From the NCBI GenBank assembly GCA_945901025.1, contig CAMDJW010000005.1:62001-126000 (forward strand): DNA of 64,000 bases. The letters are read 5' to 3'. The DNA is from Spirosoma fluviale (GTDB taxonomy: Bacteria > Bacteroidota > Bacteroidia > Cytophagales > Spirosomataceae). Of the stretch, positions 1 through 64,000 are shown piece by piece; the first letter of the stretch is position 1; the number at the start of each line of letters is the position of its first letter. The notes under the pieces were generated by a model that saw only the letters and a list, made by a program, of their open reading frames with translations, was not told the DNA's origin and did not search any database. Position numbers and translations under genes: made by a program.

Positions 1-948
1 AATACCCCCATCCGTCCAATTCATCGTAACGGCTGATTTATTTTTCTTGGACGCTGGAAATTTCAATTGGATTGCGGCCGATGGCGGACATCCTTCCGGA
101 AGGTATTCAGGTTGATTTCCTGCGATAAATACGGAACCTACGCTCGCTTCAACTTCCGTGGGATAACCTAATCCAAGGGCTCTAAATGGCCCATCAATTA
201 AATGGCAACCCATATCACCCAAAGCACCTGTACCGAAATTCCACCAACCTCTCCACTTAAATGGATGGTATGCTGGATTATAATCAATTAATGAAGCAGG
301 TCCTAACCAAACATCCCAATCGATGTCTGATGGTTTTTCATGTTTTCCAGTAGGCACTGGAATTCCCTGAGGCCAAATCGGGCGATTGGTCCAAATGTTG
401 ACTGTATGGACTTTACCAATCAATCCTTCTTCAAACCATTTGACAACTTGCTGGGTCCCAGGACTAGAAGCCCCTTGATTTCCCATTTGAGAAACTACTT
501 TATATTTTCTAGCCGCTTCAGTCATGGTGCGAACCTCAAAAATATTATGAGCCATCGGCTTTTGAACATACACATGTTTACCTAATTGCATGGCAGCCAT
601 GGCAATAGCCGCATGATTATGATCAGGGGTTGAAATGGTCACCGCGTCAATACCCTTTTCTTTTTCAAGCATCACGCGCCAGTCCTGATAACGACCTGCC
701 TTAGAAAACTTCTCAAATAATGGTTTTGCACGTGTCAAATCCACGTCACAAAGTGCCGTAATGTTATTAACGCCTTCATTATAAGCATTATTTACATCTG
801 ACATCCCCTTTCCATTAATCCCCACTCCAGCGATATTCAATTGATCACTGGGAGCCCGAAAGCCCTTTCCTAACACATGCCTAGGAACAATGTAAAAGCT
901 ACCGGCTAGGGCACTTTTTTCCAAAAAACTTCGTCTAGTTAAGTCCAT
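1..948 (-). CDS. Gfo/Idh/MocA family oxidoreductase, Tat-exported (C-terminus cut by window edge)
   Basis: This is a predicted NAD(P)-dependent sugar oxidoreductase acting outside the cytoplasm. It reads open from an ATG at 948 to the window edge, giving 316 codons with the C-terminus missing. The N-terminus carries a twin-arginine type signal (LTRRSFLEKSAL). A nucleotide-binding Rossmann stretch follows (NIAGVGINGKG), then CDVD and the family signature HVYVQKPMAHN, in which Gln replaces the usual Glu of EKP. The middle has TPDHNHA and WDVWLGPA, typical of the large secreted Bacteroidota subgroup. Other members of the family lie at 3528, 8343 and 16417. The substrate is unknown; a role in 3-keto glycoside chemistry is inferred only from the DUF1080 neighbour at 4534. 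Confidence 0.9.
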   Translation of the reverse strand, partial: MDLTRRSFLEKSALAGSFYIVPRHVLGKGFRAPSDQLNIAGVGINGKGMSDVNNAYNEGVNNITALCDVDLTRAKPLFEKFSKAGRYQDWRVMLEKEKGIDAVTISTPDHNHAAIAMAAMQLGKHVYVQKPMAHNIFEVRTMTEAARKYKVVSQMGNQGASSPGTQQVVKWFEEGLIGKVHTVNIWTNRPIWPQGIPVPTGKHEKPSDIDWDVWLGPASLIDYNPAYHPFKWRGWWNFGTGALGDMGCHLIDGPFRALGLGYPTEVEASVGSVFIAGNQPEYLPEGCPPSAAIQLKFPASKKNKSAVTMNWTDGGI

Positions 949-996
949 AATTGTAGGTTTATTTGTTTATCAAAATTTAGTTGTTTTGAGTCATTT

Positions 997-1989
997 TTAA
1001 TGGCCAGCTATTGATTTTTTCAATTGATTAAGTTCTTCCCAAACGGTGTTAAATGGCAAATCTTTAGTTATCCCGTTTTCGTTAAAAAGTACTTTAACTT
1101 TTTGACTATTTTTATACATCCCCGAATATGACATATAAGTTTTAAAATTCAAAAATTCACCATTTAAAATTAAGCCTGGCAACATAAAAGCATTGGCCAA
1201 ATGGGTTGGGCCTGAATCTAATCCGATAAAAAATGAAGCCCCTTTCATAATCTTCATTGTTTCCGAAAGGCTCGTTTTCCCGACCAAACTAATGAAATTT
1301 TTATGAGCGAAATTCAACGCATTTACATGGCCAATTTCAATGATGTTAACATTCCACGTATCAATTATTTTCGTTAATAAATGACACCAATTTTCATCCG
1401 TCCAGTCTCGAAATCCTGCTTTGGATTTAGCATGAATGACCCAATAAGGTTTTTCGAAGGGAACATTATAGGGTGTTTCATCTAAATAAATATGAGGTTG
1501 TGCGTCTTCTAAAGTTAAGTCACAAAGCTTTAAGGCTATTTCTAGTAAATTATGTTGATCGTAATAATTTGACAAGTCGATGCCTAATGCATCTGCCTTA
1601 GCATTCGAAATTGAAACTCCTGTCTTCTCATCTATTCTAAAACCACTTAAGTGTAAATTATAATAATGATGAAATGGATTCCATTGTTGAAGGAAATAAC
1701 TGAGTAAGGTATACTTTTGATCCACAAGCTGGTCGACGAGCGGATGATTTTCATAGATGGGGAAGTGCTTTTTACTTGTGATCCAAGTGATGTGAGTGTC
1801 CTTGAATTTTTCATTTAATCGAGGCAATATAGGCTCCGAGGCAACCATGTCACCTAAATCTCCATCCATGGCGATGCACAGAAAGACTTTTTGTGGAGAC
1901 CGAAATCTAAGTATTAAAACCTTTAAACAAAGTCCTACGTAATAGCAAAAAACTTCACTCCAATAAAACAGGACCGTCAATTTTTCCAA
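997..1989 (-). CDS. Glycosyltransferase family 9-like (heptosyltransferase-type) protein
   Basis: This 330-residue protein resembles the GT9 ADP-heptose:LPS heptosyltransferases, which add sugars to the lipopolysaccharide core on the inner face of the membrane. Two family signatures are visible: an N-terminal GDLGDMVASEPIL stretch (GD followed by P, about residues 43-56) and a C-terminal GLDSGPTHLANAF loop (about 265-277) that binds the nucleotide sugar. In between, HAKSKAGFRDWTDENW matches the acceptor/donor cleft segment. The N-terminus has a hydrophobic patch but no clear signal peptide. It lies alone between the partial oxidoreductase and the divergent sugar transporter. The true acceptor is unknown, and it could be a glycan-assembly enzyme other than a heptosyltransferase. 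Confidence 0.78.
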   Translation of the reverse strand: MEKLTVLFYWSEVFCYYVGLCLKVLILRFRSPQKVFLCIAMDGDLGDMVASEPILPRLNEKFKDTHITWITSKKHFPIYENHPLVDQLVDQKYTLLSYFLQQWNPFHHYYNLHLSGFRIDEKTGVSISNAKADALGIDLSNYYDQHNLLEIALKLCDLTLEDAQPHIYLDETPYNVPFEKPYWVIHAKSKAGFRDWTDENWCHLLTKIIDTWNVNIIEIGHVNALNFAHKNFISLVGKTSLSETMKIMKGASFFIGLDSGPTHLANAFMLPGLILNGEFLNFKTYMSYSGMYKNSQKVKVLFNENGITKDLPFNTVWEELNQLKKSIAGH

Positions 1990-2041
1990 TGAGTTAACAG
2001 GTTTTAATTCTAAATTTTTAAAAAATAATATTTCTTTTCTA

Positions 2042-2074
2042 AGCTTTACTAACTTTTGAAAAGTTAGTAAAGCT
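2042..2074. promoter_or_regulatory. Perfect 16-bp palindrome between divergent genes
   Basis: The arms AGCTTTACTAACTTTT (2042-2057) and AAAAGTTAGTAAAGCT (2059-2074) are exact reverse complements around one central base. The palindrome lies in the 218-bp gap between the minus-strand GT9 gene and the plus-strand transporter. No gene ends there, so an operator for a dimeric regulator is more likely than a terminator. The absence of a run of T directly after either arm agrees with this. The regulator is not identified. Confidence 0.55.
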
Positions 2075-2207
2075 ATAAGAAAAGAGATTAAAAAACTACA
2101 TTTTGGAGTCCATAAAACTGATCATTTTAAACGACTTGGCTAAAAATAATTGCTTCTTTAAGAAAATCAATATAAATTAATGTGCTTTAAAAAACCTATT
2201 TAAAATA

Positions 2208-3524
2208 ATGAAAAAACCAGTACCAGTAAACTCTTTAACCCAAAGAGATACTCAAATTTCCATCATGTTGATTGGGATGATGTTTTTCATTTTTGGTTTT
2301 GTTTCTTGGGCCAATTCCATTTTAATCCCATACTTTAAAATCGCCTGTGAACTTACCAACTTCAAAGCCTATTTAGTCACGTTTGCGTTTTATATTTCCT
2401 ATTTCATTATGTCGGTTCCCGCATCATATGTACTTAAATCGATTGGTTTTAAGAAAGGAATGATGTTAGGTTTTTGGATTATGTCGATCGGGGCATTCAT
2501 CTTTATTCCTGCGGCAATGAACCGAGCATATCCTATTTTCTTATTAGGATTGTTTACGTTAGGAACCGGATTAGCCATTTTACAAACAGCCGCCAATCCA
2601 TACATAACACTTTTAGGTCCCAAAGAAAGTGCAGCACAAAGAATTAGCATCATGGGGATCTGTAATAAAGGCGCGGGGATTTTAGCCCCATTGGCATTTG
2701 CCGCCGTGATACTTAAGGCCACTGATAGTGACCTATTTAAAAATTTGGAACACATGACGGGGGCTGACAGGAACTTAGCACTTAATGAATTAATCCAACG
2801 GGTGATCGTCCCTTATTTGTGCGTCGGTATTTTATTGTTTTTATTGGGCTTGGCCGTTCGGTTTTCTCCATTACCTGAGATAGATACAGATCAAGAAAAT
2901 GATGAAGTGACACAGGTCAATTCGCCGAAAACGAGCATATTACAATTTCCACATTTGATTTTAGGGGCTATAGCTATTTTTCTACACGTAGGTACCCAGG
3001 TGATTGCTATCGACACGGTTATTGGCTATGCGGGGTCGATGAATATCCAACTCTTGGAAGCTAAAATTTTCCCTTCATTTACGCTGGCTGCTACCATTTG
3101 TGGATACATCATCGGGATTATATGCATCCCAAAATACATCAGCCAAGTAAATGCTCTGAGAACATGTACTATTCTTGGCTTGCTATTCGCTATTGGAATA
3201 TTAATGACCTCGGGCAACGTTGAATTGGCAGGATTAAAGGTTGACATCAGTATTTGTTTTGTTGTGTTATTGGGTTTGGCCAACTCGCTAATTTGGGCAG
3301 GTATTTGGCCCTTAGCACTGGACGGTTTAGGGAAATTCACTAAAATAGGTGCATCCATTTTAATCATGGGCCTTTGTGGAAATGCAATCCTTCCCCTTTT
3401 TTACGGCTATTTTGCGGATCTGTATAACTTAAAGTTGGCTTATGCCGTATTAATACCCTGCTATTTATATTTAATTTTTTATGCCATCAAAGGACATAAA
3501 ATCAGACAATGGAAGCTTAATTAA
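2208..3524 (+). CDS. FucP/GluP-type sugar MFS transporter
   Basis: This is a 438-residue inner-membrane proton-coupled sugar importer of the major facilitator superfamily, FucP/GluP branch. About twelve hydrophobic segments are visible. The family hallmarks are the N-terminal FFIFGFVSWANSILIPYFK and the TGLAILQTAANPYITLLGP motif around residues 120-140, with ANPY characteristic of glucose/galactose and N-acetylglucosamine permeases. The start ATG at 2208 follows an AT-rich leader without a Shine-Dalgarno sequence, as is usual in this phylum. It is followed after 3 bp by the oxidoreductase at 3528 and then a DUF1080 gene, so the three probably form one operon. Proximity to nagA and nagB suggests N-acetylglucosamine as substrate, which is inference. 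Confidence 0.88.
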   Translation: MKKPVPVNSLTQRDTQISIMLIGMMFFIFGFVSWANSILIPYFKIACELTNFKAYLVTFAFYISYFIMSVPASYVLKSIGFKKGMMLGFWIMSIGAFIFIPAAMNRAYPIFLLGLFTLGTGLAILQTAANPYITLLGPKESAAQRISIMGICNKGAGILAPLAFAAVILKATDSDLFKNLEHMTGADRNLALNELIQRVIVPYLCVGILLFLLGLAVRFSPLPEIDTDQENDEVTQVNSPKTSILQFPHLILGAIAIFLHVGTQVIAIDTVIGYAGSMNIQLLEAKIFPSFTLAATICGYIIGIICIPKYISQVNALRTCTILGLLFAIGILMTSGNVELAGLKVDISICFVVLLGLANSLIWAGIWPLALDGLGKFTKIGASILIMGLCGNAILPLFYGYFADLYNLKLAYAVLIPCYLYLIFYAIKGHKIRQWKLN

Positions 3525-3527
3525 AAA

Positions 3528-4529
3528 ATGAAGATGAAAGGAAAACTGACAAGAAGGAATTTTATGGGACCCATGGCTTTGGCGGGATTAAGTCTGCCAT
3601 TTTCAAAGCTTAAATTCATGCCAGGAAAGGCCGAGGGCAAAAGAATTGGGATCATTGGACTCGACACTTCCCATAGTGTTGCCTTCACAAAATCCTTAAA
3701 TGCGAGCATTCAAAATCCAATTTATGATGGATTTAGAATTGTGGCAGCTTATCCACAAGGAAGTAAAGACATCGTGTCTAGTACCGAACGAATTCCTGGA
3801 TATACGGAAGATGTCAAAAAACTGGGCGTTGAAATTGTCGGATCAATCCAAGAATTATTACATAAAGTAGATTTTGTTTTGCTTGAAACAAATGATGGGA
3901 GATTGCATTTAGAGCAAGCTATTGAAGTATTTAAAGCAGGTAAAACGACATTTATTGACAAGCCGATTGCCGCATCTTTAGCCGATGCCAAAGCAATTTT
4001 CAATGAAGCTGAAAAATATAAAGTACCCATATTCTCTGCTTCATCCTTACGTTTTTCCACGGGGATGCAGGAAATAAGGCAGGGGAAAATTGGCCCAGTG
4101 GTGGGTGCCGACACCTATAGCCCAATGAAATTCGAAAAAACTCATCCTGATCTTTTTTGGTACGGAATTCATGGCGTTGAAATGCTATTTACCGTCATGG
4201 GAACTGGTTGTGTTTCGGTCCAAAGAACTATATCAGAAGAACAAGAAGTTTGTACGGGCGTTTGGGCGGATGGAAGAATCGGTACATTTAGAGGGATAAA
4301 ATCAGGTAAACAAGATTATGGTGGAACCGCCTATGGAAAAACAGGAATCATGCATTTAGGGCCTTACAATGGATATGATCCTCTTTTAGTTAAAATTATT
4401 GAATTCTTTAAAACGGGTATTCCTCCTGTAGATAAAGCAGAGACGTTAGAAATATTTGCTTTTATGGAAGCGGCAGATAAAAGCAAAAATAAAAAAGGGG
4501 GCCGAGTAAAAATTGCCAACATCATTTAA
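3528..4529 (+). CDS. Gfo/Idh/MocA family oxidoreductase, Tat-exported
   Basis: This 333-residue protein is shorter than the other family members in the window. It starts with LTRRNFMGPMALAGLSL, a twin-arginine signal, so it probably works in the periplasm. IGIIGLDTSHS is the dinucleotide-binding turn, with LDTSH as a recognisable subgroup variant. TFIDKPIAASLADAKA near residue 145 replaces the usual EKP with DKP. The C-terminal part (PDLFWYGIHGVEMLFTVMGTG) carries the WYGIHG motif of this subgroup. An in-frame ATG two codons downstream (3534) is an alternative start. The gene lies 3 bp after the transporter and 4 bp before the DUF1080 gene, which points to a shared transcript. Substrate unknown. 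Confidence 0.88.
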   Translation: MKMKGKLTRRNFMGPMALAGLSLPFSKLKFMPGKAEGKRIGIIGLDTSHSVAFTKSLNASIQNPIYDGFRIVAAYPQGSKDIVSSTERIPGYTEDVKKLGVEIVGSIQELLHKVDFVLLETNDGRLHLEQAIEVFKAGKTTFIDKPIAASLADAKAIFNEAEKYKVPIFSASSLRFSTGMQEIRQGKIGPVVGADTYSPMKFEKTHPDLFWYGIHGVEMLFTVMGTGCVSVQRTISEEQEVCTGVWADGRIGTFRGIKSGKQDYGGTAYGKTGIMHLGPYNGYDPLLVKIIEFFKTGIPPVDKAETLEIFAFMEAADKSKNKKGGRVKIANII

Positions 4530-4533
4530 CATC

Positions 4534-5256
4534 ATGAAAAAAATAGTCAGCATTCTATTAATAGGCTTGGTTTTGGGCTCATGCCAAAACAATAAATTAA
4601 GTCGCATCGAAAAAGCCAATGGTTACACTTTATTGTTTGATGGAAAATCAAATGCAGGTTGGCGCGGTGCTTACCAAAATCAATTCCCTTCCCATGGATG
4701 GGTGATTAAAAACCAGCAGCTTTTAGGCCAACTATCTTCTGGAAAAGAATCAGGTGATGGAGGCGATATTATTACGTTTAAAAAGTACAAAAATTTTGAT
4801 TTAAGTTTTGATTGGAAACTTGGTAAATTAGGTAATTCTGGGGTTAAGTATTTTGTGGAAGAACTTCCTCAAAAACCAGCTAATTCAAGCTCATTGATAG
4901 GTTATGAATATCAATTAATAGACGATCCCGATTTTATCTATAACGACAAGCACTTACCAGAGGATCATAAAACGGGGGCCCTTTATAACATGGTTACTCC
5001 CAATAAACCTGATGTGAAAATTGGTCAATGGCATACCTCACGCATCGTGGTCAAAGATGAACAAATTGAACATTGGTTGGACAACAAAATGATCATATCG
5101 GTCAATCGGGATTCGAATGAATTCAAAAATGGATTCTTACAAAGTAAATTCAAATCGATAACGGGATACGATAAACGTAAAGAAGGCTATATTTTATTGC
5201 AAGATCATGGCCACAATGTAGCATTCAAAAACATCAAAATAAAGGAATTGGATTAG
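4534..5256 (+). CDS. DUF1080 (3-keto-disaccharide hydrolase type) lipoprotein
   Basis: This 240-residue protein belongs to the DUF1080 concanavalin-like family, some members of which hydrolyse or eliminate 3-keto glycosides produced by Gfo/Idh/MocA enzymes. I chose the ATG at 4534 because it begins a clean lipoprotein signal (ISILLIGLVLGSC with Cys at about residue 18); an in-frame TTG at 4513 would bury that signal inside the upstream gene. Family features are YTLLFDGKSNAGWRG, FDWKLGKLGNSGVKYFV, YEYQLIDD and GALYNM. It follows the oxidoreductase by 4 bp. Its stop overlaps the stop of nagA on the other strand by four bases (5253-5256). Activity on a particular glycoside is inferred. Confidence 0.88.
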   Translation: MKKIVSILLIGLVLGSCQNNKLSRIEKANGYTLLFDGKSNAGWRGAYQNQFPSHGWVIKNQQLLGQLSSGKESGDGGDIITFKKYKNFDLSFDWKLGKLGNSGVKYFVEELPQKPANSSSLIGYEYQLIDDPDFIYNDKHLPEDHKTGALYNMVTPNKPDVKIGQWHTSRIVVKDEQIEHWLDNKMIISVNRDSNEFKNGFLQSKFKSITGYDKRKEGYILLQDHGHNVAFKNIKIKELD

Positions 5257-6443
5257 TTTTTCTGGTAGACTAAACGGCCTTTAACGAAGGTTTTTTGGAT
5301 TTCGATCTGATCATTAAATATAACGACATCCGCATCTTTGCCTTTAGCCAAAGATCCTTTTCGATCTGAAACTTTCATGATTCGAGCAGGGGTTTCCGTG
5401 ATCATTTGGATCGTTTCCACTAAAGGGACGTCAGCCAAATTCAACATAGTTCGAACCAATCGGTCTGCTGTGGCCACACTTCCTGCAAAGGAAGTGCGAT
5501 CGGGTAATTTTGCAACACCATCTTCGACGATAACCTTTAAGCCATTTTTGAAAGAACCTAAAACTGACTCACCCTCTGGCATATCCGCAGCACGCATCGC
5601 ATCGGTAATTAAGGCAATTCGATCCGGACCTTTTATTTTATAAATTAATTTCAACAATGGAGCAGGTAAATGAACCCCATCCGCTATAATTTCCACATCC
5701 ATATCATCCAACAAATAGGCTGATTCAATCACACCGGCAAATCGAAAAGCATTGCGACGAGTCACCCCCGACATAGCTGAATAAAAATGGGTTGCTAAGG
5801 TAAACCCTCCATGATGATAGGCCTCTAAAACTTCCTCGTAAATAGCATCTGTATGCGCAATAGCGGCTAAAACACCTTTTGAAGTGACATAACTCCCAAA
5901 TTCCACAGCACCTTTTAGCTCGGGAGCTGCAGACCAACGTTTAATAAAATCAAAGGAAGAAAGAATCTCTTTGTATTCGGCTGGATCGGGATCACGAATA
6001 AATTTAGGGTCCTGTGCACCTCGTTGGCTTACCGCAAAATAAGGTCCTTCTAAATGCATTCCAATAAAATCAGCTCCTAATTTATTGGATAGACATGCGG
6101 ATTGATAAGCCTCTAGCGTTTGAATCAAGTCTTCCTTTTCACAGGTTAACGTAGTGGGAAGCATGGAGGTGGTACCATGTTTGGCATGTGTTTGGGCAAT
6201 TTGTAAAAAATCATTCAAAGTCCCATCCATAAAATCAGAACCTCCTCCCCCATGAATATGAATATCAATAAATCCAGGTGAAATAAAATTTCCTTTAGCG
6301 TCAATTAATTCAGCATCAGGAAAATCGACATCATTGACAGCAGCATCAACAATCTTTCCGTTTTCAATCAAAAGACAGCCGCCTGATTGAATGCGATTCT
6401 GATGAATTATTTGGCCATTAAAGATTTTAATTCTTTCCGACAT
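5253..6443 (-). CDS. nagA: N-acetylglucosamine-6-phosphate deacetylase
   Basis: NagA removes the acetyl group from N-acetylglucosamine 6-phosphate to give glucosamine 6-phosphate in the cytoplasm. The 396 residues match the usual family length. Visible motifs are the metal-binding HxH in GFIDIHIHGGGGSDFMDG, the HLEGPYF loop around residue 130, a conserved AHTDA segment, the GVHLPAPLLKL region and the catalytic aspartate in ALITDAMRAADMPEG. The C-terminal GSLAKGKDADVVIF closes the amidohydrolase fold. It lies 3 bp downstream of nagB on the same strand, at the end of a minus-strand run starting with a SusC gene, so it is probably the last gene of that operon. Confidence 0.96.
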   Translation of the reverse strand: MSERIKIFNGQIIHQNRIQSGGCLLIENGKIVDAAVNDVDFPDAELIDAKGNFISPGFIDIHIHGGGGSDFMDGTLNDFLQIAQTHAKHGTTSMLPTTLTCEKEDLIQTLEAYQSACLSNKLGADFIGMHLEGPYFAVSQRGAQDPKFIRDPDPAEYKEILSSFDFIKRWSAAPELKGAVEFGSYVTSKGVLAAIAHTDAIYEEVLEAYHHGGFTLATHFYSAMSGVTRRNAFRFAGVIESAYLLDDMDVEIIADGVHLPAPLLKLIYKIKGPDRIALITDAMRAADMPEGESVLGSFKNGLKVIVEDGVAKLPDRTSFAGSVATADRLVRTMLNLADVPLVETIQMITETPARIMKVSDRKGSLAKGKDADVVIFNDQIEIQKTFVKGRLVYQKN

Positions 6444-6446
6444 TAG

Positions 6447-7190
6447 TTACAGATTCTTATGTAAAAGTGAGGCCGAACTTGTATCTAAATATAAATCACA
6501 ATGGGGATGATTCTGTAAAATACTAGCTGGATGGATATTTGAGACTGGTTTTGTTAAGCAATCAGCCACAGCTTGAGCCTTTCGCTGATCAGGAACGGAA
6601 CAAACGATATGATCTGATTTCATGATTTGTTTAATCGACATACTAATTGCCTGCTTAGGTACATCATTCATGGTTTCAAACCAACCCTCTCCCATTTGTT
6701 GGGCTCTACAAGCCTCATCTAAATCCACTACGATATAAGGTTTTTCCGTATCAAAATCAGCCGGAGGATCATTAAAAGCTAGATGGCCATTTTCACCGAT
6801 GCCAACCAATGCTACATCGATGGGATTTTGTTGAATTAAATCGGCTAGTCGGGCACACTCTTGAACAGGATCAAGCTCACCATTGATCAAATGACCCATT
6901 TTTAACGTTGGCACCAAATAGATAAAACGCTCATTTAAATAATGGCGAAAACTAGCTTTATGCGTAATGGATAAGCCAATATATTCATCTAAATGAAACA
7001 TTTGAACTCGGTCCCATTGAATTTCCGGGTCGCTAATCAATTGCTGAATGGTTTCAAACTGGCTCGTCCCCGTCGCTAAAATGATATTAGCAAAACCCTT
7101 TTTGCTAATCGTTTCTTTAATTAATTCAGCGGCTCTTAAGCCTGCCGAAATGCCTAATTCTTTTGCATTATTACTTATGTGTACCTTCAA
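6447..7190 (-). CDS. nagB: Glucosamine-6-phosphate deaminase
   Basis: NagB converts glucosamine 6-phosphate to fructose 6-phosphate and ammonia, feeding the amino sugar into glycolysis. The 247-residue length is typical. Signatures are ILATGTSQFETIQQL (phosphate binding), the active-site loop HLDEYIGL with its catalytic Asp near residue 69, and GIGENGHLAFNDPP around residues 130-143. The gene sits between the NagX-like gene (12 bp upstream in transcription) and nagA (3 bp downstream). Together with nagA it gives the full route from N-acetylglucosamine 6-phosphate. No kinase for N-acetylglucosamine is visible in the window. Confidence 0.96.
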   Translation of the reverse strand: MKVHISNNAKELGISAGLRAAELIKETISKKGFANIILATGTSQFETIQQLISDPEIQWDRVQMFHLDEYIGLSITHKASFRHYLNERFIYLVPTLKMGHLINGELDPVQECARLADLIQQNPIDVALVGIGENGHLAFNDPPADFDTEKPYIVVDLDEACRAQQMGEGWFETMNDVPKQAISMSIKQIMKSDHIVCSVPDQRKAQAVADCLTKPVSNIHPASILQNHPHCDLYLDTSSASLLHKNL

Positions 7191-7202
7191 AATAATTAAA
7201 AT

Positions 7203-8339
7203 TTAAACGCGTAAAAATACTTTTTTATCAAACAAAAATTTCAGGGAAAGCCATTTGATGAATAAAATTGCAATGGCTACAAAAATAATAGATATAGGAT
7301 CCCCAGCCCATTGGTATACCCAATCAAAGAATTTTTTTGCGGTATATTCCCACTCAATAAATTTCTCAGAAAGGTAAATTAATATCGAATTAACACCGAT
7401 TACTTGAAAAGCAAATGCCCATTTCTTATACCCTAAAACATCAATCACATAATAGAATAGCGCAAAAAACAACAAGCTACATCCAACGGTTTGCATCACA
7501 AATGAACTAGACCATAAATTCTTATTGATCGGGAAATCCAAATTCCATAGTTGGGCTATCACTAAAGAAATAATCCCCGTGGCAAATAAATACAGGGCCT
7601 TTTCTTTTCCGCTGATATTTGTTCGTTTTAAAAATACGCCAACCATAATCCCTGCAAGGGCATTTCCAATCGCAGGTATATTATTGAAAAAACCGACTGT
7701 ATCGTGTATGCCCATACTTAATTTGCCTGGTAAAACCATTCGGTCTACATAAGAAGCAAAGTTGCCCTCAATCGTCAAGTCACCAGGAGCAAAGCCTGGG
7801 GCCGACATGAATTTCAAAATCAAATAATACCCAATTAATAGTGCGGAAAACCAAATGATGATACAGCGTTGTTTGGCGTAGAGGTAAATGATATTGGCCA
7901 ACATATATGCAATTCCAATTCGGCCTAAAACGGATGAAAAACGGATCTCAGCTAAAGGCCTGAGCGTAAGACCATTGTTGTAAATAACTCCTAAAATAAA
8001 CAAGATGATTCCTCGTTTGACCACTCGTTTCAGTAAGACATTTTTAGAAACACCTTCGTCCAAGGCCTTCCCGACTGAAAATGGAGTAGAAACTCCTGCT
8101 AAAAATATAAATAATGGAAAAATAAGGTCATACATCGTGAACCCATTCCATTCGGGATGACGAAGCTGAGCAGAAAAACTTTCCCAAAAGGGCGAATGCG
8201 TAACTTTGGCTAGGCCATGAACAATATCCTCGGCACCAATGATCCAAAACATGTCAAATCCACGTAAGGCATCTAATGAATACAATCGATTGTTCAAAAA
8301 CTTCTCTTGCTGTTCCAGTAAATCTGCTGATTGCGCCAT
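7203..8339 (-). CDS. NagX-like / DUF5009 multi-pass membrane protein (HGSNAT-type)
   Basis: This 378-residue integral membrane protein has about ten hydrophobic segments. Its N-terminal RLYSLDALRGFDMFWIIGAEDI is the hallmark of the DUF5009/heparan-alpha-glucosaminide N-acetyltransferase family, and MYDLIFPLFIFLAGVSTPF is equally typical. Bacterial relatives called NagX are found in N-acetylglucosamine clusters, where they are proposed to help uptake or acetyl transfer across the membrane. Here it lies 12 bp before nagB and 3 bp after an exported oxidoreductase, which fits that link. The exact reaction is not established, and the family name is more secure than the function. Confidence 0.85.
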   Translation of the reverse strand: MAQSADLLEQQEKFLNNRLYSLDALRGFDMFWIIGAEDIVHGLAKVTHSPFWESFSAQLRHPEWNGFTMYDLIFPLFIFLAGVSTPFSVGKALDEGVSKNVLLKRVVKRGIILFILGVIYNNGLTLRPLAEIRFSSVLGRIGIAYMLANIIYLYAKQRCIIIWFSALLIGYYLILKFMSAPGFAPGDLTIEGNFASYVDRMVLPGKLSMGIHDTVGFFNNIPAIGNALAGIMVGVFLKRTNISGKEKALYLFATGIISLVIAQLWNLDFPINKNLWSSSFVMQTVGCSLLFFALFYYVIDVLGYKKWAFAFQVIGVNSILIYLSEKFIEWEYTAKKFFDWVYQWAGDPISIIFVAIAILFIKWLSLKFLFDKKVFLRV

Positions 8340-8342
8340 GAG

Positions 8343-9686
8343 TTAAATTTTGGGTTCCCAACCTTTTTCGTATTCACGTGACCAAAATTTCATTGCACCC
8401 TTATCATTCAAAATGTGACCATTTTTTGGATTAATAACTAAAGATCGGCCCACTCGCTGGGAAATATTGCCTAACTGAACCAAAAGCGTACTTTGATGAC
8501 CAGAGACAATATCTGAATTCAAGCGTGTACCTAAACGGATTCCATCGAAAAAGTTAAGAATATGCAAAGCATCTAAATTTTGAGAGGGATCAGATAAGTT
8601 GCGCGCATCCACAGTAAAATTATTTTTCACGTCTTTGACCAAGTTATTTTTAAGGTCATAAATCTTATATGAGTTGCCACTTTCGATGACCATACTTCCA
8701 TGTTCAGCATAGAATATAATGCCTACGCTGTTGGCCTCAATAGACTTTCCGTTGCAACTGCGACCTTCCCAGGATATCATGGATTTATTCTCAAATTCCA
8801 GATTAATCACTTGTGTATCTGGGGTCTGCCAATCATCTTGATACATGTATCGTCCACCGGTAGAGTTGACTTTTGTCGGATATTCTACATTCAAACCCCA
8901 ACGAGCTAAATCGATCATGTGAGTACCATTATTCAAAGCTTCACCCGTTCCCCAGTGCCAAAACCAATGCCAATTGTAATGAATCAAATTATCCTTATAC
9001 GCTTTTCTCGGTGCAGGTCCTTGCCATAAATCATAATTAAGCCATTCCGGAACGGCGGTCTCCTTCCCTATTCCAATGGAAGCACGATTATTCGTATACC
9101 ACGTTTTGGCAAAATAGGGTCGGCCAATAACCCCCGCATGAAGCTCCGCAATAGCTCCCGCCACATTAGGCCAAGAGCGGCGCTGGTTACCCATTTGCAA
9201 AACACGCTTATGTTTTTCAGCTGATTTAACGAGCATCTCTCCTTCGTTGGGATTATGGCTACATGGCTTTTCTAAATACACATGTTTTCCAGCTGAGCAG
9301 GCCAACAAAGCCGCCGGAGCATGCCAATGGTCGGGTGCCGTCACAATGAGTGCATCCAAATCTTTATCTTCTAACGCATTTCTAAAATCAGGAGTGGCCT
9401 TGGGTTTAACTGTCTGAATTTTACCTATGGCATCGATACAAATATCCGCCGCACGAGAATCTACATCGCATACGTGAAGGACTTCGCAGTTTTTTTGATG
9501 GGCGAAATTTTTACCAACGGCCAAGCCGCGGCTATTCACTCCCATACAGGCGACCCTGATTTTCTCGTTGGCCCCTAGAATATTTTGATAACTTTTGGCT
9601 GAAAATGCGGGAAGCATTCCTCCTAAACTAAATGCAAAGGCTCCTGAGGATGCCTTTTTAATAAAGGTTCTACGTGTATTTTTCAT
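8343..9686 (-). CDS. Gfo/Idh/MocA family oxidoreductase, Tat-exported
   Basis: This is a 447-residue periplasmic oxidoreductase. The signal NTRRTFIKKASSGAFAFSLG carries twin arginines. The Rossmann motif is MGVNSRGLAVG, followed by CDVD, TAPDHWHAPAALLACSAGKHVYLEKP (classic EKP, about residue 140) and the aromatic-rich NWHWFWHWGTGEALNNGTHMIDLARWGL that contains the probable catalytic His. DVDSR and WREYEKGWEPKI-type ends are common in large secreted members. It lies between the sialidase (46-bp gap) and the NagX-like gene (3-bp gap), inside the amino-sugar operon. It may act on a glycan released by the sialidase; some relatives are GH109 N-acetylgalactosaminidases using NAD, but I cannot assign that activity. 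Confidence 0.9.
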   Translation of the reverse strand: MKNTRRTFIKKASSGAFAFSLGGMLPAFSAKSYQNILGANEKIRVACMGVNSRGLAVGKNFAHQKNCEVLHVCDVDSRAADICIDAIGKIQTVKPKATPDFRNALEDKDLDALIVTAPDHWHAPAALLACSAGKHVYLEKPCSHNPNEGEMLVKSAEKHKRVLQMGNQRRSWPNVAGAIAELHAGVIGRPYFAKTWYTNNRASIGIGKETAVPEWLNYDLWQGPAPRKAYKDNLIHYNWHWFWHWGTGEALNNGTHMIDLARWGLNVEYPTKVNSTGGRYMYQDDWQTPDTQVINLEFENKSMISWEGRSCNGKSIEANSVGIIFYAEHGSMVIESGNSYKIYDLKNNLVKDVKNNFTVDARNLSDPSQNLDALHILNFFDGIRLGTRLNSDIVSGHQSTLLVQLGNISQRVGRSLVINPKNGHILNDKGAMKFWSREYEKGWEPKI

Positions 9687-9731
9687 TTAAATAGGTTAAA
9701 AATCTAGGGTAAAGATTACGAAATTATTGGA

Positions 9732-10904
9732 CTATTTCCACTTAATTTTTTTGAAAACGATTTGAGAATAATCTTTTCGTTCGTATACAATCCCAATGTT
9801 TTTTGAATCTAATAAAACTAAATCCGAATAGGCCGTGAAGTCCTTAGGTGATTCCCCTGAGGAAGCTCCATTGTCTACCGGAATTGATATAGGCCAAGTA
9901 CGACCATCATCTTGACTGATCCGAATGGTCAAATTATCCCGATTTTTTGTGTCGGCGGCATTGCTAAAAGCTAAGGTAAAAGCCTGTTTCTTTTGAGCGA
10001 TGGTTAGAATACTTCCTTGGCAAATAGGATCGGGCAATTGTGGATCGAAATAAGTTTCTTTCCAAGAAGCACTTCCATCCTCGCTAAGGCCGATGATTCG
10101 TTGGCGTATATCGCCTCGTTGGTTTCTAATATTCAAAAGAAGTTTACCACCCGAAATTTCTGCGGCTGAAGATTCATTACTTCCTGGGATAGCAATGGAG
10201 GCCCCTAAATGAAAGGTATCTCCATGATCATCGGTATAAAAGGTATGAGCACGGTAATCGGATCCTCGTTCACCGCGAGGCCCTTCAGAATGGTTAGCTG
10301 CGATAAGCATTCGACCTGCATGAGGACCTTGGGTAAATTGCATTCCGTGGCCGGGGCCGTTGGCATAATGCCGCCAATCCTCCTTGAACGTATAAGCAGT
10401 ATTACGAGAAGGTTGATTCGGCCGATGTACTTGGCTCGTAATATTTACAGCAGAAGACCAAGTCAAACCACCGTCAGTAGAAGTAATGTACCAAACCTCA
10501 CGAAGCCCCTTCCCTTCTCGGATCTCATTTTCGTGGTTATTTCCCGTATTGTAAAATAAAAACATACGGCCTTTGGGAAAGCGTGGGTCGGTGGTATCCA
10601 AAATAGGTGTAGGATTTCCGGCTTGTAAATCTTGATAATCAACTAAGGTAGCAAGCGCGGACCAAGTGCGGCCTTGGTCACGAGAAATTTTAAGAACGAT
10701 ATTTATATCACCAAAATCCCCTGAACCATTTACGCGACCTTCCGCGAAAGCGAGCAAATGTCCTTGCTTGTTTTTGATAATGGCAGGAATGCGGTAGGTT
10801 TTATGTCCCTCTTGACCTGAGGTATAAACAACTGAAAATGGGGTTTGGGCATGAATAGAAAAAGCACAAATTAACAATACAAGACTTATAATATTTTTTC
10901 TCAT
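9732..10904 (-). CDS. Exo-alpha-sialidase (GH33-type, BNR repeats)
   Basis: This enzyme probably cleaves terminal sialic acids from glycoconjugates outside the cytoplasm. The 390 residues begin with a signal peptide ending near AQTPF. The RIP motif (TYRIPAII, about residue 38) supplies one of the arginines that bind the carboxylate. At least four Asp boxes are visible: SRDQGRTW, STDGGLTW, YTDDHGDTF and SQDDGRTW. GIVYERKDY near the C-terminus provides the tyrosine region of the active site. It lies downstream of the SusC/SusD pair but behind a strong terminator (10942-10974), so it may be expressed at a lower level or from its own promoter. No sialic acid lyase (NanA) or epimerase is in the window. 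Confidence 0.93.
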   Translation of the reverse strand: MRKNIISLVLLICAFSIHAQTPFSVVYTSGQEGHKTYRIPAIIKNKQGHLLAFAEGRVNGSGDFGDINIVLKISRDQGRTWSALATLVDYQDLQAGNPTPILDTTDPRFPKGRMFLFYNTGNNHENEIREGKGLREVWYITSTDGGLTWSSAVNITSQVHRPNQPSRNTAYTFKEDWRHYANGPGHGMQFTQGPHAGRMLIAANHSEGPRGERGSDYRAHTFYTDDHGDTFHLGASIAIPGSNESSAAEISGGKLLLNIRNQRGDIRQRIIGLSEDGSASWKETYFDPQLPDPICQGSILTIAQKKQAFTLAFSNAADTKNRDNLTIRISQDDGRTWPISIPVDNGASSGESPKDFTAYSDLVLLDSKNIGIVYERKDYSQIVFKKIKWK

Positions 10905-10930
10905 GGATTATTATTAAAAAAACGTAGCGA

Positions 10931-10974
10931 CAAGATAAAAAAAATCCCCTTTACATTTTCATGAAAGGGGATTT
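10931..10974 (-). terminator. Rho-independent terminator after the susD gene
   Basis: The arms AAATCCCCTTT (10942-10952) and AAAGGGGATTT (10964-10974) pair perfectly over 11 bp with an 11-nt loop. Read on the minus strand the stem is followed by a run of T. It lies between susD and the sialidase, so it would end most SusC/SusD transcripts or act as an attenuator for the downstream catabolic genes. Confidence 0.85.
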
Positions 10975-10997
10975 CAAACTCAATTAAGCAAATAAGA

Positions 10998-12554
10998 TTA
11001 ATATCCTGTGTTTTGCTTTCCTAATTTTGGATTGTTTAACAACTCAGCCGTTGGCAAAGGAAGTAATAAATGCTTCGCTTGCAACTTTTGGTTTGAACTA
11101 AGGTTTGTATGTCCTACAAATTCCTCAAAGGTTTTTGTATTCTGATTGAATGCTTTTTTCAAGCGAACCATATCAAACCAAGTGATTTGCTCGTAGCATA
11201 ATTCATGCCAGCGCTCTTTCCAAACAGCTGTTCTAAACGAAGCTGCAGTGTAAGTACCCAAAGCAGGCGTAGTTAACTTCGCACGGTCACGAATTCTTTT
11301 GAATGCATCGTAAGCTGCTTGAGTTGGACCACCCACTTCATTTTGAGCTTCTGCATAAGTTAATAATACTTGAGCATAGCGAATTTGAGGAACATTTAAA
11401 TTATTATTACGTGTTCCAGGCGCGCCAGAAGTTCCCGCTGAAGTTTGATTAAAATGCTTAAATACATAAGGTGCACCTAAGCTAAACGGAGCTCCACTTC
11501 CATTGGTATAGTAACTTGTATAGAAATATCCTTCTTGATCTTTAGTTCTCAAATCACCTACTTCATACGATCTGTAGAAAGCTGGCACTGGAACTGATGA
11601 ACCCGTTCCACCTGGACCAGAGAAAGTTACTGGCTTAAAGTTCGGATAGAAATTTTCCATTGGATTACCTGCTACTGAGTTATTGTATTGAATCATAAAT
11701 AAATGCTCCAATCTATTTTCAGTTGCCTCGCGATGAATATCATAATAAGTATTAAATAAATTCACTGAAGTTGGGTTGCTATTCGCATACGTAATTACTT
11801 CAAATGCTTTATCTGCAGCTAATTTATAATGACTAGCGCCTTTATTCAAAGTACCACCAGCCATCGTCAAATAAACTTCAGCTAATTGAGCCTTTATAGC
11901 AGCTGTTCCTACACGACCACGTGAATCCATCCAATCTAATCCAGCAGCTTCCGCAGCGATTAAATCTTCAACGATCAATTTATATACCGCCTCTACAGGT
12001 GCTCTTGCAGGAAGAAAATCTTCAGAAGAAGCTGTTTGAGGTTTCGTGATCAATGGAATATCTCCCCATAAACGAACCGCAGTAAAATATGCAGATGCAC
12101 GTAAGAAACGAGCTTCTCCTAAAATCTTACTTTTTTGTTTCGCATCCATCGGAGTAATCGCTGGAACTTTATCAATTACTTGGTTTGCCTGAGCGATAAC
12201 CTTGTATAGACCACCCCAATAATTGACAATGTGAACGGTATAACCATCATGAACTAAACCGTAAAGGTTGTTCAAATCTGAATTCTGTGCAGTCTCAGTC
12301 GTAGAAGTTCCTGTTAGAGCCTCTAACAATTGCCAGTTGGTGGAGAAAATACCTGCTCCATTTCCAATAAATCTCAAATCAGCATACACAGATGCAATAG
12401 CAGCCTCCGCATGATCTGGAATGGTATAGAAACTACTTGGTGTTAAATTAGACGGTGCCTTTTCAGTTAAGAAATCTGAGCAAGCCGATTGTCCAAATAA
12501 CAGCACGCCTACCAAGGCGATCTTATATATTTTGGAAATTAATTTTGTTTTCAT
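10998..12554 (-). CDS. SusD/RagB family nutrient-binding lipoprotein
   Basis: This 518-residue surface lipoprotein would bind the oligosaccharide and pass it to its SusC partner. The N-terminus has a lipoprotein signal (VGVLLFGQSACSDFL, Cys near residue 25). The RagB/SusD N-terminal region includes GEARFLRASAYFTAVRLWGDIPLI, the typical helix of the family. The C-terminal part has NLNVPQIRYAQVLLTYAEAQNE and ELCYEQITWFDMVRLKK, also hallmarks. It ends in LLPLPTAELLNNPKLGKQNTGY, the classic SusD tail. It starts 30 bp after the SusC gene. Substrate specificity cannot be read, but the downstream sialidase and Nag genes suggest sialylated or N-acetylhexosamine glycans. Confidence 0.95.
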   Translation of the reverse strand: MKTKLISKIYKIALVGVLLFGQSACSDFLTEKAPSNLTPSSFYTIPDHAEAAIASVYADLRFIGNGAGIFSTNWQLLEALTGTSTTETAQNSDLNNLYGLVHDGYTVHIVNYWGGLYKVIAQANQVIDKVPAITPMDAKQKSKILGEARFLRASAYFTAVRLWGDIPLITKPQTASSEDFLPARAPVEAVYKLIVEDLIAAEAAGLDWMDSRGRVGTAAIKAQLAEVYLTMAGGTLNKGASHYKLAADKAFEVITYANSNPTSVNLFNTYYDIHREATENRLEHLFMIQYNNSVAGNPMENFYPNFKPVTFSGPGGTGSSVPVPAFYRSYEVGDLRTKDQEGYFYTSYYTNGSGAPFSLGAPYVFKHFNQTSAGTSGAPGTRNNNLNVPQIRYAQVLLTYAEAQNEVGGPTQAAYDAFKRIRDRAKLTTPALGTYTAASFRTAVWKERWHELCYEQITWFDMVRLKKAFNQNTKTFEEFVGHTNLSSNQKLQAKHLLLPLPTAELLNNPKLGKQNTGY

Positions 12555-12584
12555 GACATTTTTAAATTTAAATGATCCGTATGA

Positions 12585-15500
12585 TTAAAATGCAATTTGT
12601 AGACCCACCATGTAAATCGTTGGCTTAGGATAATTATGCCAAATCATACCTTGCGAGAATGCACTGTTACCACCCCCTTGATTTAAAGGAGTAGTTTCAG
12701 GATCACCTACTACACCAGCTTCTTTAACTAATAAGAAGAAATTTTGAGCAGTTCCATATACACGTAAACGGCTTAACTTAAGCTTGCTAGCTACATTACT
12801 TGGGAAAGTATAACCTAATAACAAGTTTCTTCCTCTTAAGAATGAACCATCTTTAATCCACCAAGTATCTACGTTAGTCACATAACCAGCACGTGTATCA
12901 CGTATTTCAGCGATCATCGTGTTTTGATTTGTTGGTGTCCAAGCATTCAATACTGTTGAATAACTATTCGCTAAAGCTTGACGATCTTCAGATGGGTGTA
13001 AGTTCATTAACATCACATCGTTTCCGTACGAATAAGCTAATTCTAACATTAAATCAAAGTTATTATACTTGAATGTATTAGTCAATGAACCCCAGAAATC
13101 AGGGCTACCATTTCCAATAATTCTACGGTCAGCATCTGTGATTGCATTGTCCCCATTGAAATCTTTGTATTTTAAATCTCCAGGTAACATAGTCAAACCA
13201 TTTCTGTATGATGTAAACTTAGCCGCTTGATCACGCTCAGCTTCGCTCCAAACACCCAAACGAGTTAATCCCCAGAATGAACCTACTGGCTCACCGATAC
13301 GGATGATGTTGGTAGGGTTGGTAAAGTTCGGTCCTCCCACGTTGAAGATATCAGATGGAGTAGCCAAAGATAAAACCTTGTTACGATTGAATGAAATATT
13401 GAAATTTGTATTCCATTGGAAACCTTTTGTGTTCACATTAACTGAGTTAATTGAAAACTCCAGTCCTTTGTTTTCCATAGAACCTACGTTTCTACGAATT
13501 GTACCATAACCAGAAGTAGTAGGTACCGGAGCATCTAATAACATATCCGTCGTTAAACGGTAGTAATAATCTGCTTCAATGCTTACGCGGCCATTCCATA
13601 ATCCCAACTCAATACCAAAATCCGTTTGAGCTGTTTTCTCCCACTGCAAATCTGGGTTAGCTAAACGAGAAATACCAGTTCCTGAAACACGCGCATCATT
13701 GATGATTGTTGCATAGTTAGAACTTAACAATGGTAGTGATGAGTAAGAAGGAATTTCAGAGTTACCTGTGATACCATAAGAAGTTCTTAATTTCAAATTA
13801 GAAATAGTGGTACTACCTTTCAAGAAATCCTCCTCAGATACTCTCCAAGCTAATGCACCTGAAGGGAAAAGAGCAAATTTATTATTCTCTCCAAAACGAG
13901 ATGAACCGTCAGCACGAGCCGTAATCGTAGCTAAATACTTATTCATTAAGCCATAGTTGACACGACCAAAATAAGAATTAAATGCAAACTTAGATGCTCC
14001 TGATCCAATACCTCCTAAAGTTGCCGCAGCCCCTAAGTTATTAAATCCAAAATAATCCGTTGCAAAGCCACGCACGTTAGCACTAATACTGAAGGCATCT
14101 GTTTGTTGCCAAGATAGACCCAATAAAGCAGTGATCGAATGAATATCATTAAACTCTTTGGTATAGGTCAAGTAATTCTCTAATGACCAGAAAGTCTCCT
14201 TTGAATTTGAAGCAGATGCTTCTCCTTGATTGGCAATCGCCAAAGTACGTGTCTGAGAAGAGTTGTTCTCCTGAGTCATGATATTAGCACCCAACACAGT
14301 CTTCATCTCTAAACCTTTCATGAAGGTAATGTTTGAATAAACACTACCAGTTGTGGTTTGAGTATTCAAAATATATTGACGACCCATTAAACGGTGTACT
14401 GAACTGAATGTACCTTCTGCAAAAGGGAAATCACGGTTATTCGCGTAAGTTCCATCCGCATATGTTACAGGCAAATAAGGAAAATCTTCCACAATTTGAC
14501 GAGAAACCGCATCATTGACATCCGATAAACGCTCTGATTGATTGTTGTAGGCTAATGTACCTCCTACTTTCAACCATGATTTGATTTGATCGTCAATCGT
14601 AAAACGGCTAGAGTAACGTGTCGAATAAGTTGTCTTGACTAAACCTTGATCATCACGGTATCCAATCGAGAATGAATACTGAGTACGATTATTACCACCA
14701 CTAAAACCTAATTGGTGATTTTGAGATAATTTTGCTTGAGTCGACTCATTAAACCAATCTGTATCATACAATGGATTTAAATTCGAATCAAAAACACCTG
14801 GAAACAACTTGCTGTAATTAGCACGACGAATTCGAGGATCATATGCAGCCCACTTACCAGCTTTCCAACCGATTGGATCATACTTCTCCATATTTTTCCA
14901 AGATAAATCCTCTACTGCCATGTATTGCTTGGCATTTAAAACCTCTGGCTTGTTAGGTCCTGTTACGTTCACACTGAAATCAGAATTATAAGTAACGGTT
15001 CCTTCACCTGATTGACCTTTCTTCGTTGTCACCAAGATTACCCCATTCGCTCCACGAGCTCCGTAAATAGCCGTTGACGATGCATCTTTCAACACCTCAA
15101 CCGATACGATATCATTTGGATTCAAATAATCGATGGCATTCGTAAACTGGTTTAATGTTCCTTGAGGAAGCATGACACCATCCACTACATACAAAGGATT
15201 GTTTGAAGAGTTAATCGAGCTAAATCCACGAACACGAACGGTAGTACGACCACCTGGACGACCTGAGTTGTTGTTCACTTGAACACCCGCCATACGACCA
15301 GCCAAAGCTTGGTTTAATGAAGATGCTGGACGCTCTAACAATTGATCTGTCTTGATCGAACTCACAGCACCCGTTAAATCTGATTTACGTTGCGTACCGT
15401 AACCGATCACGACCACTTCAGATAAGTTCTGTGCATTTCCAGTCAAAACGACATTGATCAACGTCTGATTTCCTACTGTGATGGTTTTGCTGTCATAACC

Positions 15501-15740
15501 CACTGAGGTAAATGTTAATTGGCTACTAGCGCCTGCCACTGAGATGGAGTATTTTCCATCGATGTTAGTAGTTGTTCCTCTACTGGTTTCCTTTAGTATG
15601 ATGTTAACTCCTACTAAGGCCTCCCCTTTTTCATCGGTAACTTTACCGGTGATGGTTTGAGATTGTGCCATTGCACTCCACGACATGGAGACTAGGCATA
15701 CCAGCAAAAAGAAAATTTTGCTTAGTAAATTTTTTTTCAT
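12585..15740 (-). CDS. SusC/RagA family TonB-linked outer membrane transporter
   Basis: This 1051-residue outer-membrane transporter imports oligosaccharides using energy from TonB. It starts with a signal peptide ending around AMAQSQT, then a carboxypeptidase-regulatory-like beta domain (TITGKVTDEKGEALVGVNI). A SusC TonB-box-like region and plug follow: VVVIGYGTQRKSDLTGAVSS, NPLYVVDGVML and VLKDASSTAIYGARGANGVILVTTKKG. The remainder is the beta-barrel, ending with the aromatic outer-membrane signal IYMVGLQIAF. It is the first gene of the minus-strand amino-sugar locus. I searched the 236-bp upstream region for a TAnnTTTG promoter and did not find a convincing one. Confidence 0.96.
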   Translation of the reverse strand: MKKNLLSKIFFLLVCLVSMSWSAMAQSQTITGKVTDEKGEALVGVNIILKETSRGTTTNIDGKYSISVAGASSQLTFTSVGYDSKTITVGNQTLINVVLTGNAQNLSEVVVIGYGTQRKSDLTGAVSSIKTDQLLERPASSLNQALAGRMAGVQVNNNSGRPGGRTTVRVRGFSSINSSNNPLYVVDGVMLPQGTLNQFTNAIDYLNPNDIVSVEVLKDASSTAIYGARGANGVILVTTKKGQSGEGTVTYNSDFSVNVTGPNKPEVLNAKQYMAVEDLSWKNMEKYDPIGWKAGKWAAYDPRIRRANYSKLFPGVFDSNLNPLYDTDWFNESTQAKLSQNHQLGFSGGNNRTQYSFSIGYRDDQGLVKTTYSTRYSSRFTIDDQIKSWLKVGGTLAYNNQSERLSDVNDAVSRQIVEDFPYLPVTYADGTYANNRDFPFAEGTFSSVHRLMGRQYILNTQTTTGSVYSNITFMKGLEMKTVLGANIMTQENNSSQTRTLAIANQGEASASNSKETFWSLENYLTYTKEFNDIHSITALLGLSWQQTDAFSISANVRGFATDYFGFNNLGAAATLGGIGSGASKFAFNSYFGRVNYGLMNKYLATITARADGSSRFGENNKFALFPSGALAWRVSEEDFLKGSTTISNLKLRTSYGITGNSEIPSYSSLPLLSSNYATIINDARVSGTGISRLANPDLQWEKTAQTDFGIELGLWNGRVSIEADYYYRLTTDMLLDAPVPTTSGYGTIRRNVGSMENKGLEFSINSVNVNTKGFQWNTNFNISFNRNKVLSLATPSDIFNVGGPNFTNPTNIIRIGEPVGSFWGLTRLGVWSEAERDQAAKFTSYRNGLTMLPGDLKYKDFNGDNAITDADRRIIGNGSPDFWGSLTNTFKYNNFDLMLELAYSYGNDVMLMNLHPSEDRQALANSYSTVLNAWTPTNQNTMIAEIRDTRAGYVTNVDTWWIKDGSFLRGRNLLLGYTFPSNVASKLKLSRLRVYGTAQNFFLLVKEAGVVGDPETTPLNQGGGNSAFSQGMIWHNYPKPTIYMVGLQIAF

Positions 15741-15976
15741 GTGTAAGATTGTTTAAGTAAAACGATAAAATAAATAAACGTAATTTTTTAATGGGAAACA
15801 ATTTAAAATCAGAAAAATTCAAAAACAACAACTTTTGTGTAAAAAAATCTTAAATTATCAATAAATTTATTTTGTTAAATGTTAATGTATATATAGTATT
15901 CATTGGTCCAAATACACTTCAGAGCCTGTATTAATATTTGATATTCTTTGTTGATTATAAAAATGAAAAGATTAAA

Positions 15977-16179
15977 ATGAAAAATGCCAACAGAAGAGAT
16001 TTTATAAAAAAAGCATCGATTCTAAGTTTAAATGCAGGAATTTTATCAAAATCGAATTTTTCGATCATTTCAAAAAATTCAATAAGCCATTTATTTTAGG
16101 CGGAGAGAAAACCATAAATCCGGGCCAATGGATTAAATGGCCTATTTGGGATGCGGAGAAAGACGAAAAAATCCTTTGA
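15977..16179 (+). pseudogene. Remnant: N-terminus of a Tat-exported DegT/DnrJ/EryC1/StrS-type aminotransferase
   Basis: The ATG at 15977 opens a 40-codon frame (NRRDFIKKASILSLNAG, a twin-arginine signal) that stops at 16097-16099. Moving to another frame at about 16081 continues the protein sense: NKPFILGGEKTINPGQ and then KWPIWDAEKDEKIL, stopping at 16177-16179. The GGEK...WPIWD...E..L pattern is the start of DegT/DnrJ/EryC1/StrS PLP-dependent enzymes, which in Bacteroidota often carry such signals. One frameshift and loss of everything after about residue 65 show that the gene is dead. The family call rests on a short stretch. Confidence 0.6.
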
Positions 16180-16391
16180 GGACCAAAAAAGAATTTCCGG
16201 ATAAGCATATTTTTGTTTCCGGCTACAGCAATGAGGTCATGTGCTACATCCCCTCAGAACGCGTTTTAAAAGAAGGAGGATATGAGGCAGATTCCAGTAT
16301 GATTTATTATGGAATGCCGGGACCCTTTGAAAAAGGCATTGAAGAAAAAATCATGTCGGCGATTTACTTAACTCTAAAAAAATTAAAATAA
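16180..16391 (+). pseudogene. Remnant: C-terminus of a neutral/alkaline ceramidase-like protein
   Basis: The frame ending at 16391 encodes FPDKHIFVSGYSNEVMCYIP, SERVLKEGGYEADSSMIYYG and MPGPFEKGIEEKIMSAI. The GYSNEVMxYIPS...EGGYE...GxPGPF pattern is the conserved C-terminal part of neutral ceramidase-like proteins found in many Bacteroidota. Only about 65 residues remain, directly joined to the unrelated N-terminal remnant at 15977-16179. An in-frame ATG at 16137 gives an 84-codon frame, but its first part is out of frame with both ancestors and is unlikely to be a real gene. Confidence 0.6.
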
Positions 16392-16416
16392 ATTACAGAT
16401 TCAAAAACCTAAACCT

Positions 16417-17793
16417 ATGAAAAACAAAGTACAAGCAAATTCTAGGAGAGAATTTATGATTAAGGCGGCTACGGCTGCGATGGCGGGACCTTTATTATTT
16501 ACCAATGAAGCCGTTGCAAAGATACCTGCGGGCACAAAGCTAAGACATGCGGCCATAGGCGTAGGAGGAATGGGTTGGGGCGATTTGCAACAATTCAAAA
16601 AACACGCTTCGGTCGAGATTGTCGCCCTTTGTGATGTAGATGAAAAAAATCTAAAACGTGCCGCGGACTTGTGTCCAGGGGCGCGAACATATACGGATTA
16701 CCGTGAATTATTAAAAGCGGAGCAGGACAACATTGATTCAGTGAATGTCACCGTGCCGGATCATAATCATTATGCAATTGCGGTGCAGGCGATCCGAAAT
16801 AAAAAACATGTGTATTGCCAAAAGCCTATGTGCCATGATGTGGCTGAGGTGCGTGCATTAACCAAAGAGGCGGTAAAAGCAGGAGTGACGACCCAATTAG
16901 GAACTCAAATTGCTTCTACGATGGGAGACCGAACAGGGGTAATAATGATCAAGCAAGGCCTCATAGGCAAAGTGAAACATGCTTATTTATGTTCCAATCG
17001 GCCTGGAGCGGTAGCTAAATACCGATTAGTGGGTCCAAGACCTGCACAGGGACAGGAAGTTCCTTCGCATTTACATTGGGATCAGTGGATAGGAACAGCG
17101 CCGGTAAGGCCATATGCACCCGATATTTACCATTCAGCTATTTGGAGAACTTGGCAAGATTTTGGAACCGGTTGGTCTGGTGATATCGGTTGCCATATTT
17201 TTGATGCGGTTTGGAAAGGCTTGGATATGAAACCCCCTAAATCGGTCGTGGCAGAGGTTCAAAAATCGTGGCAAAATTCACCTGAGCGCCGTGCAGATAC
17301 GTGGCCACAGGGAAATCATATTACGTGGCAATTTCCGGGAAATTCGATGACGGAGAAAGACACACTCCAATTAGAATGGTTTGACGGCGAGTTTTATCCA
17401 CCGAAAGAAGTGATGGATTTATATAAAGATGGAGAATATCCGGCTGAATCTGCGATGTTGATCGGAACGGAGGGCGCCTTGTTAATTCCACATGGAAAAA
17501 TGCCTGTTTACATTCCTTTTGGCACACCCAAAGAGGTGAAAATACCAACATTGGCTGAGCGAAATCATTACCATCATTTTGTGGATGCCTGTTTGGGAGG
17601 TGAAAAAACCGAGTCGCATTTTGCACAATCGGGACCCATGGCGGAAGCGGTATTATTAGGAACGATTGCGATTCGCGTACCGGACCAGTTGTTAACTTGG
17701 GATTCTGCCAAAATGAAATTTCCTAATTATCCTGCTGCGGAGAAATTTTTAAAGAGAACCTATCGAAAAGGTTGGGAAGTCAAAGGATTTTAA
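16417..17793 (+). CDS. Gfo/Idh/MocA family oxidoreductase, Tat-exported
   Basis: This 458-residue exported oxidoreductase starts at 16417 with a twin-arginine signal (NSRREFMIKAATAAMAGPLL). The dinucleotide-binding turn is IGVGGMGWGDLQQF, followed by CDVDEKNL, VTVPDHNHYAIAV and KKHVYCQKPMCHDVAEVR, with QKP as in the partial gene at 1-948. The active-site region contains DFGTGWSGDIGCHIFDAVWKGL. The tail LKRTYRKGWEVKGF is typical of large secreted members. It is followed after 2 bp by an SDR dehydrogenase, so the two probably share a transcript and may act on the same sugar or cyclitol. It is preceded by the chimeric pseudogene. Confidence 0.9.
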   Translation: MKNKVQANSRREFMIKAATAAMAGPLLFTNEAVAKIPAGTKLRHAAIGVGGMGWGDLQQFKKHASVEIVALCDVDEKNLKRAADLCPGARTYTDYRELLKAEQDNIDSVNVTVPDHNHYAIAVQAIRNKKHVYCQKPMCHDVAEVRALTKEAVKAGVTTQLGTQIASTMGDRTGVIMIKQGLIGKVKHAYLCSNRPGAVAKYRLVGPRPAQGQEVPSHLHWDQWIGTAPVRPYAPDIYHSAIWRTWQDFGTGWSGDIGCHIFDAVWKGLDMKPPKSVVAEVQKSWQNSPERRADTWPQGNHITWQFPGNSMTEKDTLQLEWFDGEFYPPKEVMDLYKDGEYPAESAMLIGTEGALLIPHGKMPVYIPFGTPKEVKIPTLAERNHYHHFVDACLGGEKTESHFAQSGPMAEAVLLGTIAIRVPDQLLTWDSAKMKFPNYPAAEKFLKRTYRKGWEVKGF

Positions 17794-17795
17794 AT

Positions 17796-18548
17796 ATGTC
17801 AAGATTTAAAAATCAGGTAGCCATCATTAGTGGCGGTGCGGACGGCTTAGGCAAAGGCATCGCCACTTTAATCGCTTCAGAAGGCGGAAAAGTAGTATTA
17901 CTCGATAGCAACCCAATCAAATTAGGAAAAACGGAAAGCGAATTTAAATCGGCCGGTTATGAAGTCATGACCATCGTCGCAGATGTTACTTCCGAGGATA
18001 GCATCGTTTCGGCTTTTGAGGAAGTTGGCAAAAAATATGGCCAAATACATATTATGGTTAATTGTGCAGGTATTGTGGGGCCAACTAGCACCAAAATCAC
18101 AGATTATTCCACGGAGGATTTTGATCGCTTGTATCAGGTAAACCAACGAGGCACCTTTTTGATGACTAAGTATGCAGTGAAAGCGATGGAACCTTTCGGC
18201 TATGGCCGAATTTTGTTAATTGCCTCCATGGCTGGGAAAGAAGGTAATCCGGGAATGATTGGCTATTCAGCCTCCAAAGCCGCGGTGATTGGCATTGTAA
18301 AATCGATCGGCAAGGAATATGCGACCTCGGGAATTACGATCAATGGACTAGCGCCGGCCGTAATTAAAACAGCTATGAACGCGGATACAGATCCTAAGCA
18401 ATTGGAATACATGGTGGCCAAAATCCCCATGGGAAGACTTGGGGAAATTGAAGAAGTGGCTAAGATATCAGCTTGGATCGTTTCTGAAGAATGTACGTTT
18501 ACGACAGGGTTTTTGTTTGATATTTCGGGAGGGAGAGCGACGTATTAG
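17796..18548 (+). CDS. SDR family NAD(P)-dependent oxidoreductase
   Basis: This 250-residue cytoplasmic dehydrogenase has the classical short-chain fold. The cofactor motif is ISGGADGLGKGIA (a TGxxxGxG variant), with NCAG at about residue 86. The catalytic triad is visible as Ser in LLIASMAGKEG and Tyr/Lys in GYSASKAAV. The C-terminus GFLFDISGGRATY resembles FabG-like 3-oxoacyl or sugar/polyol dehydrogenases. I chose the ATG at 17796, 2 bp after the oxidoreductase stop, because an in-frame upstream start at 17772 lies inside that gene. The stop codon TAG (18546-18548) is already part of a dispersed AGGTAAT-type repeat, so the repeat abuts or has slightly changed the gene end. Confidence 0.9.
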   Translation: MSRFKNQVAIISGGADGLGKGIATLIASEGGKVVLLDSNPIKLGKTESEFKSAGYEVMTIVADVTSEDSIVSAFEEVGKKYGQIHIMVNCAGIVGPTSTKITDYSTEDFDRLYQVNQRGTFLMTKYAVKAMEPFGYGRILLIASMAGKEGNPGMIGYSASKAAVIGIVKSIGKEYATSGITINGLAPAVIKTAMNADTDPKQLEYMVAKIPMGRLGEIEEVAKISAWIVSEECTFTTGFLFDISGGRATY

Positions 18549-18564
18549 GTATTAGGTAAGAGGG
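18546..18564 (+). repeat. Short AGGTAAT-type repeat copy
   Basis: The sequence TAGGTATTAGGTAAGAGG starts exactly with the stop codon of the SDR gene. It is the smallest copy of a degenerate A/G/T-rich repeat family whose other copies lie at 19325, 22790, 23662, 23914 and 59988. Confidence 0.7.
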
Positions 18565-18591
18565 ATTTCAAAAAAATCTTATAAATTCTTT

Positions 18592-18641
18592 AATAGTAAA
18601 ATGATAATTTTACTATTTTGTTCCATTATTAGTTAACTTTG
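18592..18641 (+). promoter_or_regulatory. Palindromic operator and -7-like box before higB
   Basis: AATAGTAAAAT (18592-18602) and ATTTTACTATT (18607-18617) are perfect 11-bp arms with a 4-nt spacer. A TAACTTTG box (18634-18641) matches the Bacteroidota -7 consensus TAnnTTTG and lies 5 bp before the higB ATG, which implies a very short or absent leader. The palindrome would cover the -33 region, as expected for autorepression by the antitoxin. The binding itself is inferred. Confidence 0.55.
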
Positions 18642-18645
18642 TCAA

Positions 18646-18984
18646 ATGAAAAATGTTAGAGAAATAATTTTTTACAAGGATTATTTCGATGACTTTTTCA
18701 AGGGCTTAAATGAAAAATTGCAGGTCAAGATTGATGAAGTGCTATTTGCCATTACAATTTTAGAGCGAGTGCCGACAAAATTTCTTAAGAATATTGAAAG
18801 AATTAAAGGACTGTTTGAAATTAGAGTAGAATTTGAAAGCAATATTTATCGGATATTTTGTTGTTTCGATAAAGGAAATTTGGTCGTATTATTCAACGGT
18901 TTTCAAAAGAAAAGCCAAAAAACTCCAACAGGTGAGTTGAAGAAAGCGAAATCCATTATGGAGGCATATTTTAATGATTTTTAA
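18646..18984 (+). CDS. higB: Type II toxin, RelE/HigB (Gp49-like) family
   Basis: This 112-residue protein is a predicted ribosome-dependent mRNA-cleaving toxin. The core LFEIRVEFESNIYRIFCCFDKGNLVVLFNGFQKKSQKTP matches the Gp49/HigB subfamily: a basic/aromatic strand with R before IFCCFD, then the GFQKKSQKTP signature with conserved lysines. It is followed after 11 bp by an XRE antitoxin, the reversed order typical of higBA. An 11-bp-arm palindrome lies just upstream. The module sits between metabolic genes and the M1 peptidases, flanked on both sides by dispersed repeats. Confidence 0.88.
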   Translation: MKNVREIIFYKDYFDDFFKGLNEKLQVKIDEVLFAITILERVPTKFLKNIERIKGLFEIRVEFESNIYRIFCCFDKGNLVVLFNGFQKKSQKTPTGELKKAKSIMEAYFNDF

Positions 18985-18995
18985 AAACAAAAATT

Positions 18996-19298
18996 ATGAA
19001 GATCGAAAATGAGCATATAAAAACATTTAATCAACATCTTGATCAAAGATATGGTGCGAGTGGTACAGAGAAAAGGGTTAATTTTGAAATTAAGGCAAAA
19101 TCTTTTGCCATTGGAGAATTGATAAAAGAAGAAAGAAAACTCGCTAATTTAACTCAAGAGGAACTTGCTAATAAAGTTGGCGCCAAAAAAAGTTTCATCT
19201 CAAGAATTGAAAATGGCCATAGCGATATCCAATTATCCACGTTGTATAAATTAATTGAAATAGGTCTTGGAAGAAAAATAAACTTAACTATTCAATAA
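18996..19298 (+). CDS. higA: HigA-type antitoxin, XRE family HTH
   Basis: This 100-residue protein has a helix-turn-helix in its C-terminal half: LIKEERKLANLTQEELANKV, then GAKKSFISRIENGHSDIQLS (about residues 46-85). The N-terminal half would hold the toxin-neutralising part. It follows the HigB-type toxin by 11 bp and is expected to repress the shared promoter through the palindrome at 18592-18617. A second repeat array begins 26 bp after its stop. Confidence 0.88.
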   Translation: MKIENEHIKTFNQHLDQRYGASGTEKRVNFEIKAKSFAIGELIKEERKLANLTQEELANKVGAKKSFISRIENGHSDIQLSTLYKLIEIGLGRKINLTIQ

Positions 19299-19324
19299 AA
19301 ATATATATCTGGGAATAAAGGATG

Positions 19325-19410
19325 TATTAGGTAATAGGTATTAGGTATTAGGTGAGAGATAAGAGGTAATAGGTGAGAGGTATTAGGTAAGAGGTGAGAG
19401 GTAATAGGGA
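19325..19410 (+). repeat. AGGTAAT-type degenerate tandem repeat array
   Basis: About eleven imperfect 7-9-bp units built from TAGGTAAT, TAGGTATT, GAGGTAAT and GAGGTGAG follow one another between higA and the first M1 peptidase. The array is purine-rich on the plus strand and cannot fold on itself. It has no unique spacers and so is not a CRISPR array. Confidence 0.8.
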
Positions 19411-19448
19411 TTCAAAAATATAAATCAAATCAGTAAAAAATTATAGCT

Positions 19449-21101
19449 ATGAAACTAAAAAAATCCAGCTCTCGCATAAAAATGGGATTTATTTTCGTGT
19501 TTTTATTGCTGAGTGGCGTCGTGAAGAGCCAACATAATGACGACATCAACAGCCGAGATATTCTATACCTCACATCAGGGGGAAAACTATTGCCTATGCA
19601 GGCCATTATGGACATTCGGCATTATACAATCAGTTTGGATGTCGATATTGCCAAAAGATCCATTAGCGGTTTTACTGAAGTCAGTTTGAATTTATCACAA
19701 AAATCAGACACTATTCTCCTAGACTTAATCCATCTTTACAAAGTCACTCAAATCAAGGTGAACAACAAACCCGCATCTTATTATCAACATGATGATAAAA
19801 TATTCATTACCTCAAAAACAGGTTTCAATGAGGGCAATCAAAAAGTTTGGATTGAATATCATGGAATTCCACCCGTAGCCATTAAGCCGCCCTGGGATGG
19901 TGGTTTTACGTGGGAGAAAGATACAAATGGGAATGACTGGGTGTCCATCAATATTCAAGGGGAAGGTGGAAAAATGTATTTTCCTTGCAAAGACCATCCC
20001 AGCGATGAACCAAATGAAGGGGCCGATTTGAAAATAAGCGTTCCTTCGCATTTAAAAGTCGCAGGACCTGGGCTGTTAATGAATGTGTCGACTAAAAAGA
20101 ATAGGTCAACCTTTCATTGGAAAACCAATTACACCATTAGCAATTATTGCATTTTGTTCAACATTGGTAAATACCAGGTCGTTAGGGATGAGCTTTCTAC
20201 CGTCTTGGGCAACAAAGTTCCTATTGAATATTATGTTTTGGAAGTGGATACGATGCATGCCAAAAAAGTCATTGCTACCAAAAAACGTGACAATCAAATC
20301 TTGGAAAAATACTTTGGTGAATATCCTTGGGCAAAGGAAAAAATAGGCATTGCCGAGGTGCCGAATTCGGGCATGGAACATCAAACCATGATTACGTTTG
20401 ACAATAAATTTGCCTATAAAAATATCGGAGGCCAAGAATATTCAGCAAATCTATTTCATGAATATGCACACGAATGGTGGGCCAATAAGATCACCAATAA
20501 AGACTGGGGCCATATGTGGATCCAAGAAGGCATCGCCACCTACGCAGAGGCGTTAGCGATGTTGGAAATCGGCGGCGAGGCAGCTTACAATGAAATCATT
20601 GCGGGCCATCGAAAAGGAGTTCGTAACAAATTTGCAGTAGTGCCTGGGGAAGAAGTCACCGAGGAGGAAGTTTATTCCGGAGGCGATATTTACGGAAAGG
20701 GATCCTTTTTTATGCATAGTTTACGCTATTTGATAGGCGATGACGTGTTTTTCCCAACCTTAAAAACCTTAGCCACCGATCCAATCTACACCTATGATCA
20801 TTTTGTGACTACCACGGATGTTGAAAAGTTATTTAGTTCCAAATCAGGAAAAGATTTAAAACCATTTTTTGACTTTTACCTGAGAACGACCCAAGTGCTG
20901 GACGTAAATATTAAGGAAATTGGCTTTCAAAAATACCAAATCAAGGTGGCTAATTTAATGATGCCACTGCCTTTTGAGGTGACCGTTAATGATAAAACGA
21001 GTCGCATCGTGATGGACAATAAGGGTCTTATTGTCAATAGTATTTTGCCACCCCAAGTAGATGCGAAAGGATATTATTTGAAAAAAGTAACGCTCCAATA
21101 A
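19449..21101 (+). CDS. M1 family metallopeptidase (aminopeptidase N-like), exported
   Basis: This 550-residue zinc aminopeptidase begins with a signal peptide (FIFVFLLLSGVVKSQ). The exopeptidase motif appears as NSGMEHQTMITF, and the zinc site as HEYAHEWW (H337, E338, H341) with the third ligand in WIQEGIATYAEAL about 18 residues later. The family would trim N-terminal residues from peptides in the periplasm or outside. A later ATG (19485) is a possible start, but it would shorten the signal. The stop TAA overlaps the ATG of the next M1 gene by one base, so the two are translationally coupled and form a tandem pair of distant paralogues. Confidence 0.93.
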   Translation: MKLKKSSSRIKMGFIFVFLLLSGVVKSQHNDDINSRDILYLTSGGKLLPMQAIMDIRHYTISLDVDIAKRSISGFTEVSLNLSQKSDTILLDLIHLYKVTQIKVNNKPASYYQHDDKIFITSKTGFNEGNQKVWIEYHGIPPVAIKPPWDGGFTWEKDTNGNDWVSINIQGEGGKMYFPCKDHPSDEPNEGADLKISVPSHLKVAGPGLLMNVSTKKNRSTFHWKTNYTISNYCILFNIGKYQVVRDELSTVLGNKVPIEYYVLEVDTMHAKKVIATKKRDNQILEKYFGEYPWAKEKIGIAEVPNSGMEHQTMITFDNKFAYKNIGGQEYSANLFHEYAHEWWANKITNKDWGHMWIQEGIATYAEALAMLEIGGEAAYNEIIAGHRKGVRNKFAVVPGEEVTEEEVYSGGDIYGKGSFFMHSLRYLIGDDVFFPTLKTLATDPIYTYDHFVTTTDVEKLFSSKSGKDLKPFFDFYLRTTQVLDVNIKEIGFQKYQIKVANLMMPLPFEVTVNDKTSRIVMDNKGLIVNSILPPQVDAKGYYLKKVTLQ

Positions 21102-22780
21102 TGAAACAAATTCTCTATTTATTTTTTGGTATTAGTCTGATTTTTAATGGTCCAACGGCACATGCAGATGACTACCCGGTGAATAAAAACATTGACATCA
21201 AACATTATGCTTTTGAAATAAATCTTTCTGACAGCAATGATGAAATTAGGGGCATTGCGACCATTACCATTGATTTCAGGGAAGTGGGTGTTCGAAATTT
21301 CCGATTGGATTTCGTCAATCAAAAAGCGGATAAAGAGAACAAGGGAATGGCGATTGACGCGATAACTATAGGCGATCAAGCCGTTCGATATACCCATCAA
21401 AATGATGAAATCATCCTTGATTTACCGAGCCCATCGACAAAAAACCAAACCATCATTTTTACAATAAAGTATCATGGTGTTCCTTTGGATGGATTAAGGA
21501 TTGGGAAAACCAAATTAGGTGATCGCAGTTTCTTTAATGAAAATTGGCCTAATCGGGCTAGGCACTGGTTACCGACTTTGGATCATCCATCGGATAAAGC
21601 CACATCCGAATTTATAGTAAAAGCACCTTCGCATTACAAAGTCATTTCCAATGGCCTTTTGTTAGAAGAATCTGAATTAGGGAACAATGTGAAGTTGACG
21701 CACTGGAAACAATCCGTCCCTTCCTCCTGTTGGCTATTTGTGATCGGGGTGGCTGAATTTGCGGTCCAATATTTGGATCCGTTCCTGGGGAAATCGATAG
21801 AAACGTGGGTCTATGCGAAAAATAGGGAGGCGGGATTTTATGATTTCCAGGAGCCGACCAAAAAGGTATTGGAGTTTTACAGTCAATATGTGGGTCCATT
21901 TGCCTATGAAAAATTGGCCAACATCCAAACTCCCAGTGTCAATGGGGGAATGGAAAGTTCCTCGGCTATTTTCTATGGGGAAAATTTGGTGACTGGAAAA
22001 AGGTCGGAAAGAACTCGGAATGTAGTCATTCATGAAATAGCGCACCAGTGGTTTGGCAATTCAATCACGGAGACGACCTGGGATGATGCCTGGTTGAGTG
22101 AAGGTTTTGCGACATTTTTCACTTTGCTCTTTATTGAAAATGAATATGGCAAAGAGGAATATACCAAGGGAATTGCGAAAGCTAAAAAAACGGTTTTAGA
22201 CTTACTGGTTAAAATGCCAGATTTCAGCATTGTAAGTCCGAGGACCGCTGAGAAAGAGCTAGTTATCACAGGGATCACCTATCAAAAAGGGGCTTGGGTC
22301 CTGCATATGCTGAGAGATCTCATGGGCGAAGTGGATTTCAAAAAAGGGATTCAATCGTATTATGCCAAATTTTATGTTTCATCTGCAACGACTGAAGATT
22401 TTAGAATTGAGATGGAAAAAGCCTCTGGAATGGATTTGAAAATATTCTTTAATCAGTGGTTGTTCCAACCCGTGATTCCAAAAATACAGGCGAATTGGAC
22501 TTATGATGTAAAGGCTAAAAAATTAAACATAAACTTAGACCTAGTTCAAAAAGGAGATGTCATTTTTGACATGCCGGTTGAGATTGCTTATTATAAAAAA
22601 GGAAGCAATGCCCCTACCCTTTTAAAAATGCGCATTAATAAAAAGCAAAATTCACAAACGTTTAAGTTAAAAGAAGCACCAGAGAAGGTAGAGGTAGATC
22701 CGAGAAATGTACTGCTTTGTGAGCCGACAACCATTAGTAGAGACGCCATACCTCGCGTCTCTACCATTGGAACGTTGTGA
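21101..22780 (+). CDS. M1 family metallopeptidase, exported, with repeat-derived C-terminus
   Basis: This 559-residue exported zinc aminopeptidase has a signal peptide ending near AHADDYP. Motifs are NGGMESSSAIFYGE (GxMEN-like) and HEIAHQWFGN (H311, E312, H315) with LSEGFATFFTLL as the third-ligand helix. It starts in the stop codon of the preceding M1 gene. The last 14 or so residues (ISRDAIPRVSTIGTL) are encoded by a hairpin element with arms GTAGAGACG and CGTCTCTAC (22737-22764). This looks like a dispersed repeat that entered or replaced the 3' end, so the original tail was probably slightly different. The catalytic domains are complete. Confidence 0.93.
   Translation: MKQILYLFFGISLIFNGPTAHADDYPVNKNIDIKHYAFEINLSDSNDEIRGIATITIDFREVGVRNFRLDFVNQKADKENKGMAIDAITIGDQAVRYTHQNDEIILDLPSPSTKNQTIIFTIKYHGVPLDGLRIGKTKLGDRSFFNENWPNRARHWLPTLDHPSDKATSEFIVKAPSHYKVISNGLLLEESELGNNVKLTHWKQSVPSSCWLFVIGVAEFAVQYLDPFLGKSIETWVYAKNREAGFYDFQEPTKKVLEFYSQYVGPFAYEKLANIQTPSVNGGMESSSAIFYGENLVTGKRSERTRNVVIHEIAHQWFGNSITETTWDDAWLSEGFATFFTLLFIENEYGKEEYTKGIAKAKKTVLDLLVKMPDFSIVSPRTAEKELVITGITYQKGAWVLHMLRDLMGEVDFKKGIQSYYAKFYVSSATTEDFRIEMEKASGMDLKIFFNQWLFQPVIPKIQANWTYDVKAKKLNINLDLVQKGDVIFDMPVEIAYYKKGSNAPTLLKMRINKKQNSQTFKLKEAPEKVEVDPRNVLLCEPTTISRDAIPRVSTIGTL
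22737..22764. repeat. GTAGAGACG hairpin element inside the 3' end of a gene
   Basis: The arms GTAGAGACG (22737-22745) and CGTCTCTAC (22756-22764) are exact reverse complements with a 10-nt loop. The half-site GTCTCTAC recurs at about 22867 and 23949, each time next to AGGTAAT-type repeats, so it looks like part of a composite dispersed element. Confidence 0.65.
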
Positions 22781-22789
22781 ACCCGCCCC

Positions 22790-22860
22790 CTACTATTACC
22801 TGATTACTTATTACCTATTACCAAAAAGGTATTACCTGATACTTATTACCTATTACCTGT
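22790..22860 (-). repeat. AGGTAAT-type repeat array, inverted
   Basis: Units of the form TATTACC, TTATTACC and ATTACCTG follow CCCCTACTATTACCTG. This is the same family as at 19325 read on the other strand. It lies directly behind the M1 gene in the gap before the minus-strand gene at 23362-23042. The rest of that gap (22861-23041) has no recognisable feature. Confidence 0.78.
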
Positions 22861-23041
22861 AAACGGTCTCTACAAACGGTAAAAAACAATAAATCCACTC
22901 TGAATATTCAAAGTGGATTTACAAAATCCTAGTTCTAAAAATTTAATAACCGTTAACTAATTGACAATCTTGCTATTCTATAATAATTATTTTCAGTTTT
23001 CTTTTTTATTTAACAACGATTTGCGACAATCCATTCTGCAT

Positions 23042-23362
23042 TTAAACCGCTTGTTTCAAGTACAATAACTCTGGATTCAATTCATACGAATACGTTAATT
23101 TTTCTTTCTTCCAACTTTCTTCTTTTATTTGAACAAATACGCCGGATAGTGTATAACAAATGCTGTAAGAAGAATTCGTATTGGACCAAGTAACGATTTG
23201 GAAAGTTTCAAACACCTTAATTTCTTCTTTCCAAATAGCACTTAATTGACTTTGCATTTCTGACAAATCATATTGCGACAAATTACCTAAATAGGCAAAG
23301 TCGGAGAATTCACTATTTAAAAATAAATTATTGAACCAAGACCTCATTGCTCTCAAAAACAT
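23042..23362 (-). CDS. Hypothetical protein (106 aa)
   Basis: I do not recognise a family. The protein is rich in aromatic residues and alternates hydrophobic and charged residues in its C-terminal half (SSYSICYTLSGVFVQIKEESW, KKEKLTYSYELNPELLYLKQ), which suggests beta strands. No signal peptide is clear. Its start overlaps the end of the upstream 72-codon frame by 35 bp in a different frame (23328-23362), so the two would be translationally coupled. The short length and the lack of recognisable homologues leave open that it is a decayed gene. Confidence 0.5.
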   Translation of the reverse strand: MFLRAMRSWFNNLFLNSEFSDFAYLGNLSQYDLSEMQSQLSAIWKEEIKVFETFQIVTWSNTNSSYSICYTLSGVFVQIKEESWKKEKLTYSYELNPELLYLKQAV

Positions 23363-23546
23363 AATTGGTGGGTAAATTAGATGTTATAGCATTTTTAGTT
23401 GACAACTGATGGTTCAACTTGCGTAACCGCATCAATTGTTTTTCCTGAAGCGTATTTTTTTTGTAATACGCATAAAGCTCTTTCCCGATCAAATAAGAAC
23501 TTGCCGAAACCCCTGCAATCATCCCAGAAATGAAATAAATCATCAT
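23328..23546 (-). CDS. Small membrane-anchored hypothetical protein (72 aa)
   Basis: The N-terminus is a single hydrophobic segment (MIYFISGMIAGVSASSYLIG), followed by a basic, Lys- and Leu-rich stretch (KKNTLQEKQLMRLRKLNHQL) that could be a short coiled coil facing the cytoplasm. No family is recognised. It overlaps the downstream hypothetical gene by 35 bp, so they probably form a two-gene unit. The initiator may be the first or second of two adjacent ATG codons. Confidence 0.5.
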   Translation of the reverse strand: MMIYFISGMIAGVSASSYLIGKELYAYYKKNTLQEKQLMRLRKLNHQLSTKNAITSNLPTNYVFESNEVLVQ

Positions 23547-23661
23547 AACCGTAAAATTTTATAAATTAAAAAATCTCAACTGCTTAGTGACACAAATTTC
23601 AACATACAAGTACAAATAATTGTGTTATTCAAATTATAACATTGTTTTTCAGGGAATTGAA

Positions 23662-23764
23662 GTTAGATAAGAGGTTGTTTTAGGTAATAGGTAAGAGGTA
23701 TGAGGTAATAGGTATGAGGTATGAGGTATTAGGTAATAGGTTTTTTTAGGTAATAGGTATTAGT
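23662..23764 (+). repeat. AGGTAAT-type degenerate tandem repeat array
   Basis: About 13 imperfect units (AGATAAGAGG, TAGGTAATAGG, TATGAGGTAATAGG, TATGAGG and similar) interrupted by a short TTTTTTT. It is the longest plus-oriented copy of the family and also contains TATGAGG variants. Confidence 0.8.
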
Positions 23765-23803
23765 TAAAATGCAATTAGTTATTTCAAGGATTACATAAAA
23801 CTA

Positions 23804-23833
23804 AAAAAAGCATCAATTTCTTGATGCTTTTTT
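23804..23833. terminator. Bidirectional rho-independent terminator
   Basis: AAAAAAGCATCAA (23804-23816) pairs exactly with TTGATGCTTTTTT (23821-23833) around a TTTC loop. Both strands end in a T run. On the minus strand it would terminate the transcript of 24376-23957. Confidence 0.85.
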
Positions 23834-23891
23834 AGTAAATATGACCATTATCCTGACGAGATAAACCCGTCTAATACGACGGAATAAACAC

Positions 23892-23912
23892 GGGACGGGG
23901 TGAACCCGTCCC
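23892..23912. repeat. GGGACGGG/CCCGTCCC hairpin of a composite repeat
   Basis: Perfect 8-bp arms with loop GTGAA. The right arm runs straight into CTACTATTACCTG, and the same GTGAACCCG-CCCCTACTATTACCTG join occurs at 22777-22803. Hairpin and repeat therefore appear to travel together. Confidence 0.65.
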
Positions 23913-23913
23913 C

Positions 23914-23946
23914 TACTATTACCTGTTACTTATTACCTATTACCTA
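23914..23946 (-). repeat. AGGTAAT-type repeat copy, inverted
   Basis: CTATTACCTG-TTACTTATTACCT-ATTACCT follows the GGGACGGG hairpin and ends 11 bp before the stop of the minus-strand gene at 23957. It is nearly identical in layout to the copy at 22790. Confidence 0.75.
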
Positions 23947-23956
23947 AAAAATGTCT

Positions 23957-24376
23957 CTACGAAAGAAATATCTTATTCAGTTGGCTTATATTGAACTTTT
24001 TAGATAACATAAATTTTTTCAATTTCTTGTCTTCAATGGAATCAACCTGCCAAATACCATTCGGAATCCCAAAAACTATTTTAATTTTCAAATTGAGATC
24101 TTTTAATATCAAACGCTTTAATCGATTTAGTTCAACAGAAGAAAGATTATTTTGATTAATCATTAAAGTAAGCTCATGGCTTGAAATACTTTTATCTGGA
24201 GATGTCAAAATTTTCGAAAAAATACTTATTTCAATCTCATTAAAATATTGCTGTGCATTAATGATAGGGATTAATTTATCAGTTTTGATTTTAAGGATTT
24301 TTTTATAAAAAAATTGATACAAAAGGCCTAGAATTACCCCTATGATAAACAACAATATGATACCAAAATCTGCCAT
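23957..24376 (-). CDS. Membrane-anchored hypothetical protein (139 aa)
   Basis: An N-terminal transmembrane helix (FGIILLFIIGVILGLLYQFF) precedes a cytoplasmic Lys- and Ile-rich domain. The part SISSHELTLMINQNNLSSVE and LNRLKRLILKDLNLKIKI reads like a winged-helix fold, with helix-turn-helix spacing followed by a strand (VFGIPNGIWQVDS). No named family is recognised. It lies 74 bp downstream of the XRE gene on the same strand and may share its transcript, which would end at the terminator 23804-23833. Confidence 0.6.
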   Translation of the reverse strand: MADFGIILLFIIGVILGLLYQFFYKKILKIKTDKLIPIINAQQYFNEIEISIFSKILTSPDKSISSHELTLMINQNNLSSVELNRLKRLILKDLNLKIKIVFGIPNGIWQVDSIEDKKLKKFMLSKKFNISQLNKIFLS

Positions 24377-24450
24377 AAAAAAAACATTTTTTAGGTAGGC
24401 CTTTCACACTAATTCATACGTTAATCTGTATGGATGACCTTGTTAATGAG

Positions 24451-24654
24451 CTAATTACAGCTAAATAAAAACACTTCATACATTTGAATTCCCAGCGCCT
24501 GAGTAATGCTAAAAATCTGATAAAGACTAGTATTAATCTGCCCTAATTCAATCCGAATTAATTGCTTTGATTCTATTCCCACCTCAAATGCCAACTGTGC
24601 AATAGTCAGACCTTTTTCCTGTCTAATTTCTCTTATTTTAGAGCCAATTAACAT
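24451..24654 (-). CDS. XRE family helix-turn-helix regulator (67 aa)
   Basis: This is a minimal DNA-binding protein: IGSKIREIRQEKGLTIAQLA, then FEVGIESKQLIRIELGQINT, is a complete XRE domain with little else. I chose the ATG at 24654 because GAGG lies a suitable distance upstream and a clear promoter (24685-24716) would place the transcript start near 24678. The in-frame ATG at 24681 would then lie at or before the transcript start. A palindrome overlapping the -33 box suggests autoregulation. Its neighbours are the hypothetical membrane protein downstream and the broken Fic gene divergently placed. Confidence 0.72.
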   Translation of the reverse strand: MLIGSKIREIRQEKGLTIAQLAFEVGIESKQLIRIELGQINTSLYQIFSITQALGIQMYEVFLFSCN

Positions 24655-24684
24655 AACTACCTCGCCCTTTGTCAACTTCATAAA

Positions 24685-24732
24685 CAAAAATATTATAAGG
24701 ATAAACTAGTTACAATGTCACATATGACATTG
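24685..24732 (-). promoter_or_regulatory. Promoter with overlapping palindromic operator for the XRE gene
   Basis: On the minus strand, ATTG (24716-24713), a 20-bp spacer and TATTTTTG (24692-24685) match the Bacteroidota -33/-7 consensus with the right spacing. CAATGTCA and TGACATTG (24713-24720 and 24725-24732) form a perfect palindrome with a CATA spacer that includes the -33 box. This is a textbook layout for autorepression. Confidence 0.7.
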
Positions 24733-24974
24733 CAGAAATGCTTTAAGAGTGAATTAATAATGCTAGAAGATCAATCTAGTTTTGTAGAATTTGTAAAGTA
24801 TGGGTATTCAAGTGAATACCGTGATAATTAGTTATAACCTGACGAAAATCATTTTTTAATAATGAATGCAAATCAATCCGATTAAATGCATGATAATTAA
24901 ACTCTTTTAAATAAATGATCAACAATTTGAGTATTTTTGGAATTGAATTAACTGATTTGTAGGACTGTCATCAT

Positions 24975-25502
24975 ATGAAAAATATGGATAAAAATAGTTT
25001 AGAAAATGCATTTCGTTTGTTCGAATCAAATGATATTGACAAAATCGAAGTAGGAACCACCCAAGGTCTTATAGAGATACATGCTTATCTTCTTAATGAT
25101 TTATACGATTTTGCCGGAAAAATTCGCATGCACAACATCTAGAAAGGCGGTTTTAGATTTGCAAACGCTATATATATAAACGAAATTTTGGTCAAAATTG
25201 AGCAAATGCCAGAGAGCAACTTCGAAGAAATTATCGCAAAATATATTGAAATGAATATAGCTCATCCTTTTATAGAGGGAAATGGAAGAACAATGCGTAT
25301 TTGGCTCGATATGATTTTAAAAACTAGACTTAAAAAATTAGTGAATTGGCAATTTGTAGATAAGTCATTGTACTTACAAGCTATGGAAAGAAGCCCTATT
25401 AATGGGTTGGAATTAAGGACTTTATTAAGTCAAAACCTAACTGACGAAATAAATAATAGAGAAGTTATTTTTAAAGGAATTGAGCAGTCCTATTTATTAT
25501 GA
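24975..25502 (+). pseudogene. Fic family AMP-transferase, interrupted by one in-frame TAG
   Basis: Reading from the ATG at 24975, the frame gives [20 protein letters not shown], then [20 protein letters not shown], a TAG stop at 25140-25142, and then in the same frame [20 protein letters not shown]. The catalytic Fic motif [16 protein letters not shown] is intact at about codon 100, and the protein continues to [10 protein letters not shown] at 25502. Homologues usually have a Ser or similar at the stop position (NISKGGF), so a single base change could explain it. No other damage is visible. It may be a recent pseudogene, a sequencing error, or a gene read through. Re-initiation at the TTG at 25188 would give a 104-residue piece that still contains the motif. 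Confidence 0.8.
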
Positions 25503-25675
25503 AGGATATGAGAAAGAAGGTGATGAAAACTAACGAAACAATACCAGAAAAAGAATTTGACACAGTTAAGTTTTTTAGAGCAGTGAAAGAAAAAATCTCA
25601 AAAGAAACACAGGGAATGTCATTCGTAGAATTCAAAGAATACATTAATAAACGAAAATTAAAAACTAATCAATAA
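25499..25675 (+). CDS. Small antitoxin-like protein next to the Fic gene (58 aa)
   Basis: The 58-codon frame overlaps the end of the Fic frame by 4 bp (ATGA-type arrangement). It encodes [20 protein letters not shown] and then [18 protein letters not shown]. The pattern (acidic N-terminus, FDTVKFFR helix, KISKET.GMS.EE.) resembles small antitoxins partnered with toxin genes in Bacteroidota. An internal ATG at 25523 would give 50 residues. It is intact while the Fic gene is broken. The antitoxin function is inferred from position and composition. Confidence 0.6.
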
Positions 25676-25781
25676 AGGTTTATCGCCATTGTTGACTTAT
25701 TCACAATCTTAAGATTGATCCCGAATTAAAACATACTCAACCAAAACCATTCCTCATACCTTTATTCAAATCATTGCCCAT

Positions 25782-25817
25782 AAAAAAAATGCCTACAAAT
25801 CCGTGATTTACAGGCAT
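25782..25817 (-). terminator. Terminator fitting tRNA-Arg, now stranded outside the integrated element
   Basis: ATGCCTACAAATC (25789-25801) and GATTTACAGGCAT (25805-25817) pair over 13 positions with a two-base internal mismatch. The minus strand then continues with eight T. It sits 13 bp beyond the left copy of the tRNA 3' end (25830-25848). This is where a tRNA terminator would lie before integration. Confidence 0.8.
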
Positions 25818-25829
25818 TTAATTTAAAAC

Positions 25830-25848
25830 CTAGTGATCGCGTAGGGAT
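25830..25848. other. Left attachment site: 19-bp copy of the tRNA-Arg 3' end
   Basis: CTAGTGATCGCGTAGGGAT is identical to 59032-59050, in the same orientation. It covers the last 15 nt of the tRNA (3' part of the T stem and the acceptor) plus 4 nt of flank. The sequence diverges at once on both sides. The integrase gene starts 155 bp inside. Confidence 0.9.
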
Positions 25849-25962
25849 CACGAATAATTCACTCGTTTTCACACAAATGCACTTAAAATACTATCTATAT
25901 GACATTTAAAGATATATCAATAAGCAAGTCTATGCAAAAAAAAGTATTAAAAAGTAATAAAA

Positions 25963-25982
25963 CCTTTACCTAAACCTTTACC
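25963..25982. repeat. Tandem CCTTTACC pair, probable integrase arm sites (left)
   Basis: CCTTTACC at 25963-25970 and 25975-25982, 12 bp apart, with a partial third unit CCTTTATT after them. The same octamer pair with identical spacing lies at 58959-58978, near the other end. It is 20 bp before the integrase ATG, so it could also regulate that gene. Confidence 0.7.
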
Positions 25983-26002
25983 TTTATTGAAAATTTATAG
26001 CG

Positions 26003-27208
26003 ATGTCAACAATCAATATTATTCTTCGTAAAGACAAAATAAAGAAAACTACTGGAAAGTGTCCATTGTACATGCGTGTGATCGAGGGAGAAAAAATAAC
26101 GGTGATATCATTAGGTCAAGATATTCTTGAGGAAGAATGGGATGATAAAAAGCAAAAGGCTAAAAGCAAGCATTCGAATTCCTCCAGAATAAACAATTTG
26201 ATTTCTCAAAAGCTTAGTGAAGCAGAGAGTTTTAAGATTGAACTAAATGGTAAGCCAGGGCTTGGAGAACTTCTCAAAAAAGGAAAAGTTAAATTAGTGG
26301 AACGAAGTTTTACGAGTTATTTTAACGAATACTTAGGAGAATTAAAAAGAGCTCAAATTGCAGGAACGTTTAGGAAGTCAGAATCTATTTTAAAAAAGCT
26401 GACCGATTATAATAAACAACGAGATATTTCATTTAAGGAGCTTGATCTTGAGTTTTTAAAAAACTACGAGAAGCATCTTCGTAAATTAGGAAACTCTACA
26501 AACACGATACATGCAAATTTCAGGGTTATAAGAATGCTCTTAAATAGAGCTGTTAAGGAAGATGTCATCCTGATTCAAAATAATCCATTTAATAAGTATA
26601 AACTTAAAGCAGAAAAAACTGAAAAAACTTTTTTGACAGAAGAAGAAATTAAATCATTCGATAATGTGGTAGTTACTACAGGAAGTGCAATGGCAAAGCA
26701 TAAAGATATATTTGTTTTTGCTTGCTATGCGGGAGGAATACGTATTTCAGATTTATTACAATTACGTTGGGAGCATTATGATCCTAAAAACGAAAAAGTA
26801 ACCTTTTTTATACAGAAAACTAAACAGCAACATTCCGTAAAATTACCTCCAAAAGCAAAAGAAATTATAAATAGATATAAGCCAGAAGGTGACTTAAAGG
26901 GCTTCATATTCCCTTTCTTAGACGACTCGGAAGATCTTTCTTCTCCATTTGTATTATTGAAGAGAATTTCTTCTGCTACAGCCTATATAAATAAGAATTT
27001 GAAAATATTAGCCAAGAAAGCAAATATCAATAAAAAAATAAGTCAACACATTTCAAGACATTCGTACGGTACAATGGCCCATAGTAAAGGCATGAGCATC
27101 GTCCATGTTTCAAAGATTATGGCACATTCAAATATAGCCACTACCCTAATCTATTCAAAGGTTCTTGGACTAGATCAAGATGAAGCCCAAGATAAAATAT
27201 TTTCATAA
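26003..27208 (+). CDS. int: Tyrosine recombinase / integrase
   Basis: This 401-residue site-specific recombinase has the three-part build of Bacteroidota integrases: an N-terminal arm-binding domain (residues about 1-95), a SAM-like core-binding domain (about 100-200, SFTSYFNEYLGELK onward) and a C-terminal catalytic domain. The catalytic residues are visible: R247 in GGIRISDLLQLRW, a Lys near 272-274, H349 and R352 in HISRHSYG, H375 in MAHSNIATT and the nucleophile Y384 in LIYSKV. Its position, 155 bp inside the left att copy, makes it the integrase of the 33-kb element. The tandem octamers just upstream probably bind its N-terminal domain. Confidence 0.95.
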   Translation: MSTINIILRKDKIKKTTGKCPLYMRVIEGEKITVISLGQDILEEEWDDKKQKAKSKHSNSSRINNLISQKLSEAESFKIELNGKPGLGELLKKGKVKLVERSFTSYFNEYLGELKRAQIAGTFRKSESILKKLTDYNKQRDISFKELDLEFLKNYEKHLRKLGNSTNTIHANFRVIRMLLNRAVKEDVILIQNNPFNKYKLKAEKTEKTFLTEEEIKSFDNVVVTTGSAMAKHKDIFVFACYAGGIRISDLLQLRWEHYDPKNEKVTFFIQKTKQQHSVKLPPKAKEIINRYKPEGDLKGFIFPFLDDSEDLSSPFVLLKRISSATAYINKNLKILAKKANINKKISQHISRHSYGTMAHSKGMSIVHVSKIMAHSNIATTLIYSKVLGLDQDEAQDKIFS

Positions 27209-27300
27209 GTCCCTTACCAAAAAAAATTATCAACTTTTAGTTAATTTGCAATTAACAATGAGACTAGGATGATGCAATGAAAGTATTTAACTAAATAATC

Positions 27301-28260
27301 ATGGATGAAATCGAAAGAAAAATTGCATTGGCAATTGATAAACTTGGAATTTCTTATTTTGAACATAAAAGGGAGGAGTTTGAATCGAACCCCCTATATG
27401 ATGCGGAATTAGATCAATTATTTTTTGATCCATCGAAATTTAGCCTTTTTGAAACAGAACTTCAAGTCGTTATTTCGGCATTAAAAGATGAAGGATTCAT
27501 TAAATTTAATGAAGATTTTGTCACACATGATGACCAGGAATTTTTTGAACAGCTCTATTTGCCTTTCCATATGGATTTTAAGAATTATTGTCTTTATTAC
27601 CAGGTTAAACCTGAGGAAGATTATTTGAATGAAACTTCTCTTGGCCTCCTTGAAATGTATGTTTCTAAGAACTTGGATACAAATAAAATATGGGGATCGC
27701 TTTGGGAGGTCTTATATCCTATACAAGAATTAATTGAAGAACACATCACAAAAGCCCTTTCTATGGGTGGGAAGTCAATAACTAATATAATTGATAACAT
27801 TATAATCAAAATTGAAGCGCTTATTCATAAAAGATTAACCAATCCGGATTGGGATGAATTCCGCGATGTTTACAAATATTATCTAGAAAAATTAGAAATC
27901 GAGGCATATAAAAGGTTCGAAACTGAAATTTCTCTTGAGGTATATTCAGAATCGACAGCAGAAAAGCTTGAATTTGGCATAAGTAAAGTTGCCTTGGTTT
28001 CATTGATTGATCTATTATTAAAGTGTGATATATTAACAAACCAGAAAGCAGCACTTCAATTTTGTCATGAACATTTTAGTTTTAAAGACAGTAAGAAAGT
28101 GAAAGCGGTTAGTTTAGGCACAAAAAAAACGCTAACAACTTTATACAACGAAGTAACTAATAAAAAGGATATGGGAGGTTTTTATGACATAAAAGAAATA
28201 CTTCTAGATCGATTGTCCAAAATTCCAGATAGACCCAAAAAGTATCCCGAAGACTCCTAA
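27301..28260 (+). CDS. Hypothetical protein next to the integrase (319 aa)
   Basis: I do not recognise a firm family. The protein is acidic, mostly helical by composition and lacks a signal peptide or membrane segment, so it is cytoplasmic. The region IWGSLWEVLYPIQELIEEHI (about residues 130-155) and the C-terminal HEHFSFKDSKKVKAVSLGTKK look like the most conserved parts. It stands alone between the integrase and a terminator (28275-28306). A regulator of element transfer or excision is possible by position, but nothing in the sequence proves it. Confidence 0.65.
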   Translation: MDEIERKIALAIDKLGISYFEHKREEFESNPLYDAELDQLFFDPSKFSLFETELQVVISALKDEGFIKFNEDFVTHDDQEFFEQLYLPFHMDFKNYCLYYQVKPEEDYLNETSLGLLEMYVSKNLDTNKIWGSLWEVLYPIQELIEEHITKALSMGGKSITNIIDNIIIKIEALIHKRLTNPDWDEFRDVYKYYLEKLEIEAYKRFETEISLEVYSESTAEKLEFGISKVALVSLIDLLLKCDILTNQKAALQFCHEHFSFKDSKKVKAVSLGTKKTLTTLYNEVTNKKDMGGFYDIKEILLDRLSKIPDRPKKYPEDS

Positions 28261-28274
28261 AAATACTTTTTTGG

Positions 28275-28306
28275 AAGGCGGTAAAATTATACGCCTTGCG
28301 TTTTTT
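28275..28306 (+). terminator. Rho-independent terminator after the 319-aa gene
   Basis: AAGGCG (28275-28280) and CGCCTT (28292-28297) form the stem, extended by TA pairs with a bulged G. It is followed by GCG and six T. A TACTTTTG box at 28328-28335 could be the -7 element of the next transcript (28444 onward), but I see no matching -33 box. Confidence 0.6.
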
Positions 28307-28443
28307 CCTACACTCTTGCACTCTTGTTACTTTTGAAACGTTGAATTAAACGACAGAAGATAATGCGTGAAAATAGTGCTTATTTTCTCAAAAATTCTTA
28401 AAAGCACCTGTCGGATAATCCAATCAAATTTCAATTTTTTAAA

Positions 28444-28698
28444 ATGATTTTTTTAAAGATTATAAATATGCAGAACAAAAAAATTCTACATCAGGAGAAC
28501 TATGTCCCTGAGGTAAACAATATGGATCCGATTTACACGACGGATCAGCTCATGAAGGTACTAAGCATCTGCCGACGTACTGCCCAGAATCTCCGCGATT
28601 CAGGTAAGCTAACTTTTTATAAGGTGGGTGGGAAAATGTTATATCGACACAGTGATATAATACGATTATTAGACAACCATAAAATCCAATCGTTTTAA
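28444..28698 (+). CDS. Excisionase/MerR-like helix-turn-helix protein
   Basis: This small DNA-binding protein has the HTH_17 pattern of Bacteroidota excisionase-like proteins: DPIYTTDQLMKVLSICRRTA followed by QNLRDSGKLTFYKVGGKMLY and RHSDIIRLLDNH. The full frame is 84 residues, but in-frame ATGs at 28468 and 28522 are equally possible starts; only the part after 28522 is conserved in this family. It ends 1 bp before the primase ATG, so the two are co-transcribed. In related elements such proteins control excision or replication. Confidence 0.8.
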   Translation: MIFLKIINMQNKKILHQENYVPEVNNMDPIYTTDQLMKVLSICRRTAQNLRDSGKLTFYKVGGKMLYRHSDIIRLLDNHKIQSF

Positions 28699-28699
28699 A

Positions 28700-30160
28700 A
28701 TGGATGAATTAATAAATGGAAAGGAGGAGGGCAAGGCCCTCCCTACCAATCAAAATAATAAACTAAGTTCAGCGCATAACGCATCAAATGTTGTACCACA
28801 TGTCCAACTTTTTGAAAAGTTACTTTCAGAAATCACCCCTATTGACTTTCATTTAGAAGCTAAATTGAATGAAGGCGAACCTATAAAAGACAAACATATA
28901 GTTGTTGTTGCTGTGGATAAAATTATCGAAGCGGCTATAAACCACAATTGGGGTTTAATGGTGAAAAATAGCCAAGTCTCTATATATAATGGAGCTTATT
29001 GGCTTCAACTTGAAGAAGAACATGTGATGCACTTTCTTTTAAAATCAATAGAAAAATTAGGTCATAGGCCTGTTGATTCTAAATATCATAGGTTTGTAAA
29101 AGATCTATATTCTCAATTTTTAGTCTCCAGCTATATGCCCGCACCAGAAAAAGAATGCAATGAGGTATTAATTAATTTCAAAAATGGCACATTAATCATT
29201 GATGGCAATGGTGCAGTATACTTTAGAGAATTTCGAAAGGAAGATTATTTATTCTATCAACTTGGATTTAATTTCGACCCAAAAGCCGAGGCACCAAAGT
29301 TTCGTAAATATTTAATTAGGGTGCTGACTGAATATGAAGAAAGAAAAATTCTCGCTGAATATTGTGGGTATACGTTTCTGAAAAACTCAACTCTAAAGCT
29401 AGAGAAAGCGCTAATTCTTTATGGAAATGGATCAAATGGCAAATCGGCATTTTTTGAAATCCTAACTGCTATGTTAGGTCCGGATAATGTTACAAGCTAT
29501 AGTTTGCAGAGCCTTACCAATGAAAATGGCTACACAAGGGCTAAAATTCAAAATAAACTATTGAATTACGCCTCAGAAATATCCGTAAAGATGGATTCTG
29601 TCAACTTTAAAGCATTGGCATCTGGAGAGCCTATTGAAGCCAGGTTGCCATATGGGGAACCATTTATGTTAAAAAACTATGCTCGTTTAATTTTCAACAC
29701 AAACGAGCTCCCTCGTGAAATAGAACATAATGATGCGTTTTTTAGGCGCTTTTTAATTCTACATTTTGACCAGAAAATATCTGATAGCGAAAAAGATCCT
29801 CAATTATCGTACAAGATTATTGAGAACGAACTACCAGGTGTATTTAATTGGGTGATAGAAGGCTTGTACAGATTAATTAAGCAGAAAAATTTTACTAAAT
29901 CTGAAAAAGCGGAAAAAACATCCATTGCGTATCAACAGCAATCGGATTCAGTGTTTTCGTTTTTAGACGATATGGGTTATGCTAAGGGTGATATTAACAA
30001 AATGCCACTCCAATCCATGTATTCTGAATATAAAACGTATTGCGATAGCTACGGGTATAGAGCATGTGCTTTAAAATCTTTAAGCGAAAGACTAAGACGT
30101 CATGGATACGATGTGATTAGATACGCAAAAGGACACGTCGTACATTACAAAAAGTTATAG
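28700..30160 (+). CDS. P4/D5-type DNA primase-helicase
   Basis: This 486-residue replication protein has a D5_N-like region followed by a superfamily 3 helicase. Walker A is LILYGNGSNGKSAFFEIL (about residues 236-253). The Walker B/sensor part includes NKLLNYASEISVKM and KNYARLIFNTNELPREIEHN. A D5-type C-terminal region (ENELPGVFNWVIEGLYRLI) and a winged-helix-like tail follow. Such proteins unwind the origin of satellite phages, plasmids and integrative elements. It starts 1 bp after the HTH gene. Directly behind it lies a periodic palindrome (30176-30228) that could be an origin. Confidence 0.9.
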   Translation: MDELINGKEEGKALPTNQNNKLSSAHNASNVVPHVQLFEKLLSEITPIDFHLEAKLNEGEPIKDKHIVVVAVDKIIEAAINHNWGLMVKNSQVSIYNGAYWLQLEEEHVMHFLLKSIEKLGHRPVDSKYHRFVKDLYSQFLVSSYMPAPEKECNEVLINFKNGTLIIDGNGAVYFREFRKEDYLFYQLGFNFDPKAEAPKFRKYLIRVLTEYEERKILAEYCGYTFLKNSTLKLEKALILYGNGSNGKSAFFEILTAMLGPDNVTSYSLQSLTNENGYTRAKIQNKLLNYASEISVKMDSVNFKALASGEPIEARLPYGEPFMLKNYARLIFNTNELPREIEHNDAFFRRFLILHFDQKISDSEKDPQLSYKIIENELPGVFNWVIEGLYRLIKQKNFTKSEKAEKTSIAYQQQSDSVFSFLDDMGYAKGDINKMPLQSMYSEYKTYCDSYGYRACALKSLSERLRRHGYDVIRYAKGHVVHYKKL

Positions 30161-30175
30161 AATTAGGCCTATTTC

Positions 30176-30228
30176 CTGCATTAGCTACATTCTCCTATAA
30201 AATCATGTAGGAGATGTAGGATATGCAG
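30176..30228. repeat. Periodic CTACA-type palindrome (copy A)
   Basis: CTGCAT-tag-CTACAT-t-CTCCTA faces TAGGAG-ATGTAG-gat-ATGCAG around a 10-nt centre. It lies 15 bp after the primase gene. A related palindrome with the same layout and the same central AAATCATGTAG lies at 38271-38328. Confidence 0.75.
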
Positions 30229-30267
30229 ATAAAATAAAAACTTTTTTTGCAATTCACTTTTAACATG

Positions 30268-30285
30268 ATGGGGCTTCGGCCCCAT
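30268..30285 (+). terminator. Strong UUCG-loop hairpin terminator after the primase
   Basis: ATGGGGC and GCCCCAT form a 7-bp stem around the extra-stable TTCG tetraloop. TTACATTTTATTTC follows. It closes the replication transcript and separates it from the surface-protein cargo. Confidence 0.8.
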
Positions 30286-30338
30286 TACATTTTATTTCTA
30301 ATTGATAAGTGATTAATTAATTGATTGAATATTAATAA

Positions 30339-30365
30339 CTATCGGTCCACTTTTTGCTGACGATT
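30339..30365 (+). repeat. TATCGGTCCA repeat, copy A
   Basis: CTATCGGTCCACTTTTTGCTGACGATT closely matches 41294-41319 with one length change and two substitutions. Both copies lie about 380-410 bp before the first gene of a cargo module. Confidence 0.65.
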
Positions 30366-30614
30366 TATACCAATAAAAACCAAACTTGCATTCAACATAA
30401 TCAAACTATTTAAGAAACAGTTTTTTGATTAATGATAGGCCAAACATAGCCTATGAAAAAAAATTAGACATCCCCTCTAAATCACGTTGTTTAAAAAAAA
30501 TATTTTTAGACAACATAATTCATTTTAATCCTCAAAAATCAAAAAATGCAGGCTTATATGTTATTTAATAAATATATATTTACTTTACATTTTAATTAGA
30601 CCATTGTTTTTAGT

Positions 30615-30636
30615 TTATTTCGGCCTGTCGAAATAA
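30615..30636. promoter_or_regulatory. Inverted repeat upstream of the OmpA-like gene
   Basis: TTATTTCG and CGAAATAA are exact 8-bp arms with spacer GCCTGT, about 110 bp before the ATG at 30745. This is operator-like; the regulator is unknown. Confidence 0.4.
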
Positions 30637-30744
30637 GTTTATTTTGATAGAAAAAAGATCATTGAATACATAAAATTAATCTTACTAACATATTTCAATC
30701 TAAACTTCATTATTGTTGATTATAAAAAATTTGTTTTAAAATAG

Positions 30745-32259
30745 ATGAAAAATAAAATTTTACTCACTTCAATTTTACTAGCATTTTTTGCAACGGTAGG
30801 AAATAAAGAATTATTTGCTCAAAAAGGGGGTCATAACTTTTCCTTGTTTGGAGGACAGTCGAATTATTTAATAGAGCGACCAACCGGACAATCTAGTTTC
30901 ATTTTTAATAAGGTTGGTTTTGGATATGGATATGGGATAGGAAAAAAAATCAACCTATTTGTTAATGGTGAGCTTGGAGCACTGAGTTCTTCTAAAGTTC
31001 TAGTCATACCTGTAGTTTCTGATAATTCTTGCAGTTGCTTAACTTCTGGGATTGGAAGTCTTTCAACCCAACTGAGTTCTGTTTCACTAGGTCTTGAGTT
31101 TCCAATTTTAACCGTAAAAAAATTAAGCCTTAAGACAAGAATAGGCTCAAATTTTCAAGCCTTTGAAAACTCATTTACGAATGTTGTCGGTGAAAGGTAC
31201 AGGAGAGAATATAGCGGATTATTAGGATTACAACTAGATTACCGTATCAGCAAGAAATGGTCGCTTTTCATCAATACGACTGGCAATAAGCCCTATAAGA
31301 CTACACTTAAAGACCCTGACTATTATATGTCAAACAAACAAACGGATAATACTAAAGATTTTCTCGTTAATGGTGTTATTGGGATTACATTCAGTATAGA
31401 ACGAAAGAAAAATAAAGATTCAGATCAAGACGGGGTTAATGATGAACTTGATAAATGTCCAGATACACCCAAAGGGGAGACCGTAAATCAAGTTGGTTGT
31501 TCAGAAAATCAATTGGATGATGATGCGGATGGAATAGTTAACAAACTTGATAAATGCCCAGCTACCCCCAAAGGTGAAAAAGTAAATGCAAATGGTTGTT
31601 CCGATAGCCAGTTGGATGATGATTTGGACGGGGTGTCGAATCAAAAAGATAAATGTCCTAATACGCCGAAAGGCGAAAAGGTAAATGCAGATGGTTGTTC
31701 CGAAAGTCAATTAGATGAAGATAAGGATGGTGTAAATAACCTGATTGATATCTGTAAAAACACACAAGCGGGTCAAAAAGTAAATGCTTATGGGTGTGCT
31801 TTAAATCAAATGGATTCAGATGCCGATGGTGTTTTTGATGATGTGGATAAATGCCCTGAAGAAAAGGGTGATAAGCTAAATAATGGTTGTCCTGTTGTGT
31901 CTAAGAAAATTGAAAATAAGGTAATTGAAATAGCGAATGAGGTCAATTTTATAACAAATAAAGCTGACCTAACCGTACCATCAAAGTCTAAATTGAATGA
32001 ATTACTAGCCATTTTATTGGAAAATCCTGATTTAAAAATTATCATTTCAGGACATACAGATGATGTGGGGAATTCAGAATCTAATTTTGTGTTATCTGAA
32101 AAACGAGCCAATAGCGTGTTGAATTATTTGGCTGAAAAGGGAATAGCTAAGAGTCGCATGACTGCCTTGGCATTTGGCGAAGCGCAGTTGAAGGCCAATG
32201 AGATTTCCGAAGAATCTCGAGCCAAAAATAGACGTGTTGAAATAAAAATTTTAAAATAA
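30745..32259 (+). CDS. OmpA family outer membrane protein with thrombospondin type 3 repeats
   Basis: This 504-residue protein has a signal peptide (LLTSILLAFFATVGNKELFAQ). A predicted beta-barrel-like N-terminal domain (about 25-215) is followed by about five calcium-binding TSP3 repeats, for example DSDQDGVNDELDKCPDTPKG and DADGIVNKLDKCPATPKG (about 225-385). The C-terminal OmpA peptidoglycan-binding domain reads LLENPDLKIIISGHTDDVGN and SEKRANSVLNYLAEKGI, then RAKNRRVEIKI. It probably links the outer membrane to the cell wall. It opens the first cargo module of the element, 6 bp before a LamG lipoprotein gene. Confidence 0.9.
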   Translation: MKNKILLTSILLAFFATVGNKELFAQKGGHNFSLFGGQSNYLIERPTGQSSFIFNKVGFGYGYGIGKKINLFVNGELGALSSSKVLVIPVVSDNSCSCLTSGIGSLSTQLSSVSLGLEFPILTVKKLSLKTRIGSNFQAFENSFTNVVGERYRREYSGLLGLQLDYRISKKWSLFINTTGNKPYKTTLKDPDYYMSNKQTDNTKDFLVNGVIGITFSIERKKNKDSDQDGVNDELDKCPDTPKGETVNQVGCSENQLDDDADGIVNKLDKCPATPKGEKVNANGCSDSQLDDDLDGVSNQKDKCPNTPKGEKVNADGCSESQLDEDKDGVNNLIDICKNTQAGQKVNAYGCALNQMDSDADGVFDDVDKCPEEKGDKLNNGCPVVSKKIENKVIEIANEVNFITNKADLTVPSKSKLNELLAILLENPDLKIIISGHTDDVGNSESNFVLSEKRANSVLNYLAEKGIAKSRMTALAFGEAQLKANEISEESRAKNRRVEIKILK

Positions 32260-32265
32260 GTATCA

Positions 32266-33024
32266 ATGAAAAAATTAACAACCATTTTATTTTTATTGAT
32301 TTTAACGCTATTCAGCTGCACCAACCGTGATGAGGAAATCATTGATTCATTTAACTCCATAAAAGTTGGTTTAGTCGCGTATTATCCATTTAATGGAAAT
32401 GCTAATGATGTTAGTGGTAATTTTTCACATGGAACAGTTAATGGTAGTGTTAAATTGTCCTCAGATAGAAATGGGAAGCCAAATTCATCGTATTTTTTCC
32501 CAAAAGGTTATGGAAACTTAATTAGTATTCCGCACAATGATTTATTTAATTTTAATTCAGAATTTACAATTTCATTATGGTTCAAATTCAATGAACCTTG
32601 GGATTATCATGTTGAATCATTGATCTATAAATCTTATGTGAATTCTAACCGTGGGTGGCACATAGGTGTCAATCAAGATAATTCTATTTCAGATAAAAAA
32701 TTTGGAGTATATTTTGAATCACCAACTGCAAAAGTTGTTCCAATGTTTGAGTTTTTGTCTAAAGAAAATTTAGTTAATAAATGGATTAATGTTACGTATG
32801 TTTTTAAAGATAACTGTATGAAATGTTATTTAAATGGAATATGTTCATACGCGAAGCAAACCTATTTTAAAGATTTCAATAACAAAGAAAATATTACAAT
32901 TGGCTCATCAATAAATCCCGTAACTGGTACATATTTAAAAGAAATAGATGATATCGGCTTTTGGAATAGGGCGCTAACTGCCACAGAGGTAAATTATTTG
33001 TATTCTAATGGATTTGAACCATAA
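32266..33024 (+). CDS. LamG-domain lipoprotein
   Basis: This 252-residue lipoprotein (LFLLILTLFSC, Cys near residue 18) contains one LamG/concanavalin-like domain, a fold that often binds carbohydrates or proteins at the cell surface. The hallmarks are VGLVAYYPFNGNANDVSGN at the start, FTISLWFKFN, the strand GWHIGVNQDN and the end EIDDIGFWNRALTATEVNYLY. It follows the OmpA gene by 6 bp. A broken copy of the same C-terminal motif lies just downstream (33076-33148), suggesting an earlier tandem duplication. Confidence 0.88.
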   Translation: MKKLTTILFLLILTLFSCTNRDEEIIDSFNSIKVGLVAYYPFNGNANDVSGNFSHGTVNGSVKLSSDRNGKPNSSYFFPKGYGNLISIPHNDLFNFNSEFTISLWFKFNEPWDYHVESLIYKSYVNSNRGWHIGVNQDNSISDKKFGVYFESPTAKVVPMFEFLSKENLVNKWINVTYVFKDNCMKCYLNGICSYAKQTYFKDFNNKENITIGSSINPVTGTYLKEIDDIGFWNRALTATEVNYLYSNGFEP

Positions 33025-33075
33025 AGAATAATAAAATATAGATTGATTCCTTTTAAGTTTTCGGTATTTTAATAG

Positions 33076-33148
33076 TATGATCGATGACATTAGAGTTTAT
33101 CAAAAAATATTAACTTCAAAAGAAATAGCATGTTTAGTAAATGAATAA
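33076..33148 (+). pseudogene. Remnant of a LamG C-terminus
   Basis: The frame from 33076 reads MIDDIRVYQKILTSK. After a run of five A, the sense continues in another frame as EIACLVNE. This matches the DDIxxxxxxLTxxEI ending of LamG domains, as in the intact gene upstream (DDIGFWNRALTATEV). About 70 bp remain, with one frameshift. Confidence 0.55.
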
Positions 33149-33196
33149 ATCCTTGATTATATTTAAATATTTCAATGTTTGTAAAACTATTTTAGG

Positions 33197-36100
33197 ATGA
33201 AAAATTTAGGTTTAAACATTATTTCTAAAGTTTTTCTTTTACTCTTATTGACTTTTTTATTTAATTACAATACTAATGCACAAAATGCAGTCTCAGTTAA
33301 AATATTTGGATTAAAAGTAGGAGATACTTGCACGGTTCAAATCCAAAAGAGTGCTGAAAACTTTCAATTCAAAAAACTAGGAGGCGTAGCTTCAGGTATT
33401 ACAGAACACACATTCTCAAACTTAAGTAATGGTAAATGGGCGTTCAAGCTAGATGCAACAGGCTATTATTTTCCATCAACTCAAGTTTTTGAATTATCTG
33501 GATCTCCTAAATCTTTTGAAATAACACTAAATCCTATAACTTTATCTAATGCTACGAATTACATTTATAAGTGGCAAGATGACTCAAGTTTTGTAGGACA
33601 TGCACAACAGAGTTACATAAATCAACCAAACGAAATTCAAGTACTTGATCAAAGTATTAAGATTCCAGAGGACTTCAATTCAATTAATCTTCTTAACAAA
33701 CACGGAATTGCTTTATCAGATAAAATAAGCTCTTGGACGCCAGAAGATGCATTTCGTTTATTTCAAACAGTTAAGCGAATCCCATCCTTGTTGATAAATG
33801 ATGATTTATTGGCCGTTTTTAAGGCAGATGTAAAATCTGTTTGGTACATAACTGATCAAGACGTAGTAGATGATATTCAAATTGTTGAACGAAATGGCAT
33901 CAAATTTGTTACCATTTCTCGGAAGGCTTTTACTTATGCTTTACCTATGGTAGTCACATTGGACGGTGTAAAAGGAAGGTTTTATTCTAAAAGACTTTAT
34001 GGTGCATTAGTCAACTTTGCTACCAATTATGGAAATAATTCGGATGCCGTAAGTCAATTAGCGCTAAATAGATTTGGAATAAAATTTTTAGTTCCCAATA
34101 GCGATCTTCAGAAATTAATGAGTGAAGATTACTCTAATTTTCAGCAATTCTCAGCTTTTGAAAAAATAGCTATTTTATCCATGTTTGAGGAACTTCCAGA
34201 TGGGATGCATGTTCAGAGTAACCTAAAATATTTAGTTAGGAGAATAGCAGGCCAAGCAAACCCAAAGTTACCTTCTGCATCTGCTATAGCCTGGGTAGGG
34301 TTAAAAACTATTGAATTCATGGATGCTGCATTTAATAGCACTCAATATTCATTTACCCAACGATTAATGCTCCATGAGAAAGCGCATTTTATGTGGGAAG
34401 GTTTATTTGATCAAAAACTTAGAGATGATTGGGCAACCGCTGGTGGTTGGTTTCTCGATCCTACTTCCAAGTCAGGGTGGACCACTAGTAATACAACAGA
34501 ATTTGTATCGGCCTACGCTCACGGAATTAATCCTAATGAAGATATGGCTGAATCAATTGCTGCCTATGTAGTAAACCCTGACATTCTTCGATCTAGATCA
34601 CTACGAAAGTTTGAATTTATACGTGACCGCATTATGCAAGGCACACGTTATGTTTCAATCATTCGAAAAGATTTAACCTTCCAAGTATACAATCTGTTCC
34701 CTGATTATAATTACCCAGGCAAGATTAAAAAGGTAGATGTTCAAGTGAATGGGTTGCCAAATGAAGATAAAGAGTTAGTTATTCGAATTGAATTAAATAA
34801 GATAGATGAAAGGCAAGATGGTGCTAAAGGGGCTTTTACACGTGTATCTAGTTCGATTGGAACCTATTTTGACTTGTATTTAAATCCCGTTGATAATGGG
34901 AAAGGATTTGTATTAGAAGGTAGACTCACAATTACAAAATTTGCAAAAAGCGGATATTGGGGAGTTAATCAAATTAAATTAACGGATCAAGTAGGTAATG
35001 AAAGGTATGAAAATAATAGCACCTTCGGGATAAAAATTTTCATCAATAATCCTTTAGAAGATTTAATCTCACCAAAATATATTGAAAGAACATTGAAATT
35101 TAAAATGGGTTCTGGTAAATATAGCTCATTTACTCCCTTGGAAGATCCCATGGGAGAGGTCTATCAATCCTTAGAAGCAAATTTTGATCTTTTGGAAAAA
35201 AATAAAATGAGTTATACTGGATTGAATTTTGCTATTCCAAAAAATGATGATAGAGGGGTAAGACAAATTTTTCAATTTGGCGTATTAGGTGGTAATGACT
35301 CCTATGTTAAAAAGGACATTGGGAATAGCAGCATTAATCATATTACCTACAAGTATCCCATACCTGAATATTACCCAACAGGTTACTACGTAATAACACA
35401 AATGTATCTTAAAGATGAAGCGCAAAATGATCAAAGAGCATCTTTCATGAGGGATACCACTGCATTTAAGTTGATGCCTAATAACTCTAAACATTTACGA
35501 GATAGCGTATATGTCAAAACGAATTACCCGGACTTCATTCCTCCAATACTAGATGTGAATCAGATTTCAATTAAAGCGACTCCAAGTAATCCAACAGCAC
35601 CTGATGGTGAAACACTTTTTGAAATGGATTTCTTTGCTAGAGATAGCTCAGCCTATCTTAATCAAGAAGCCGGATTAAATAATGGCTATTATACATTAAG
35701 AGATCCCCAAGGAAAAACATTTACTTTTGGAATGCAGGGTGATCTGGACAAACAGTTTAAAACATCGATTTTTTATTGGCTAAAAGATCCCATTGGTAAA
35801 CCAGGAGATTGGAGAAAATATCGCGTTTCTACTTTATTACCTAAAGGATCTGCTCCTGGTCTGTGGGGCGTAGAATCTATCAATCTTTCAGATAGAGCCT
35901 TTAATAATAAGAATTATAACTTCACAGAGATAGTTAGATTTGATTTAGAAAAAGCCGATAGTACAAAACTCGTTCAGCCTAAAGTAGAAATCCTTGGTAA
36001 AAAAGTTAATGCCAAAAACGTTGATGCATTGAGTTTGTCAATTAGCTGTAAAGACTGTAAGGACAAAAACTACCGGGCCCGTTTTTACAGTAGTATGGGT

Positions 36101-37339
36101 GGTAATTCTGTCGTGAATGAGGGAATCATGAGTAGTGATTCTGTCGTCATCCCAAATATTAAATTGTTTGGTGTAAATGATGGAATTCTTTACGCAACTG
36201 TTTTCATAATGGACAAAAGTAATAGGTTGCTGGGTACCGGGAAATCGACTTATGCAAAAGATGTATTGGCTCCTAAATCATCAATTTTAAAAACCAATTT
36301 ATCTAATCTTGGAAAAAGTAATATAGATTCCTTGGTTTATCAAATTAAAGCTTCAGAGTCAAAAGGATCTTATACCTTAATTTTAAAGCAGTTGACAATC
36401 ACCCCAACCAAACAAAACACTGGAATCCCTGTATTTTCCAAAACAACAACTGGTACATTTACCAAAGCAGATGTTAGCGTGAAAGATGTTTTATTAAAGG
36501 AGTTTGAAGATGGTTTAATTGAAATTACGTGTATTGTTAAAGATTCAGTGGACAATGAAAGTAGTCCTATAGTTACTACGGTTTACAAGGATACCCGCGA
36601 ACCAGTACTGAGTATATCTAAGGTAAATACCGCTAATGGGAAATTATTACTAAATATTCGTTCTAATGAATTTATTCAAAATAGTTTGACTAATTCTGAC
36701 TTTATTGTAAAAAATGGCTCTATCAGTGATATAAAGAAACTCGACAATCGAAATTTTGAGATTTTGATAAATAGGACATGTGCCGATAGTTTAGTTTTAA
36801 GTGTATTAGCTGGTAAATTGTTGGATACAGTTGGGAATAAAAATCTAGTAACGAATATTGGTTTAGTAGATATTCAAAAGCCAAATGCACCCAAAATTGA
36901 TGTAACCAATAATCAGAATTTAAGTACAACTGCAATAGGTAGTTATCAATGGTACTTGGATAATAAAGTAATTAATGGTGCAACCAATAAAACATATCTT
37001 GCAACCACTTCTGGATCATATAGTTTGGTGATAACCAATGCTCAAGGATGTTCAAGTGGAGCTTCAACACCTGTTTCATTAACGGTGACAGTAACAGGAA
37101 TTTTGGAATCACCGGCATTCTTAGTGTATCCCAATCCTACGAAGGAAACAGTTGTGATTTCTACGCAAGATATTGGAGAAATAGAAATTATAAATTCGCT
37201 AGGTGTAATTCTTCAAAAAATACAGATTAACCATTCAGGTCACATGATTGACTTATCTAATTATAGTTCAGGTAGATATCTGATTAGATTCACTGATAAA
37301 AATATGATTTCTACCACGGTACCTATTATAAAAGAATAA
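33197..37339 (+). CDS. Large T9SS-exported protein with zincin motif and Ig/PKD-like C-terminus
   Basis: This 1380-residue protein has a signal peptide (FLLLLLTFLFNYNTNAQ) and a type IX sorting domain at its end (ILESPAFLVYPNPTKETVVI, then LSNYSSGRYLIRF), so it should reach the cell surface or medium. Around residues 393-397 it has HEKAH, an HExxH zinc site. EDMAESIAAYV about 50 residues later could supply a third ligand (E448 or E452), a spacing seen in gluzincins such as lethal-factor-like peptidases. Several immunoglobulin-like segments follow, and the QWYLDNKVINGATNKTY repeat near residue 1255 is a common Bacteroidota surface domain. The activity is unproven. It forms a module with the LamG lipoprotein and OmpA genes. 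Confidence 0.8.
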   Translation: MKNLGLNIISKVFLLLLLTFLFNYNTNAQNAVSVKIFGLKVGDTCTVQIQKSAENFQFKKLGGVASGITEHTFSNLSNGKWAFKLDATGYYFPSTQVFELSGSPKSFEITLNPITLSNATNYIYKWQDDSSFVGHAQQSYINQPNEIQVLDQSIKIPEDFNSINLLNKHGIALSDKISSWTPEDAFRLFQTVKRIPSLLINDDLLAVFKADVKSVWYITDQDVVDDIQIVERNGIKFVTISRKAFTYALPMVVTLDGVKGRFYSKRLYGALVNFATNYGNNSDAVSQLALNRFGIKFLVPNSDLQKLMSEDYSNFQQFSAFEKIAILSMFEELPDGMHVQSNLKYLVRRIAGQANPKLPSASAIAWVGLKTIEFMDAAFNSTQYSFTQRLMLHEKAHFMWEGLFDQKLRDDWATAGGWFLDPTSKSGWTTSNTTEFVSAYAHGINPNEDMAESIAAYVVNPDILRSRSLRKFEFIRDRIMQGTRYVSIIRKDLTFQVYNLFPDYNYPGKIKKVDVQVNGLPNEDKELVIRIELNKIDERQDGAKGAFTRVSSSIGTYFDLYLNPVDNGKGFVLEGRLTITKFAKSGYWGVNQIKLTDQVGNERYENNSTFGIKIFINNPLEDLISPKYIERTLKFKMGSGKYSSFTPLEDPMGEVYQSLEANFDLLEKNKMSYTGLNFAIPKNDDRGVRQIFQFGVLGGNDSYVKKDIGNSSINHITYKYPIPEYYPTGYYVITQMYLKDEAQNDQRASFMRDTTAFKLMPNNSKHLRDSVYVKTNYPDFIPPILDVNQISIKATPSNPTAPDGETLFEMDFFARDSSAYLNQEAGLNNGYYTLRDPQGKTFTFGMQGDLDKQFKTSIFYWLKDPIGKPGDWRKYRVSTLLPKGSAPGLWGVESINLSDRAFNNKNYNFTEIVRFDLEKADSTKLVQPKVEILGKKVNAKNVDALSLSISCKDCKDKNYRARFYSSMGGNSVVNEGIMSSDSVVIPNIKLFGVNDGILYATVFIMDKSNRLLGTGKSTYAKDVLAPKSSILKTNLSNLGKSNIDSLVYQIKASESKGSYTLILKQLTITPTKQNTGIPVFSKTTTGTFTKADVSVKDVLLKEFEDGLIEITCIVKDSVDNESSPIVTTVYKDTREPVLSISKVNTANGKLLLNIRSNEFIQNSLTNSDFIVKNGSISDIKKLDNRNFEILINRTCADSLVLSVLAGKLLDTVGNKNLVTNIGLVDIQKPNAPKIDVTNNQNLSTTAIGSYQWYLDNKVINGATNKTYLATTSGSYSLVITNAQGCSSGASTPVSLTVTVTGILESPAFLVYPNPTKETVVISTQDIGEIEIINSLGVILQKIQINHSGHMIDLSNYSSGRYLIRFTDKNMISTTVPIIKE

Positions 37340-37624
37340 AAAGGATGGTTTGAATAAGTGAGGGGCATTATACTTGTTTATTAGGATTTTAAGATCTTTA
37401 GCGTTCAACAATTTCCCTTTGACAAGAATTCTTTTTTAGAAAGTCAATAAATCTATAATTTACCACGTATCATTAAATCTACCGGGGATTAGAAAGTTGG
37501 GAATAAGAAAACATTATTAATAAATAATGTGATTAAATATTTTCGAATGAATTATTTTGTAATAAATAATATTCAGTAAAAATAAAGATTTGATGCTAAA
37601 ATTATAAATCCAACAATTTTCAAT

Positions 37625-38257
37625 ATGAAAAATTATCAATGCTTAATCCTTTTACTTCTATTATTCATTTCGTTTTTGGGATTTGGTCAATCTAATAAAT
37701 TCGATATTCAGGTGGAAGGGGGCCCAAGTAGGATATCTGTTTATAACAGTAGAAATATTTATCATAAACCAACATTAAATGGTTTTACAGGGGGGGTATA
37801 TTTAAATTATAATATCAATAAACATCAATCAATTAAAAGCGGTATTTCCTACGAACGAAAGGGTTATATGCAATCGCTTAATCTTATTACGTCCACAGGG
37901 CGTCAGGTTTATGAAGATGATATTTATCTGGATTATCTTGTTGTGCCACTTCTAATTCACGCAAAATTTGGAAGCAAATTGAGGTTTTTTGTAAATGGTG
38001 GACCATATTTAGGGTATTTAGTTAATCAACAATTTATTTCTAGGGATTACCCTCAAATAATAGAAACCAATGTTACAGGTAAAAAAATTGAGTTAGGTAT
38101 TTCCACTGGAATAGGGTGTCACTTTCCAATAAATAAGTTACTGTCCTTTACAGTTGAAGTCAGAAATAATTTGACAATAACTACAATATATAATGGCGAT
38201 AACCTAAGTAGCAATTCTACCAATTTTTTGTTTGGTATCTCTCATCACCTAAAATAA
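37625..38257 (+). CDS. Outer membrane beta-barrel protein (porin/PorT-like)
   Basis: This 210-residue protein has a signal peptide (CLILLLLLFISFLGFGQS) and a short beta-barrel pattern: repeated alternating strands with glycines and aromatic residues (GGVYLNYNINKHQSIKSGIS, YLVVPLLIHAKFGSKLRFFV, NGGPYLGYLVNQ). The end FLFGISHHLK resembles an outer-membrane C-terminus. PorT-type proteins take part in type IX secretion, but this one is on the element and its role is unknown. It is preceded by a 285-bp gap with no recognised feature and followed by the second CTACA palindrome. Confidence 0.82.
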   Translation: MKNYQCLILLLLLFISFLGFGQSNKFDIQVEGGPSRISVYNSRNIYHKPTLNGFTGGVYLNYNINKHQSIKSGISYERKGYMQSLNLITSTGRQVYEDDIYLDYLVVPLLIHAKFGSKLRFFVNGGPYLGYLVNQQFISRDYPQIIETNVTGKKIELGISTGIGCHFPINKLLSFTVEVRNNLTITTIYNGDNLSSNSTNFLFGISHHLK

Positions 38258-38270
38258 ATCTTTTGTTTTT

Positions 38271-38328
38271 CCCTACATTTCCTACACAAGCTACACTAAA
38301 TCATGTAGCAAGTGTAGATGATGTAGGG
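38271..38328. repeat. Periodic CTACA-type palindrome (copy B)
   Basis: CCCTACAT-ttc-CTACAC-aag-CTACA faces TGTAG-caa-GTGTAG-atg-ATGTAGGG around an 8-nt centre, so half-sites recur about every 9 bp. It lies between two convergent genes (ends at 38257 and 38345). Copy A lies at 30176-30228. Confidence 0.78.
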
Positions 38329-38344
38329 TTTTAAAAAACATTTA

Positions 38345-38584
38345 TTATTTCCCCACCCTGAAATAGCTATACGGATACCATTTGCTAGCGATGCAATAAA
38401 GAATTTTATGTTCATCGTTTTTGACAATAGAATCTATATAGACATATGTTCCTACAGTTAAATTCCCAATGGACTTTATCACTTGAGCCCTTATCGGTGT
38501 AAAGAGCTCCATAATAATTCCTTTGGGCGTGATAACAAGTAATACATTTGGGTGCAGAAACTCGATTTGCTGTTTCTTTGCCAT
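38345..38584 (-). CDS. Hypothetical protein (79 aa) downstream of the DUF3871 gene
   Basis: No family is recognised. The protein is a likely small beta-rich cytoplasmic domain: NVLLVITPKGIIMELFTPIR, GTYVYIDSIVKND and ILYCIASKWYPYSYFRVGK. It follows the DUF3871 gene by 1 bp on the same strand, so it is the last gene of the recombination cassette. Such a small strand-rich protein could bind nucleic acid, which is only a guess. Confidence 0.6.
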   Translation of the reverse strand: MAKKQQIEFLHPNVLLVITPKGIIMELFTPIRAQVIKSIGNLTVGTYVYIDSIVKNDEHKILYCIASKWYPYSYFRVGK

Positions 38585-38585
38585 G

Positions 38586-39602
38586 CTAATTCAGATACCA
38601 ATTTGACGCATTGCCTTCTAGTCCACGTTGCAGTTGATGGGTGAACTCAAAAGCATTCACACTGCGATCTAGAAAGCTATCGATATAGCTAGATTTATTA
38701 GCCCCTGTGAAAAGATTGTACATTCTCCAAAGATTAATATCCCCATTCTGGTTACGACAGAAGCTTTGGTCTTGGTAATAATCTTTAGCCACAACTCCCA
38801 TCTGTGTATCGGTGAATAAAAGCGGTGGTATCTGCTTCTTTAGATCATTGGGTAAATACTGATATAGTCTAGCTCTTCCCATAATCTGGGCAAATTGTGA
38901 TTCTGTAAGCTGATATTCACTTAGCTTCTGCATGGCTAATACATGCTCTTTGGCTTGATAATTATTTATCATATGCATCAAGGCATCCATAAGTTCCCCT
39001 TGGCTTCTTACCCTCAGATCAAGCATGGCTCCATCGCTCCATACTGATAGATTCGAACACACTTTGACTGAGAAGCCAATGAATATCTTAAAATGCTCAT
39101 CAGCTCCCTTTCTGTTGTTTAACTTATCAATCCCGTATGATTTAACTCCACCTACGCTTAATGATATATCTTGACCATCAATATCTTTATAGATGCTAGG
39201 AATATCAAATACAAACATCGCTCTTTCGTAATACAACGTTTTCTCATGTTCCTCCAACTGCAATGCTGGTTTATGCCTTGCATCAGGAACCCTGCCCTTA
39301 ATGGGATGGGAAACTCGAATAGCAGGAGCTAAAATAGTCTCACCTCTAAAATAATGTTGAATGACATCAGAGGTAGATTGAATGAAATCGGCATGAGAGA
39401 TTAATGGTTCATTGTCCTTGGTGAAAACAGGGATGATGTGCTTGTTTTGCATCTCATATAGCTCAACTTCAATCGTGTTTGCTCCTATAAAATTTCCAGA
39501 ACTTTTTAATTCATCTGCATTTACTGCATCAGCTACATCGATGTACGTATCAAAGGCTTCTGTGCCCATGGATATTGGGTTAATTATTACATTATTATTC
39601 AT
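38586..39602 (-). CDS. DUF3871 family protein
   Basis: This 338-residue cytoplasmic protein matches DUF3871, a family confined largely to Bacteroidota mobile elements. Diagnostic stretches are NKHIIPVFTKDNEPLISHADF, ILAPAIRVSHPIKGRVPDA, KTLYYERAMFVFDIPSIY and INLWRMYNLFTGANKSSYID near the C-terminus. The function is unknown; relatives resemble DUF932 plasmid/phage proteins. It lies between the ATPase gene (overlapping its end by 8 bp) and a 79-residue gene. Its presence beside a RecA-like ATPase suggests a part in recombination or replication of the element. Confidence 0.85.
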   Translation of the reverse strand: MNNNVIINPISMGTEAFDTYIDVADAVNADELKSSGNFIGANTIEVELYEMQNKHIIPVFTKDNEPLISHADFIQSTSDVIQHYFRGETILAPAIRVSHPIKGRVPDARHKPALQLEEHEKTLYYERAMFVFDIPSIYKDIDGQDISLSVGGVKSYGIDKLNNRKGADEHFKIFIGFSVKVCSNLSVWSDGAMLDLRVRSQGELMDALMHMINNYQAKEHVLAMQKLSEYQLTESQFAQIMGRARLYQYLPNDLKKQIPPLLFTDTQMGVVAKDYYQDQSFCRNQNGDINLWRMYNLFTGANKSSYIDSFLDRSVNAFEFTHQLQRGLEGNASNWYLN

Positions 39603-40455
39603 GATTTGTGGGGGTTAATTGGCTTGTAAGCGTTGATAATTTGCCTGCCTTAAGAATGTGCTTACGCTTCTCATAATAGGGCAAGAGGAGGTCATTAAAT
39701 TGGCTATATTGATTGTATAGACTAAGTAATTCTAATATAGAAGAAGCATTGTTTATACGCTCTTTGATGTATTCTATTTGGGGCTCAAGTTCTTCTAAAC
39801 ACCATTGAGAAATCTTCTCTCCGATGCTAGCTGATAAACGTTGTTCAGGCTTCCCAAAGAATAATCCTGTACGATCCTTGCTGGCATTTGCCATGTTCTT
39901 GCAATCAAGATCAAAGACTAGTGTAAACTCATAATCAAGTCCATCTCGTTGGACAGATTTAAGCCCAATTTTCTCAGGAACTGCTTTGCCATTTTTCTCT
40001 GAAAGCACATAATCTTGCTTGGTACGAATGGTGGCAATGATGTGTACGGGTGATTGAAGAATCTTTTGTACGAATGCATTATGCCTTGGTGTCACTTTGT
40101 TCCAATTGGTGAAGCTATTTCCTGTTAATGAGCTATGATAGTCCAATAAGTTTTCCCATTCATGGGTGATTGAATCTAATATGACTACCTCCATGCCTGA
40201 GCTAACACAGTAATCAATAGCCTCCATGTATTTCTCAGGAGTAAATGGTGATTGAACACCTAGAACATTATAGGCTCCTAGATGTGCATATAGATGTGAT
40301 GATTCATTCTCGGTATCAATCACAGCTATTTTATCCCAGCTATGGCATAAGCCTAAAGCGATGTTTAAAGCAGAATATGTTTTACCACTTCCACTTGGCC
40401 CCTGTAGAGCCATTTTTATCTTTGCCCTTTTTCGTTGGGCGATTTGTAATTCCAT
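39595..40455 (-). CDS. AAA/RecA-like ATPase (Sak4-type phage recombination protein)
   Basis: This is a compact ATPase of about 286 residues. Walker A is ALQGPSGSGKTYSALNIA, the strand KIAVIDTENESSHLY follows, and Walker B-like MEVVILDSITHEWENLL shows a RecA-fold layout as in Sak4 single-strand annealing partners of phages. I chose the ATG at 40455 (a second ATG lies immediately before it, at 40458) because an upstream in-frame start at 40488 falls inside a terminator hairpin. It overlaps DUF3871 by 8 bp and is preceded by a 131-residue gene. It probably loads or anneals single-stranded DNA during replication or integration of the element. Confidence 0.82.
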   Translation of the reverse strand: MELQIAQRKRAKIKMALQGPSGSGKTYSALNIALGLCHSWDKIAVIDTENESSHLYAHLGAYNVLGVQSPFTPEKYMEAIDYCVSSGMEVVILDSITHEWENLLDYHSSLTGNSFTNWNKVTPRHNAFVQKILQSPVHIIATIRTKQDYVLSEKNGKAVPEKIGLKSVQRDGLDYEFTLVFDLDCKNMANASKDRTGLFFGKPEQRLSASIGEKISQWCLEELEPQIEYIKERINNASSILELLSLYNQYSQFNDLLLPYYEKRKHILKAGKLSTLTSQLTPTNHE

Positions 40456-40474
40456 CATTGAATTGGTTATAAAT

Positions 40475-40507
40475 GAAAAAAGGGGCATAGCTGAATGCTA
40501 CACCCCT
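40475..40507 (-). terminator. Terminator/attenuator between the 131-aa gene and the ATPase gene
   Basis: AGGGG (40481-40485) with CCCCT (40503-40507) and TAGC with GCTA form a two-part stem with a CA/CA internal loop. Six T follow on the minus strand. It would reduce expression of the ATPase and DUF3871 genes relative to the first gene of the cassette. Confidence 0.65.
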
Positions 40508-40529
40508 AAAACGAAACTAATTAAATTGA

Positions 40530-40925
40530 TTAGTGAGAAGCGATCTGCTTACCTAGGATAATGGGTTTGCTTATTTTCTTCTCTTCAACAATTTCCATTC
40601 TGCTTTCTCCAAGAAGCTCCATGCTTCCTTTTGGACGATAGGCGTAAGAATGTGCAAGCGTAATGATTTCACCTGTGGTTTTGTTGGTGTACTCATAAGG
40701 ATCTGATTCCACCCTTACAATATCACCATCAATCTGTTGGCCGACCATGAGTTTTGCCACATCGGCATTAAAGGTGGAAGGAATTCTGCATTTACGACTA
40801 GTCGCGTAAAACTTCCCAGTGTTCTGGGATTGAACAAGCTCTAATCCTCCTGACAGTTCAAGAAGGACGAATGTTTGGCCACTCGATACGTTGACCTTTT
40901 CCATGTAATCAGAGACAATTACCAT
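40530..40925 (-). CDS. Hypothetical protein heading the recombination cassette (131 aa)
   Basis: I do not recognise a named family. It has an SSB-like or OB-like feel: GQTFVLLELSGGLELVQSQN, TGKFYATSRKCRIPSTF and GDIVRVESDPYEYTNKTTGE, then a charged tail. An in-frame ATG at 40904 is an alternative start (124 residues). It is the first gene of a four-gene minus-strand cassette with the ATPase, DUF3871 and a 79-residue gene. A role in single-strand DNA binding or annealing is suggested by context only. The GC-rich palindromic region at 40958-41071 lies directly upstream. Confidence 0.65.
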   Translation of the reverse strand: MVIVSDYMEKVNVSSGQTFVLLELSGGLELVQSQNTGKFYATSRKCRIPSTFNADVAKLMVGQQIDGDIVRVESDPYEYTNKTTGEIITLAHSYAYRPKGSMELLGESRMEIVEEKKISKPIILGKQIASH

Positions 40926-40957
40926 AACGTTAAATGTTTAAAAATGAATTTATGCTA

Positions 40958-41071
40958 GGCTAGAATTAGCCCAGGGGGAGACACTCGCCTGCCCAGGCGC
41001 CTGGGGGGTTGTAGTCTGGAATACCCTTAATGGGGGGATACATAGAAAATTTTAGGAATTTAGAAAATTTT
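40958..41071. other. Cluster of palindromes and direct repeats, possible origin or transfer site
   Basis: Packed into 114 bp are GGCTA-gaat-TAGCC (40958-40971), CGCCT-gccc-AGGCG (40986-40999), the perfect 14-bp palindrome CCCAGGCGCCTGGG (40992-41005) and two TAGAAAATTTT repeats 18 bp apart (41043-41053, 41061-41071). The GC-rich core is exceptional in this AT-rich element. It lies next to recombination genes. Confidence 0.5.
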
Positions 41072-41673
41072 GGAGGGGACTAACAAACCAAATTTTAATC
41101 GGATCAAGACGAAACCTAAAACTTTATAATTAAATAATATTGGATTATTTTATTCGATTTAAGTGGGTTGAAATCAGTTCCTTGTGCTCGCTTGTTTGCT
41201 GCTTTGTACCATTAAATCAGTTGGAATTTGTTTTATTTTAAATAAAACAAATATTAGTTTTTAATTATAAAAAAATTCAAAGAGAAATAGACTCTATCGG
41301 TCCAATTTTGCTGATGATTCACAAAACTTTTTTGTAATTATATATAAATATAATGGGATTTTGGCCATGATATGTTTCATATTCAATTTTTTAAAAGTCT
41401 ATTTAATAAGATAAAGTTTATTGGGGTTCTAAATTAGATTGGGAAATAATTTTTTAGTAAAATAATTTAGATTCTATCTCAGTTAAAAGCTAGAAGTTCT
41501 TTAATAGCTTTTGAAAATATAAACCTAATTTTTATAAAAAATTATTTCTCAACATAATCTATTTAAAAAGTAATATAATCCATTTTATTTTGATTCAATG
41601 AATGTCACTTTTGTGTACCAGATTATTAATATTTTACATAAAAATAATTCAATTAACCTAATCTATAACACAT
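41072..41673. other. 602-bp AT-rich leader before the element's SusC gene
   Basis: It contains the second TATCGGTCCA repeat (41294-41319). I found no convincing TAnnTTTG promoter or coding frame in it. Confidence 0.55.
41294..41319 (+). repeat. TATCGGTCCA repeat, copy B
   Basis: CTATCGGTCCAATTTTGCTGATGATT matches the copy at 30339-30365. It lies 355 bp before the SusC ATG. Confidence 0.65.
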
Positions 41674-44600
41674 ATGAAAAAATATTCAAAATTTCACTTA
41701 GTTACTACTCTTGTTTTTTTAATAATTTCTATGGTCAGTTATGTTTCCTCAGCACAATCTGTTATTTCTGGAAAGGTGACAGATTCTGAAAATATGGAAT
41801 TGATTGGAGCAAGCGTTCAAATCAAGGGAACTACTCAAGGTGTAACTACAGACAGTAAGGGTTTATTCAAAATTTCTGCTTCTCCCAATAACACATTGGT
41901 CTTTAGCTACGTTGGACACCAAGCTAAATCCGTATTAATAGGTAAACAGACATTTCTAAATGTAGTACTTGAAAGTTCTGACAACAGTTTGAGCGAGGTT
42001 GTCGTAATGGGTTATGGAACTGTAAAGAAAAGTGACCTAACCGCATCCGTTTCCAGTATAAAAGGTGAGGTAATTAAGGCATTTCCTGTTACTTCAATTG
42101 AACAGGCTCTTCAGGGAAGAGCTGCAGGTGTACAAATTACACAATCTTCAGCAGCACCAGGTGGAGGACTATCAGTAAGAGTAAGAGGGTCTAATTCTAT
42201 TCTGAGTGGTTCCGAGCCCTTATATGTTATAGATGGATTACCAATTTATCCAGACAACTCTGCTGTGGGTACTGGTGGAAACCGACGAGCTGCAAATGCA
42301 TTATCGATGCTTAATCCAAATGACATAGAATCAATTGAAGTGTTGAAAGATGCATCAGGAACTTCTATTTATGGCTCGAGAGGTGCAAATGGTGTAGTGA
42401 TGATAACGACAAAAAGAGGAAAATCGGGAGCCACTAAGGTTTCATATGATGGGTCGTACTCTATACAATCAATGGCAAGAAAAATTGAAATGCTACGAGC
42501 TGATGATTATATGAAATACATCAATAAGCTAGAAATTTCTCAGGGAGGTAAAGAGCGATACAATTCTAGTCAAATTTCTGCCGCAGGTGCGGGTACAAAT
42601 TGGATAGATGAAATCACACGTAATGGAGTTCTTCAAAGCCATCAACTATCTTTTACTGGTGGGACAAAAAATACTAGATATTCGGTTAGTGGAAACTATT
42701 TAGGAAATGATGGTATAATAAAAAATACAGATTTCCAGCGTTTTGGAGCACGTGTCAACATAGATAACGACTTTTTAAAAGATAGGGCAACCCTTAGTAA
42801 TAGTTGGTCATTTACAAATGCCAATTCCAATAATGTCCCGACTGATAGAGGGGGTCCTGGTGGAATAATCATAACTGCATTAGGTTTAGACCCGACTATT
42901 CCTGTTTTTAATCAAATAGGACAATACAATTTTCCAAGTTATGATGGAAGATTTAACATTAGCCCATTGGCTGAGGCAATGGAGGGAATTGATCGTGATG
43001 TTACAAACAGACTTTTAGGGACAACAGCTATTACCTTTAAAATTATAGACGGACTTACTTTCAAAACAAGTTTTGGACTTGACCTTGTTAATGCAAATCG
43101 AACTTCATTTTTTAATAAAAATACTCGACTTGGAAGACAAAATGATAGGGAATTAAATAGATTCTCTAGAAATGTAAGTAATGTCATTTTTGAAAATGTA
43201 TTTAACTACAATAAAATTATAGCTAAAAATCATAATATCGGAGTGACTTTAGGTCACTCAAGGCAAATTGAAACTAATAGCTTCATGGGTGTTAACACTT
43301 GGGGACTTCCGTCGGAAGATGTAAATTCGCTCAATCTTCAAAATGGAGCAAAGCCTCAAGTACCATTTTCAGGTCGTGGAGAATGGGCTTTAGAATCGTT
43401 AATTGGAAGGGTAAATTATAGTGCTTTTGATAAATATTTATTAACATTGACCGTTAGAAGAGATGGATCTTCTAGGTTTGGGCCAAATAATAAGTGGGCT
43501 ACTTTCCCATCGGCAGCCTTTGGATGGAAAATAGCAAATGAAAATTTCTTTCAAAAGAGTTTCTTTTCAAAAATATTTACTGATTTAAAACTTCGTGCAA
43601 GTTATGGGATAACAGGTAATTCCAATATTCCTCCATATCAATCTGTATCAGGACTACGTACTTTTAATTATATTTTAGCTGATCAATTAGCCTCAGGCTA
43701 CGCAGCAAGCAATATTCCTAATGCAGATTTAAAATGGGAAGCTACTGCCATGACTGATATAGGACTAAATGCAACATTATTAGATGGTAGACTTGATATC
43801 TCTGCCGACTGGTACAGTACAAAAACCACTGACTTATTATTGTATGTTTCAATTGCACAAAGTACAGGTTTTAGCACTATATTATTAAATTCAGGTTCAT
43901 TGTCAAATAAGGGAATGGATTTTGAAGCTAATTACAAAGTTTTAACAAATAAGGATTTCAAACTTGATATTGGCGGAAACATTTCTTTCGTACGAAATAA
44001 GATTTTAGACTTAGGTACAAGCACTCCATATTTTGCTGGAAGCCCTAGTGGTCACTTAGGCATAGATGGTAGCTGGGTAATGGCAGGTAACCCAATAGGT
44101 GTTTGGAGGGGTTTTGAATATATTGGTATCTTTCGGACTGATGCCGAGGCTGCTTCTTATTCTGCAAAAGCAGGCTATCCAAAATATACAGATGTAAATA
44201 ATGATGGAAAATACACTACGGATGATTACAAAATTATGGGAGATCCAAATCCTAAATTTACATTTGGCTTTAATACAACAATGAAGTATAAAAACTTCGA
44301 TTTAGGTATTTTTGTAGTAGGTGTACAGGGAAATCAAATACGTAATCTGCAGCAATCTGAAATTGGGGATGGAGTTCAGAAAATAAACCAAATATCCAAT
44401 ATTCTTACTGATACGTATTCAGCAGATAATGCAAATGCAACTCGACCAATTATTGATGGTCGTAGAGATTTTATATCTTTCAGGAAATCATCTTTCTTTA
44501 TTGAAGATGGCTCATTTGTACGCCTTCAAAATGTTTCACTTGGATATAATTTACCGATAAAGACTAATTATTTCAGTAATGCTAGAATTACATTAAGTGG

Positions 44601-44745
44601 ACAAAATTTATTCTTACTTACAAAATATAAAGGCTTTGATCCTGAAGTAAATAATGGTGGCCAAAGTAACCTAAATAGAGGTGATGATTATGATGCATAT
44701 CCTCGGGCTAAGACTTTTACATTGGGCATAAACCTTGGTTTTTAA
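41674..44745 (+). CDS. SusC/RagA family TonB-linked outer membrane transporter (element cargo)
   Basis: This 1023-residue outer-membrane importer has a signal peptide ending near SSAQSVIS, a carboxypeptidase-like domain (ISGKVTDSENMELIGASVQI) and the SusC plug signature: VVVMGYGTVKKSDLTASVSS, EPLYVIDGLPIYPD and IEVLKDASGTSIYGSRGANGV. The barrel ends in RAKTFTLGINLGF. It is the first gene of the second sugar-utilisation locus and is followed by its SusD partner after 19 bp. It is clearly different in sequence from the SusC at 12585-15740. The substrate is unknown; the GH2 enzyme downstream implies a beta-linked glycan or glycoside. Confidence 0.95.
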   Translation: MKKYSKFHLVTTLVFLIISMVSYVSSAQSVISGKVTDSENMELIGASVQIKGTTQGVTTDSKGLFKISASPNNTLVFSYVGHQAKSVLIGKQTFLNVVLESSDNSLSEVVVMGYGTVKKSDLTASVSSIKGEVIKAFPVTSIEQALQGRAAGVQITQSSAAPGGGLSVRVRGSNSILSGSEPLYVIDGLPIYPDNSAVGTGGNRRAANALSMLNPNDIESIEVLKDASGTSIYGSRGANGVVMITTKRGKSGATKVSYDGSYSIQSMARKIEMLRADDYMKYINKLEISQGGKERYNSSQISAAGAGTNWIDEITRNGVLQSHQLSFTGGTKNTRYSVSGNYLGNDGIIKNTDFQRFGARVNIDNDFLKDRATLSNSWSFTNANSNNVPTDRGGPGGIIITALGLDPTIPVFNQIGQYNFPSYDGRFNISPLAEAMEGIDRDVTNRLLGTTAITFKIIDGLTFKTSFGLDLVNANRTSFFNKNTRLGRQNDRELNRFSRNVSNVIFENVFNYNKIIAKNHNIGVTLGHSRQIETNSFMGVNTWGLPSEDVNSLNLQNGAKPQVPFSGRGEWALESLIGRVNYSAFDKYLLTLTVRRDGSSRFGPNNKWATFPSAAFGWKIANENFFQKSFFSKIFTDLKLRASYGITGNSNIPPYQSVSGLRTFNYILADQLASGYAASNIPNADLKWEATAMTDIGLNATLLDGRLDISADWYSTKTTDLLLYVSIAQSTGFSTILLNSGSLSNKGMDFEANYKVLTNKDFKLDIGGNISFVRNKILDLGTSTPYFAGSPSGHLGIDGSWVMAGNPIGVWRGFEYIGIFRTDAEAASYSAKAGYPKYTDVNNDGKYTTDDYKIMGDPNPKFTFGFNTTMKYKNFDLGIFVVGVQGNQIRNLQQSEIGDGVQKINQISNILTDTYSADNANATRPIIDGRRDFISFRKSSFFIEDGSFVRLQNVSLGYNLPIKTNYFSNARITLSGQNLFLLTKYKGFDPEVNNGGQSNLNRGDDYDAYPRAKTFTLGINLGF

Positions 44746-44764
44746 TACTTTAAACAATAAAAAA

Positions 44765-46336
44765 ATGAAAAATTTTAAAATTAGATTAACTCTTCTATTT
44801 TTTACGCTAACAAGTATTTTTAGCTGTATGGACCTAAAAGAAAAACCAGATTTTATTAATCCGGATACTTTTTATAAATCAACAACAGAATTAGAGTTGG
44901 GCGTTAATGCAATTTATGACGACCTTAATTTTGGGAATGGTGATTGGTTTGATCACTTTTATAACCGTTATGTATTTGAGTGTTTGGTAGGATATCAAGT
45001 AGGCTGGGAGAAAGCTCCATTGCAGTATAACTTAGGTAATTTTAGTCCAGCAGATGACCATGTAACGGCATATTGGCAACAAAATTACCGTTCCATTGAC
45101 AGAGCAAATAGTATCATTGAAATTGCAACAAAAATGAACGATCCGGCTAATAAATCAAAAATAGATAGACTAAAAGCCGAAGCACATTTTTTAAGAGCTT
45201 TTTATTATTATGAGCTTTTGATTTATTATGATAATGTACCGGTAAAGATAACTTCAACTAAGAGCATTTCAGATTTACCATCTAACAGCGGTGGTAAACG
45301 AGCTGTTATTGAACAAATTTATTCAGATTGCAAATTGGCAGCAGCTAATTTACCCGAATCTTATCAAGGTGCTGATAAAGGTAGAGCAACGAAATGGGCT
45401 GCAAATACAATTTTAATGAAGGCCCAACTTTGGGATGAGAAATGGGTTGAAGCCAAAGCAACCGCTGAGAATATTATTAATTCAAGTAATTTGAGCTTGT
45501 TTAATGATTTTTCTCATAATTTTGACGTGGCCCATGAAAATCAAGGCGAAAGAATTTTTGAAGGGCAAGTTTCAGCCAAAGCTAATTCAAACGAATATCA
45601 ACACCATTCAGGACACTTTAATCCGGAAGATTATCCAAGTGAATTAGGAGGAGCTGGTTGGAGTTGGTTAAGCGGGACAAAAGATTTTAGAATGAGCTAT
45701 CAAAAAGATGATAAAAGAATAAATGGTACGTTTATTGAACAATATCCTACTATGCGTGTTGGCAAAAACACAAAAGGTGAGTTCCCTATCGTAAAATGGA
45801 GTGAGTTGGCAGATTATAATGTGTCTAGATTTGGTGGATTAGTTTCACCAACAACTAATGCAAATAATGCCGCAGAACTTGTTTTTGGCAAGGTTTGGAC
45901 TTCAAAATTGGTAGAGCTAGGCATATCTTGGACGAGTACAGAAAAGAATACTATTTATCATAGACTTGCAGAGGTCCTATTAGGACATTCAGAAGCATGT
46001 AATGAAAGTGGTCAAGGAGATCCTTATTTAAGTTTGAATAAAGTAAGAAGTAGAGCAGGACTTGTTGCAATATCTGGTCTAACTAAAGATAAACTTCGTG
46101 ATGCCATCGTTGATGAAGTAGTACATGAATTTGCTTTTGAGCAAAATATATATCCTGAGCTAAGAAGGAAAAGTAAATTTGGAGGAACACCCGACTATTT
46201 AGGTAGTTATATAAAGAGATATTCAGAAACTTACAAAATGGGAAGAGTACCAAAAGCAAAAGATTATGTTTTACCAATACCATTAATTGAAATTCAAGGT
46301 AATCCAAATGTTAAGCAAAACAGCGTTTGGCAATAG
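44765..46336 (+). CDS. SusD/RagB family nutrient-binding lipoprotein (element cargo)
   Basis: This 523-residue surface lipoprotein (LLFFTLTSIFSC, Cys near residue 21) is the partner of the SusC above. I use the ATG at 44765; an in-frame upstream start at 44735 lies inside susC and would spoil the signal. Family features include RLKAEAHFLRAFYYYELLIYYDNVPV, IYHRLAEVLLGHSEACNESG and the tail VLPIPLIEIQGNPNVKQNSVW. A perfect terminator stem follows 27 bp after the stop, so the genes after it are probably made at a lower level. Confidence 0.94.
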   Translation: MKNFKIRLTLLFFTLTSIFSCMDLKEKPDFINPDTFYKSTTELELGVNAIYDDLNFGNGDWFDHFYNRYVFECLVGYQVGWEKAPLQYNLGNFSPADDHVTAYWQQNYRSIDRANSIIEIATKMNDPANKSKIDRLKAEAHFLRAFYYYELLIYYDNVPVKITSTKSISDLPSNSGGKRAVIEQIYSDCKLAAANLPESYQGADKGRATKWAANTILMKAQLWDEKWVEAKATAENIINSSNLSLFNDFSHNFDVAHENQGERIFEGQVSAKANSNEYQHHSGHFNPEDYPSELGGAGWSWLSGTKDFRMSYQKDDKRINGTFIEQYPTMRVGKNTKGEFPIVKWSELADYNVSRFGGLVSPTTNANNAAELVFGKVWTSKLVELGISWTSTEKNTIYHRLAEVLLGHSEACNESGQGDPYLSLNKVRSRAGLVAISGLTKDKLRDAIVDEVVHEFAFEQNIYPELRRKSKFGGTPDYLGSYIKRYSETYKMGRVPKAKDYVLPIPLIEIQGNPNVKQNSVWQ

Positions 46337-46363
46337 TAAATTTTAATAGATAAATAGATAAAA

Positions 46364-46398
46364 ACAAGCTGCTTAATATTAAGCAGCTTGTTTTTTTT
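46364..46398 (+). terminator. Rho-independent terminator after susD
   Basis: ACAAGCTGCTTAA (46364-46376) and TTAAGCAGCTTGT (46379-46391) are exact 13-bp arms followed by a run of eight T. It lies between susD and the next cargo gene, only 5 bp before the ATG, and probably acts as an attenuator. Confidence 0.9.
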
Positions 46399-46403
46399 AA
46401 CTT

Positions 46404-49400
46404 ATGTCAAAAATGAAATTTCAATTTACTTGGTTAATACTTGTTTTATTTCTTGCCTCATGCGAGCAAAAAAAACATCTATTTATTAAAATTCCAGCAT
46501 CTGAATCAGGCCTAAATTTTATCAATCAAATAGTAGAAAATGAGAAGGAGAATTTTACCGAATTTTCATATGTCTACAATGGTGGAGGCGTAGCTGTGGG
46601 CGATATAAATAGCGATGGTTTACCTGACCTTTATTTTTCTGGAAATCAAACAGGCGATAAGTTATTCCTAAATAAAACTGAAAAAAATGGTCAAATAAAG
46701 TTTGAGGATATAACTCAATCTGCCCATATTAAACAAGGTGGCTGGAGTACTGGCGTAACGATGGCTGACGTGAATGCTGACGGAAAGCTGGATATATATG
46801 TATGCAAATCCGGAGTTCATGGGGTAAAATCCAGAGAAAACCAATTATACATTAATCAAGGGAATAATCAATTTTTAGAACAGGCTAAGTCATATAATCT
46901 TGCCGATACGAGCTTTTCAACCCAAGCCGCATTTTTTGATTTTGATCATGACAACGATCTTGATGTTTTTATCATAACCAGCGAAAACAACACAAGAAAT
47001 CCGATGAAATTAAAAGAAGTATCGGAATATGACCATATGGTTTCGGGGGATAAACTTTATGAAAATCTTGGAAATAATACCTTTAAAGACATTTCAAGGC
47101 AAGCTGGAATTTTTCATCAAGGAATGAGTTTAGGCTTGTCTATTGCAGATTTTAATAACGACGGGTGGGAAGATATTTTTGTAGGGAATGATTTTTTAGC
47201 CAATGATCTTTTGTATCTCAACAATAAAAATGGGACATTTTCTCAAACAGCCAATCAATCCATGGCCCATCACGGACAATTTACAATGGGTTCAGATGCT
47301 GCCGATATCAATAACGACGGACTATTAGATTTGTTAACCGTTGACATGATGCCATCCGATTATTCGGCGCTCAAAAAAATGGCCAATCCATCCAATAATT
47401 ATTATTTTGAAAAAAGTAAATCCTTAGGTTTCCATCCACAATTTATGAGAAATATGCTTTTTCTTAATCAAGGAAATTATGGAGTAAATAATTCCACTAC
47501 TAATATTCCTCGATTTTCAGAAATTGGTCAATTTGCAGATATTCACCATACGGATTGGAGCTGGTCACCGCTCATTGCCGATTTCGACAATGATGGCAAA
47601 AAAGATATATTTATCAGTAACGGCTACCTTAGAGATATTACCGATTTAGATTTTATAACGGGCAATATAGCTTTTGCGGAAAAAAATCAAGCACAAAATG
47701 TTAATAATTACATGAAGGAAAATGCTAAAAAAATGCCTTCTATATCGAAGAAAAATATTTTTTATAAAAATAATGGTGACAATACGTTTGAAAATGTGAG
47801 TAATTTTTGGCTTGAAAACGAACCCTCCTTATCTAATGGAGCTGCATACGCCGATTTAGATAATGACGGCGACCTTGATATAGTCGTGAACAATATTAAT
47901 CAGTTGGCTTATGTTTATCAAAATCAATCAACGAACAACTATTTGTCTGTAAAAATCAATGGTTTAGACCAAAATTCACTCGCAGTTGGCGCAAGAGTTG
48001 AACTTCATAGCAACCACACAACTCAAGTTTTATACCAGAATAGCACAAGAGGTTTTCAATCCTCAAGCACCAATATACTGCATTTTGGATTAGGGCAGGC
48101 TAGTAAAATAGACTCTGTCATTGTTAAATTAGGCAGCAAGAAAATTTCTGTAAAGAACCCTAAAATAAATCAACAGTTGACAATTAACCTTTCCGAGGCT
48201 CAGGAGGCAATAAAAATTCCATTTAAAAATGAATTTTTATTCTCCGAACATTTCTTCAAAAACAATTTCAAACACGACGATATTCCATTTACAGATTTTT
48301 ATATTGAACCCTTATTGCCGCACAAATTTTCTCAAGAGGGACCAAAACTGACAAAAGGAGACGTCAACGGAGATGGTTTAGATGACTTTTTTGTGGGAGG
48401 GGCCTACAAGCAAAGTGGCGTATTTTTTATTCAAAAATCCAATGGAGAATTTGAGAAAAAACCACTTCTCAATTCTGTAAAAACCAAAGACGAAGAAGAT
48501 ACAGATGTACAATTATTTGATTTTGATAACGATAAAGATCTTGACCTATACATTGTCAGTGGTTCGAATGAATATTTTGACGGATCAGAGTTTTATCAAG
48601 ATAGACTATATACAAACGATGGCAAGGGTAATTTTAAATTATCCTTACTCCTTCCTGAAATCAGAAATTCTGGCTCGGTAGTGGCAATGACCGACTTTGA
48701 TAAAGATGGAGATCAAGATATATTTAGAGGTGGTAGGGCTATTGCTACCCAATACCCTAAACCTGGCATTAGCAGATTGCTTACAGGCACAAATGGTCGC
48801 TTCGTTGATAACACGGCTACTATTTGCCCTGAATTACGAGAAATTGGAATGGTTACAGATGCTACTTGGGTTGATTTAGATAATGATACCTGGGAAGACC
48901 TCGTAATTGTAGGGGAATTAATGGAAATTTCAATCTTTAAAAACGTAAGAGGGAAACTCCAAAAAAGTGATTTTGGAAAAAAAACCTCGGGTTTTTGGCG
49001 ATGCGTTAAAGCCCATGATATAGACAAAGACGGAGATTTAGATTTAATTTTAGGAAATTTAGGAACCAATATCTCAGTCAAAGTTTCACAAGAAAAGCCT
49101 TTTATGGTTTATGGAGGAGATTTTGATACTAATTCCATTTGGGATGCCATATCAACTAATTATTGGGGCGAAGTAGAATATCCGGTTCATGCTTTTGATG
49201 ATTTACGCCGACAACTCCCTTCACTTCGAAAAAAATTCCAAACATTCTCCGCTTTTTCAAATGCCAAAATCTCGGATATTTTAACAGAAAGTGACATTAA
49301 AAATTCGATGATTAGGAAAGCAGCAAATGCTCAAAGTTTGGTTTTAATCAATCAAGGCAATTTCAAATTTACCTGGGTAGCTCTTCCACAAGAAGCTCAG

Positions 49401-49700
49401 TTAGCTCCTGTCAATGATATTTTGGTCATAGACATCAATGCAGACGGCCTGGATGACCTTATAACAGTGGGAAATGATTACGGAATTGAATCTTTTATAG
49501 GTCAATACGACGCATCCTATGGTAGCGTGCTTTTGAATATTGGGAAAGGACATTTCAAAAATATCCCATCCAATAAATCTGGATTATGGATACTAGGGGA
49601 TGCAAAATCAATCATTCCTATAAATAGTAAGGGTAAAAACAAAAAGTTAATCATAGCAAGGAATAATCAAAAATTACAATTTTATTCGATAGTAAGATAA
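46404..49700 (+). CDS. FG-GAP/VCBS repeat lipoprotein with ASPIC/UnbV domain
   Basis: This 1098-residue surface lipoprotein (WLILVLFLASC, Cys near residue 20) has about ten FG-GAP/VCBS-type repeats with calcium-binding signatures, for example DINSDGLPDLYFSGN, DVNADGKLDIYVCKS and DLDNDGDLDIVVNN. An ASPIC/UnbV domain lies in the middle (GARVELHSNHTTQVLYQN, ILHFGLGQASKIDSVIV, about residues 525-600), after which repeats resume. Such proteins commonly follow SusC/SusD genes in Bacteroidota and are thought to bind glycans or partners at the surface. An ATG at 46413 is an alternative start. The precise role is unknown. Confidence 0.88.
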   Translation: MSKMKFQFTWLILVLFLASCEQKKHLFIKIPASESGLNFINQIVENEKENFTEFSYVYNGGGVAVGDINSDGLPDLYFSGNQTGDKLFLNKTEKNGQIKFEDITQSAHIKQGGWSTGVTMADVNADGKLDIYVCKSGVHGVKSRENQLYINQGNNQFLEQAKSYNLADTSFSTQAAFFDFDHDNDLDVFIITSENNTRNPMKLKEVSEYDHMVSGDKLYENLGNNTFKDISRQAGIFHQGMSLGLSIADFNNDGWEDIFVGNDFLANDLLYLNNKNGTFSQTANQSMAHHGQFTMGSDAADINNDGLLDLLTVDMMPSDYSALKKMANPSNNYYFEKSKSLGFHPQFMRNMLFLNQGNYGVNNSTTNIPRFSEIGQFADIHHTDWSWSPLIADFDNDGKKDIFISNGYLRDITDLDFITGNIAFAEKNQAQNVNNYMKENAKKMPSISKKNIFYKNNGDNTFENVSNFWLENEPSLSNGAAYADLDNDGDLDIVVNNINQLAYVYQNQSTNNYLSVKINGLDQNSLAVGARVELHSNHTTQVLYQNSTRGFQSSSTNILHFGLGQASKIDSVIVKLGSKKISVKNPKINQQLTINLSEAQEAIKIPFKNEFLFSEHFFKNNFKHDDIPFTDFYIEPLLPHKFSQEGPKLTKGDVNGDGLDDFFVGGAYKQSGVFFIQKSNGEFEKKPLLNSVKTKDEEDTDVQLFDFDNDKDLDLYIVSGSNEYFDGSEFYQDRLYTNDGKGNFKLSLLLPEIRNSGSVVAMTDFDKDGDQDIFRGGRAIATQYPKPGISRLLTGTNGRFVDNTATICPELREIGMVTDATWVDLDNDTWEDLVIVGELMEISIFKNVRGKLQKSDFGKKTSGFWRCVKAHDIDKDGDLDLILGNLGTNISVKVSQEKPFMVYGGDFDTNSIWDAISTNYWGEVEYPVHAFDDLRRQLPSLRKKFQTFSAFSNAKISDILTESDIKNSMIRKAANAQSLVLINQGNFKFTWVALPQEAQLAPVNDILVIDINADGLDDLITVGNDYGIESFIGQYDASYGSVLLNIGKGHFKNIPSNKSGLWILGDAKSIIPINSKGKNKKLIIARNNQKLQFYSIVR

Positions 49701-49778
49701 TCTATCAATATCGTGTTTTCAACCATTTATTGGATAAAAAATATTAATTAATTTGGTTAAAAATTAACCTGAAATACA

Positions 49779-52580
49779 ATGAAAACTTTCAAATCTTTTG
49801 TGTTTGTCTATTTCGCATTTATTATGTTTTCATATGGACAGGAAAAATTATCTTTAGCTGGCACTTGGCAGGTGAAGCTCGACCCTTACAAACAGGGAAT
49901 TGCAGGTGAATGGTGGAAAAACGAATTTTCTGAAACATTGAAATTACCAGGATCGCTCACCGAAAATAAAATTGGTTATAAAGTTGATATTAACACACCA
50001 TGGACAGGCAATGTTATCGATAGTACCTATTTCTATTCTGATAAATATCAAAATTACCGAACTGATAATATTAAAGTGCCCTTTTGGCTTTTATCGGAAG
50101 TTTATTATCGGGGTGTTGCCTGGTACACCCGTACCATTGAAGTACCTCAGAATTGGAAGGGGAAAAATGTAATATTAAATTTGGAACGATGTCATTGGGA
50201 GAGCAGCGTATATATCAACGAGAAATATTGTGGCACTCAAAACAGCCTTGTTTCTAAGCATGATTATGACATCAGTCCATATCTAAAAGTTGGGATTAAT
50301 AGAATTACGATCCGGGTAAACAACGACTATATCATACCAATTGGTCCTAATTCTACAAGTATTACCGACCATACTCAAACCAATTGGAATGGAATAATTG
50401 GCGACATTTCGTTAAATGCGTACGAAAAAATTAAACTCAAAACGGTAAAAATATTTACCGATATTAAAAAATCTGAGATAACTATAAAATATATTTTAAA
50501 CAATCCAATAAGAGAAAAAAGAATTGGAAAAATTAGTTTTTATATTAACGGTTTTGAAGAGGTTATAAAAAATTTCGAAATTCAGAATGAAAATTTGGAG
50601 TCCGAACTTGTATACAAACTTCCAAATGCAAAGTTATGGGATGAATTCACCCCCAATCTCTATACTTTACAAATAAAGCTTTTTGACGTAAATGGATATA
50701 ATGTGCATAATGTATCGGAGGTATTTGGCTTGAGAAAAGTATCCATAAACGAGGGTAGGGTGGCCATAAATGACAGACCTGTTTTTTTGAGAGGCGATGT
50801 AGATTGCGCTGGTTTTCCTCTAACAGGATATCCGTCTACCGATGAGGCTGAATGGGAACGTATTTTCAAAACCATCAAATCTTATGGTTTGAATCATCTC
50901 AGATTCCACTCTTGGTGTCCTCCAAAAATTGCATTTTCAGTAGCAGATAGACTTGGGCTATATTTATACCCTGAAAGCCCAGTATGGGCCAATCAAGGAA
51001 GCGCAGTAGGTACTGGAGGCGTCGTGGATAGTTTTATTTATGCTGAAAGCGAAAGGATCATTGAAGAATATGGTAATCATCCCTCATTCATAATGATGTC
51101 TTCTGGAAACGAACCTGCGGGTGCCAACCAGAATACTTTTTTATCAGATTGGGTAGAACATTTTAAGGCCAAAGATAACCGACGTTTATATACCTCTGCG
51201 GCTGGCTGGCCCATGATTGCTGCCAATGATTTACATATTACGCCAACCGATGTTCGAATTCAAGGATGGGGACAGGAATTAAAAAGCATTATTAATTCAA
51301 AACAACCCTCATTTGATTATAATTGGCAAACGACATTAGATAAAATTGATAAACCCATAGTAAGCCACGAAATTGGTGAGTGGTGTGCATTCCCGAATCT
51401 AAACGAAATTAAAAAATACAAGGGTGTAATGAAGGCAAAAAATTTCGAAATTTTCAAAGAAACCTTAGAAAATAGTGGAATGGGGAGCCAAGCAGAGGAA
51501 TTTTTGTATGCCTCAGGAAGATTACAGACACTTTGCTACAAAGCCGATATTGAAGCAGCGCTCCGTACCCCAAAGTTTGGAGGTTTTCAGTTGTTGGGCT
51601 TACATGATTTTTCAGGCCAAGGAACTGCTCTTGTTGGCGCTTTAGACGCTTTTTGGGAGTCGAAAGGTTATACTAGCCCCGAAGAATATCGAACTTTTTG
51701 TAATTCTACAGTTCTTTTGGCAAAGTTTCAGAAACTTACATTTACCAATAAAGAATTAATAGATGTACCGCTCGATATTACCCATTTTGGGAATGCTCCG
51801 CTTAAAAATCAATTCATAGAATGGCAGGTTGTTGATGCCAATAATAAAATCTATGGTCAAGGAAATTTTGTTATCAAAGAAATCAAAATTGGAGATTCTC
51901 AGTATGTAGGAAACATTAAATTTTTACCCAATAACATAAAATCAGCCAAGCAATTAAAATTAAAAACAAGTGTGAAAGGCTCAGAGATAAATAACAGTTG
52001 GGATATTTGGGTGTATCCAAGTGAACTAAAAATTTCAACTGGTGGAGTTATGCTGGTAGACGAATTGACAGATGAAGTGATTTTGAAAATAAAAAATGGA
52101 CAAAATGTTTTGTATCTAGCCAACGGAGATGTAAAAGATACAAGTGTAAAAATCGGATTTTCAAGTATTTTTTGGAACACAGCTTGGACCGGTAATCAAG
52201 GTCCCAACACCATGGGACTAGCCTTAAATCCTGAACATGCTATATTTAAACATTTTCCCACTGAGCGTTTTAGCAATTATCAATGGTTTGATTTAATATC
52301 TAAAAGTCAAGCCATGATACTTAATGACTTTGACAAAAATTATAAGCCTCTCATTCAGCCTATAGACACTTGGTTTGAAAACAGGAAATTGGCTATAGGC
52401 TTTGAAACCAACATCGGTAAGGGGAAATTATTGGTTACCAGCATAGATTTAACAAGTGACATGCATAACCGAATAGTTTCAAACCAATTTAAATATAGTT
52501 TATTATCCTACATGAATAGCAAGGCTTTTGCTCCCGAGCATACTGTAGATATTCAAAAAATAAAAGCACTATTTAAATAA
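49779..52580 (+). CDS. Glycoside hydrolase family 2 enzyme, exported
   Basis: This 933-residue exported glycosidase has a signal peptide ending near FSYGQEK. The order is the GH2 sugar-binding domain (SLAGTWQVKLDP; NVILNLERCHWESSVYINEKYCG; ITDHTQTNWNGIIGDI), the immunoglobulin-like domain and the TIM barrel beginning at RPVFLRGDVDCAGFPLTGYP. The acid/base glutamate is in MMSSGNEPAG (about residue 447), and SHEIGEWCAFPN (about residue 530) holds the probable nucleophile. A long C-terminal extension of about 350 residues follows. The linkage (galactoside, glucuronide, mannoside) cannot be decided. It lies in the same direction as the SusC/SusD pair and the DUF5107 gene. Confidence 0.92.
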   Translation: MKTFKSFVFVYFAFIMFSYGQEKLSLAGTWQVKLDPYKQGIAGEWWKNEFSETLKLPGSLTENKIGYKVDINTPWTGNVIDSTYFYSDKYQNYRTDNIKVPFWLLSEVYYRGVAWYTRTIEVPQNWKGKNVILNLERCHWESSVYINEKYCGTQNSLVSKHDYDISPYLKVGINRITIRVNNDYIIPIGPNSTSITDHTQTNWNGIIGDISLNAYEKIKLKTVKIFTDIKKSEITIKYILNNPIREKRIGKISFYINGFEEVIKNFEIQNENLESELVYKLPNAKLWDEFTPNLYTLQIKLFDVNGYNVHNVSEVFGLRKVSINEGRVAINDRPVFLRGDVDCAGFPLTGYPSTDEAEWERIFKTIKSYGLNHLRFHSWCPPKIAFSVADRLGLYLYPESPVWANQGSAVGTGGVVDSFIYAESERIIEEYGNHPSFIMMSSGNEPAGANQNTFLSDWVEHFKAKDNRRLYTSAAGWPMIAANDLHITPTDVRIQGWGQELKSIINSKQPSFDYNWQTTLDKIDKPIVSHEIGEWCAFPNLNEIKKYKGVMKAKNFEIFKETLENSGMGSQAEEFLYASGRLQTLCYKADIEAALRTPKFGGFQLLGLHDFSGQGTALVGALDAFWESKGYTSPEEYRTFCNSTVLLAKFQKLTFTNKELIDVPLDITHFGNAPLKNQFIEWQVVDANNKIYGQGNFVIKEIKIGDSQYVGNIKFLPNNIKSAKQLKLKTSVKGSEINNSWDIWVYPSELKISTGGVMLVDELTDEVILKIKNGQNVLYLANGDVKDTSVKIGFSSIFWNTAWTGNQGPNTMGLALNPEHAIFKHFPTERFSNYQWFDLISKSQAMILNDFDKNYKPLIQPIDTWFENRKLAIGFETNIGKGKLLVTSIDLTSDMHNRIVSNQFKYSLLSYMNSKAFAPEHTVDIQKIKALFK

Positions 52581-52709
52581 TTGACATAATAAATTAGCGA
52601 TTTTCAGTCCAAAATGCCTTATCAAATATTCTATAAATAGAATACATAGTGACTGAAAAACGAACATTTATTTCTCAATTTAAAAAATTGAAGTCTTGAA
52701 AATATTGCT

Positions 52710-55700
52710 ATGGAAAATAAATCGTATGTAAATGTTTGGGAGGAAAGCGTAATATTTCCTACATACGAAACTGGAGAACCTCAGAAAAATCCAATGTTTC
52801 TAGAAAAAAGAGTTTATCAGGGTAGTAGCGGTGTGGTATATCCAAATGCTATAATAGAAAGTGTGTCGAACACATCCGTTGATAAAATTTATCAGGCAAT
52901 TTATTTGGAAAACCAATTTATAAAAATAATGGTTTTGCCGGAACTAGGTGGTAGAATTCAGATGGCTTACGACAAAGTAAAAGAAAGGCATTTTGTGTAT
53001 TTCAACCAAGTAATAAAACCAGCTCTTGTGGGGTTAACAGGGCCTTGGATTTCAGGGGGTATTGAATTTAATTGGCCTCAGCACCATCGGCCAAGCACTT
53101 TTGAAGCAATAGATTTCAAAATTGAGGAAAATAAAAACGGGTCAAAAACAGTTTGGGTAAGTGAAATCGAACGTATGTTTTCCACAAAGGGTATGGCAGG
53201 TTTTACTTTATACCCGGATGCTGCTTACCTTGAGGTTAAGGGTGTTTTATATAATAGAACTTCTTTGCCGCAGACATTTTTGTGGTGGGCAAATCCAGCG
53301 GTTAAGGTAAATGATCATTATCAATCTATTTTCCCACCTGATGTTTATGCCGTTTATGACCACGGCAAGCGAGATGTTTCATCCTTCCCGATTGCCACTG
53401 GTTCATATTATAAGATAGACTATTCGCCAGGAACAGATATCTCAGGCTATAAAAATATTCCGGTACCCACTTCTTATATGGCTATTAATTCCAAGTATAA
53501 TTTTTTGGGAGGTTATGAACATGATACCCAAACGGGTATTTTACATGTTGCAAATCACCATATTTCGCCAGGAAAAAAACAATGGACTTGGGGCAATGGT
53601 GAGTTTGGAAATGCGTGGGAAAGGAATTTAACTGATGAAGATGGGCCATATATAGAATTGATGACAGGTGTATTCACTGACAATCAACCAGATTTTTCTT
53701 GGATAATGCCCAACGAGGAAAAGCATTTTACTCAATATTTTATGCCTTATAGCGAAATAGGTGTTGTTAAAAATGCTACCAAAGACTTGGCGATAAATCT
53801 AGAGGTCTCAGAAAATGAATACCAAATTATGGTATATGCCAGTGGAATTCAAGGTGATTTAATCGTAGAACTTTTGTCAACTAATCAGCTTATTTTTTCG
53901 GAAAAAATCAATGTTTCTCCTTATCAAGTATATCGTCGCAAGAATTTCGAAAGTTTTACCGATTACGAAAGCCTAGAATTACGTATTAAAGACGCAACAG
54001 GTAAAGTTTTGATTTCATATAGTCCTGAAAAACCTATTGTAGGTGAATTACCCGAGGCTGCTATTGCTGCCAAACTACCCCATCAAATAGAGAGCTGTGA
54101 GCAACTTTTTCTTACAGGCTTACATATAGAACAGTACCGCCATGCCACCTATATAGCCACTGATTATTATGAAGAAGCATTAAAAAGAGATCCTAAAGAT
54201 ACAAAATCTAATAATGCAATGGGGTTATGGTATTTCAAAAAAGGGCGTTTTTTGAAATCGAAAAACTATTTTGAAAAAGCAATAGCTACTTTAACTAATC
54301 GTAACCCTAATCCTTACAATAGTGAAGCTTATTATAATTTAGGTTTGTGTCTAAAAAAACTTGAATATTACGAGGACGCTTATTCGGCTTTTTATAAGGC
54401 CACTTGGGCTGCCGCATGGCAAGATGTTGCTTATTTGGAATTGGCCCGAATTGCGACAATTAAAAAAGACCACATGATGGCTATCGAACACGCAAACGAT
54501 GCTATCAATAGAAATTATAGAGGTCATGCAGCACGAAATGTAATGATAGCTAACCTTCGCATTACTGGGGATTTTGAAAAAGCACTGAAATTGATACACA
54601 TTGCACTCGAAATGGACTCACTTAATGCAATATGTATTTTTGAAAAGTATTTAATATTAAAAAATACTGATTTAACAGAAGCAAATGTAATTCTACTCGA
54701 TTTCAAATTACTGATGAGAGGCTATGTGCATAATTATATCGAATATACCTTTGAATATATGTCAGCTGGTTTATTCGATGAAGCATCTCAATTATTGGAA
54801 AATTACCTAAATACTACAAAAGAAATTTACCCAATAGCGCTTTATATCGCTGCATTTTTAGCTGAAAAATTAAATAAAAATTATTTAAAATTTAAATTTT
54901 TGTCAGATGCACAAAAAGCTAATCCTGACTTTGTATTTCCCAACAGATTAGACGAGAAAATCGTTCTTGAATGGGCTTTGGCACAAAATGATGATGCCAA
55001 TGCGTGCTATTTTTTAGGAAATTATTGGTATTCTCACCGACAGTATGACGATGCCGTCTTATGTTGGGAAAAATCTCTGGCCCTTCAACCGAATTTCGCA
55101 ACTGTTCACCGCAATCTTTCATTGGCTTATTTCAACAAACAAAAAATGTTAGAAAAAGGACTTGAAAGCATGAAAGAAGCTTTTAGGTTGGATAATTCAG
55201 ATGCCCGGATTTTAATGGAATTAGACCAATTACATAAAATCATGAATTATGATGTAATCTTTAGGTTACAATTTCTTGAAAAGAATCCTTCGTTAGTCGA
55301 AAAGCGAGAGGATTTGAACTTAGAATATATATCACTTTTAAATATCTTAGGAGATTATGGAAAAGCCAAAGAAATGCTTTTAAAGAGAGTTTTTCATCCT
55401 TGGGAGGGTGGAGAAGGGAAAGTCATTGGTCAATATTTATTCTGTCAAACTGAACTGGCAAAAATTGAGATAAAAAACCAAAATTATGAAATGGCAATTC
55501 ATCTATTAAATGAAGCTAAGGTATATCCAAAAAATTTAGGTGAGGGGAAAATCTACGGAACACAAGAAAATGATATAGATTACTTAATCGGATTATGCTA
55601 TGAATTTAAAGAAAATAAAGCCGAAGCCAATCGATATTTTGAAATGGCTACGGAAGGACTCGAAGAGCCAGTGCAAGCAATTTTTTATAACGACCAGCAG

Positions 55701-56051
55701 CCCGATAAACTTTTCTATCAAGGCTTAGCTTGGCAAAAACTTAGCCAGCATTTAAAAAAATCCGTGATTTTTGACAAGCTAATAAACTTTGGTAAAAAGC
55801 ATGAAAATGATGAAATAAAAATAGACTTTTTTGCCGTTTCATTGCCTGATTTATTAGTCTTCGATGTCGACTTAAATCAAAAGAATTTTATTCATTGCCA
55901 ATATATGAAGGGTTTAGGATATTTAGGAAAGGGTTTGATTGACATTGCAAGTCAATATTTTGATAATGTATTGAGTATGAGTAAAGTACATATGGGAGCA
56001 ATGGCTCACAAAAATCTAATAGTGCATCATAAAAAAATATTATCTGTTTAA
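52710..56051 (+). CDS. DUF5107 and tetratricopeptide repeat protein
   Basis: This 1113-residue protein has no signal peptide and is probably cytoplasmic. The first part (about residues 20-345) is the DUF5107 domain: IKIMVLPELGGRIQMAYDK, GGIEFNWPQHHRPSTFEAID and NGEFGNAWERNLTDEDGPYIELMTG, with a fold reminiscent of aldose epimerases. The rest is a series of TPR units (for example TKSNNAMGLWYFKKGRFLKSK, AYYNLGLCLKKLEYYEDAYSA). Such proteins accompany GH2 enzymes and sugar porters in Bacteroidota loci, possibly as intracellular glycosidases or sugar-modifying enzymes, but the activity is unproven. It ends 10 bp before the porter gene. Confidence 0.9.
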   Translation: MENKSYVNVWEESVIFPTYETGEPQKNPMFLEKRVYQGSSGVVYPNAIIESVSNTSVDKIYQAIYLENQFIKIMVLPELGGRIQMAYDKVKERHFVYFNQVIKPALVGLTGPWISGGIEFNWPQHHRPSTFEAIDFKIEENKNGSKTVWVSEIERMFSTKGMAGFTLYPDAAYLEVKGVLYNRTSLPQTFLWWANPAVKVNDHYQSIFPPDVYAVYDHGKRDVSSFPIATGSYYKIDYSPGTDISGYKNIPVPTSYMAINSKYNFLGGYEHDTQTGILHVANHHISPGKKQWTWGNGEFGNAWERNLTDEDGPYIELMTGVFTDNQPDFSWIMPNEEKHFTQYFMPYSEIGVVKNATKDLAINLEVSENEYQIMVYASGIQGDLIVELLSTNQLIFSEKINVSPYQVYRRKNFESFTDYESLELRIKDATGKVLISYSPEKPIVGELPEAAIAAKLPHQIESCEQLFLTGLHIEQYRHATYIATDYYEEALKRDPKDTKSNNAMGLWYFKKGRFLKSKNYFEKAIATLTNRNPNPYNSEAYYNLGLCLKKLEYYEDAYSAFYKATWAAAWQDVAYLELARIATIKKDHMMAIEHANDAINRNYRGHAARNVMIANLRITGDFEKALKLIHIALEMDSLNAICIFEKYLILKNTDLTEANVILLDFKLLMRGYVHNYIEYTFEYMSAGLFDEASQLLENYLNTTKEIYPIALYIAAFLAEKLNKNYLKFKFLSDAQKANPDFVFPNRLDEKIVLEWALAQNDDANACYFLGNYWYSHRQYDDAVLCWEKSLALQPNFATVHRNLSLAYFNKQKMLEKGLESMKEAFRLDNSDARILMELDQLHKIMNYDVIFRLQFLEKNPSLVEKREDLNLEYISLLNILGDYGKAKEMLLKRVFHPWEGGEGKVIGQYLFCQTELAKIEIKNQNYEMAIHLLNEAKVYPKNLGEGKIYGTQENDIDYLIGLCYEFKENKAEANRYFEMATEGLEEPVQAIFYNDQQPDKLFYQGLAWQKLSQHLKKSVIFDKLINFGKKHENDEIKIDFFAVSLPDLLVFDVDLNQKNFIHCQYMKGLGYLGKGLIDIASQYFDNVLSMSKVHMGAMAHKNLIVHHKKILSV

Positions 56052-56061
56052 ATGAAATTCA

Positions 56062-57381
56062 ATGAATTCAAAGTACACACTCTTTATTTCCTTCATATCA
56101 GCTCTTGGAGGATATTTATTCGGTTTTGACTTTGCTGTTATTGCAGGGGCGTTACCATTCTTAAAACAGGTTTATGTTTTAGATCCATGGTGGGTGGGTT
56201 TTTTAACTGGTACATTAGCAATTGGGTGTATGGCAGGCTGCCTACTTGCAGGATTACTTTCTGAAAGAATTGGCCGAAAACCTTCCTTGATGATTTCTGC
56301 ATTATTTTTTGCAATATCCTCTTTAGGAATGGCTTTTTCTAATACACTCTCCATTTTTCTTTTAATGCGTTTTGGTGCTGGTATTGGCGTTGGGATGGCC
56401 TCCATGTTGTCGCCATTGTATATTGCAGAAGTTTCTCCAGCAGAAATGAGAGGCAGAAATGTTTCCATCAATCAGCTTACTATTGTCTTGGGTATCTTAA
56501 TTACTAATCTTGTTAATTATTTCTTGGCAGACACTGGCCCAGATGCTTGGCGCTGGATGTTTGGTCTTGGGGCAGTGCCATCTTTCCTATTTTTTGGAGG
56601 TGTGTTGTTTTTACCTGAAAGCCCCCGATGGTTAATTTTAAATCAAAAAGTAGGGGAAGCCCGTATAATATTAGAAAAAATTGGTGGAAAATCGTTCGCA
56701 GAAACCACACTATTGAGTATTGAAAAATCACAGAAAATAGTCGTCAAAAATAGTAATATGTTTCAAAAGAAATTTTTACCAGCCATTTTTGTGGGTGTAG
56801 GCCTTGCCATATTTCAGCAATTTTGTGGTATAAATGTTGTTTTTAATTATACGTCAACACTGTATGAGTCATTAGGTGCAGACCTCAACCGGCAACTTTT
56901 AGAAACTATTTTTATAGGAGTTGTAAATGTAATTTTTACTCTCGTGGCCATGTTGCAAGTAGATAAATTGGGAAGAAGGCCACTTATGTTGTTTGGTAGT
57001 TTAGGGTTGACAATTTTATACATAATTATAGCTTCGGTACTACAATTAAAGCTAGACCCCATCATTTTATCGGTATTTGTCTTGATAGCAATTAGTATTT
57101 ATTCATCTACCATCGCACCTGTTACATGGGTACTTATTTCGGAGATTTTTCCTAACGAAATTCGTGGCAAGGCCTCATCTTTTGCCATATTATGTTTGTG
57201 GGCATCTTATTTTATTTTAGTATTTACGTTTCCCATCTTAGCAGAAAAATTAGGCACTTATGGTCCTTTTTGGTTGTATGCGAGTATTTGTTTAGTAGGA
57301 TTTTGGTTTATTAAAGTCAATGTTAAAGAAACTAAAGGCAAGACACTAGAGCAAATGGAAGATATATTTTTACCCCATTAA
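56062..57381 (+). CDS. Sugar porter family MFS transporter
   Basis: This 439-residue inner-membrane sugar/proton symporter has about twelve transmembrane helices. The family signatures are GGYLFGFDFAVIAGALPF, the loop SERIGRKPSL (RxGRKP), the central VLFLPESPRWLI (PESPRW), QQFCGINVVFNYTSTL, DKLGRRPLML and the end VKETKGKTLEQMEDIF (PETKG-type). It starts 10 bp after the DUF5107 gene, so it is the last gene of the cargo operon. Together with the outer-membrane SusC it would complete uptake of the released sugar. The substrate is unknown. Confidence 0.93.
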   Translation: MNSKYTLFISFISALGGYLFGFDFAVIAGALPFLKQVYVLDPWWVGFLTGTLAIGCMAGCLLAGLLSERIGRKPSLMISALFFAISSLGMAFSNTLSIFLLMRFGAGIGVGMASMLSPLYIAEVSPAEMRGRNVSINQLTIVLGILITNLVNYFLADTGPDAWRWMFGLGAVPSFLFFGGVLFLPESPRWLILNQKVGEARIILEKIGGKSFAETTLLSIEKSQKIVVKNSNMFQKKFLPAIFVGVGLAIFQQFCGINVVFNYTSTLYESLGADLNRQLLETIFIGVVNVIFTLVAMLQVDKLGRRPLMLFGSLGLTILYIIIASVLQLKLDPIILSVFVLIAISIYSSTIAPVTWVLISEIFPNEIRGKASSFAILCLWASYFILVFTFPILAEKLGTYGPFWLYASICLVGFWFIKVNVKETKGKTLEQMEDIFLPH

Positions 57382-57514
57382 AATAATATTTTAATGTATT
57401 TAGGATGTTTTAACATCAAAAATGTTCAATTATTATCAAATAAAATTAAGAGTTACTTAACTAAAGTATTTTATAGGTTTATTTTTTGTTAGGAATACTT
57501 GTAATTTAATTTAA

Positions 57515-57538
57515 CAGGATTAACGTTTTCAGGATTAA
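57515..57538. repeat. Two CAGGATTAA direct repeats
   Basis: CAGGATTAA at 57515-57523 and 57530-57538, 15 bp apart, in the gap between the convergent porter and AraC genes. It is a small tandem repeat with no known role. The rest of this 207-bp gap shows no terminator that I could pick out. Confidence 0.5.
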
Positions 57539-57588
57539 GTAACCATCACCTTTAAAGATGTAAAATTGTTTGAAAATTTAGGCTATGA

Positions 57589-58488
57589 CTACTCTCTCCT
57601 TTTTTTTCTATATTCTACAGCTGATACTCCAATTAGTTTTTTAAATAATCTGGAAAAATAGTATTGGTCGGTAATACCTAGCTCAAAGGAAATTTCTTTA
57701 ATCCTACTTTCTGTAAATAAAAGATACTGACAAGCTTTTTGCACCTTAAGGTGATTAAAATACTCAATAGGGGCAAAACCAGTTTTTTTTCGAAATAAGA
57801 AGGAAAAGTGTGAAGCTGACAAATTTACTTCATTTGATATATCTTGTAAGCTCAATAATTTGTTAGTATTATTTTTTAGAAATTCTATTGCCAAATCAAT
57901 TGAATCTTTAGAAAATGTCGAATTATCAAAATTTCTTTGAGTTTTATAAATACAAGTGGTGATAAAATGCCAAAAACACATGTTAGTATAGGTTAAATTA
58001 TCGGAACTATACCCATTTTCTAGCTGGCTATAAATTTCTTCAAATTGCAAAACCATTTTTTCGACATCATGTAATAATCCCTTGTAGCCAAGCATCTTAT
58101 TATTTACTAAATCAATAATACAACGACCAATGTTACCTTTAAAATGAACCCAATAAATAGACCATGGATTATTTTCATCTGAAACATATTTATGTCCTAA
58201 TTTTGCAGGAATTACAACAAACTCACCTGGGTTTAAACAATAAATTACTTTTTGAATAGTAATTTCCCCTTTTCCCTCAACACAACAAATCAAAATATTT
58301 TGCTCACTCCCGTTTAACCTTTCACGATAATGAAATCTAGCTTTTGGGTAGAAACCAATATCAGTAATATAAAGTGTATTTATAATTTCATTCTTCTCAA
58401 TCTGATAATTTAATATTTTTCTTGGAATGATTATTCCTTTTTGACCTTGGAAACCTTTATGTTTTTTGATGTTTTGACCAGTTAACAT
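57589..58488 (-). CDS. AraC family transcriptional regulator
   Basis: This 299-residue activator has an N-terminal cupin sensor domain (GEGEITIQKVIYCLNPGEFV, IPAKLGHKY, about residues 70-115) and a C-terminal double helix-turn-helix: LLSLQDISNEVNLSASHFSF and LFRKKTGFAPIEYFNHLKV, then ISFELGITDQYYFSRLFKKL. Regulators of this build respond to a sugar and switch on the neighbouring utilisation genes. It is convergent with the porter gene at the right edge of the cargo locus, and the region from its start to the att site is gene-free. It is the most likely regulator of 41674-57381. Confidence 0.93.
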   Translation of the reverse strand: MLTGQNIKKHKGFQGQKGIIIPRKILNYQIEKNEIINTLYITDIGFYPKARFHYRERLNGSEQNILICCVEGKGEITIQKVIYCLNPGEFVVIPAKLGHKYVSDENNPWSIYWVHFKGNIGRCIIDLVNNKMLGYKGLLHDVEKMVLQFEEIYSQLENGYSSDNLTYTNMCFWHFITTCIYKTQRNFDNSTFSKDSIDLAIEFLKNNTNKLLSLQDISNEVNLSASHFSFLFRKKTGFAPIEYFNHLKVQKACQYLLFTESRIKEISFELGITDQYYFSRLFKKLIGVSAVEYRKKRRE

Positions 58489-58958
58489 TTTGGATTTATT
58501 TATTAAATAAAATTAATGTAATCAATTGTACGTCGTCAAACTAAAGTGGACTTTTCCTTAAGGAGTGTTTCGTGTTTTTGTGAATTTATAATTTCTTTTT
58601 TTTCTGTGCAATCTTTGGCTGTTTTTATTTTCTCATAGTTCAATCTTCATTATTTCCTGTATCGTTTAAATTTAAACAACCCCACATTTCATTCGAAACC
58701 CCCTCTCGTGCTACCCGATTTGTTAGCACTCACATAAAATAAAAGAATCCCAAATTAATCAATTCTTGAGGCTATTTTTAATTTCCTTTTGCACATTAAT
58801 GCTATATATTATATATGAGAACCTAAATCGTATTAAAGGGGTAAACAGGTAAAATATTGCCGATGGGTTATACGCCTTCTCTTTCATCTATAAATGCAAT
58901 AAATCAAAGCGTATGTAATTGAGAGTAAACAGAAGTAAATGGGTGGATTAACACAAAA
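58489..58958. other. 470-bp gene-free right end of the element
   Basis: No coding frame is convincing. It holds AT-rich sequence that may contain the AraC promoter. A stretch near 58530-58560 (AAACTAAAGTGGACTTTTCC) resembles the end of an insertion sequence but is too short to call. Confidence 0.5.
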
Positions 58959-58978
58959 CCTTTACCTATACCTTTACC
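58959..58978. repeat. Tandem CCTTTACC pair, probable integrase arm sites (right)
   Basis: CCTTTACC at 58959-58966 and 58971-58978, 12 bp apart and in the same orientation as the left pair at 25963-25982. The context AAAACCTTTACCTAxACCTTTACCT is almost identical at the two ends. It lies 54 bp from the right att copy. Confidence 0.7.
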
Positions 58979-58988
58979 TGTTAAATAT

Positions 58989-59021
58989 AAAGGCCTCTAA
59001 TAGATTGATTTAGAGGCCTTT
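58989..59021 (-). terminator. Element-supplied terminator behind tRNA-Arg
   Basis: AAAGGCCTCTAA (58989-59000) and TTAGAGGCCTTT (59010-59021) pair perfectly over 12 bp with a 9-nt loop. It lies 15 bp beyond the tRNA 3' end, inside the element, and so replaces the stranded terminator at 25782-25817. Confidence 0.85.
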
Positions 59022-59031
59022 ATGCGTAATA

Positions 59032-59050
59032 CTAGTGATCGCGTAGGGAT
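59032..59050. other. Right attachment site within the tRNA-Arg 3' end
   Basis: This is the second copy of CTAGTGATCGCGTAGGGAT. It includes the tRNA discriminator base, acceptor strand and 3' half of the T stem, so integration keeps the tRNA functional. Confidence 0.9.
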
Positions 59051-59109
59051 TCGAACCCCAAACCTTCTCATCCGTAGTGAGATGCTCTATCCAATTGAGC
59101 TACGCAACC
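59036..59109 (-). tRNA. tRNA-Arg (anticodon ACG)
   Basis: The 74-nt sequence read on the minus strand folds fully: acceptor GGTTGCG/CGCGATC with two G-T wobbles, D stem GCTC/GAGC, anticodon stem TCTCA/TGAGA around CTACGGA (anticodon ACG), variable AGGTT, and T arm TGGGG/CCCTA around TTCGAAT. The discriminator is A and no CCA is encoded. The ACG anticodon reads CGN arginine codons after deamination to inosine. Its 3' end serves as the integration site of the 33-kb element. Confidence 0.96.
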
Positions 59110-59185
59110 AATACCCCTAAGGGACTGCAAAGGTAAAATTTCTTAGGCAATTTGAAAAGGCTTCGCCCAAAAAATTCAAAAATCT

Positions 59186-59962
59186 TTATTTCCCAGTAAA
59201 TTTAGGGGCTCTTTTCTGTATGAAAGACATGACTCCCTCTGAAAAATCAGCGGAACGTCCAGCCACCGACTGAGCGTTGGCCTCCGACTCTAAAACATCC
59301 CCCAATTCCTGGTTTTGCGCTTTTTGCAATGACTGTTTCATCAGCCCAATAGCCAAGGTAGGCCTTTCAGCAAATTCCTTCGCCAATGAATCCACTCGGC
59401 CTTGCCATGCTTCTTCGGTCACAACCTCCGCCACAAATCCAATATCTTTCGCTTCCGAAGCAGAAACACGCTTTCCCGTGCTGGCCAACTCAAATGCTTT
59501 GTGATATCCAAGCGACTGCATTAAAAATGCAGTACTCCCCGCGTCCATCGCCAAACCTATTTGTATAAACAATTCCGAAAAATACGCTCCTTCTTTGGCA
59601 ATTATATAATCACAGGCCAAAGCTAAGCTGCAACCCGCCCCCGCCGCTACCCCATTGATCGCGCCTATCACAGGTTTATTCAATCCGCGCAATGCCAAAA
59701 TCATCGGGTTATAGGTGGCGCGCAACACATTTCCTAAATCAGGATCCGTAACCCCAGCCTTCAAATCAGCTCCCGAACAGAACGCTTTTCCCGAGCCCGT
59801 GATGACTAAAACACGTACCAAATCAGAGATTTGAGCCGATTCTGCCACTTCACGTATCTCATGAATTAACCCTGGATTCAACGCATTGAACACCTCAGGC
59901 CTATTCAATTCAATAGTCCAAATAGGCCCAGAACGATGCAATTTCAAATAGTTGAATTCCAT
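59186..59962 (-). CDS. Enoyl-CoA hydratase/isomerase family protein (PaaG-like)
   Basis: This 258-residue cytoplasmic crotonase-fold enzyme acts on acyl-CoA double bonds. Features are IELNRPEVFNALNPGL, the oxyanion-hole strands VRVLVITGSGKAFCSGADLK and NKPVIGAINGVAAGAGCSLAL, and the active-site helix YFSELFIQIGLAMDAGST. Here Asp in the MDAG motif replaces the second catalytic Glu, as in PaaG-type isomerases of phenylacetate breakdown. No other pathway genes are nearby, so the substrate is uncertain. An AGGTAAT-type repeat array lies 25 bp upstream, between it and rpoN. Confidence 0.9.
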   Translation of the reverse strand: MEFNYLKLHRSGPIWTIELNRPEVFNALNPGLIHEIREVAESAQISDLVRVLVITGSGKAFCSGADLKAGVTDPDLGNVLRATYNPMILALRGLNKPVIGAINGVAAGAGCSLALACDYIIAKEGAYFSELFIQIGLAMDAGSTAFLMQSLGYHKAFELASTGKRVSASEAKDIGFVAEVVTEEAWQGRVDSLAKEFAERPTLAIGLMKQSLQKAQNQELGDVLESEANAQSVAGRSADFSEGVMSFIQKRAPKFTGK

Positions 59963-59987
59963 ATTTTGATCTTTTTTGCACGCTAAA

Positions 59988-60131
59988 ACTATTACCTATT
60001 ACTTTTTACCTGTTACCTAATACTTATTACCTAATACTTCTTACCTATTACCTAATACTTCTTACCTGTTACCTAATACTTATTACCTAATACTTCTTAC
60101 CTATTACCTATTACCTAATACCTATTACCTA
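59988..60131 (-). repeat. AGGTAAT-type degenerate tandem repeat array, longest copy
   Basis: About 18 imperfect units (TATTACC, TTTTTACC, TGTTACC, TAATACT, TTCTTACC) fill the whole gap behind rpoN. Read on the rpoN strand they are TAGGTAATAGG and similar. The rpoN stop codon TAG (60131-60129) is itself the first bases of the array. Confidence 0.85.
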
Positions 60132-61562
60132 AAACCCTTTCCTCAACCTCGCCACCGGAATCCCCAAGGCCTCCCTATATTTTGCCACGGTGCGGCGCTT
60201 CACCACATAGCCTTTTTCAGCCAAGATTTTCTCCAATTCTTCATCGGTATGCGGAGAACCCGCAGGTTCCTGCTCAATAATCTCCCGCAAAATATTCTTT
60301 AACTCCCTCGTAGATATATCTTCCCCAGAATCATTCATGATTCCCTCTGAAAAGAAATATTTCAAAGGAAACATCCCAAAATCCGTTTGCACCGACTTCG
60401 CCGACACTACCCTAGAAACCGTTGAAATGTCCATCCCAATGACCTCCGCAATCTCTTTCATTTTCAAGGGCCTCAATTGTGCATCGTCGCCCGTCAGAAA
60501 AAAATCATATTGCTTGCTCACAATTCCCTCCATCGTTTTCAATAAAGTTCCTTGACGCTGCTGAATAGCCTGAATAAACCATGAGGCCGAATCCAATTTA
60601 TGCTTAATAAAAGTCACCGCCTCCTTAATGTCCTTCTGCTGCTTATCGCCTTTGGCATACGTCTGCAACATCTCCTGAAAGGCCCGACTCACCCGTAATT
60701 CAGGGGCATTTTTGCCATTCAATTTAATTTCTAATTTACCTTCCAAAGCCGTCACAATGAAATCAGGTTGTAAATAAGGAGCCACCTCCCCCACTTCCGT
60801 CCCACCCGGTTTCGGGTTTAAGCGCGTAATAATTTTAATAGCTTGCTTTAATAGAGCATCATCGACACCCAATTTTTGCTGAATCTGTGCAAAGTGTTTT
60901 TTCGAAAACTCATCAAAATAGTGGTCAATCAATTTAATCGCCAAACCATACGCCGGCTCATCCACTTCCCTCCGATGCAATTGCAGCGACAAACATTCCT
61001 GTAAATCCCTCGCTCCTATGCCAGCCGGATCCAATTCCTGTACTTTTTTTAGAATCCCCTCCACCTCCTCATAATTCGTTATAAAGCCAATCGTAAATTC
61101 TAAATCATTTACTATGCTCTCGATATTTCGCCTCAAATAACCATCATCTTCCAAAGACCCAATGATCTGTTGGGCCAATAATTGTTCGCGTTCTGTTTTG
61201 ACAATAAACCCAATCTGCATGAGCAAATATTCCTCCGCACTCGAAACCGTTGCCATTGGGCGCTCCTTCGTCTCCTCATTCGGATCATAGGAATCCCCCG
61301 CCATCTTATACCCCGAATAATCATCTTGTAAATAATCCCCGATCTCCAATTCCTCCCGCTCTAAATCATCCACCGATTCTCTTTCAAGAGGTTCATCCAA
61401 ATCATTTACTTCTGGCCCCTCCTCTAAGGCCGGATTCTCCTCCAATTCATCCTCAATCCGAGCCGCCAATTCCGCCGTGGGAATCTGCAACAACTTGATC
61501 AATTGGATCTGTTGGGGAGATAAACGCTGCTGCTGAGAAAGTTTTAATGATAAATTTGACAT
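60129..61562 (-). CDS. rpoN: RNA polymerase sigma-54 factor
   Basis: This is a 477-residue alternative sigma factor. The N-terminal activator-interacting region is Gln- and Leu-rich (LSLKLSQQQRLSPQQIQLIKL), followed by an acidic linker (residues about 45-95), the core-binding domain, and a C-terminal DNA-binding domain ending in the RpoN box KRRTVAKYRE (about residues 456-465). The final residues PVARLRKGF run up to a stop codon that belongs to a repeat array, so the tail may have been slightly altered. A TATATTTG box at 61587-61580 on the minus strand could be its -7 promoter element. It is divergent from asnS. Confidence 0.96.
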   Translation of the reverse strand: MSNLSLKLSQQQRLSPQQIQLIKLLQIPTAELAARIEDELEENPALEEGPEVNDLDEPLERESVDDLEREELEIGDYLQDDYSGYKMAGDSYDPNEETKERPMATVSSAEEYLLMQIGFIVKTEREQLLAQQIIGSLEDDGYLRRNIESIVNDLEFTIGFITNYEEVEGILKKVQELDPAGIGARDLQECLSLQLHRREVDEPAYGLAIKLIDHYFDEFSKKHFAQIQQKLGVDDALLKQAIKIITRLNPKPGGTEVGEVAPYLQPDFIVTALEGKLEIKLNGKNAPELRVSRAFQEMLQTYAKGDKQQKDIKEAVTFIKHKLDSASWFIQAIQQRQGTLLKTMEGIVSKQYDFFLTGDDAQLRPLKMKEIAEVIGMDISTVSRVVSAKSVQTDFGMFPLKYFFSEGIMNDSGEDISTRELKNILREIIEQEPAGSPHTDEELEKILAEKGYVVKRRTVAKYREALGIPVARLRKGF

Positions 61563-61579
61563 CTACAATTTAATTGGAG

Positions 61580-61587
61580 CAAATATA
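61580..61587 (-). promoter_or_regulatory. Possible -7 box of rpoN
   Basis: TATATTTG on the minus strand fits TAnnTTTG. It lies 18 bp before the rpoN ATG. No -33 box is evident at the expected distance. Confidence 0.4.
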
Positions 61588-61658
61588 AGCCGATTTACAT
61601 TCAATGTTAAAAATAATCCTTAATCGTAAATAAATAAAAAAAATCCGTTTTTTTAACG

Positions 61659-61666
61659 TAATTTTG
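61659..61666 (+). promoter_or_regulatory. Possible -7 box of asnS
   Basis: TAATTTTG fits TAnnTTTG and would give a leader of about 36 nt before the asnS ATG at 61709. The -33 box is not clear. Confidence 0.45.
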
Positions 61667-61708
61667 AGGGTTATTGCCCATCTAAAGGGCCTTTTGATTT
61701 ATTATCGC

Positions 61709-63139
61709 ATGCAAATTAAAGAAATATTAGGTTTAACAGCAGCCCAACAAGCCATCACGGTAAAGGGATGGGTTCGTACCAAACGAAATTCCGCGGCTGT
61801 CGCATTTATTGCCATCAACGATGGTTCCACGATTAACAACATTCAAGCGGTTGTTAATGAAGGTTCCATTCCCGAGGAAACATTGAAATTAGTGACCACG
61901 GGGGCTTGTATCGCCGTTCATGGAATTTTAATCCCCTCACAAGGACAAGGACAAAGCGTAGAAGTCCAAGTAAATTCCATCGAAATATATGGCGCTGCAG
62001 ACCCAGAAAAATATCCGCTTCAGCCGAAAAAACACTCCTTGGAGTTTTTAAGAGAAATAGGTCACCTGCGACCTAGGACCAATACTTTTTCCGCAATCTT
62101 GCGCATTCGACATGCCCTGGCCTTTGCAATCAACACGTATTTCAACGACCACGGTTTCTTCTATTTACATACGCCCATCATTACGGGTTCTGATGCAGAG
62201 GGTGCGGGCGAAATGTTTCGGGTAACTACATTACCTGCCATCAATCCGCCATTAACCGAAGACGGAAAAGTAGATTATAAAGAAGATTTCTTTGGCAAAG
62301 AGACCAATTTGACGGTTTCGGGCCAACTAGAAGGTGAATTGGGCGCTTTGGCCTTATCAAAAATATATACGTTTGGACCTACATTTAGAGCAGAAAATTC
62401 AAATACGACGCGTCACTTAGCTGAGTTCTGGATGGTCGAGCCTGAAATGGCATTTTTCGAACTATCTGATAATATGAATTTGGCCGAAGATTTTACCAAG
62501 TTCTTGATTAAATACGCGTTAGATCATTGCGCTGACGATATAGCTTTTCTAGAGAAAAGATTATTAGAGGAAGAGAAAATGAAAAAGAAAGAGGAACAAT
62601 CGGAATTGACTCTTTCTGAAAAATTAAAATTTGTCACGGAGAATACCTTTGAACGTTTGACCTATACAGAAGCGATCGATATATTGCTTCAGTCCAAAGC
62701 CCACAAACAAGGTAAATTCAATTACCTAGTCGATTGGGGAATCGATTTGCAATCAGAGCACGAGCGCTACTTGGTTGAAAAACATTTCAAAAAACCCGTT
62801 ATTTTAACACATTACCCGAAAGAAATCAAAGCCTTTTACATGAAGCAAGAGGTGGATGGAAAAACGGTCCGCGCCATGGATGTATTGTTTCCCGGCATCG
62901 GCGAAATCATCGGTGGATCGCAGCGTGAAGATGATTACGAAAAACTTTTACAAAGAACAAAAGAGGTGGGAATCGAAGAGGAATCCATTTGGTGGTATTT
63001 ACAAACGCGCCAATTTGGCTCAGCGCCCCATTCAGGTTTTGGTTTAGGTTTCGAGCGACTTGTACTATTTGTTACTGGAATGAGCAACATCCGTGATGTA
63101 ATTCCGTTCCCAAGAACACCTAAAACGGCAGAATTTTAA
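61709..63139 (+). CDS. asnS: Asparagine--tRNA ligase
   Basis: This 476-residue class II synthetase charges tRNA-Asn with asparagine. The N-terminal OB-fold anticodon domain ([20 protein letters not shown]) is followed by motif 1 ([26 protein letters not shown]), motif 2 ([26 protein letters not shown]) and motif 3 ([29 protein letters not shown]). FPRTP at the end is characteristic of AsnS. I chose the ATG at 61709, which begins [20 protein letters not shown]; an upstream non-ATG start at 61664 overlaps the promoter. The next gene follows after 1 bp. Confidence 0.97.
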
Positions 63140-63140
63140 G

Positions 63141-63512
63141 ATGTTGAAAAAAATGTTCAAAAGTATCGGAGTTGCCTTTGACGGGATTATCGACTTAATT
63201 AAGTGCGAAAATAATGCCAAAGTACATTTAGTTTCCACCATCGTTGTGATCATCGTGGGTTTAAAATTGCAATTTTTAGCCATTGAATGGTTGTGGATTT
63301 CATTGGCGATTGCCGGGGTATGGGTAGCTGAATTAATTAATACGGCCATCGAAAAGCTAACGGATTTAGTTTCGCCAGAAATAAATCCAATCGCAAAAAA
63401 AGTAAAAGATTATGCCGCAGGTGCAGTTTTAGTCATGGCAATTTGGGCCATATTTGTTTTTTGTCTAATTTCCTTACCTCATCTATGGATGTGGCTAGCA
63501 TTTTCTAGGTAA
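63141..63512 (+). CDS. Diacylglycerol kinase family protein
   Basis: This 123-residue integral membrane enzyme phosphorylates diacylglycerol or undecaprenol. After an N-terminal amphipathic helix (FKSIGVAFDGIIDLIKCENN, with the DgkA-type ExN) come three hydrophobic segments, with the signature AELINTAIEKLTDLVSPEIN containing the catalytic Glu and Asn residues (about residues 65-84), then VKDYAAGAVLV. The length equals that of bacterial DgkA. It lies 1 bp behind asnS and 6 bp before a DUF4290 gene, so the three are probably one transcript. Confidence 0.95.
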   Translation: MLKKMFKSIGVAFDGIIDLIKCENNAKVHLVSTIVVIIVGLKLQFLAIEWLWISLAIAGVWVAELINTAIEKLTDLVSPEINPIAKKVKDYAAGAVLVMAIWAIFVFCLISLPHLWMWLAFSR

Positions 63513-63518
63513 ACATTA

Positions 63519-64000
63519 TGAAAGAATACGGATCAAGCGTTCAGAAATTGGTGGATTATATCATGACCATCGACGAGGAAGAAAAAAGGACCAAATATGC
63601 GTTTTTGATGGTGGAGCTGATGAAGCAAATTCATCCCAATATGAAAGATTCGACGCAAGATTATTCCAAAAAACTATGGGATGATTTATTTATTATGTCC
63701 AATTTTAAGTTGGACGTCCAAGCCCCATTCCCTCCCCCATCACATGAATCATTAGGAAAGGCGCCAAGAAAAGTGTCTTACAATCAGCACAACCTGAAAT
63801 TCAAACATTATGGAAGGAACGTGGAATTGCTTATTCTACGGGCCATTGCAGAAGAAAAATTAGAAGACAAAAAAATCCTAGTGGCCTACATTGCCCGATT
63901 AATGAAAGGATTTTATGTGACATGGAATAAAGATTCGGTGGATGATTCCGTGATTTGGCAAAACATCAAAGATATGTCTGAGAATTTACTTGGGACGATC
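63519..64000 (+). CDS. DUF4290 family protein (C-terminus cut by window edge)
   Basis: The frame from ATG at 63519 is open to the window edge: 160 codons are visible. It begins KEYGSSVQKLVDYIMTIDEE and continues KRTKYAFLMVELMKQIHPNM, then KLWDDLFIMSNFKLDVQAPF, with HYGRNVELLI and LMKGFYVTWNKDSVDD further on. EYGxxxQKxVDY with the later KHYGRNxE matches DUF4290, a small helical family restricted to Bacteroidota, of unknown function. It lies 6 bp after the diacylglycerol kinase gene. Confidence 0.88.

Follow-up and report, generated by a model that had tools for sequence, protein, structure and literature searches.

Whole glycan-utilization loci are gained and lost in Bacteroidota, and conjugative elements are their best-known vehicles. 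Elements of the NBU type combine a tRNA-targeting integrase with primase genes, and tycheposons, to our knowledge, carry no conjugation genes. As outlined in PMC10872708, tycheposons of Prochlorococcus, also reported in Methylophilaceae, border a tRNA gene, encode a tyrosine recombinase and carry metabolic cargo for nutrient use; the accessible text of PMC11389934 lists them among proposed satellites. For gut Bacteroidetes, the database described in PMC6907783 places 47 SusC/SusD loci on mobile elements, with a relaxase defining integrative conjugative elements (ICEs) and integrative mobilizable elements (IMEs) and the remainder left as unclassed genomic islands.

Here, we describe a 33.2-kb segment (25830-59050) of a 64,000-nucleotide stretch of DNA, referred to as the window, which we take, with a probability of about 0.87, to be an integrative mobile element from a family of Bacteroidota elements targeting the 3' ends of tRNAs. 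Like tycheposons, it has a tRNA border, a tyrosine recombinase and nutrient cargo, but the likeness is one of layout: the host belongs to another phylum, the backbone is a DUF3871/Sak4-like/p131 module, and the cargo is SusC/SusD or, in related elements, defence. With IMEs of the NBU type it shares the tRNA-targeting integrase and the primase genes, whereas neither of the two relaxase families searched, PF03432 and PF01076 (Mob_Pre), was matched, the control for the latter having stayed silent. With P4-like and other phage satellites it shares a P4-family primase, tRNA integration and, in its sister elements, defence cargo, but it carries a large metabolic cargo and no recognised capsid-interfering or packaging gene. 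Among the gut elements it would fall into the unclassed islands of PMC6907783, as far as the classes are set out there, and it differs from them in its freshwater Aquirufa host and in that its boundaries, sisters and module are resolved. Glycan loci here ride elements in which no conjugation genes were recognised, and do so in a freshwater genus with small genomes, offering a testable system for the joint travel of sugar niches and phage defence in lakes; the common marker module makes the family easy to find, and the occurrence of DUF3871 in gut Bacteroides elements as well links the lake and gut habitats.

Insertion at the tRNA-Arg gene

The preliminary description had recognised a 19-bp direct repeat of the tRNA 3' end at both limits, and this was borne out: the 3'-end repeat of tRNA-Arg(acg), CTAGTGATCGCGTAGGGAT, is present as exact copies at 25830-25848 and 59032-59050. 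The following features define the two ends.

25787-25819, minus strand: original tRNA-Arg terminator, now within the left flank (terminator scan, empty sites of relatives)
25830-25848, plus strand: left core repeat, a copy of the tRNA-Arg 3' end and limit of the element (repeat search)
25959-25983, plus strand: arm-type direct repeat at the integrase end (paired repeats of this kind at either end in five of five elements)
58955-58979, plus strand: arm-type direct repeat at the tRNA end (repeat comparison)
58987-59023, minus strand: hairpin with 14-bp arms beside the tRNA-end core, a possible replacement tRNA terminator (fold)
59032-59050, plus strand: right core repeat, made up of the tRNA-Arg 3' end and the next 3 bases past it (repeat search, tRNA call)
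59035-59109, minus strand: tRNA-Arg(acg), the attachment gene (tRNA call)

With up to 3 mismatches allowed, the repeat matched nowhere else in the window, 100 shuffles gave no match, and with up to 1 mismatch the whole 2.64-Mb genome held two sites only, the two limits themselves. The preliminary description would have been refuted by a left copy that was a chance match; by these searches it is not one, and the core has the same sequence at the empty sites of four relatives (G028, G001, G026, G016). The predicted empty site was also found: in two relatives, presumably of the genus Aquirufa, one tRNA-Arg is followed by the left flank of the window and the terminator that lies in it (97% identity over 328 bp and 89% over 319 bp). 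An enoyl-CoA hydratase gene adjoins tRNA-Arg(acg) in 22 of 23 same-genus loci, the window's own locus counted. The view that this is an ordinary chromosomal sugar locus lying by a tRNA, with the repeat there by chance, could draw on the co-occurrence of its seven genes in other Cytophagales, but it is refuted because the empty site exists; four like-built sister elements and the confinement of the repeat to two sites in the genome also speak against it, and we give it practically no credence.

The arm-type repeats had been overlooked previously, as had older-looking mobile DNA to the left of the element, where broken mobile-type genes (Fic pieces) are found. Stem-loop folds occupy the tRNA-end position in all five elements compared, and for the hairpin at 58987-59023 a consensus terminator scan gave no terminator call. 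On reinsertion, the element would supply a 3' tRNA piece and a hairpin of its own, which would keep the tRNA whole.

Backbone genes and sister elements

A tyrosine integrase just inside one repeat and an HTH/primase pair had been reported before, and both hold; the DUF3871/Sak4-like module (38345-40925, minus strand) had escaped the preliminary description. The backbone genes are as follows.

26003-27208, plus strand: tyrosine integrase (Pfam, PHROGs, key residues)
27301-28260, plus strand: slot-2 protein, 319 aa, fast-evolving (comparison with sister elements)
28444-28698, plus strand: HTH_17 protein, probable excisionase or regulator (relatives in five of five elements)
28700-30160, plus strand: P4-family primase/helicase, D5, DUF5906 (Pfam, PHROGs, NCBIfam)
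38345-38584, minus strand: p79, small module protein (in five of five elements)
38586-39602, minus strand: DUF3871 protein (in five of five elements; predicted fold like phage DUF932/TIGR03299 models)
39595-40488, minus strand: AAA_24 ATPase, Sak4-like, probable annealing/recombination ATPase (in five of five elements)
40530-40925, minus strand: p131, small module protein (in five of five elements)

The integrase start codon (26003) lies 154 bp inside the left core copy, and the full-length protein matches three domains over cut-off (Phage_int_SAM_5, Phage_integrase and Arm-DNA-bind_5). Residues R247, K274, H349, R352, H375 and Y384, which we take to be the catalytic set, are present and invariant across the five elements. 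The primase matches TIGR01613 over cut-off, and a helicase/primase was recognised in three of the five elements. Slot 2 is filled by proteins of 277-294 aa in all four sister elements; the window's protein matches no Pfam family over cut-off, and its AlphaFold model is uninformative (mean pLDDT 51). An assignment to RteC, prompted by the C-terminal pattern, was rejected: the five slot-2 proteins gave zero matches even at E 10, PF09357 had no match in G000 and G017, and profile comparisons with RteC gave probabilities below 1%. The RteC homologue after the integrase that marks RteC-regulated, CTnDOT-type excision was accordingly not found.

Four further complete elements were identified in Aquirufa, at tRNA-Arg(acg), tRNA-Lys, tRNA-Val and tRNA-Arg(ccg), each bounded by tRNA 3'-end repeats equivalent to those of the window. 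All five share the integrase position, the paired end repeats, the HTH_17 gene, the module and the gene order, while their lengths range from 17.7 to 39.3 kb. Among 38 Aquirufa genomes, five have an integrase match and eight the module ATPase, and in three module-bearing genomes (G010, G019, G031) an integrase search at E 1e-30 found nothing. Another genome, G047, has both integrase and module, but a tRNA-end repeat was not found and it was dropped as a bounded element.

In 10 of 21 genome pairs, all within G030, G012, G010, G019 and G031, the module has a higher identity than one core gene; in the 11 pairs that include G000 or G015 its identity is lower, and because of these lower values the window's module gives no sign of recent exchange in this test. 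This lack of excess identity, the presence of the element in one genome and the broken genes of the adjacent left flank are what a dead remnant, an old immobile insertion retained for its cargo, would lead one to expect. The integrase, primase and module are nevertheless full-length open reading frames, the key integrase residues are retained, and the element still has its two cores and its two arm pairs, making such a remnant quite improbable.

DUF3871 has no fold match among solved structures at E 0.001 or better; its best sequence match there, a coat protein (E 0.014), was judged to be chance. In BFVD, 20 models matched at E 0.001 or better (TM-scores 0.33-0.55 on the query), six of them named DUF932 or TIGR03299 and the others unnamed or uncharacterised. 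p131 matches no Pfam family, and its suggested role in single-strand binding is a guess. Relatives of DUF3871 are found across Bacteroidota, and 13 of the 81 loci fetched are bracketed by tRNA 3'-end repeats; a directional control with 43 tRNAs gave 13 downstream, none upstream and none for 5' ends. An earlier, looser scan had yielded 15 of 84 loci, of which L124 and L133 fell out under the stricter rule. In a literature search mostly outside subscription journals, one paper names DUF3871 and no description of such an element was found; by title and abstract, nothing on satellites in Bacteroidota or on comparable elements at tRNA genes fitted, and in the accessible text of two Aquirufa papers genomic islands appear in the reference lists only.

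Proposed transfer between cells

The preliminary description saw no conjugation or capsid genes, and the searches agree with it. Relaxase PF03432 and TraG (TIGR03783) are absent from all eight Aquirufa genomes searched, and Pfam recognised no capsid, portal or terminase among 17 element proteins, so that neither the relaxase and conjugation genes of an ICE nor the structural and packaging genes of a prophage were recognised. PHROGs, applied to seven element proteins, gave two weak tail/head matches (E 1.5e-4 and 5.6e-4), both to the 1380-aa secreted protein. The lack of a recognised relaxase, TraG or capsid gene makes it probable that the element is a 'hitcher' that depends on a helper and resembles tycheposons. 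In the mechanism we propose, recombination of the two cores by the integrase and the HTH_17 protein would release a circle, this circle would be replicated or repaired by the D5 helicase/primase together with the DUF3871/Sak4-like/p131 module, and, since relaxase, conjugation and capsid genes were not recognised, it would cross between cells with a helper, whether a phage, a conjugative element, a vesicle or DNA uptake.

If the helper were a phage, the element would be a satellite whose excised, replicated circle is packaged in helper particles. The P4-family D5 primase, the Sak4-like ATPase and the DUF932-like predicted fold are phage-type genes, and in a relative, L180, which IMG/VR catalogues as a virus, none of the seven proteins scanned is structural. 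A 4.3-kb human-faeces record deposited as 'Bacteriophage sp.' also has the AAA_24-DUF3871 pair, but this Mexican record may be bacterial carry-over, its tie to a particle-sequencing paper was not confirmed in the text of that paper available, and it is a weak lead as virome support. Against packaging stand the lack of recognised capsid, terminase and portal genes, the spread of the five lengths and the yield of a pattern-seeded IMG/VR scan, a single DUF3871 relative. An integrase scan of viral contigs returned three distant relatives only (23-29% identity). We regard a satellite, the type suggested in the preliminary description, as possible but doubtful. The broader proposal, a phylum-wide, as yet unnamed family of tRNA-targeting elements marked by p131-AAA_24-DUF3871-p79 that lacks conjugation and capsid genes and moves complete glycan loci and anti-phage systems in phage particles, is somewhat unlikely; if true, it would be a satellite that both feeds and protects its Bacteroidota host.

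A conjugative helper would instead make it a relaxase-less integrative mobilizable element (iOriT), carried by virtue of a hidden oriT. Such elements are known and difficult to detect, according to the accessible text of PMC11389934, and TraG-type conjugation genes are present in both genomes of other DUF3871 hosts searched, yet the eight Aquirufa genomes without PF03432 and TIGR03783 reveal no evident resident conjugative helper, and we consider this reading unlikely. A 15.5-kb circular Bacteroides finegoldii plasmid record with two integrases, a relative of the HTH_17 gene and DUF3871 was tried as an excised form and rejected: no tRNA piece was found in it (53 tRNAs tried) and its layout is not the same.

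Variable cargo

The SusC/SusD-GH2-porter-AraC cargo of the preliminary description was recovered as seven genes spanning 41674-58488, preceded by a group of surface proteins.

30745-38257, plus strand: cargo A, OmpA/TSP3, LamG, Por_Secre_tail and beta-barrel surface proteins (Pfam)
41674-44745, plus strand: SusC-type TonB-dependent transporter (Pfam, NCBIfam)
44735-46336, plus strand: SusD-type protein (Pfam)
46404-49700, plus strand: FG-GAP/ASPIC-UnbV protein (Pfam)
49779-52580, plus strand: GH2 enzyme (nearest NCBIfam model BT4151 exo-beta-1,4-galactosidase, below that model's cut-off)
52710-56051, plus strand: DUF5107-TPR protein (Pfam)
56062-57381, plus strand: sugar porter, MFS (Pfam, NCBIfam)
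57589-58488, minus strand: AraC-type regulator with an AraC/cupin ligand domain (Pfam)

Adjacent SusC and SusD genes, a glycoside hydrolase and a regulator make this a polysaccharide utilization locus. Cargo differs by element, being a sugar locus in the window, in G012 and probably in G010, and defence or anti-phage genes otherwise; the family scan of the sister elements took in part of their open reading frames. Cargo would accordingly be exchangeable, with the seven-gene sugar locus in the window and another sugar locus or anti-phage genes in its sisters.

That the locus spreads as a unit, as had been proposed, is supported at the level of the family: one set of sugar genes (86% nucleotide identity) is shared by G010 and G012 and in each lies next to the shared module, but at another tRNA gene, by tRNA-Val in G010, where the contig begins inside the block and one block end is visible, and in tRNA-Arg(ccg) in G012. 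Such spread may, as was also proposed, give recipients a new growth substrate. Outside Aquirufa, the window's SusC/SusD genes were found at none of the 13 loci bracketed by tRNA repeats. For the window's own locus, spread is suggested by two findings: its GH2 was not found in the 37 other Aquirufa genomes searched (the one match among 38 being its own), and the whole locus is present elsewhere, its seven genes occurring together in three larger-genome Cytophagales (G040, G382, G352). Judged from these gene distributions, the locus appears to have been acquired from outside the genus.

Insertion at tRNA-Arg and the empty site

The element occupies the 3′ end of the sole tRNA that ARAGORN finds in the window, and the features that define it and its surroundings are as follows:

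25830–25848 and 59032–59050, exact 19-bp core repeating the tRNA 3′ end, at the two limits
59035–59109, minus strand, tRNA-Arg(acg)
25787–25819, stretch that scores as a terminator, left of the element
58987–59023, hairpin beside the tRNA
38345–40925, minus strand, p131-AAA_24-DUF3871-p79 module

The direct repeat reported in the preliminary description is exact. No further match to the core occurs in the window when up to 3 mismatches are allowed, and the whole genome (2,637,534 bases in 32 contigs) holds two matches at ≤1 mismatch, both at the element's limits. A chance match at the left limit, which that description named as a refutation, is opposed by the absence of any match in 100 shuffles and by the identity of the core at the corresponding sites of four relatives (genomes G028, G001, G026, and G016).

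These relatives, probably of the genus Aquirufa, also supply the anticipated empty site, a single tRNA-Arg followed by the left-end terminator. G028 has the counterpart of the window's left flank directly after the tRNA, with 96.6% identity across 328 bp, and G001 has the same flank there, with 89.3% across 319 bp. The match is shorter in G026 (first 102 bp, 92%) and G016 (first 47 bp, 96%); in both it takes in the terminator before the sequences diverge. In 22 of the 23 loci from the genus (the window's own genome counted), the tRNA is next to an enoyl-CoA hydratase gene; in the remaining locus (L009), the contig stops just beyond the hydratase gene.

G+C content, measured in 2-kb windows, is 29–39% within the element versus 35–44% across most of the flanks; the fall already begins at ~23 kb, before the element is reached, so the left limit cannot be placed from composition alone. 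The low-GC stretch at 22962–25829 contains Fic in broken fragments, together with an HTH_3 gene that has 61% identity to the HTH gene of the G030 element; it was probably left by an earlier element inserted at this tRNA. Fic is also present in G028 and G001, and the loci of G026 and G016 gave no Fic match.

A family of tRNA-inserted elements

An integrase search (E ≤ 1e-30) returned matches in 19 of 99 genomes, including five of the 38 from Aquirufa (own counted), and each of the four other Aquirufa loci is bounded by cores matching a tRNA 3′ end.

Complete sister elements of the window's element (genome, tRNA, core, length)
G030, tRNA-Arg(acg), 16 bp, 17.7 kb
G017, tRNA-Lys, 18 bp, 26.1 kb
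G015, tRNA-Val, 19 bp, 22.5 kb
G012, tRNA-Arg(ccg), 26 bp, 39.3 kb

From the tRNA-distal end, all five elements share one order: arm-type repeats, integrase, a fast-evolving slot-2 protein (277–319 aa), and an HTH_17-type protein, with the module further in (G017 has it in the opposite orientation to the rest). The tyrosine integrase that had been described just inside one core starts ~135–160 bp from it in every case, with 43–78% identity between elements. In the slot after the HTH_17 gene, the window's element and G017 have a D5 primase, and G015 has a DUF3987 protein (helicase PHROG); G030 and G012 have DUF5131 together with a 475–476 aa protein without assigned family. Just inside both ends of all five lies a pair of ~10-bp repeats, 11–12 bp apart, reading AACCTTTACCT in the window's element, ACCTGTACC in G017, and TGTTGTACC in G015, G030, and G012 (one G012 copy differs by one base); these may be the arm sites of the integrase. 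Insertion and family are solidly established, while we infer that the element excises, replicates, and is transferred.

The hairpin at 58987–59023 folds, with stem-loops at the equivalent place in all five elements, and a consensus scan made no terminator call for it. These stem-loops lie just inside the tRNA-end core, in the last 95 bases of each element, as if the element brought a replacement terminator for the tRNA. In G012, a third core copy within a 62-bp repeat, 2.4 kb past the element (contig C6, 367256–369701; L067, L078), points to tandem insertion at a single tRNA. The first 261 bases of a G018 contig (L008/L074) resemble the right end of the window's element (89% over 82 bp) at the same tRNA-Arg as in the window, and mark a further, unassembled family member.

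The module across Bacteroidota and the question of transfer

The window's AAA_24 protein, a Sak4-like ATPase, strongly matches PHROG 1366 (unknown function) and also PHROG 124 (Sak4-like annealing; E 2.7e-9). The AlphaFold model of DUF3871 (mean pLDDT 84.6, built with 44 sequences) matched 20 viral models at E ≤ 1e-3 with TM-scores of 0.33–0.55, six of them named DUF932 or TIGR03299, and no solved structure at that threshold.

A DUF3871-seeded scan of named genomes retained 80 of 86 relatives, spread over Bacteroidota, and an even draw of the phylum found DUF3871 in 9 of 148 genomes (own counted). Together with one viral contig, the retained relatives gave 81 loci (≤10 kb fetched per side; nine are the Aquirufa contigs analysed here), among which AAA_24 was also matched in 55, p131 in 44, and an integrase-cluster member in 35 (38 of 84 with three viral loci fetched via the integrase itself). 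A tRNA 3′-end repeat of at least 23 bp brackets 13 of the 81, with DUF3871 inside in all 13, at tRNAs for Phe, Gly, Ala, Asn, Val, Ser, Asp, Leu, Met, and Arg. As a control, among 43 tRNAs in the loci, the 3′ end was repeated downstream in 13 and upstream in none, and the 5′ end downstream in none. Since the window's SusC or SusD was matched inside none of the 13 bracketed elements, sugar cargo is so far an Aquirufa observation.

The absence of conjugation and capsid genes, as first described, holds for what could be recognised: relaxase PF03432 (control scored in Lactococcus) and TraG TIGR03783 were each found in 0 of 8 Aquirufa genomes, and none of the element proteins scanned was recognised as a phage structural protein, so the window's element looks helper-dependent. 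Mob_Pre was likewise found in 0 of 8, a count that is no evidence of absence because its control was silent. TraG was present in both genomes reached via other DUF3871 loci. The element resembles a "hitcher" as passages of PMC11389934 use the term, and tycheposons, as portrayed in parts of PMC10872708, are its nearest described analogue. Elements inserted in tRNAs are already known, as are sugar loci on mobile elements (passages of PMC6907783); the literature searched yielded no description of a Bacteroidota family with the module, whole sugar loci, and no recognised relaxase or capsid genes.

The 15.5-kb circular plasmid record NZ_OY725960.1 (L234) from Bacteroides finegoldii, typed non-mobilizable, is a possible circular relative: besides DUF3871 and HTH genes, it has two integrases and a gene for restriction-modification. 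MT839478.1 (L235), a 4.3-kb human-faeces record deposited as bacteriophage, contains AAA_24 and DUF3871 along with a gene related to the 165-aa one located after the module in G017; it could be a packaged relative or carry-over.

Cargo and the origin of the sugar locus

Cargo differs among the elements. The window's element carries surface proteins and the seven-gene sugar locus, and G012 carries an alpha-L-fucosidase, GH43 proteins, a SASA esterase, galactokinase, galT, and a galE-like epimerase, along with SusC and SusD, regulators, transporters, and a SIR2 gene. The remaining three elements carry defence genes. In G017 these are type I restriction, AbiGi, and IetA/IetS, and in G015 they are AbiH and the gene for a protein that matches the PADLOC candidate PDC-M26A. 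G030 encodes a SIR2 protein with matches to PDC-S25 and ThsA, as well as a TPR-S protein that matches a TIR-effector model (nine of ten proteins submitted to PADLOC matched).

Joint movement of sugar cargo and module is best supported by a common SASA-galK-galT-epimerase block plus module, which lies within the tRNA-Arg(ccg) element in G012 and ends 352 bp before a tRNA-Val in G010. Nucleotide identity between the two is 86.4% across 4040 bp, compared with 81.4% for one core gene. The far end and core repeat in G010 were not seen because the contig begins within the block. The proposal that the locus spreads as a unit has support at the family level, with one end seen in G010, and may extend to the window's own locus.

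The best model for the window's GH2 is the BT4151 exo-beta-1,4-galactosidase, at 1091.6 bits versus a cut-off of 1500, and the protein is therefore no member of that model; the likeliest substrate of the locus would be a beta-galactoside glycan. At E ≤ 1e-100, this GH2 was found in 5 of 99 genomes and, within Aquirufa, in its own genome alone (1 of 38, many of them incomplete assemblies), and the FG-GAP protein is widespread in the order (206 of 390 matched at E ≤ 1e-150). All seven locus genes occur within 17–21 kb, at 36–72% identity, in three of five loci examined, namely those of G040 (9.0 Mb genome), G382 (8.2 Mb), and G352 (6.6 Mb); the stretches fetched from G060 and G101 hold three and one of the seven, respectively. 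A seven-gene locus of this kind was probably taken up by the window's element or its ancestor. Outside the element, at 8343–15740 on the minus strand, the window has another SusC/SusD locus, which also encodes BNR-repeat and GFO/IDH/MocA proteins.
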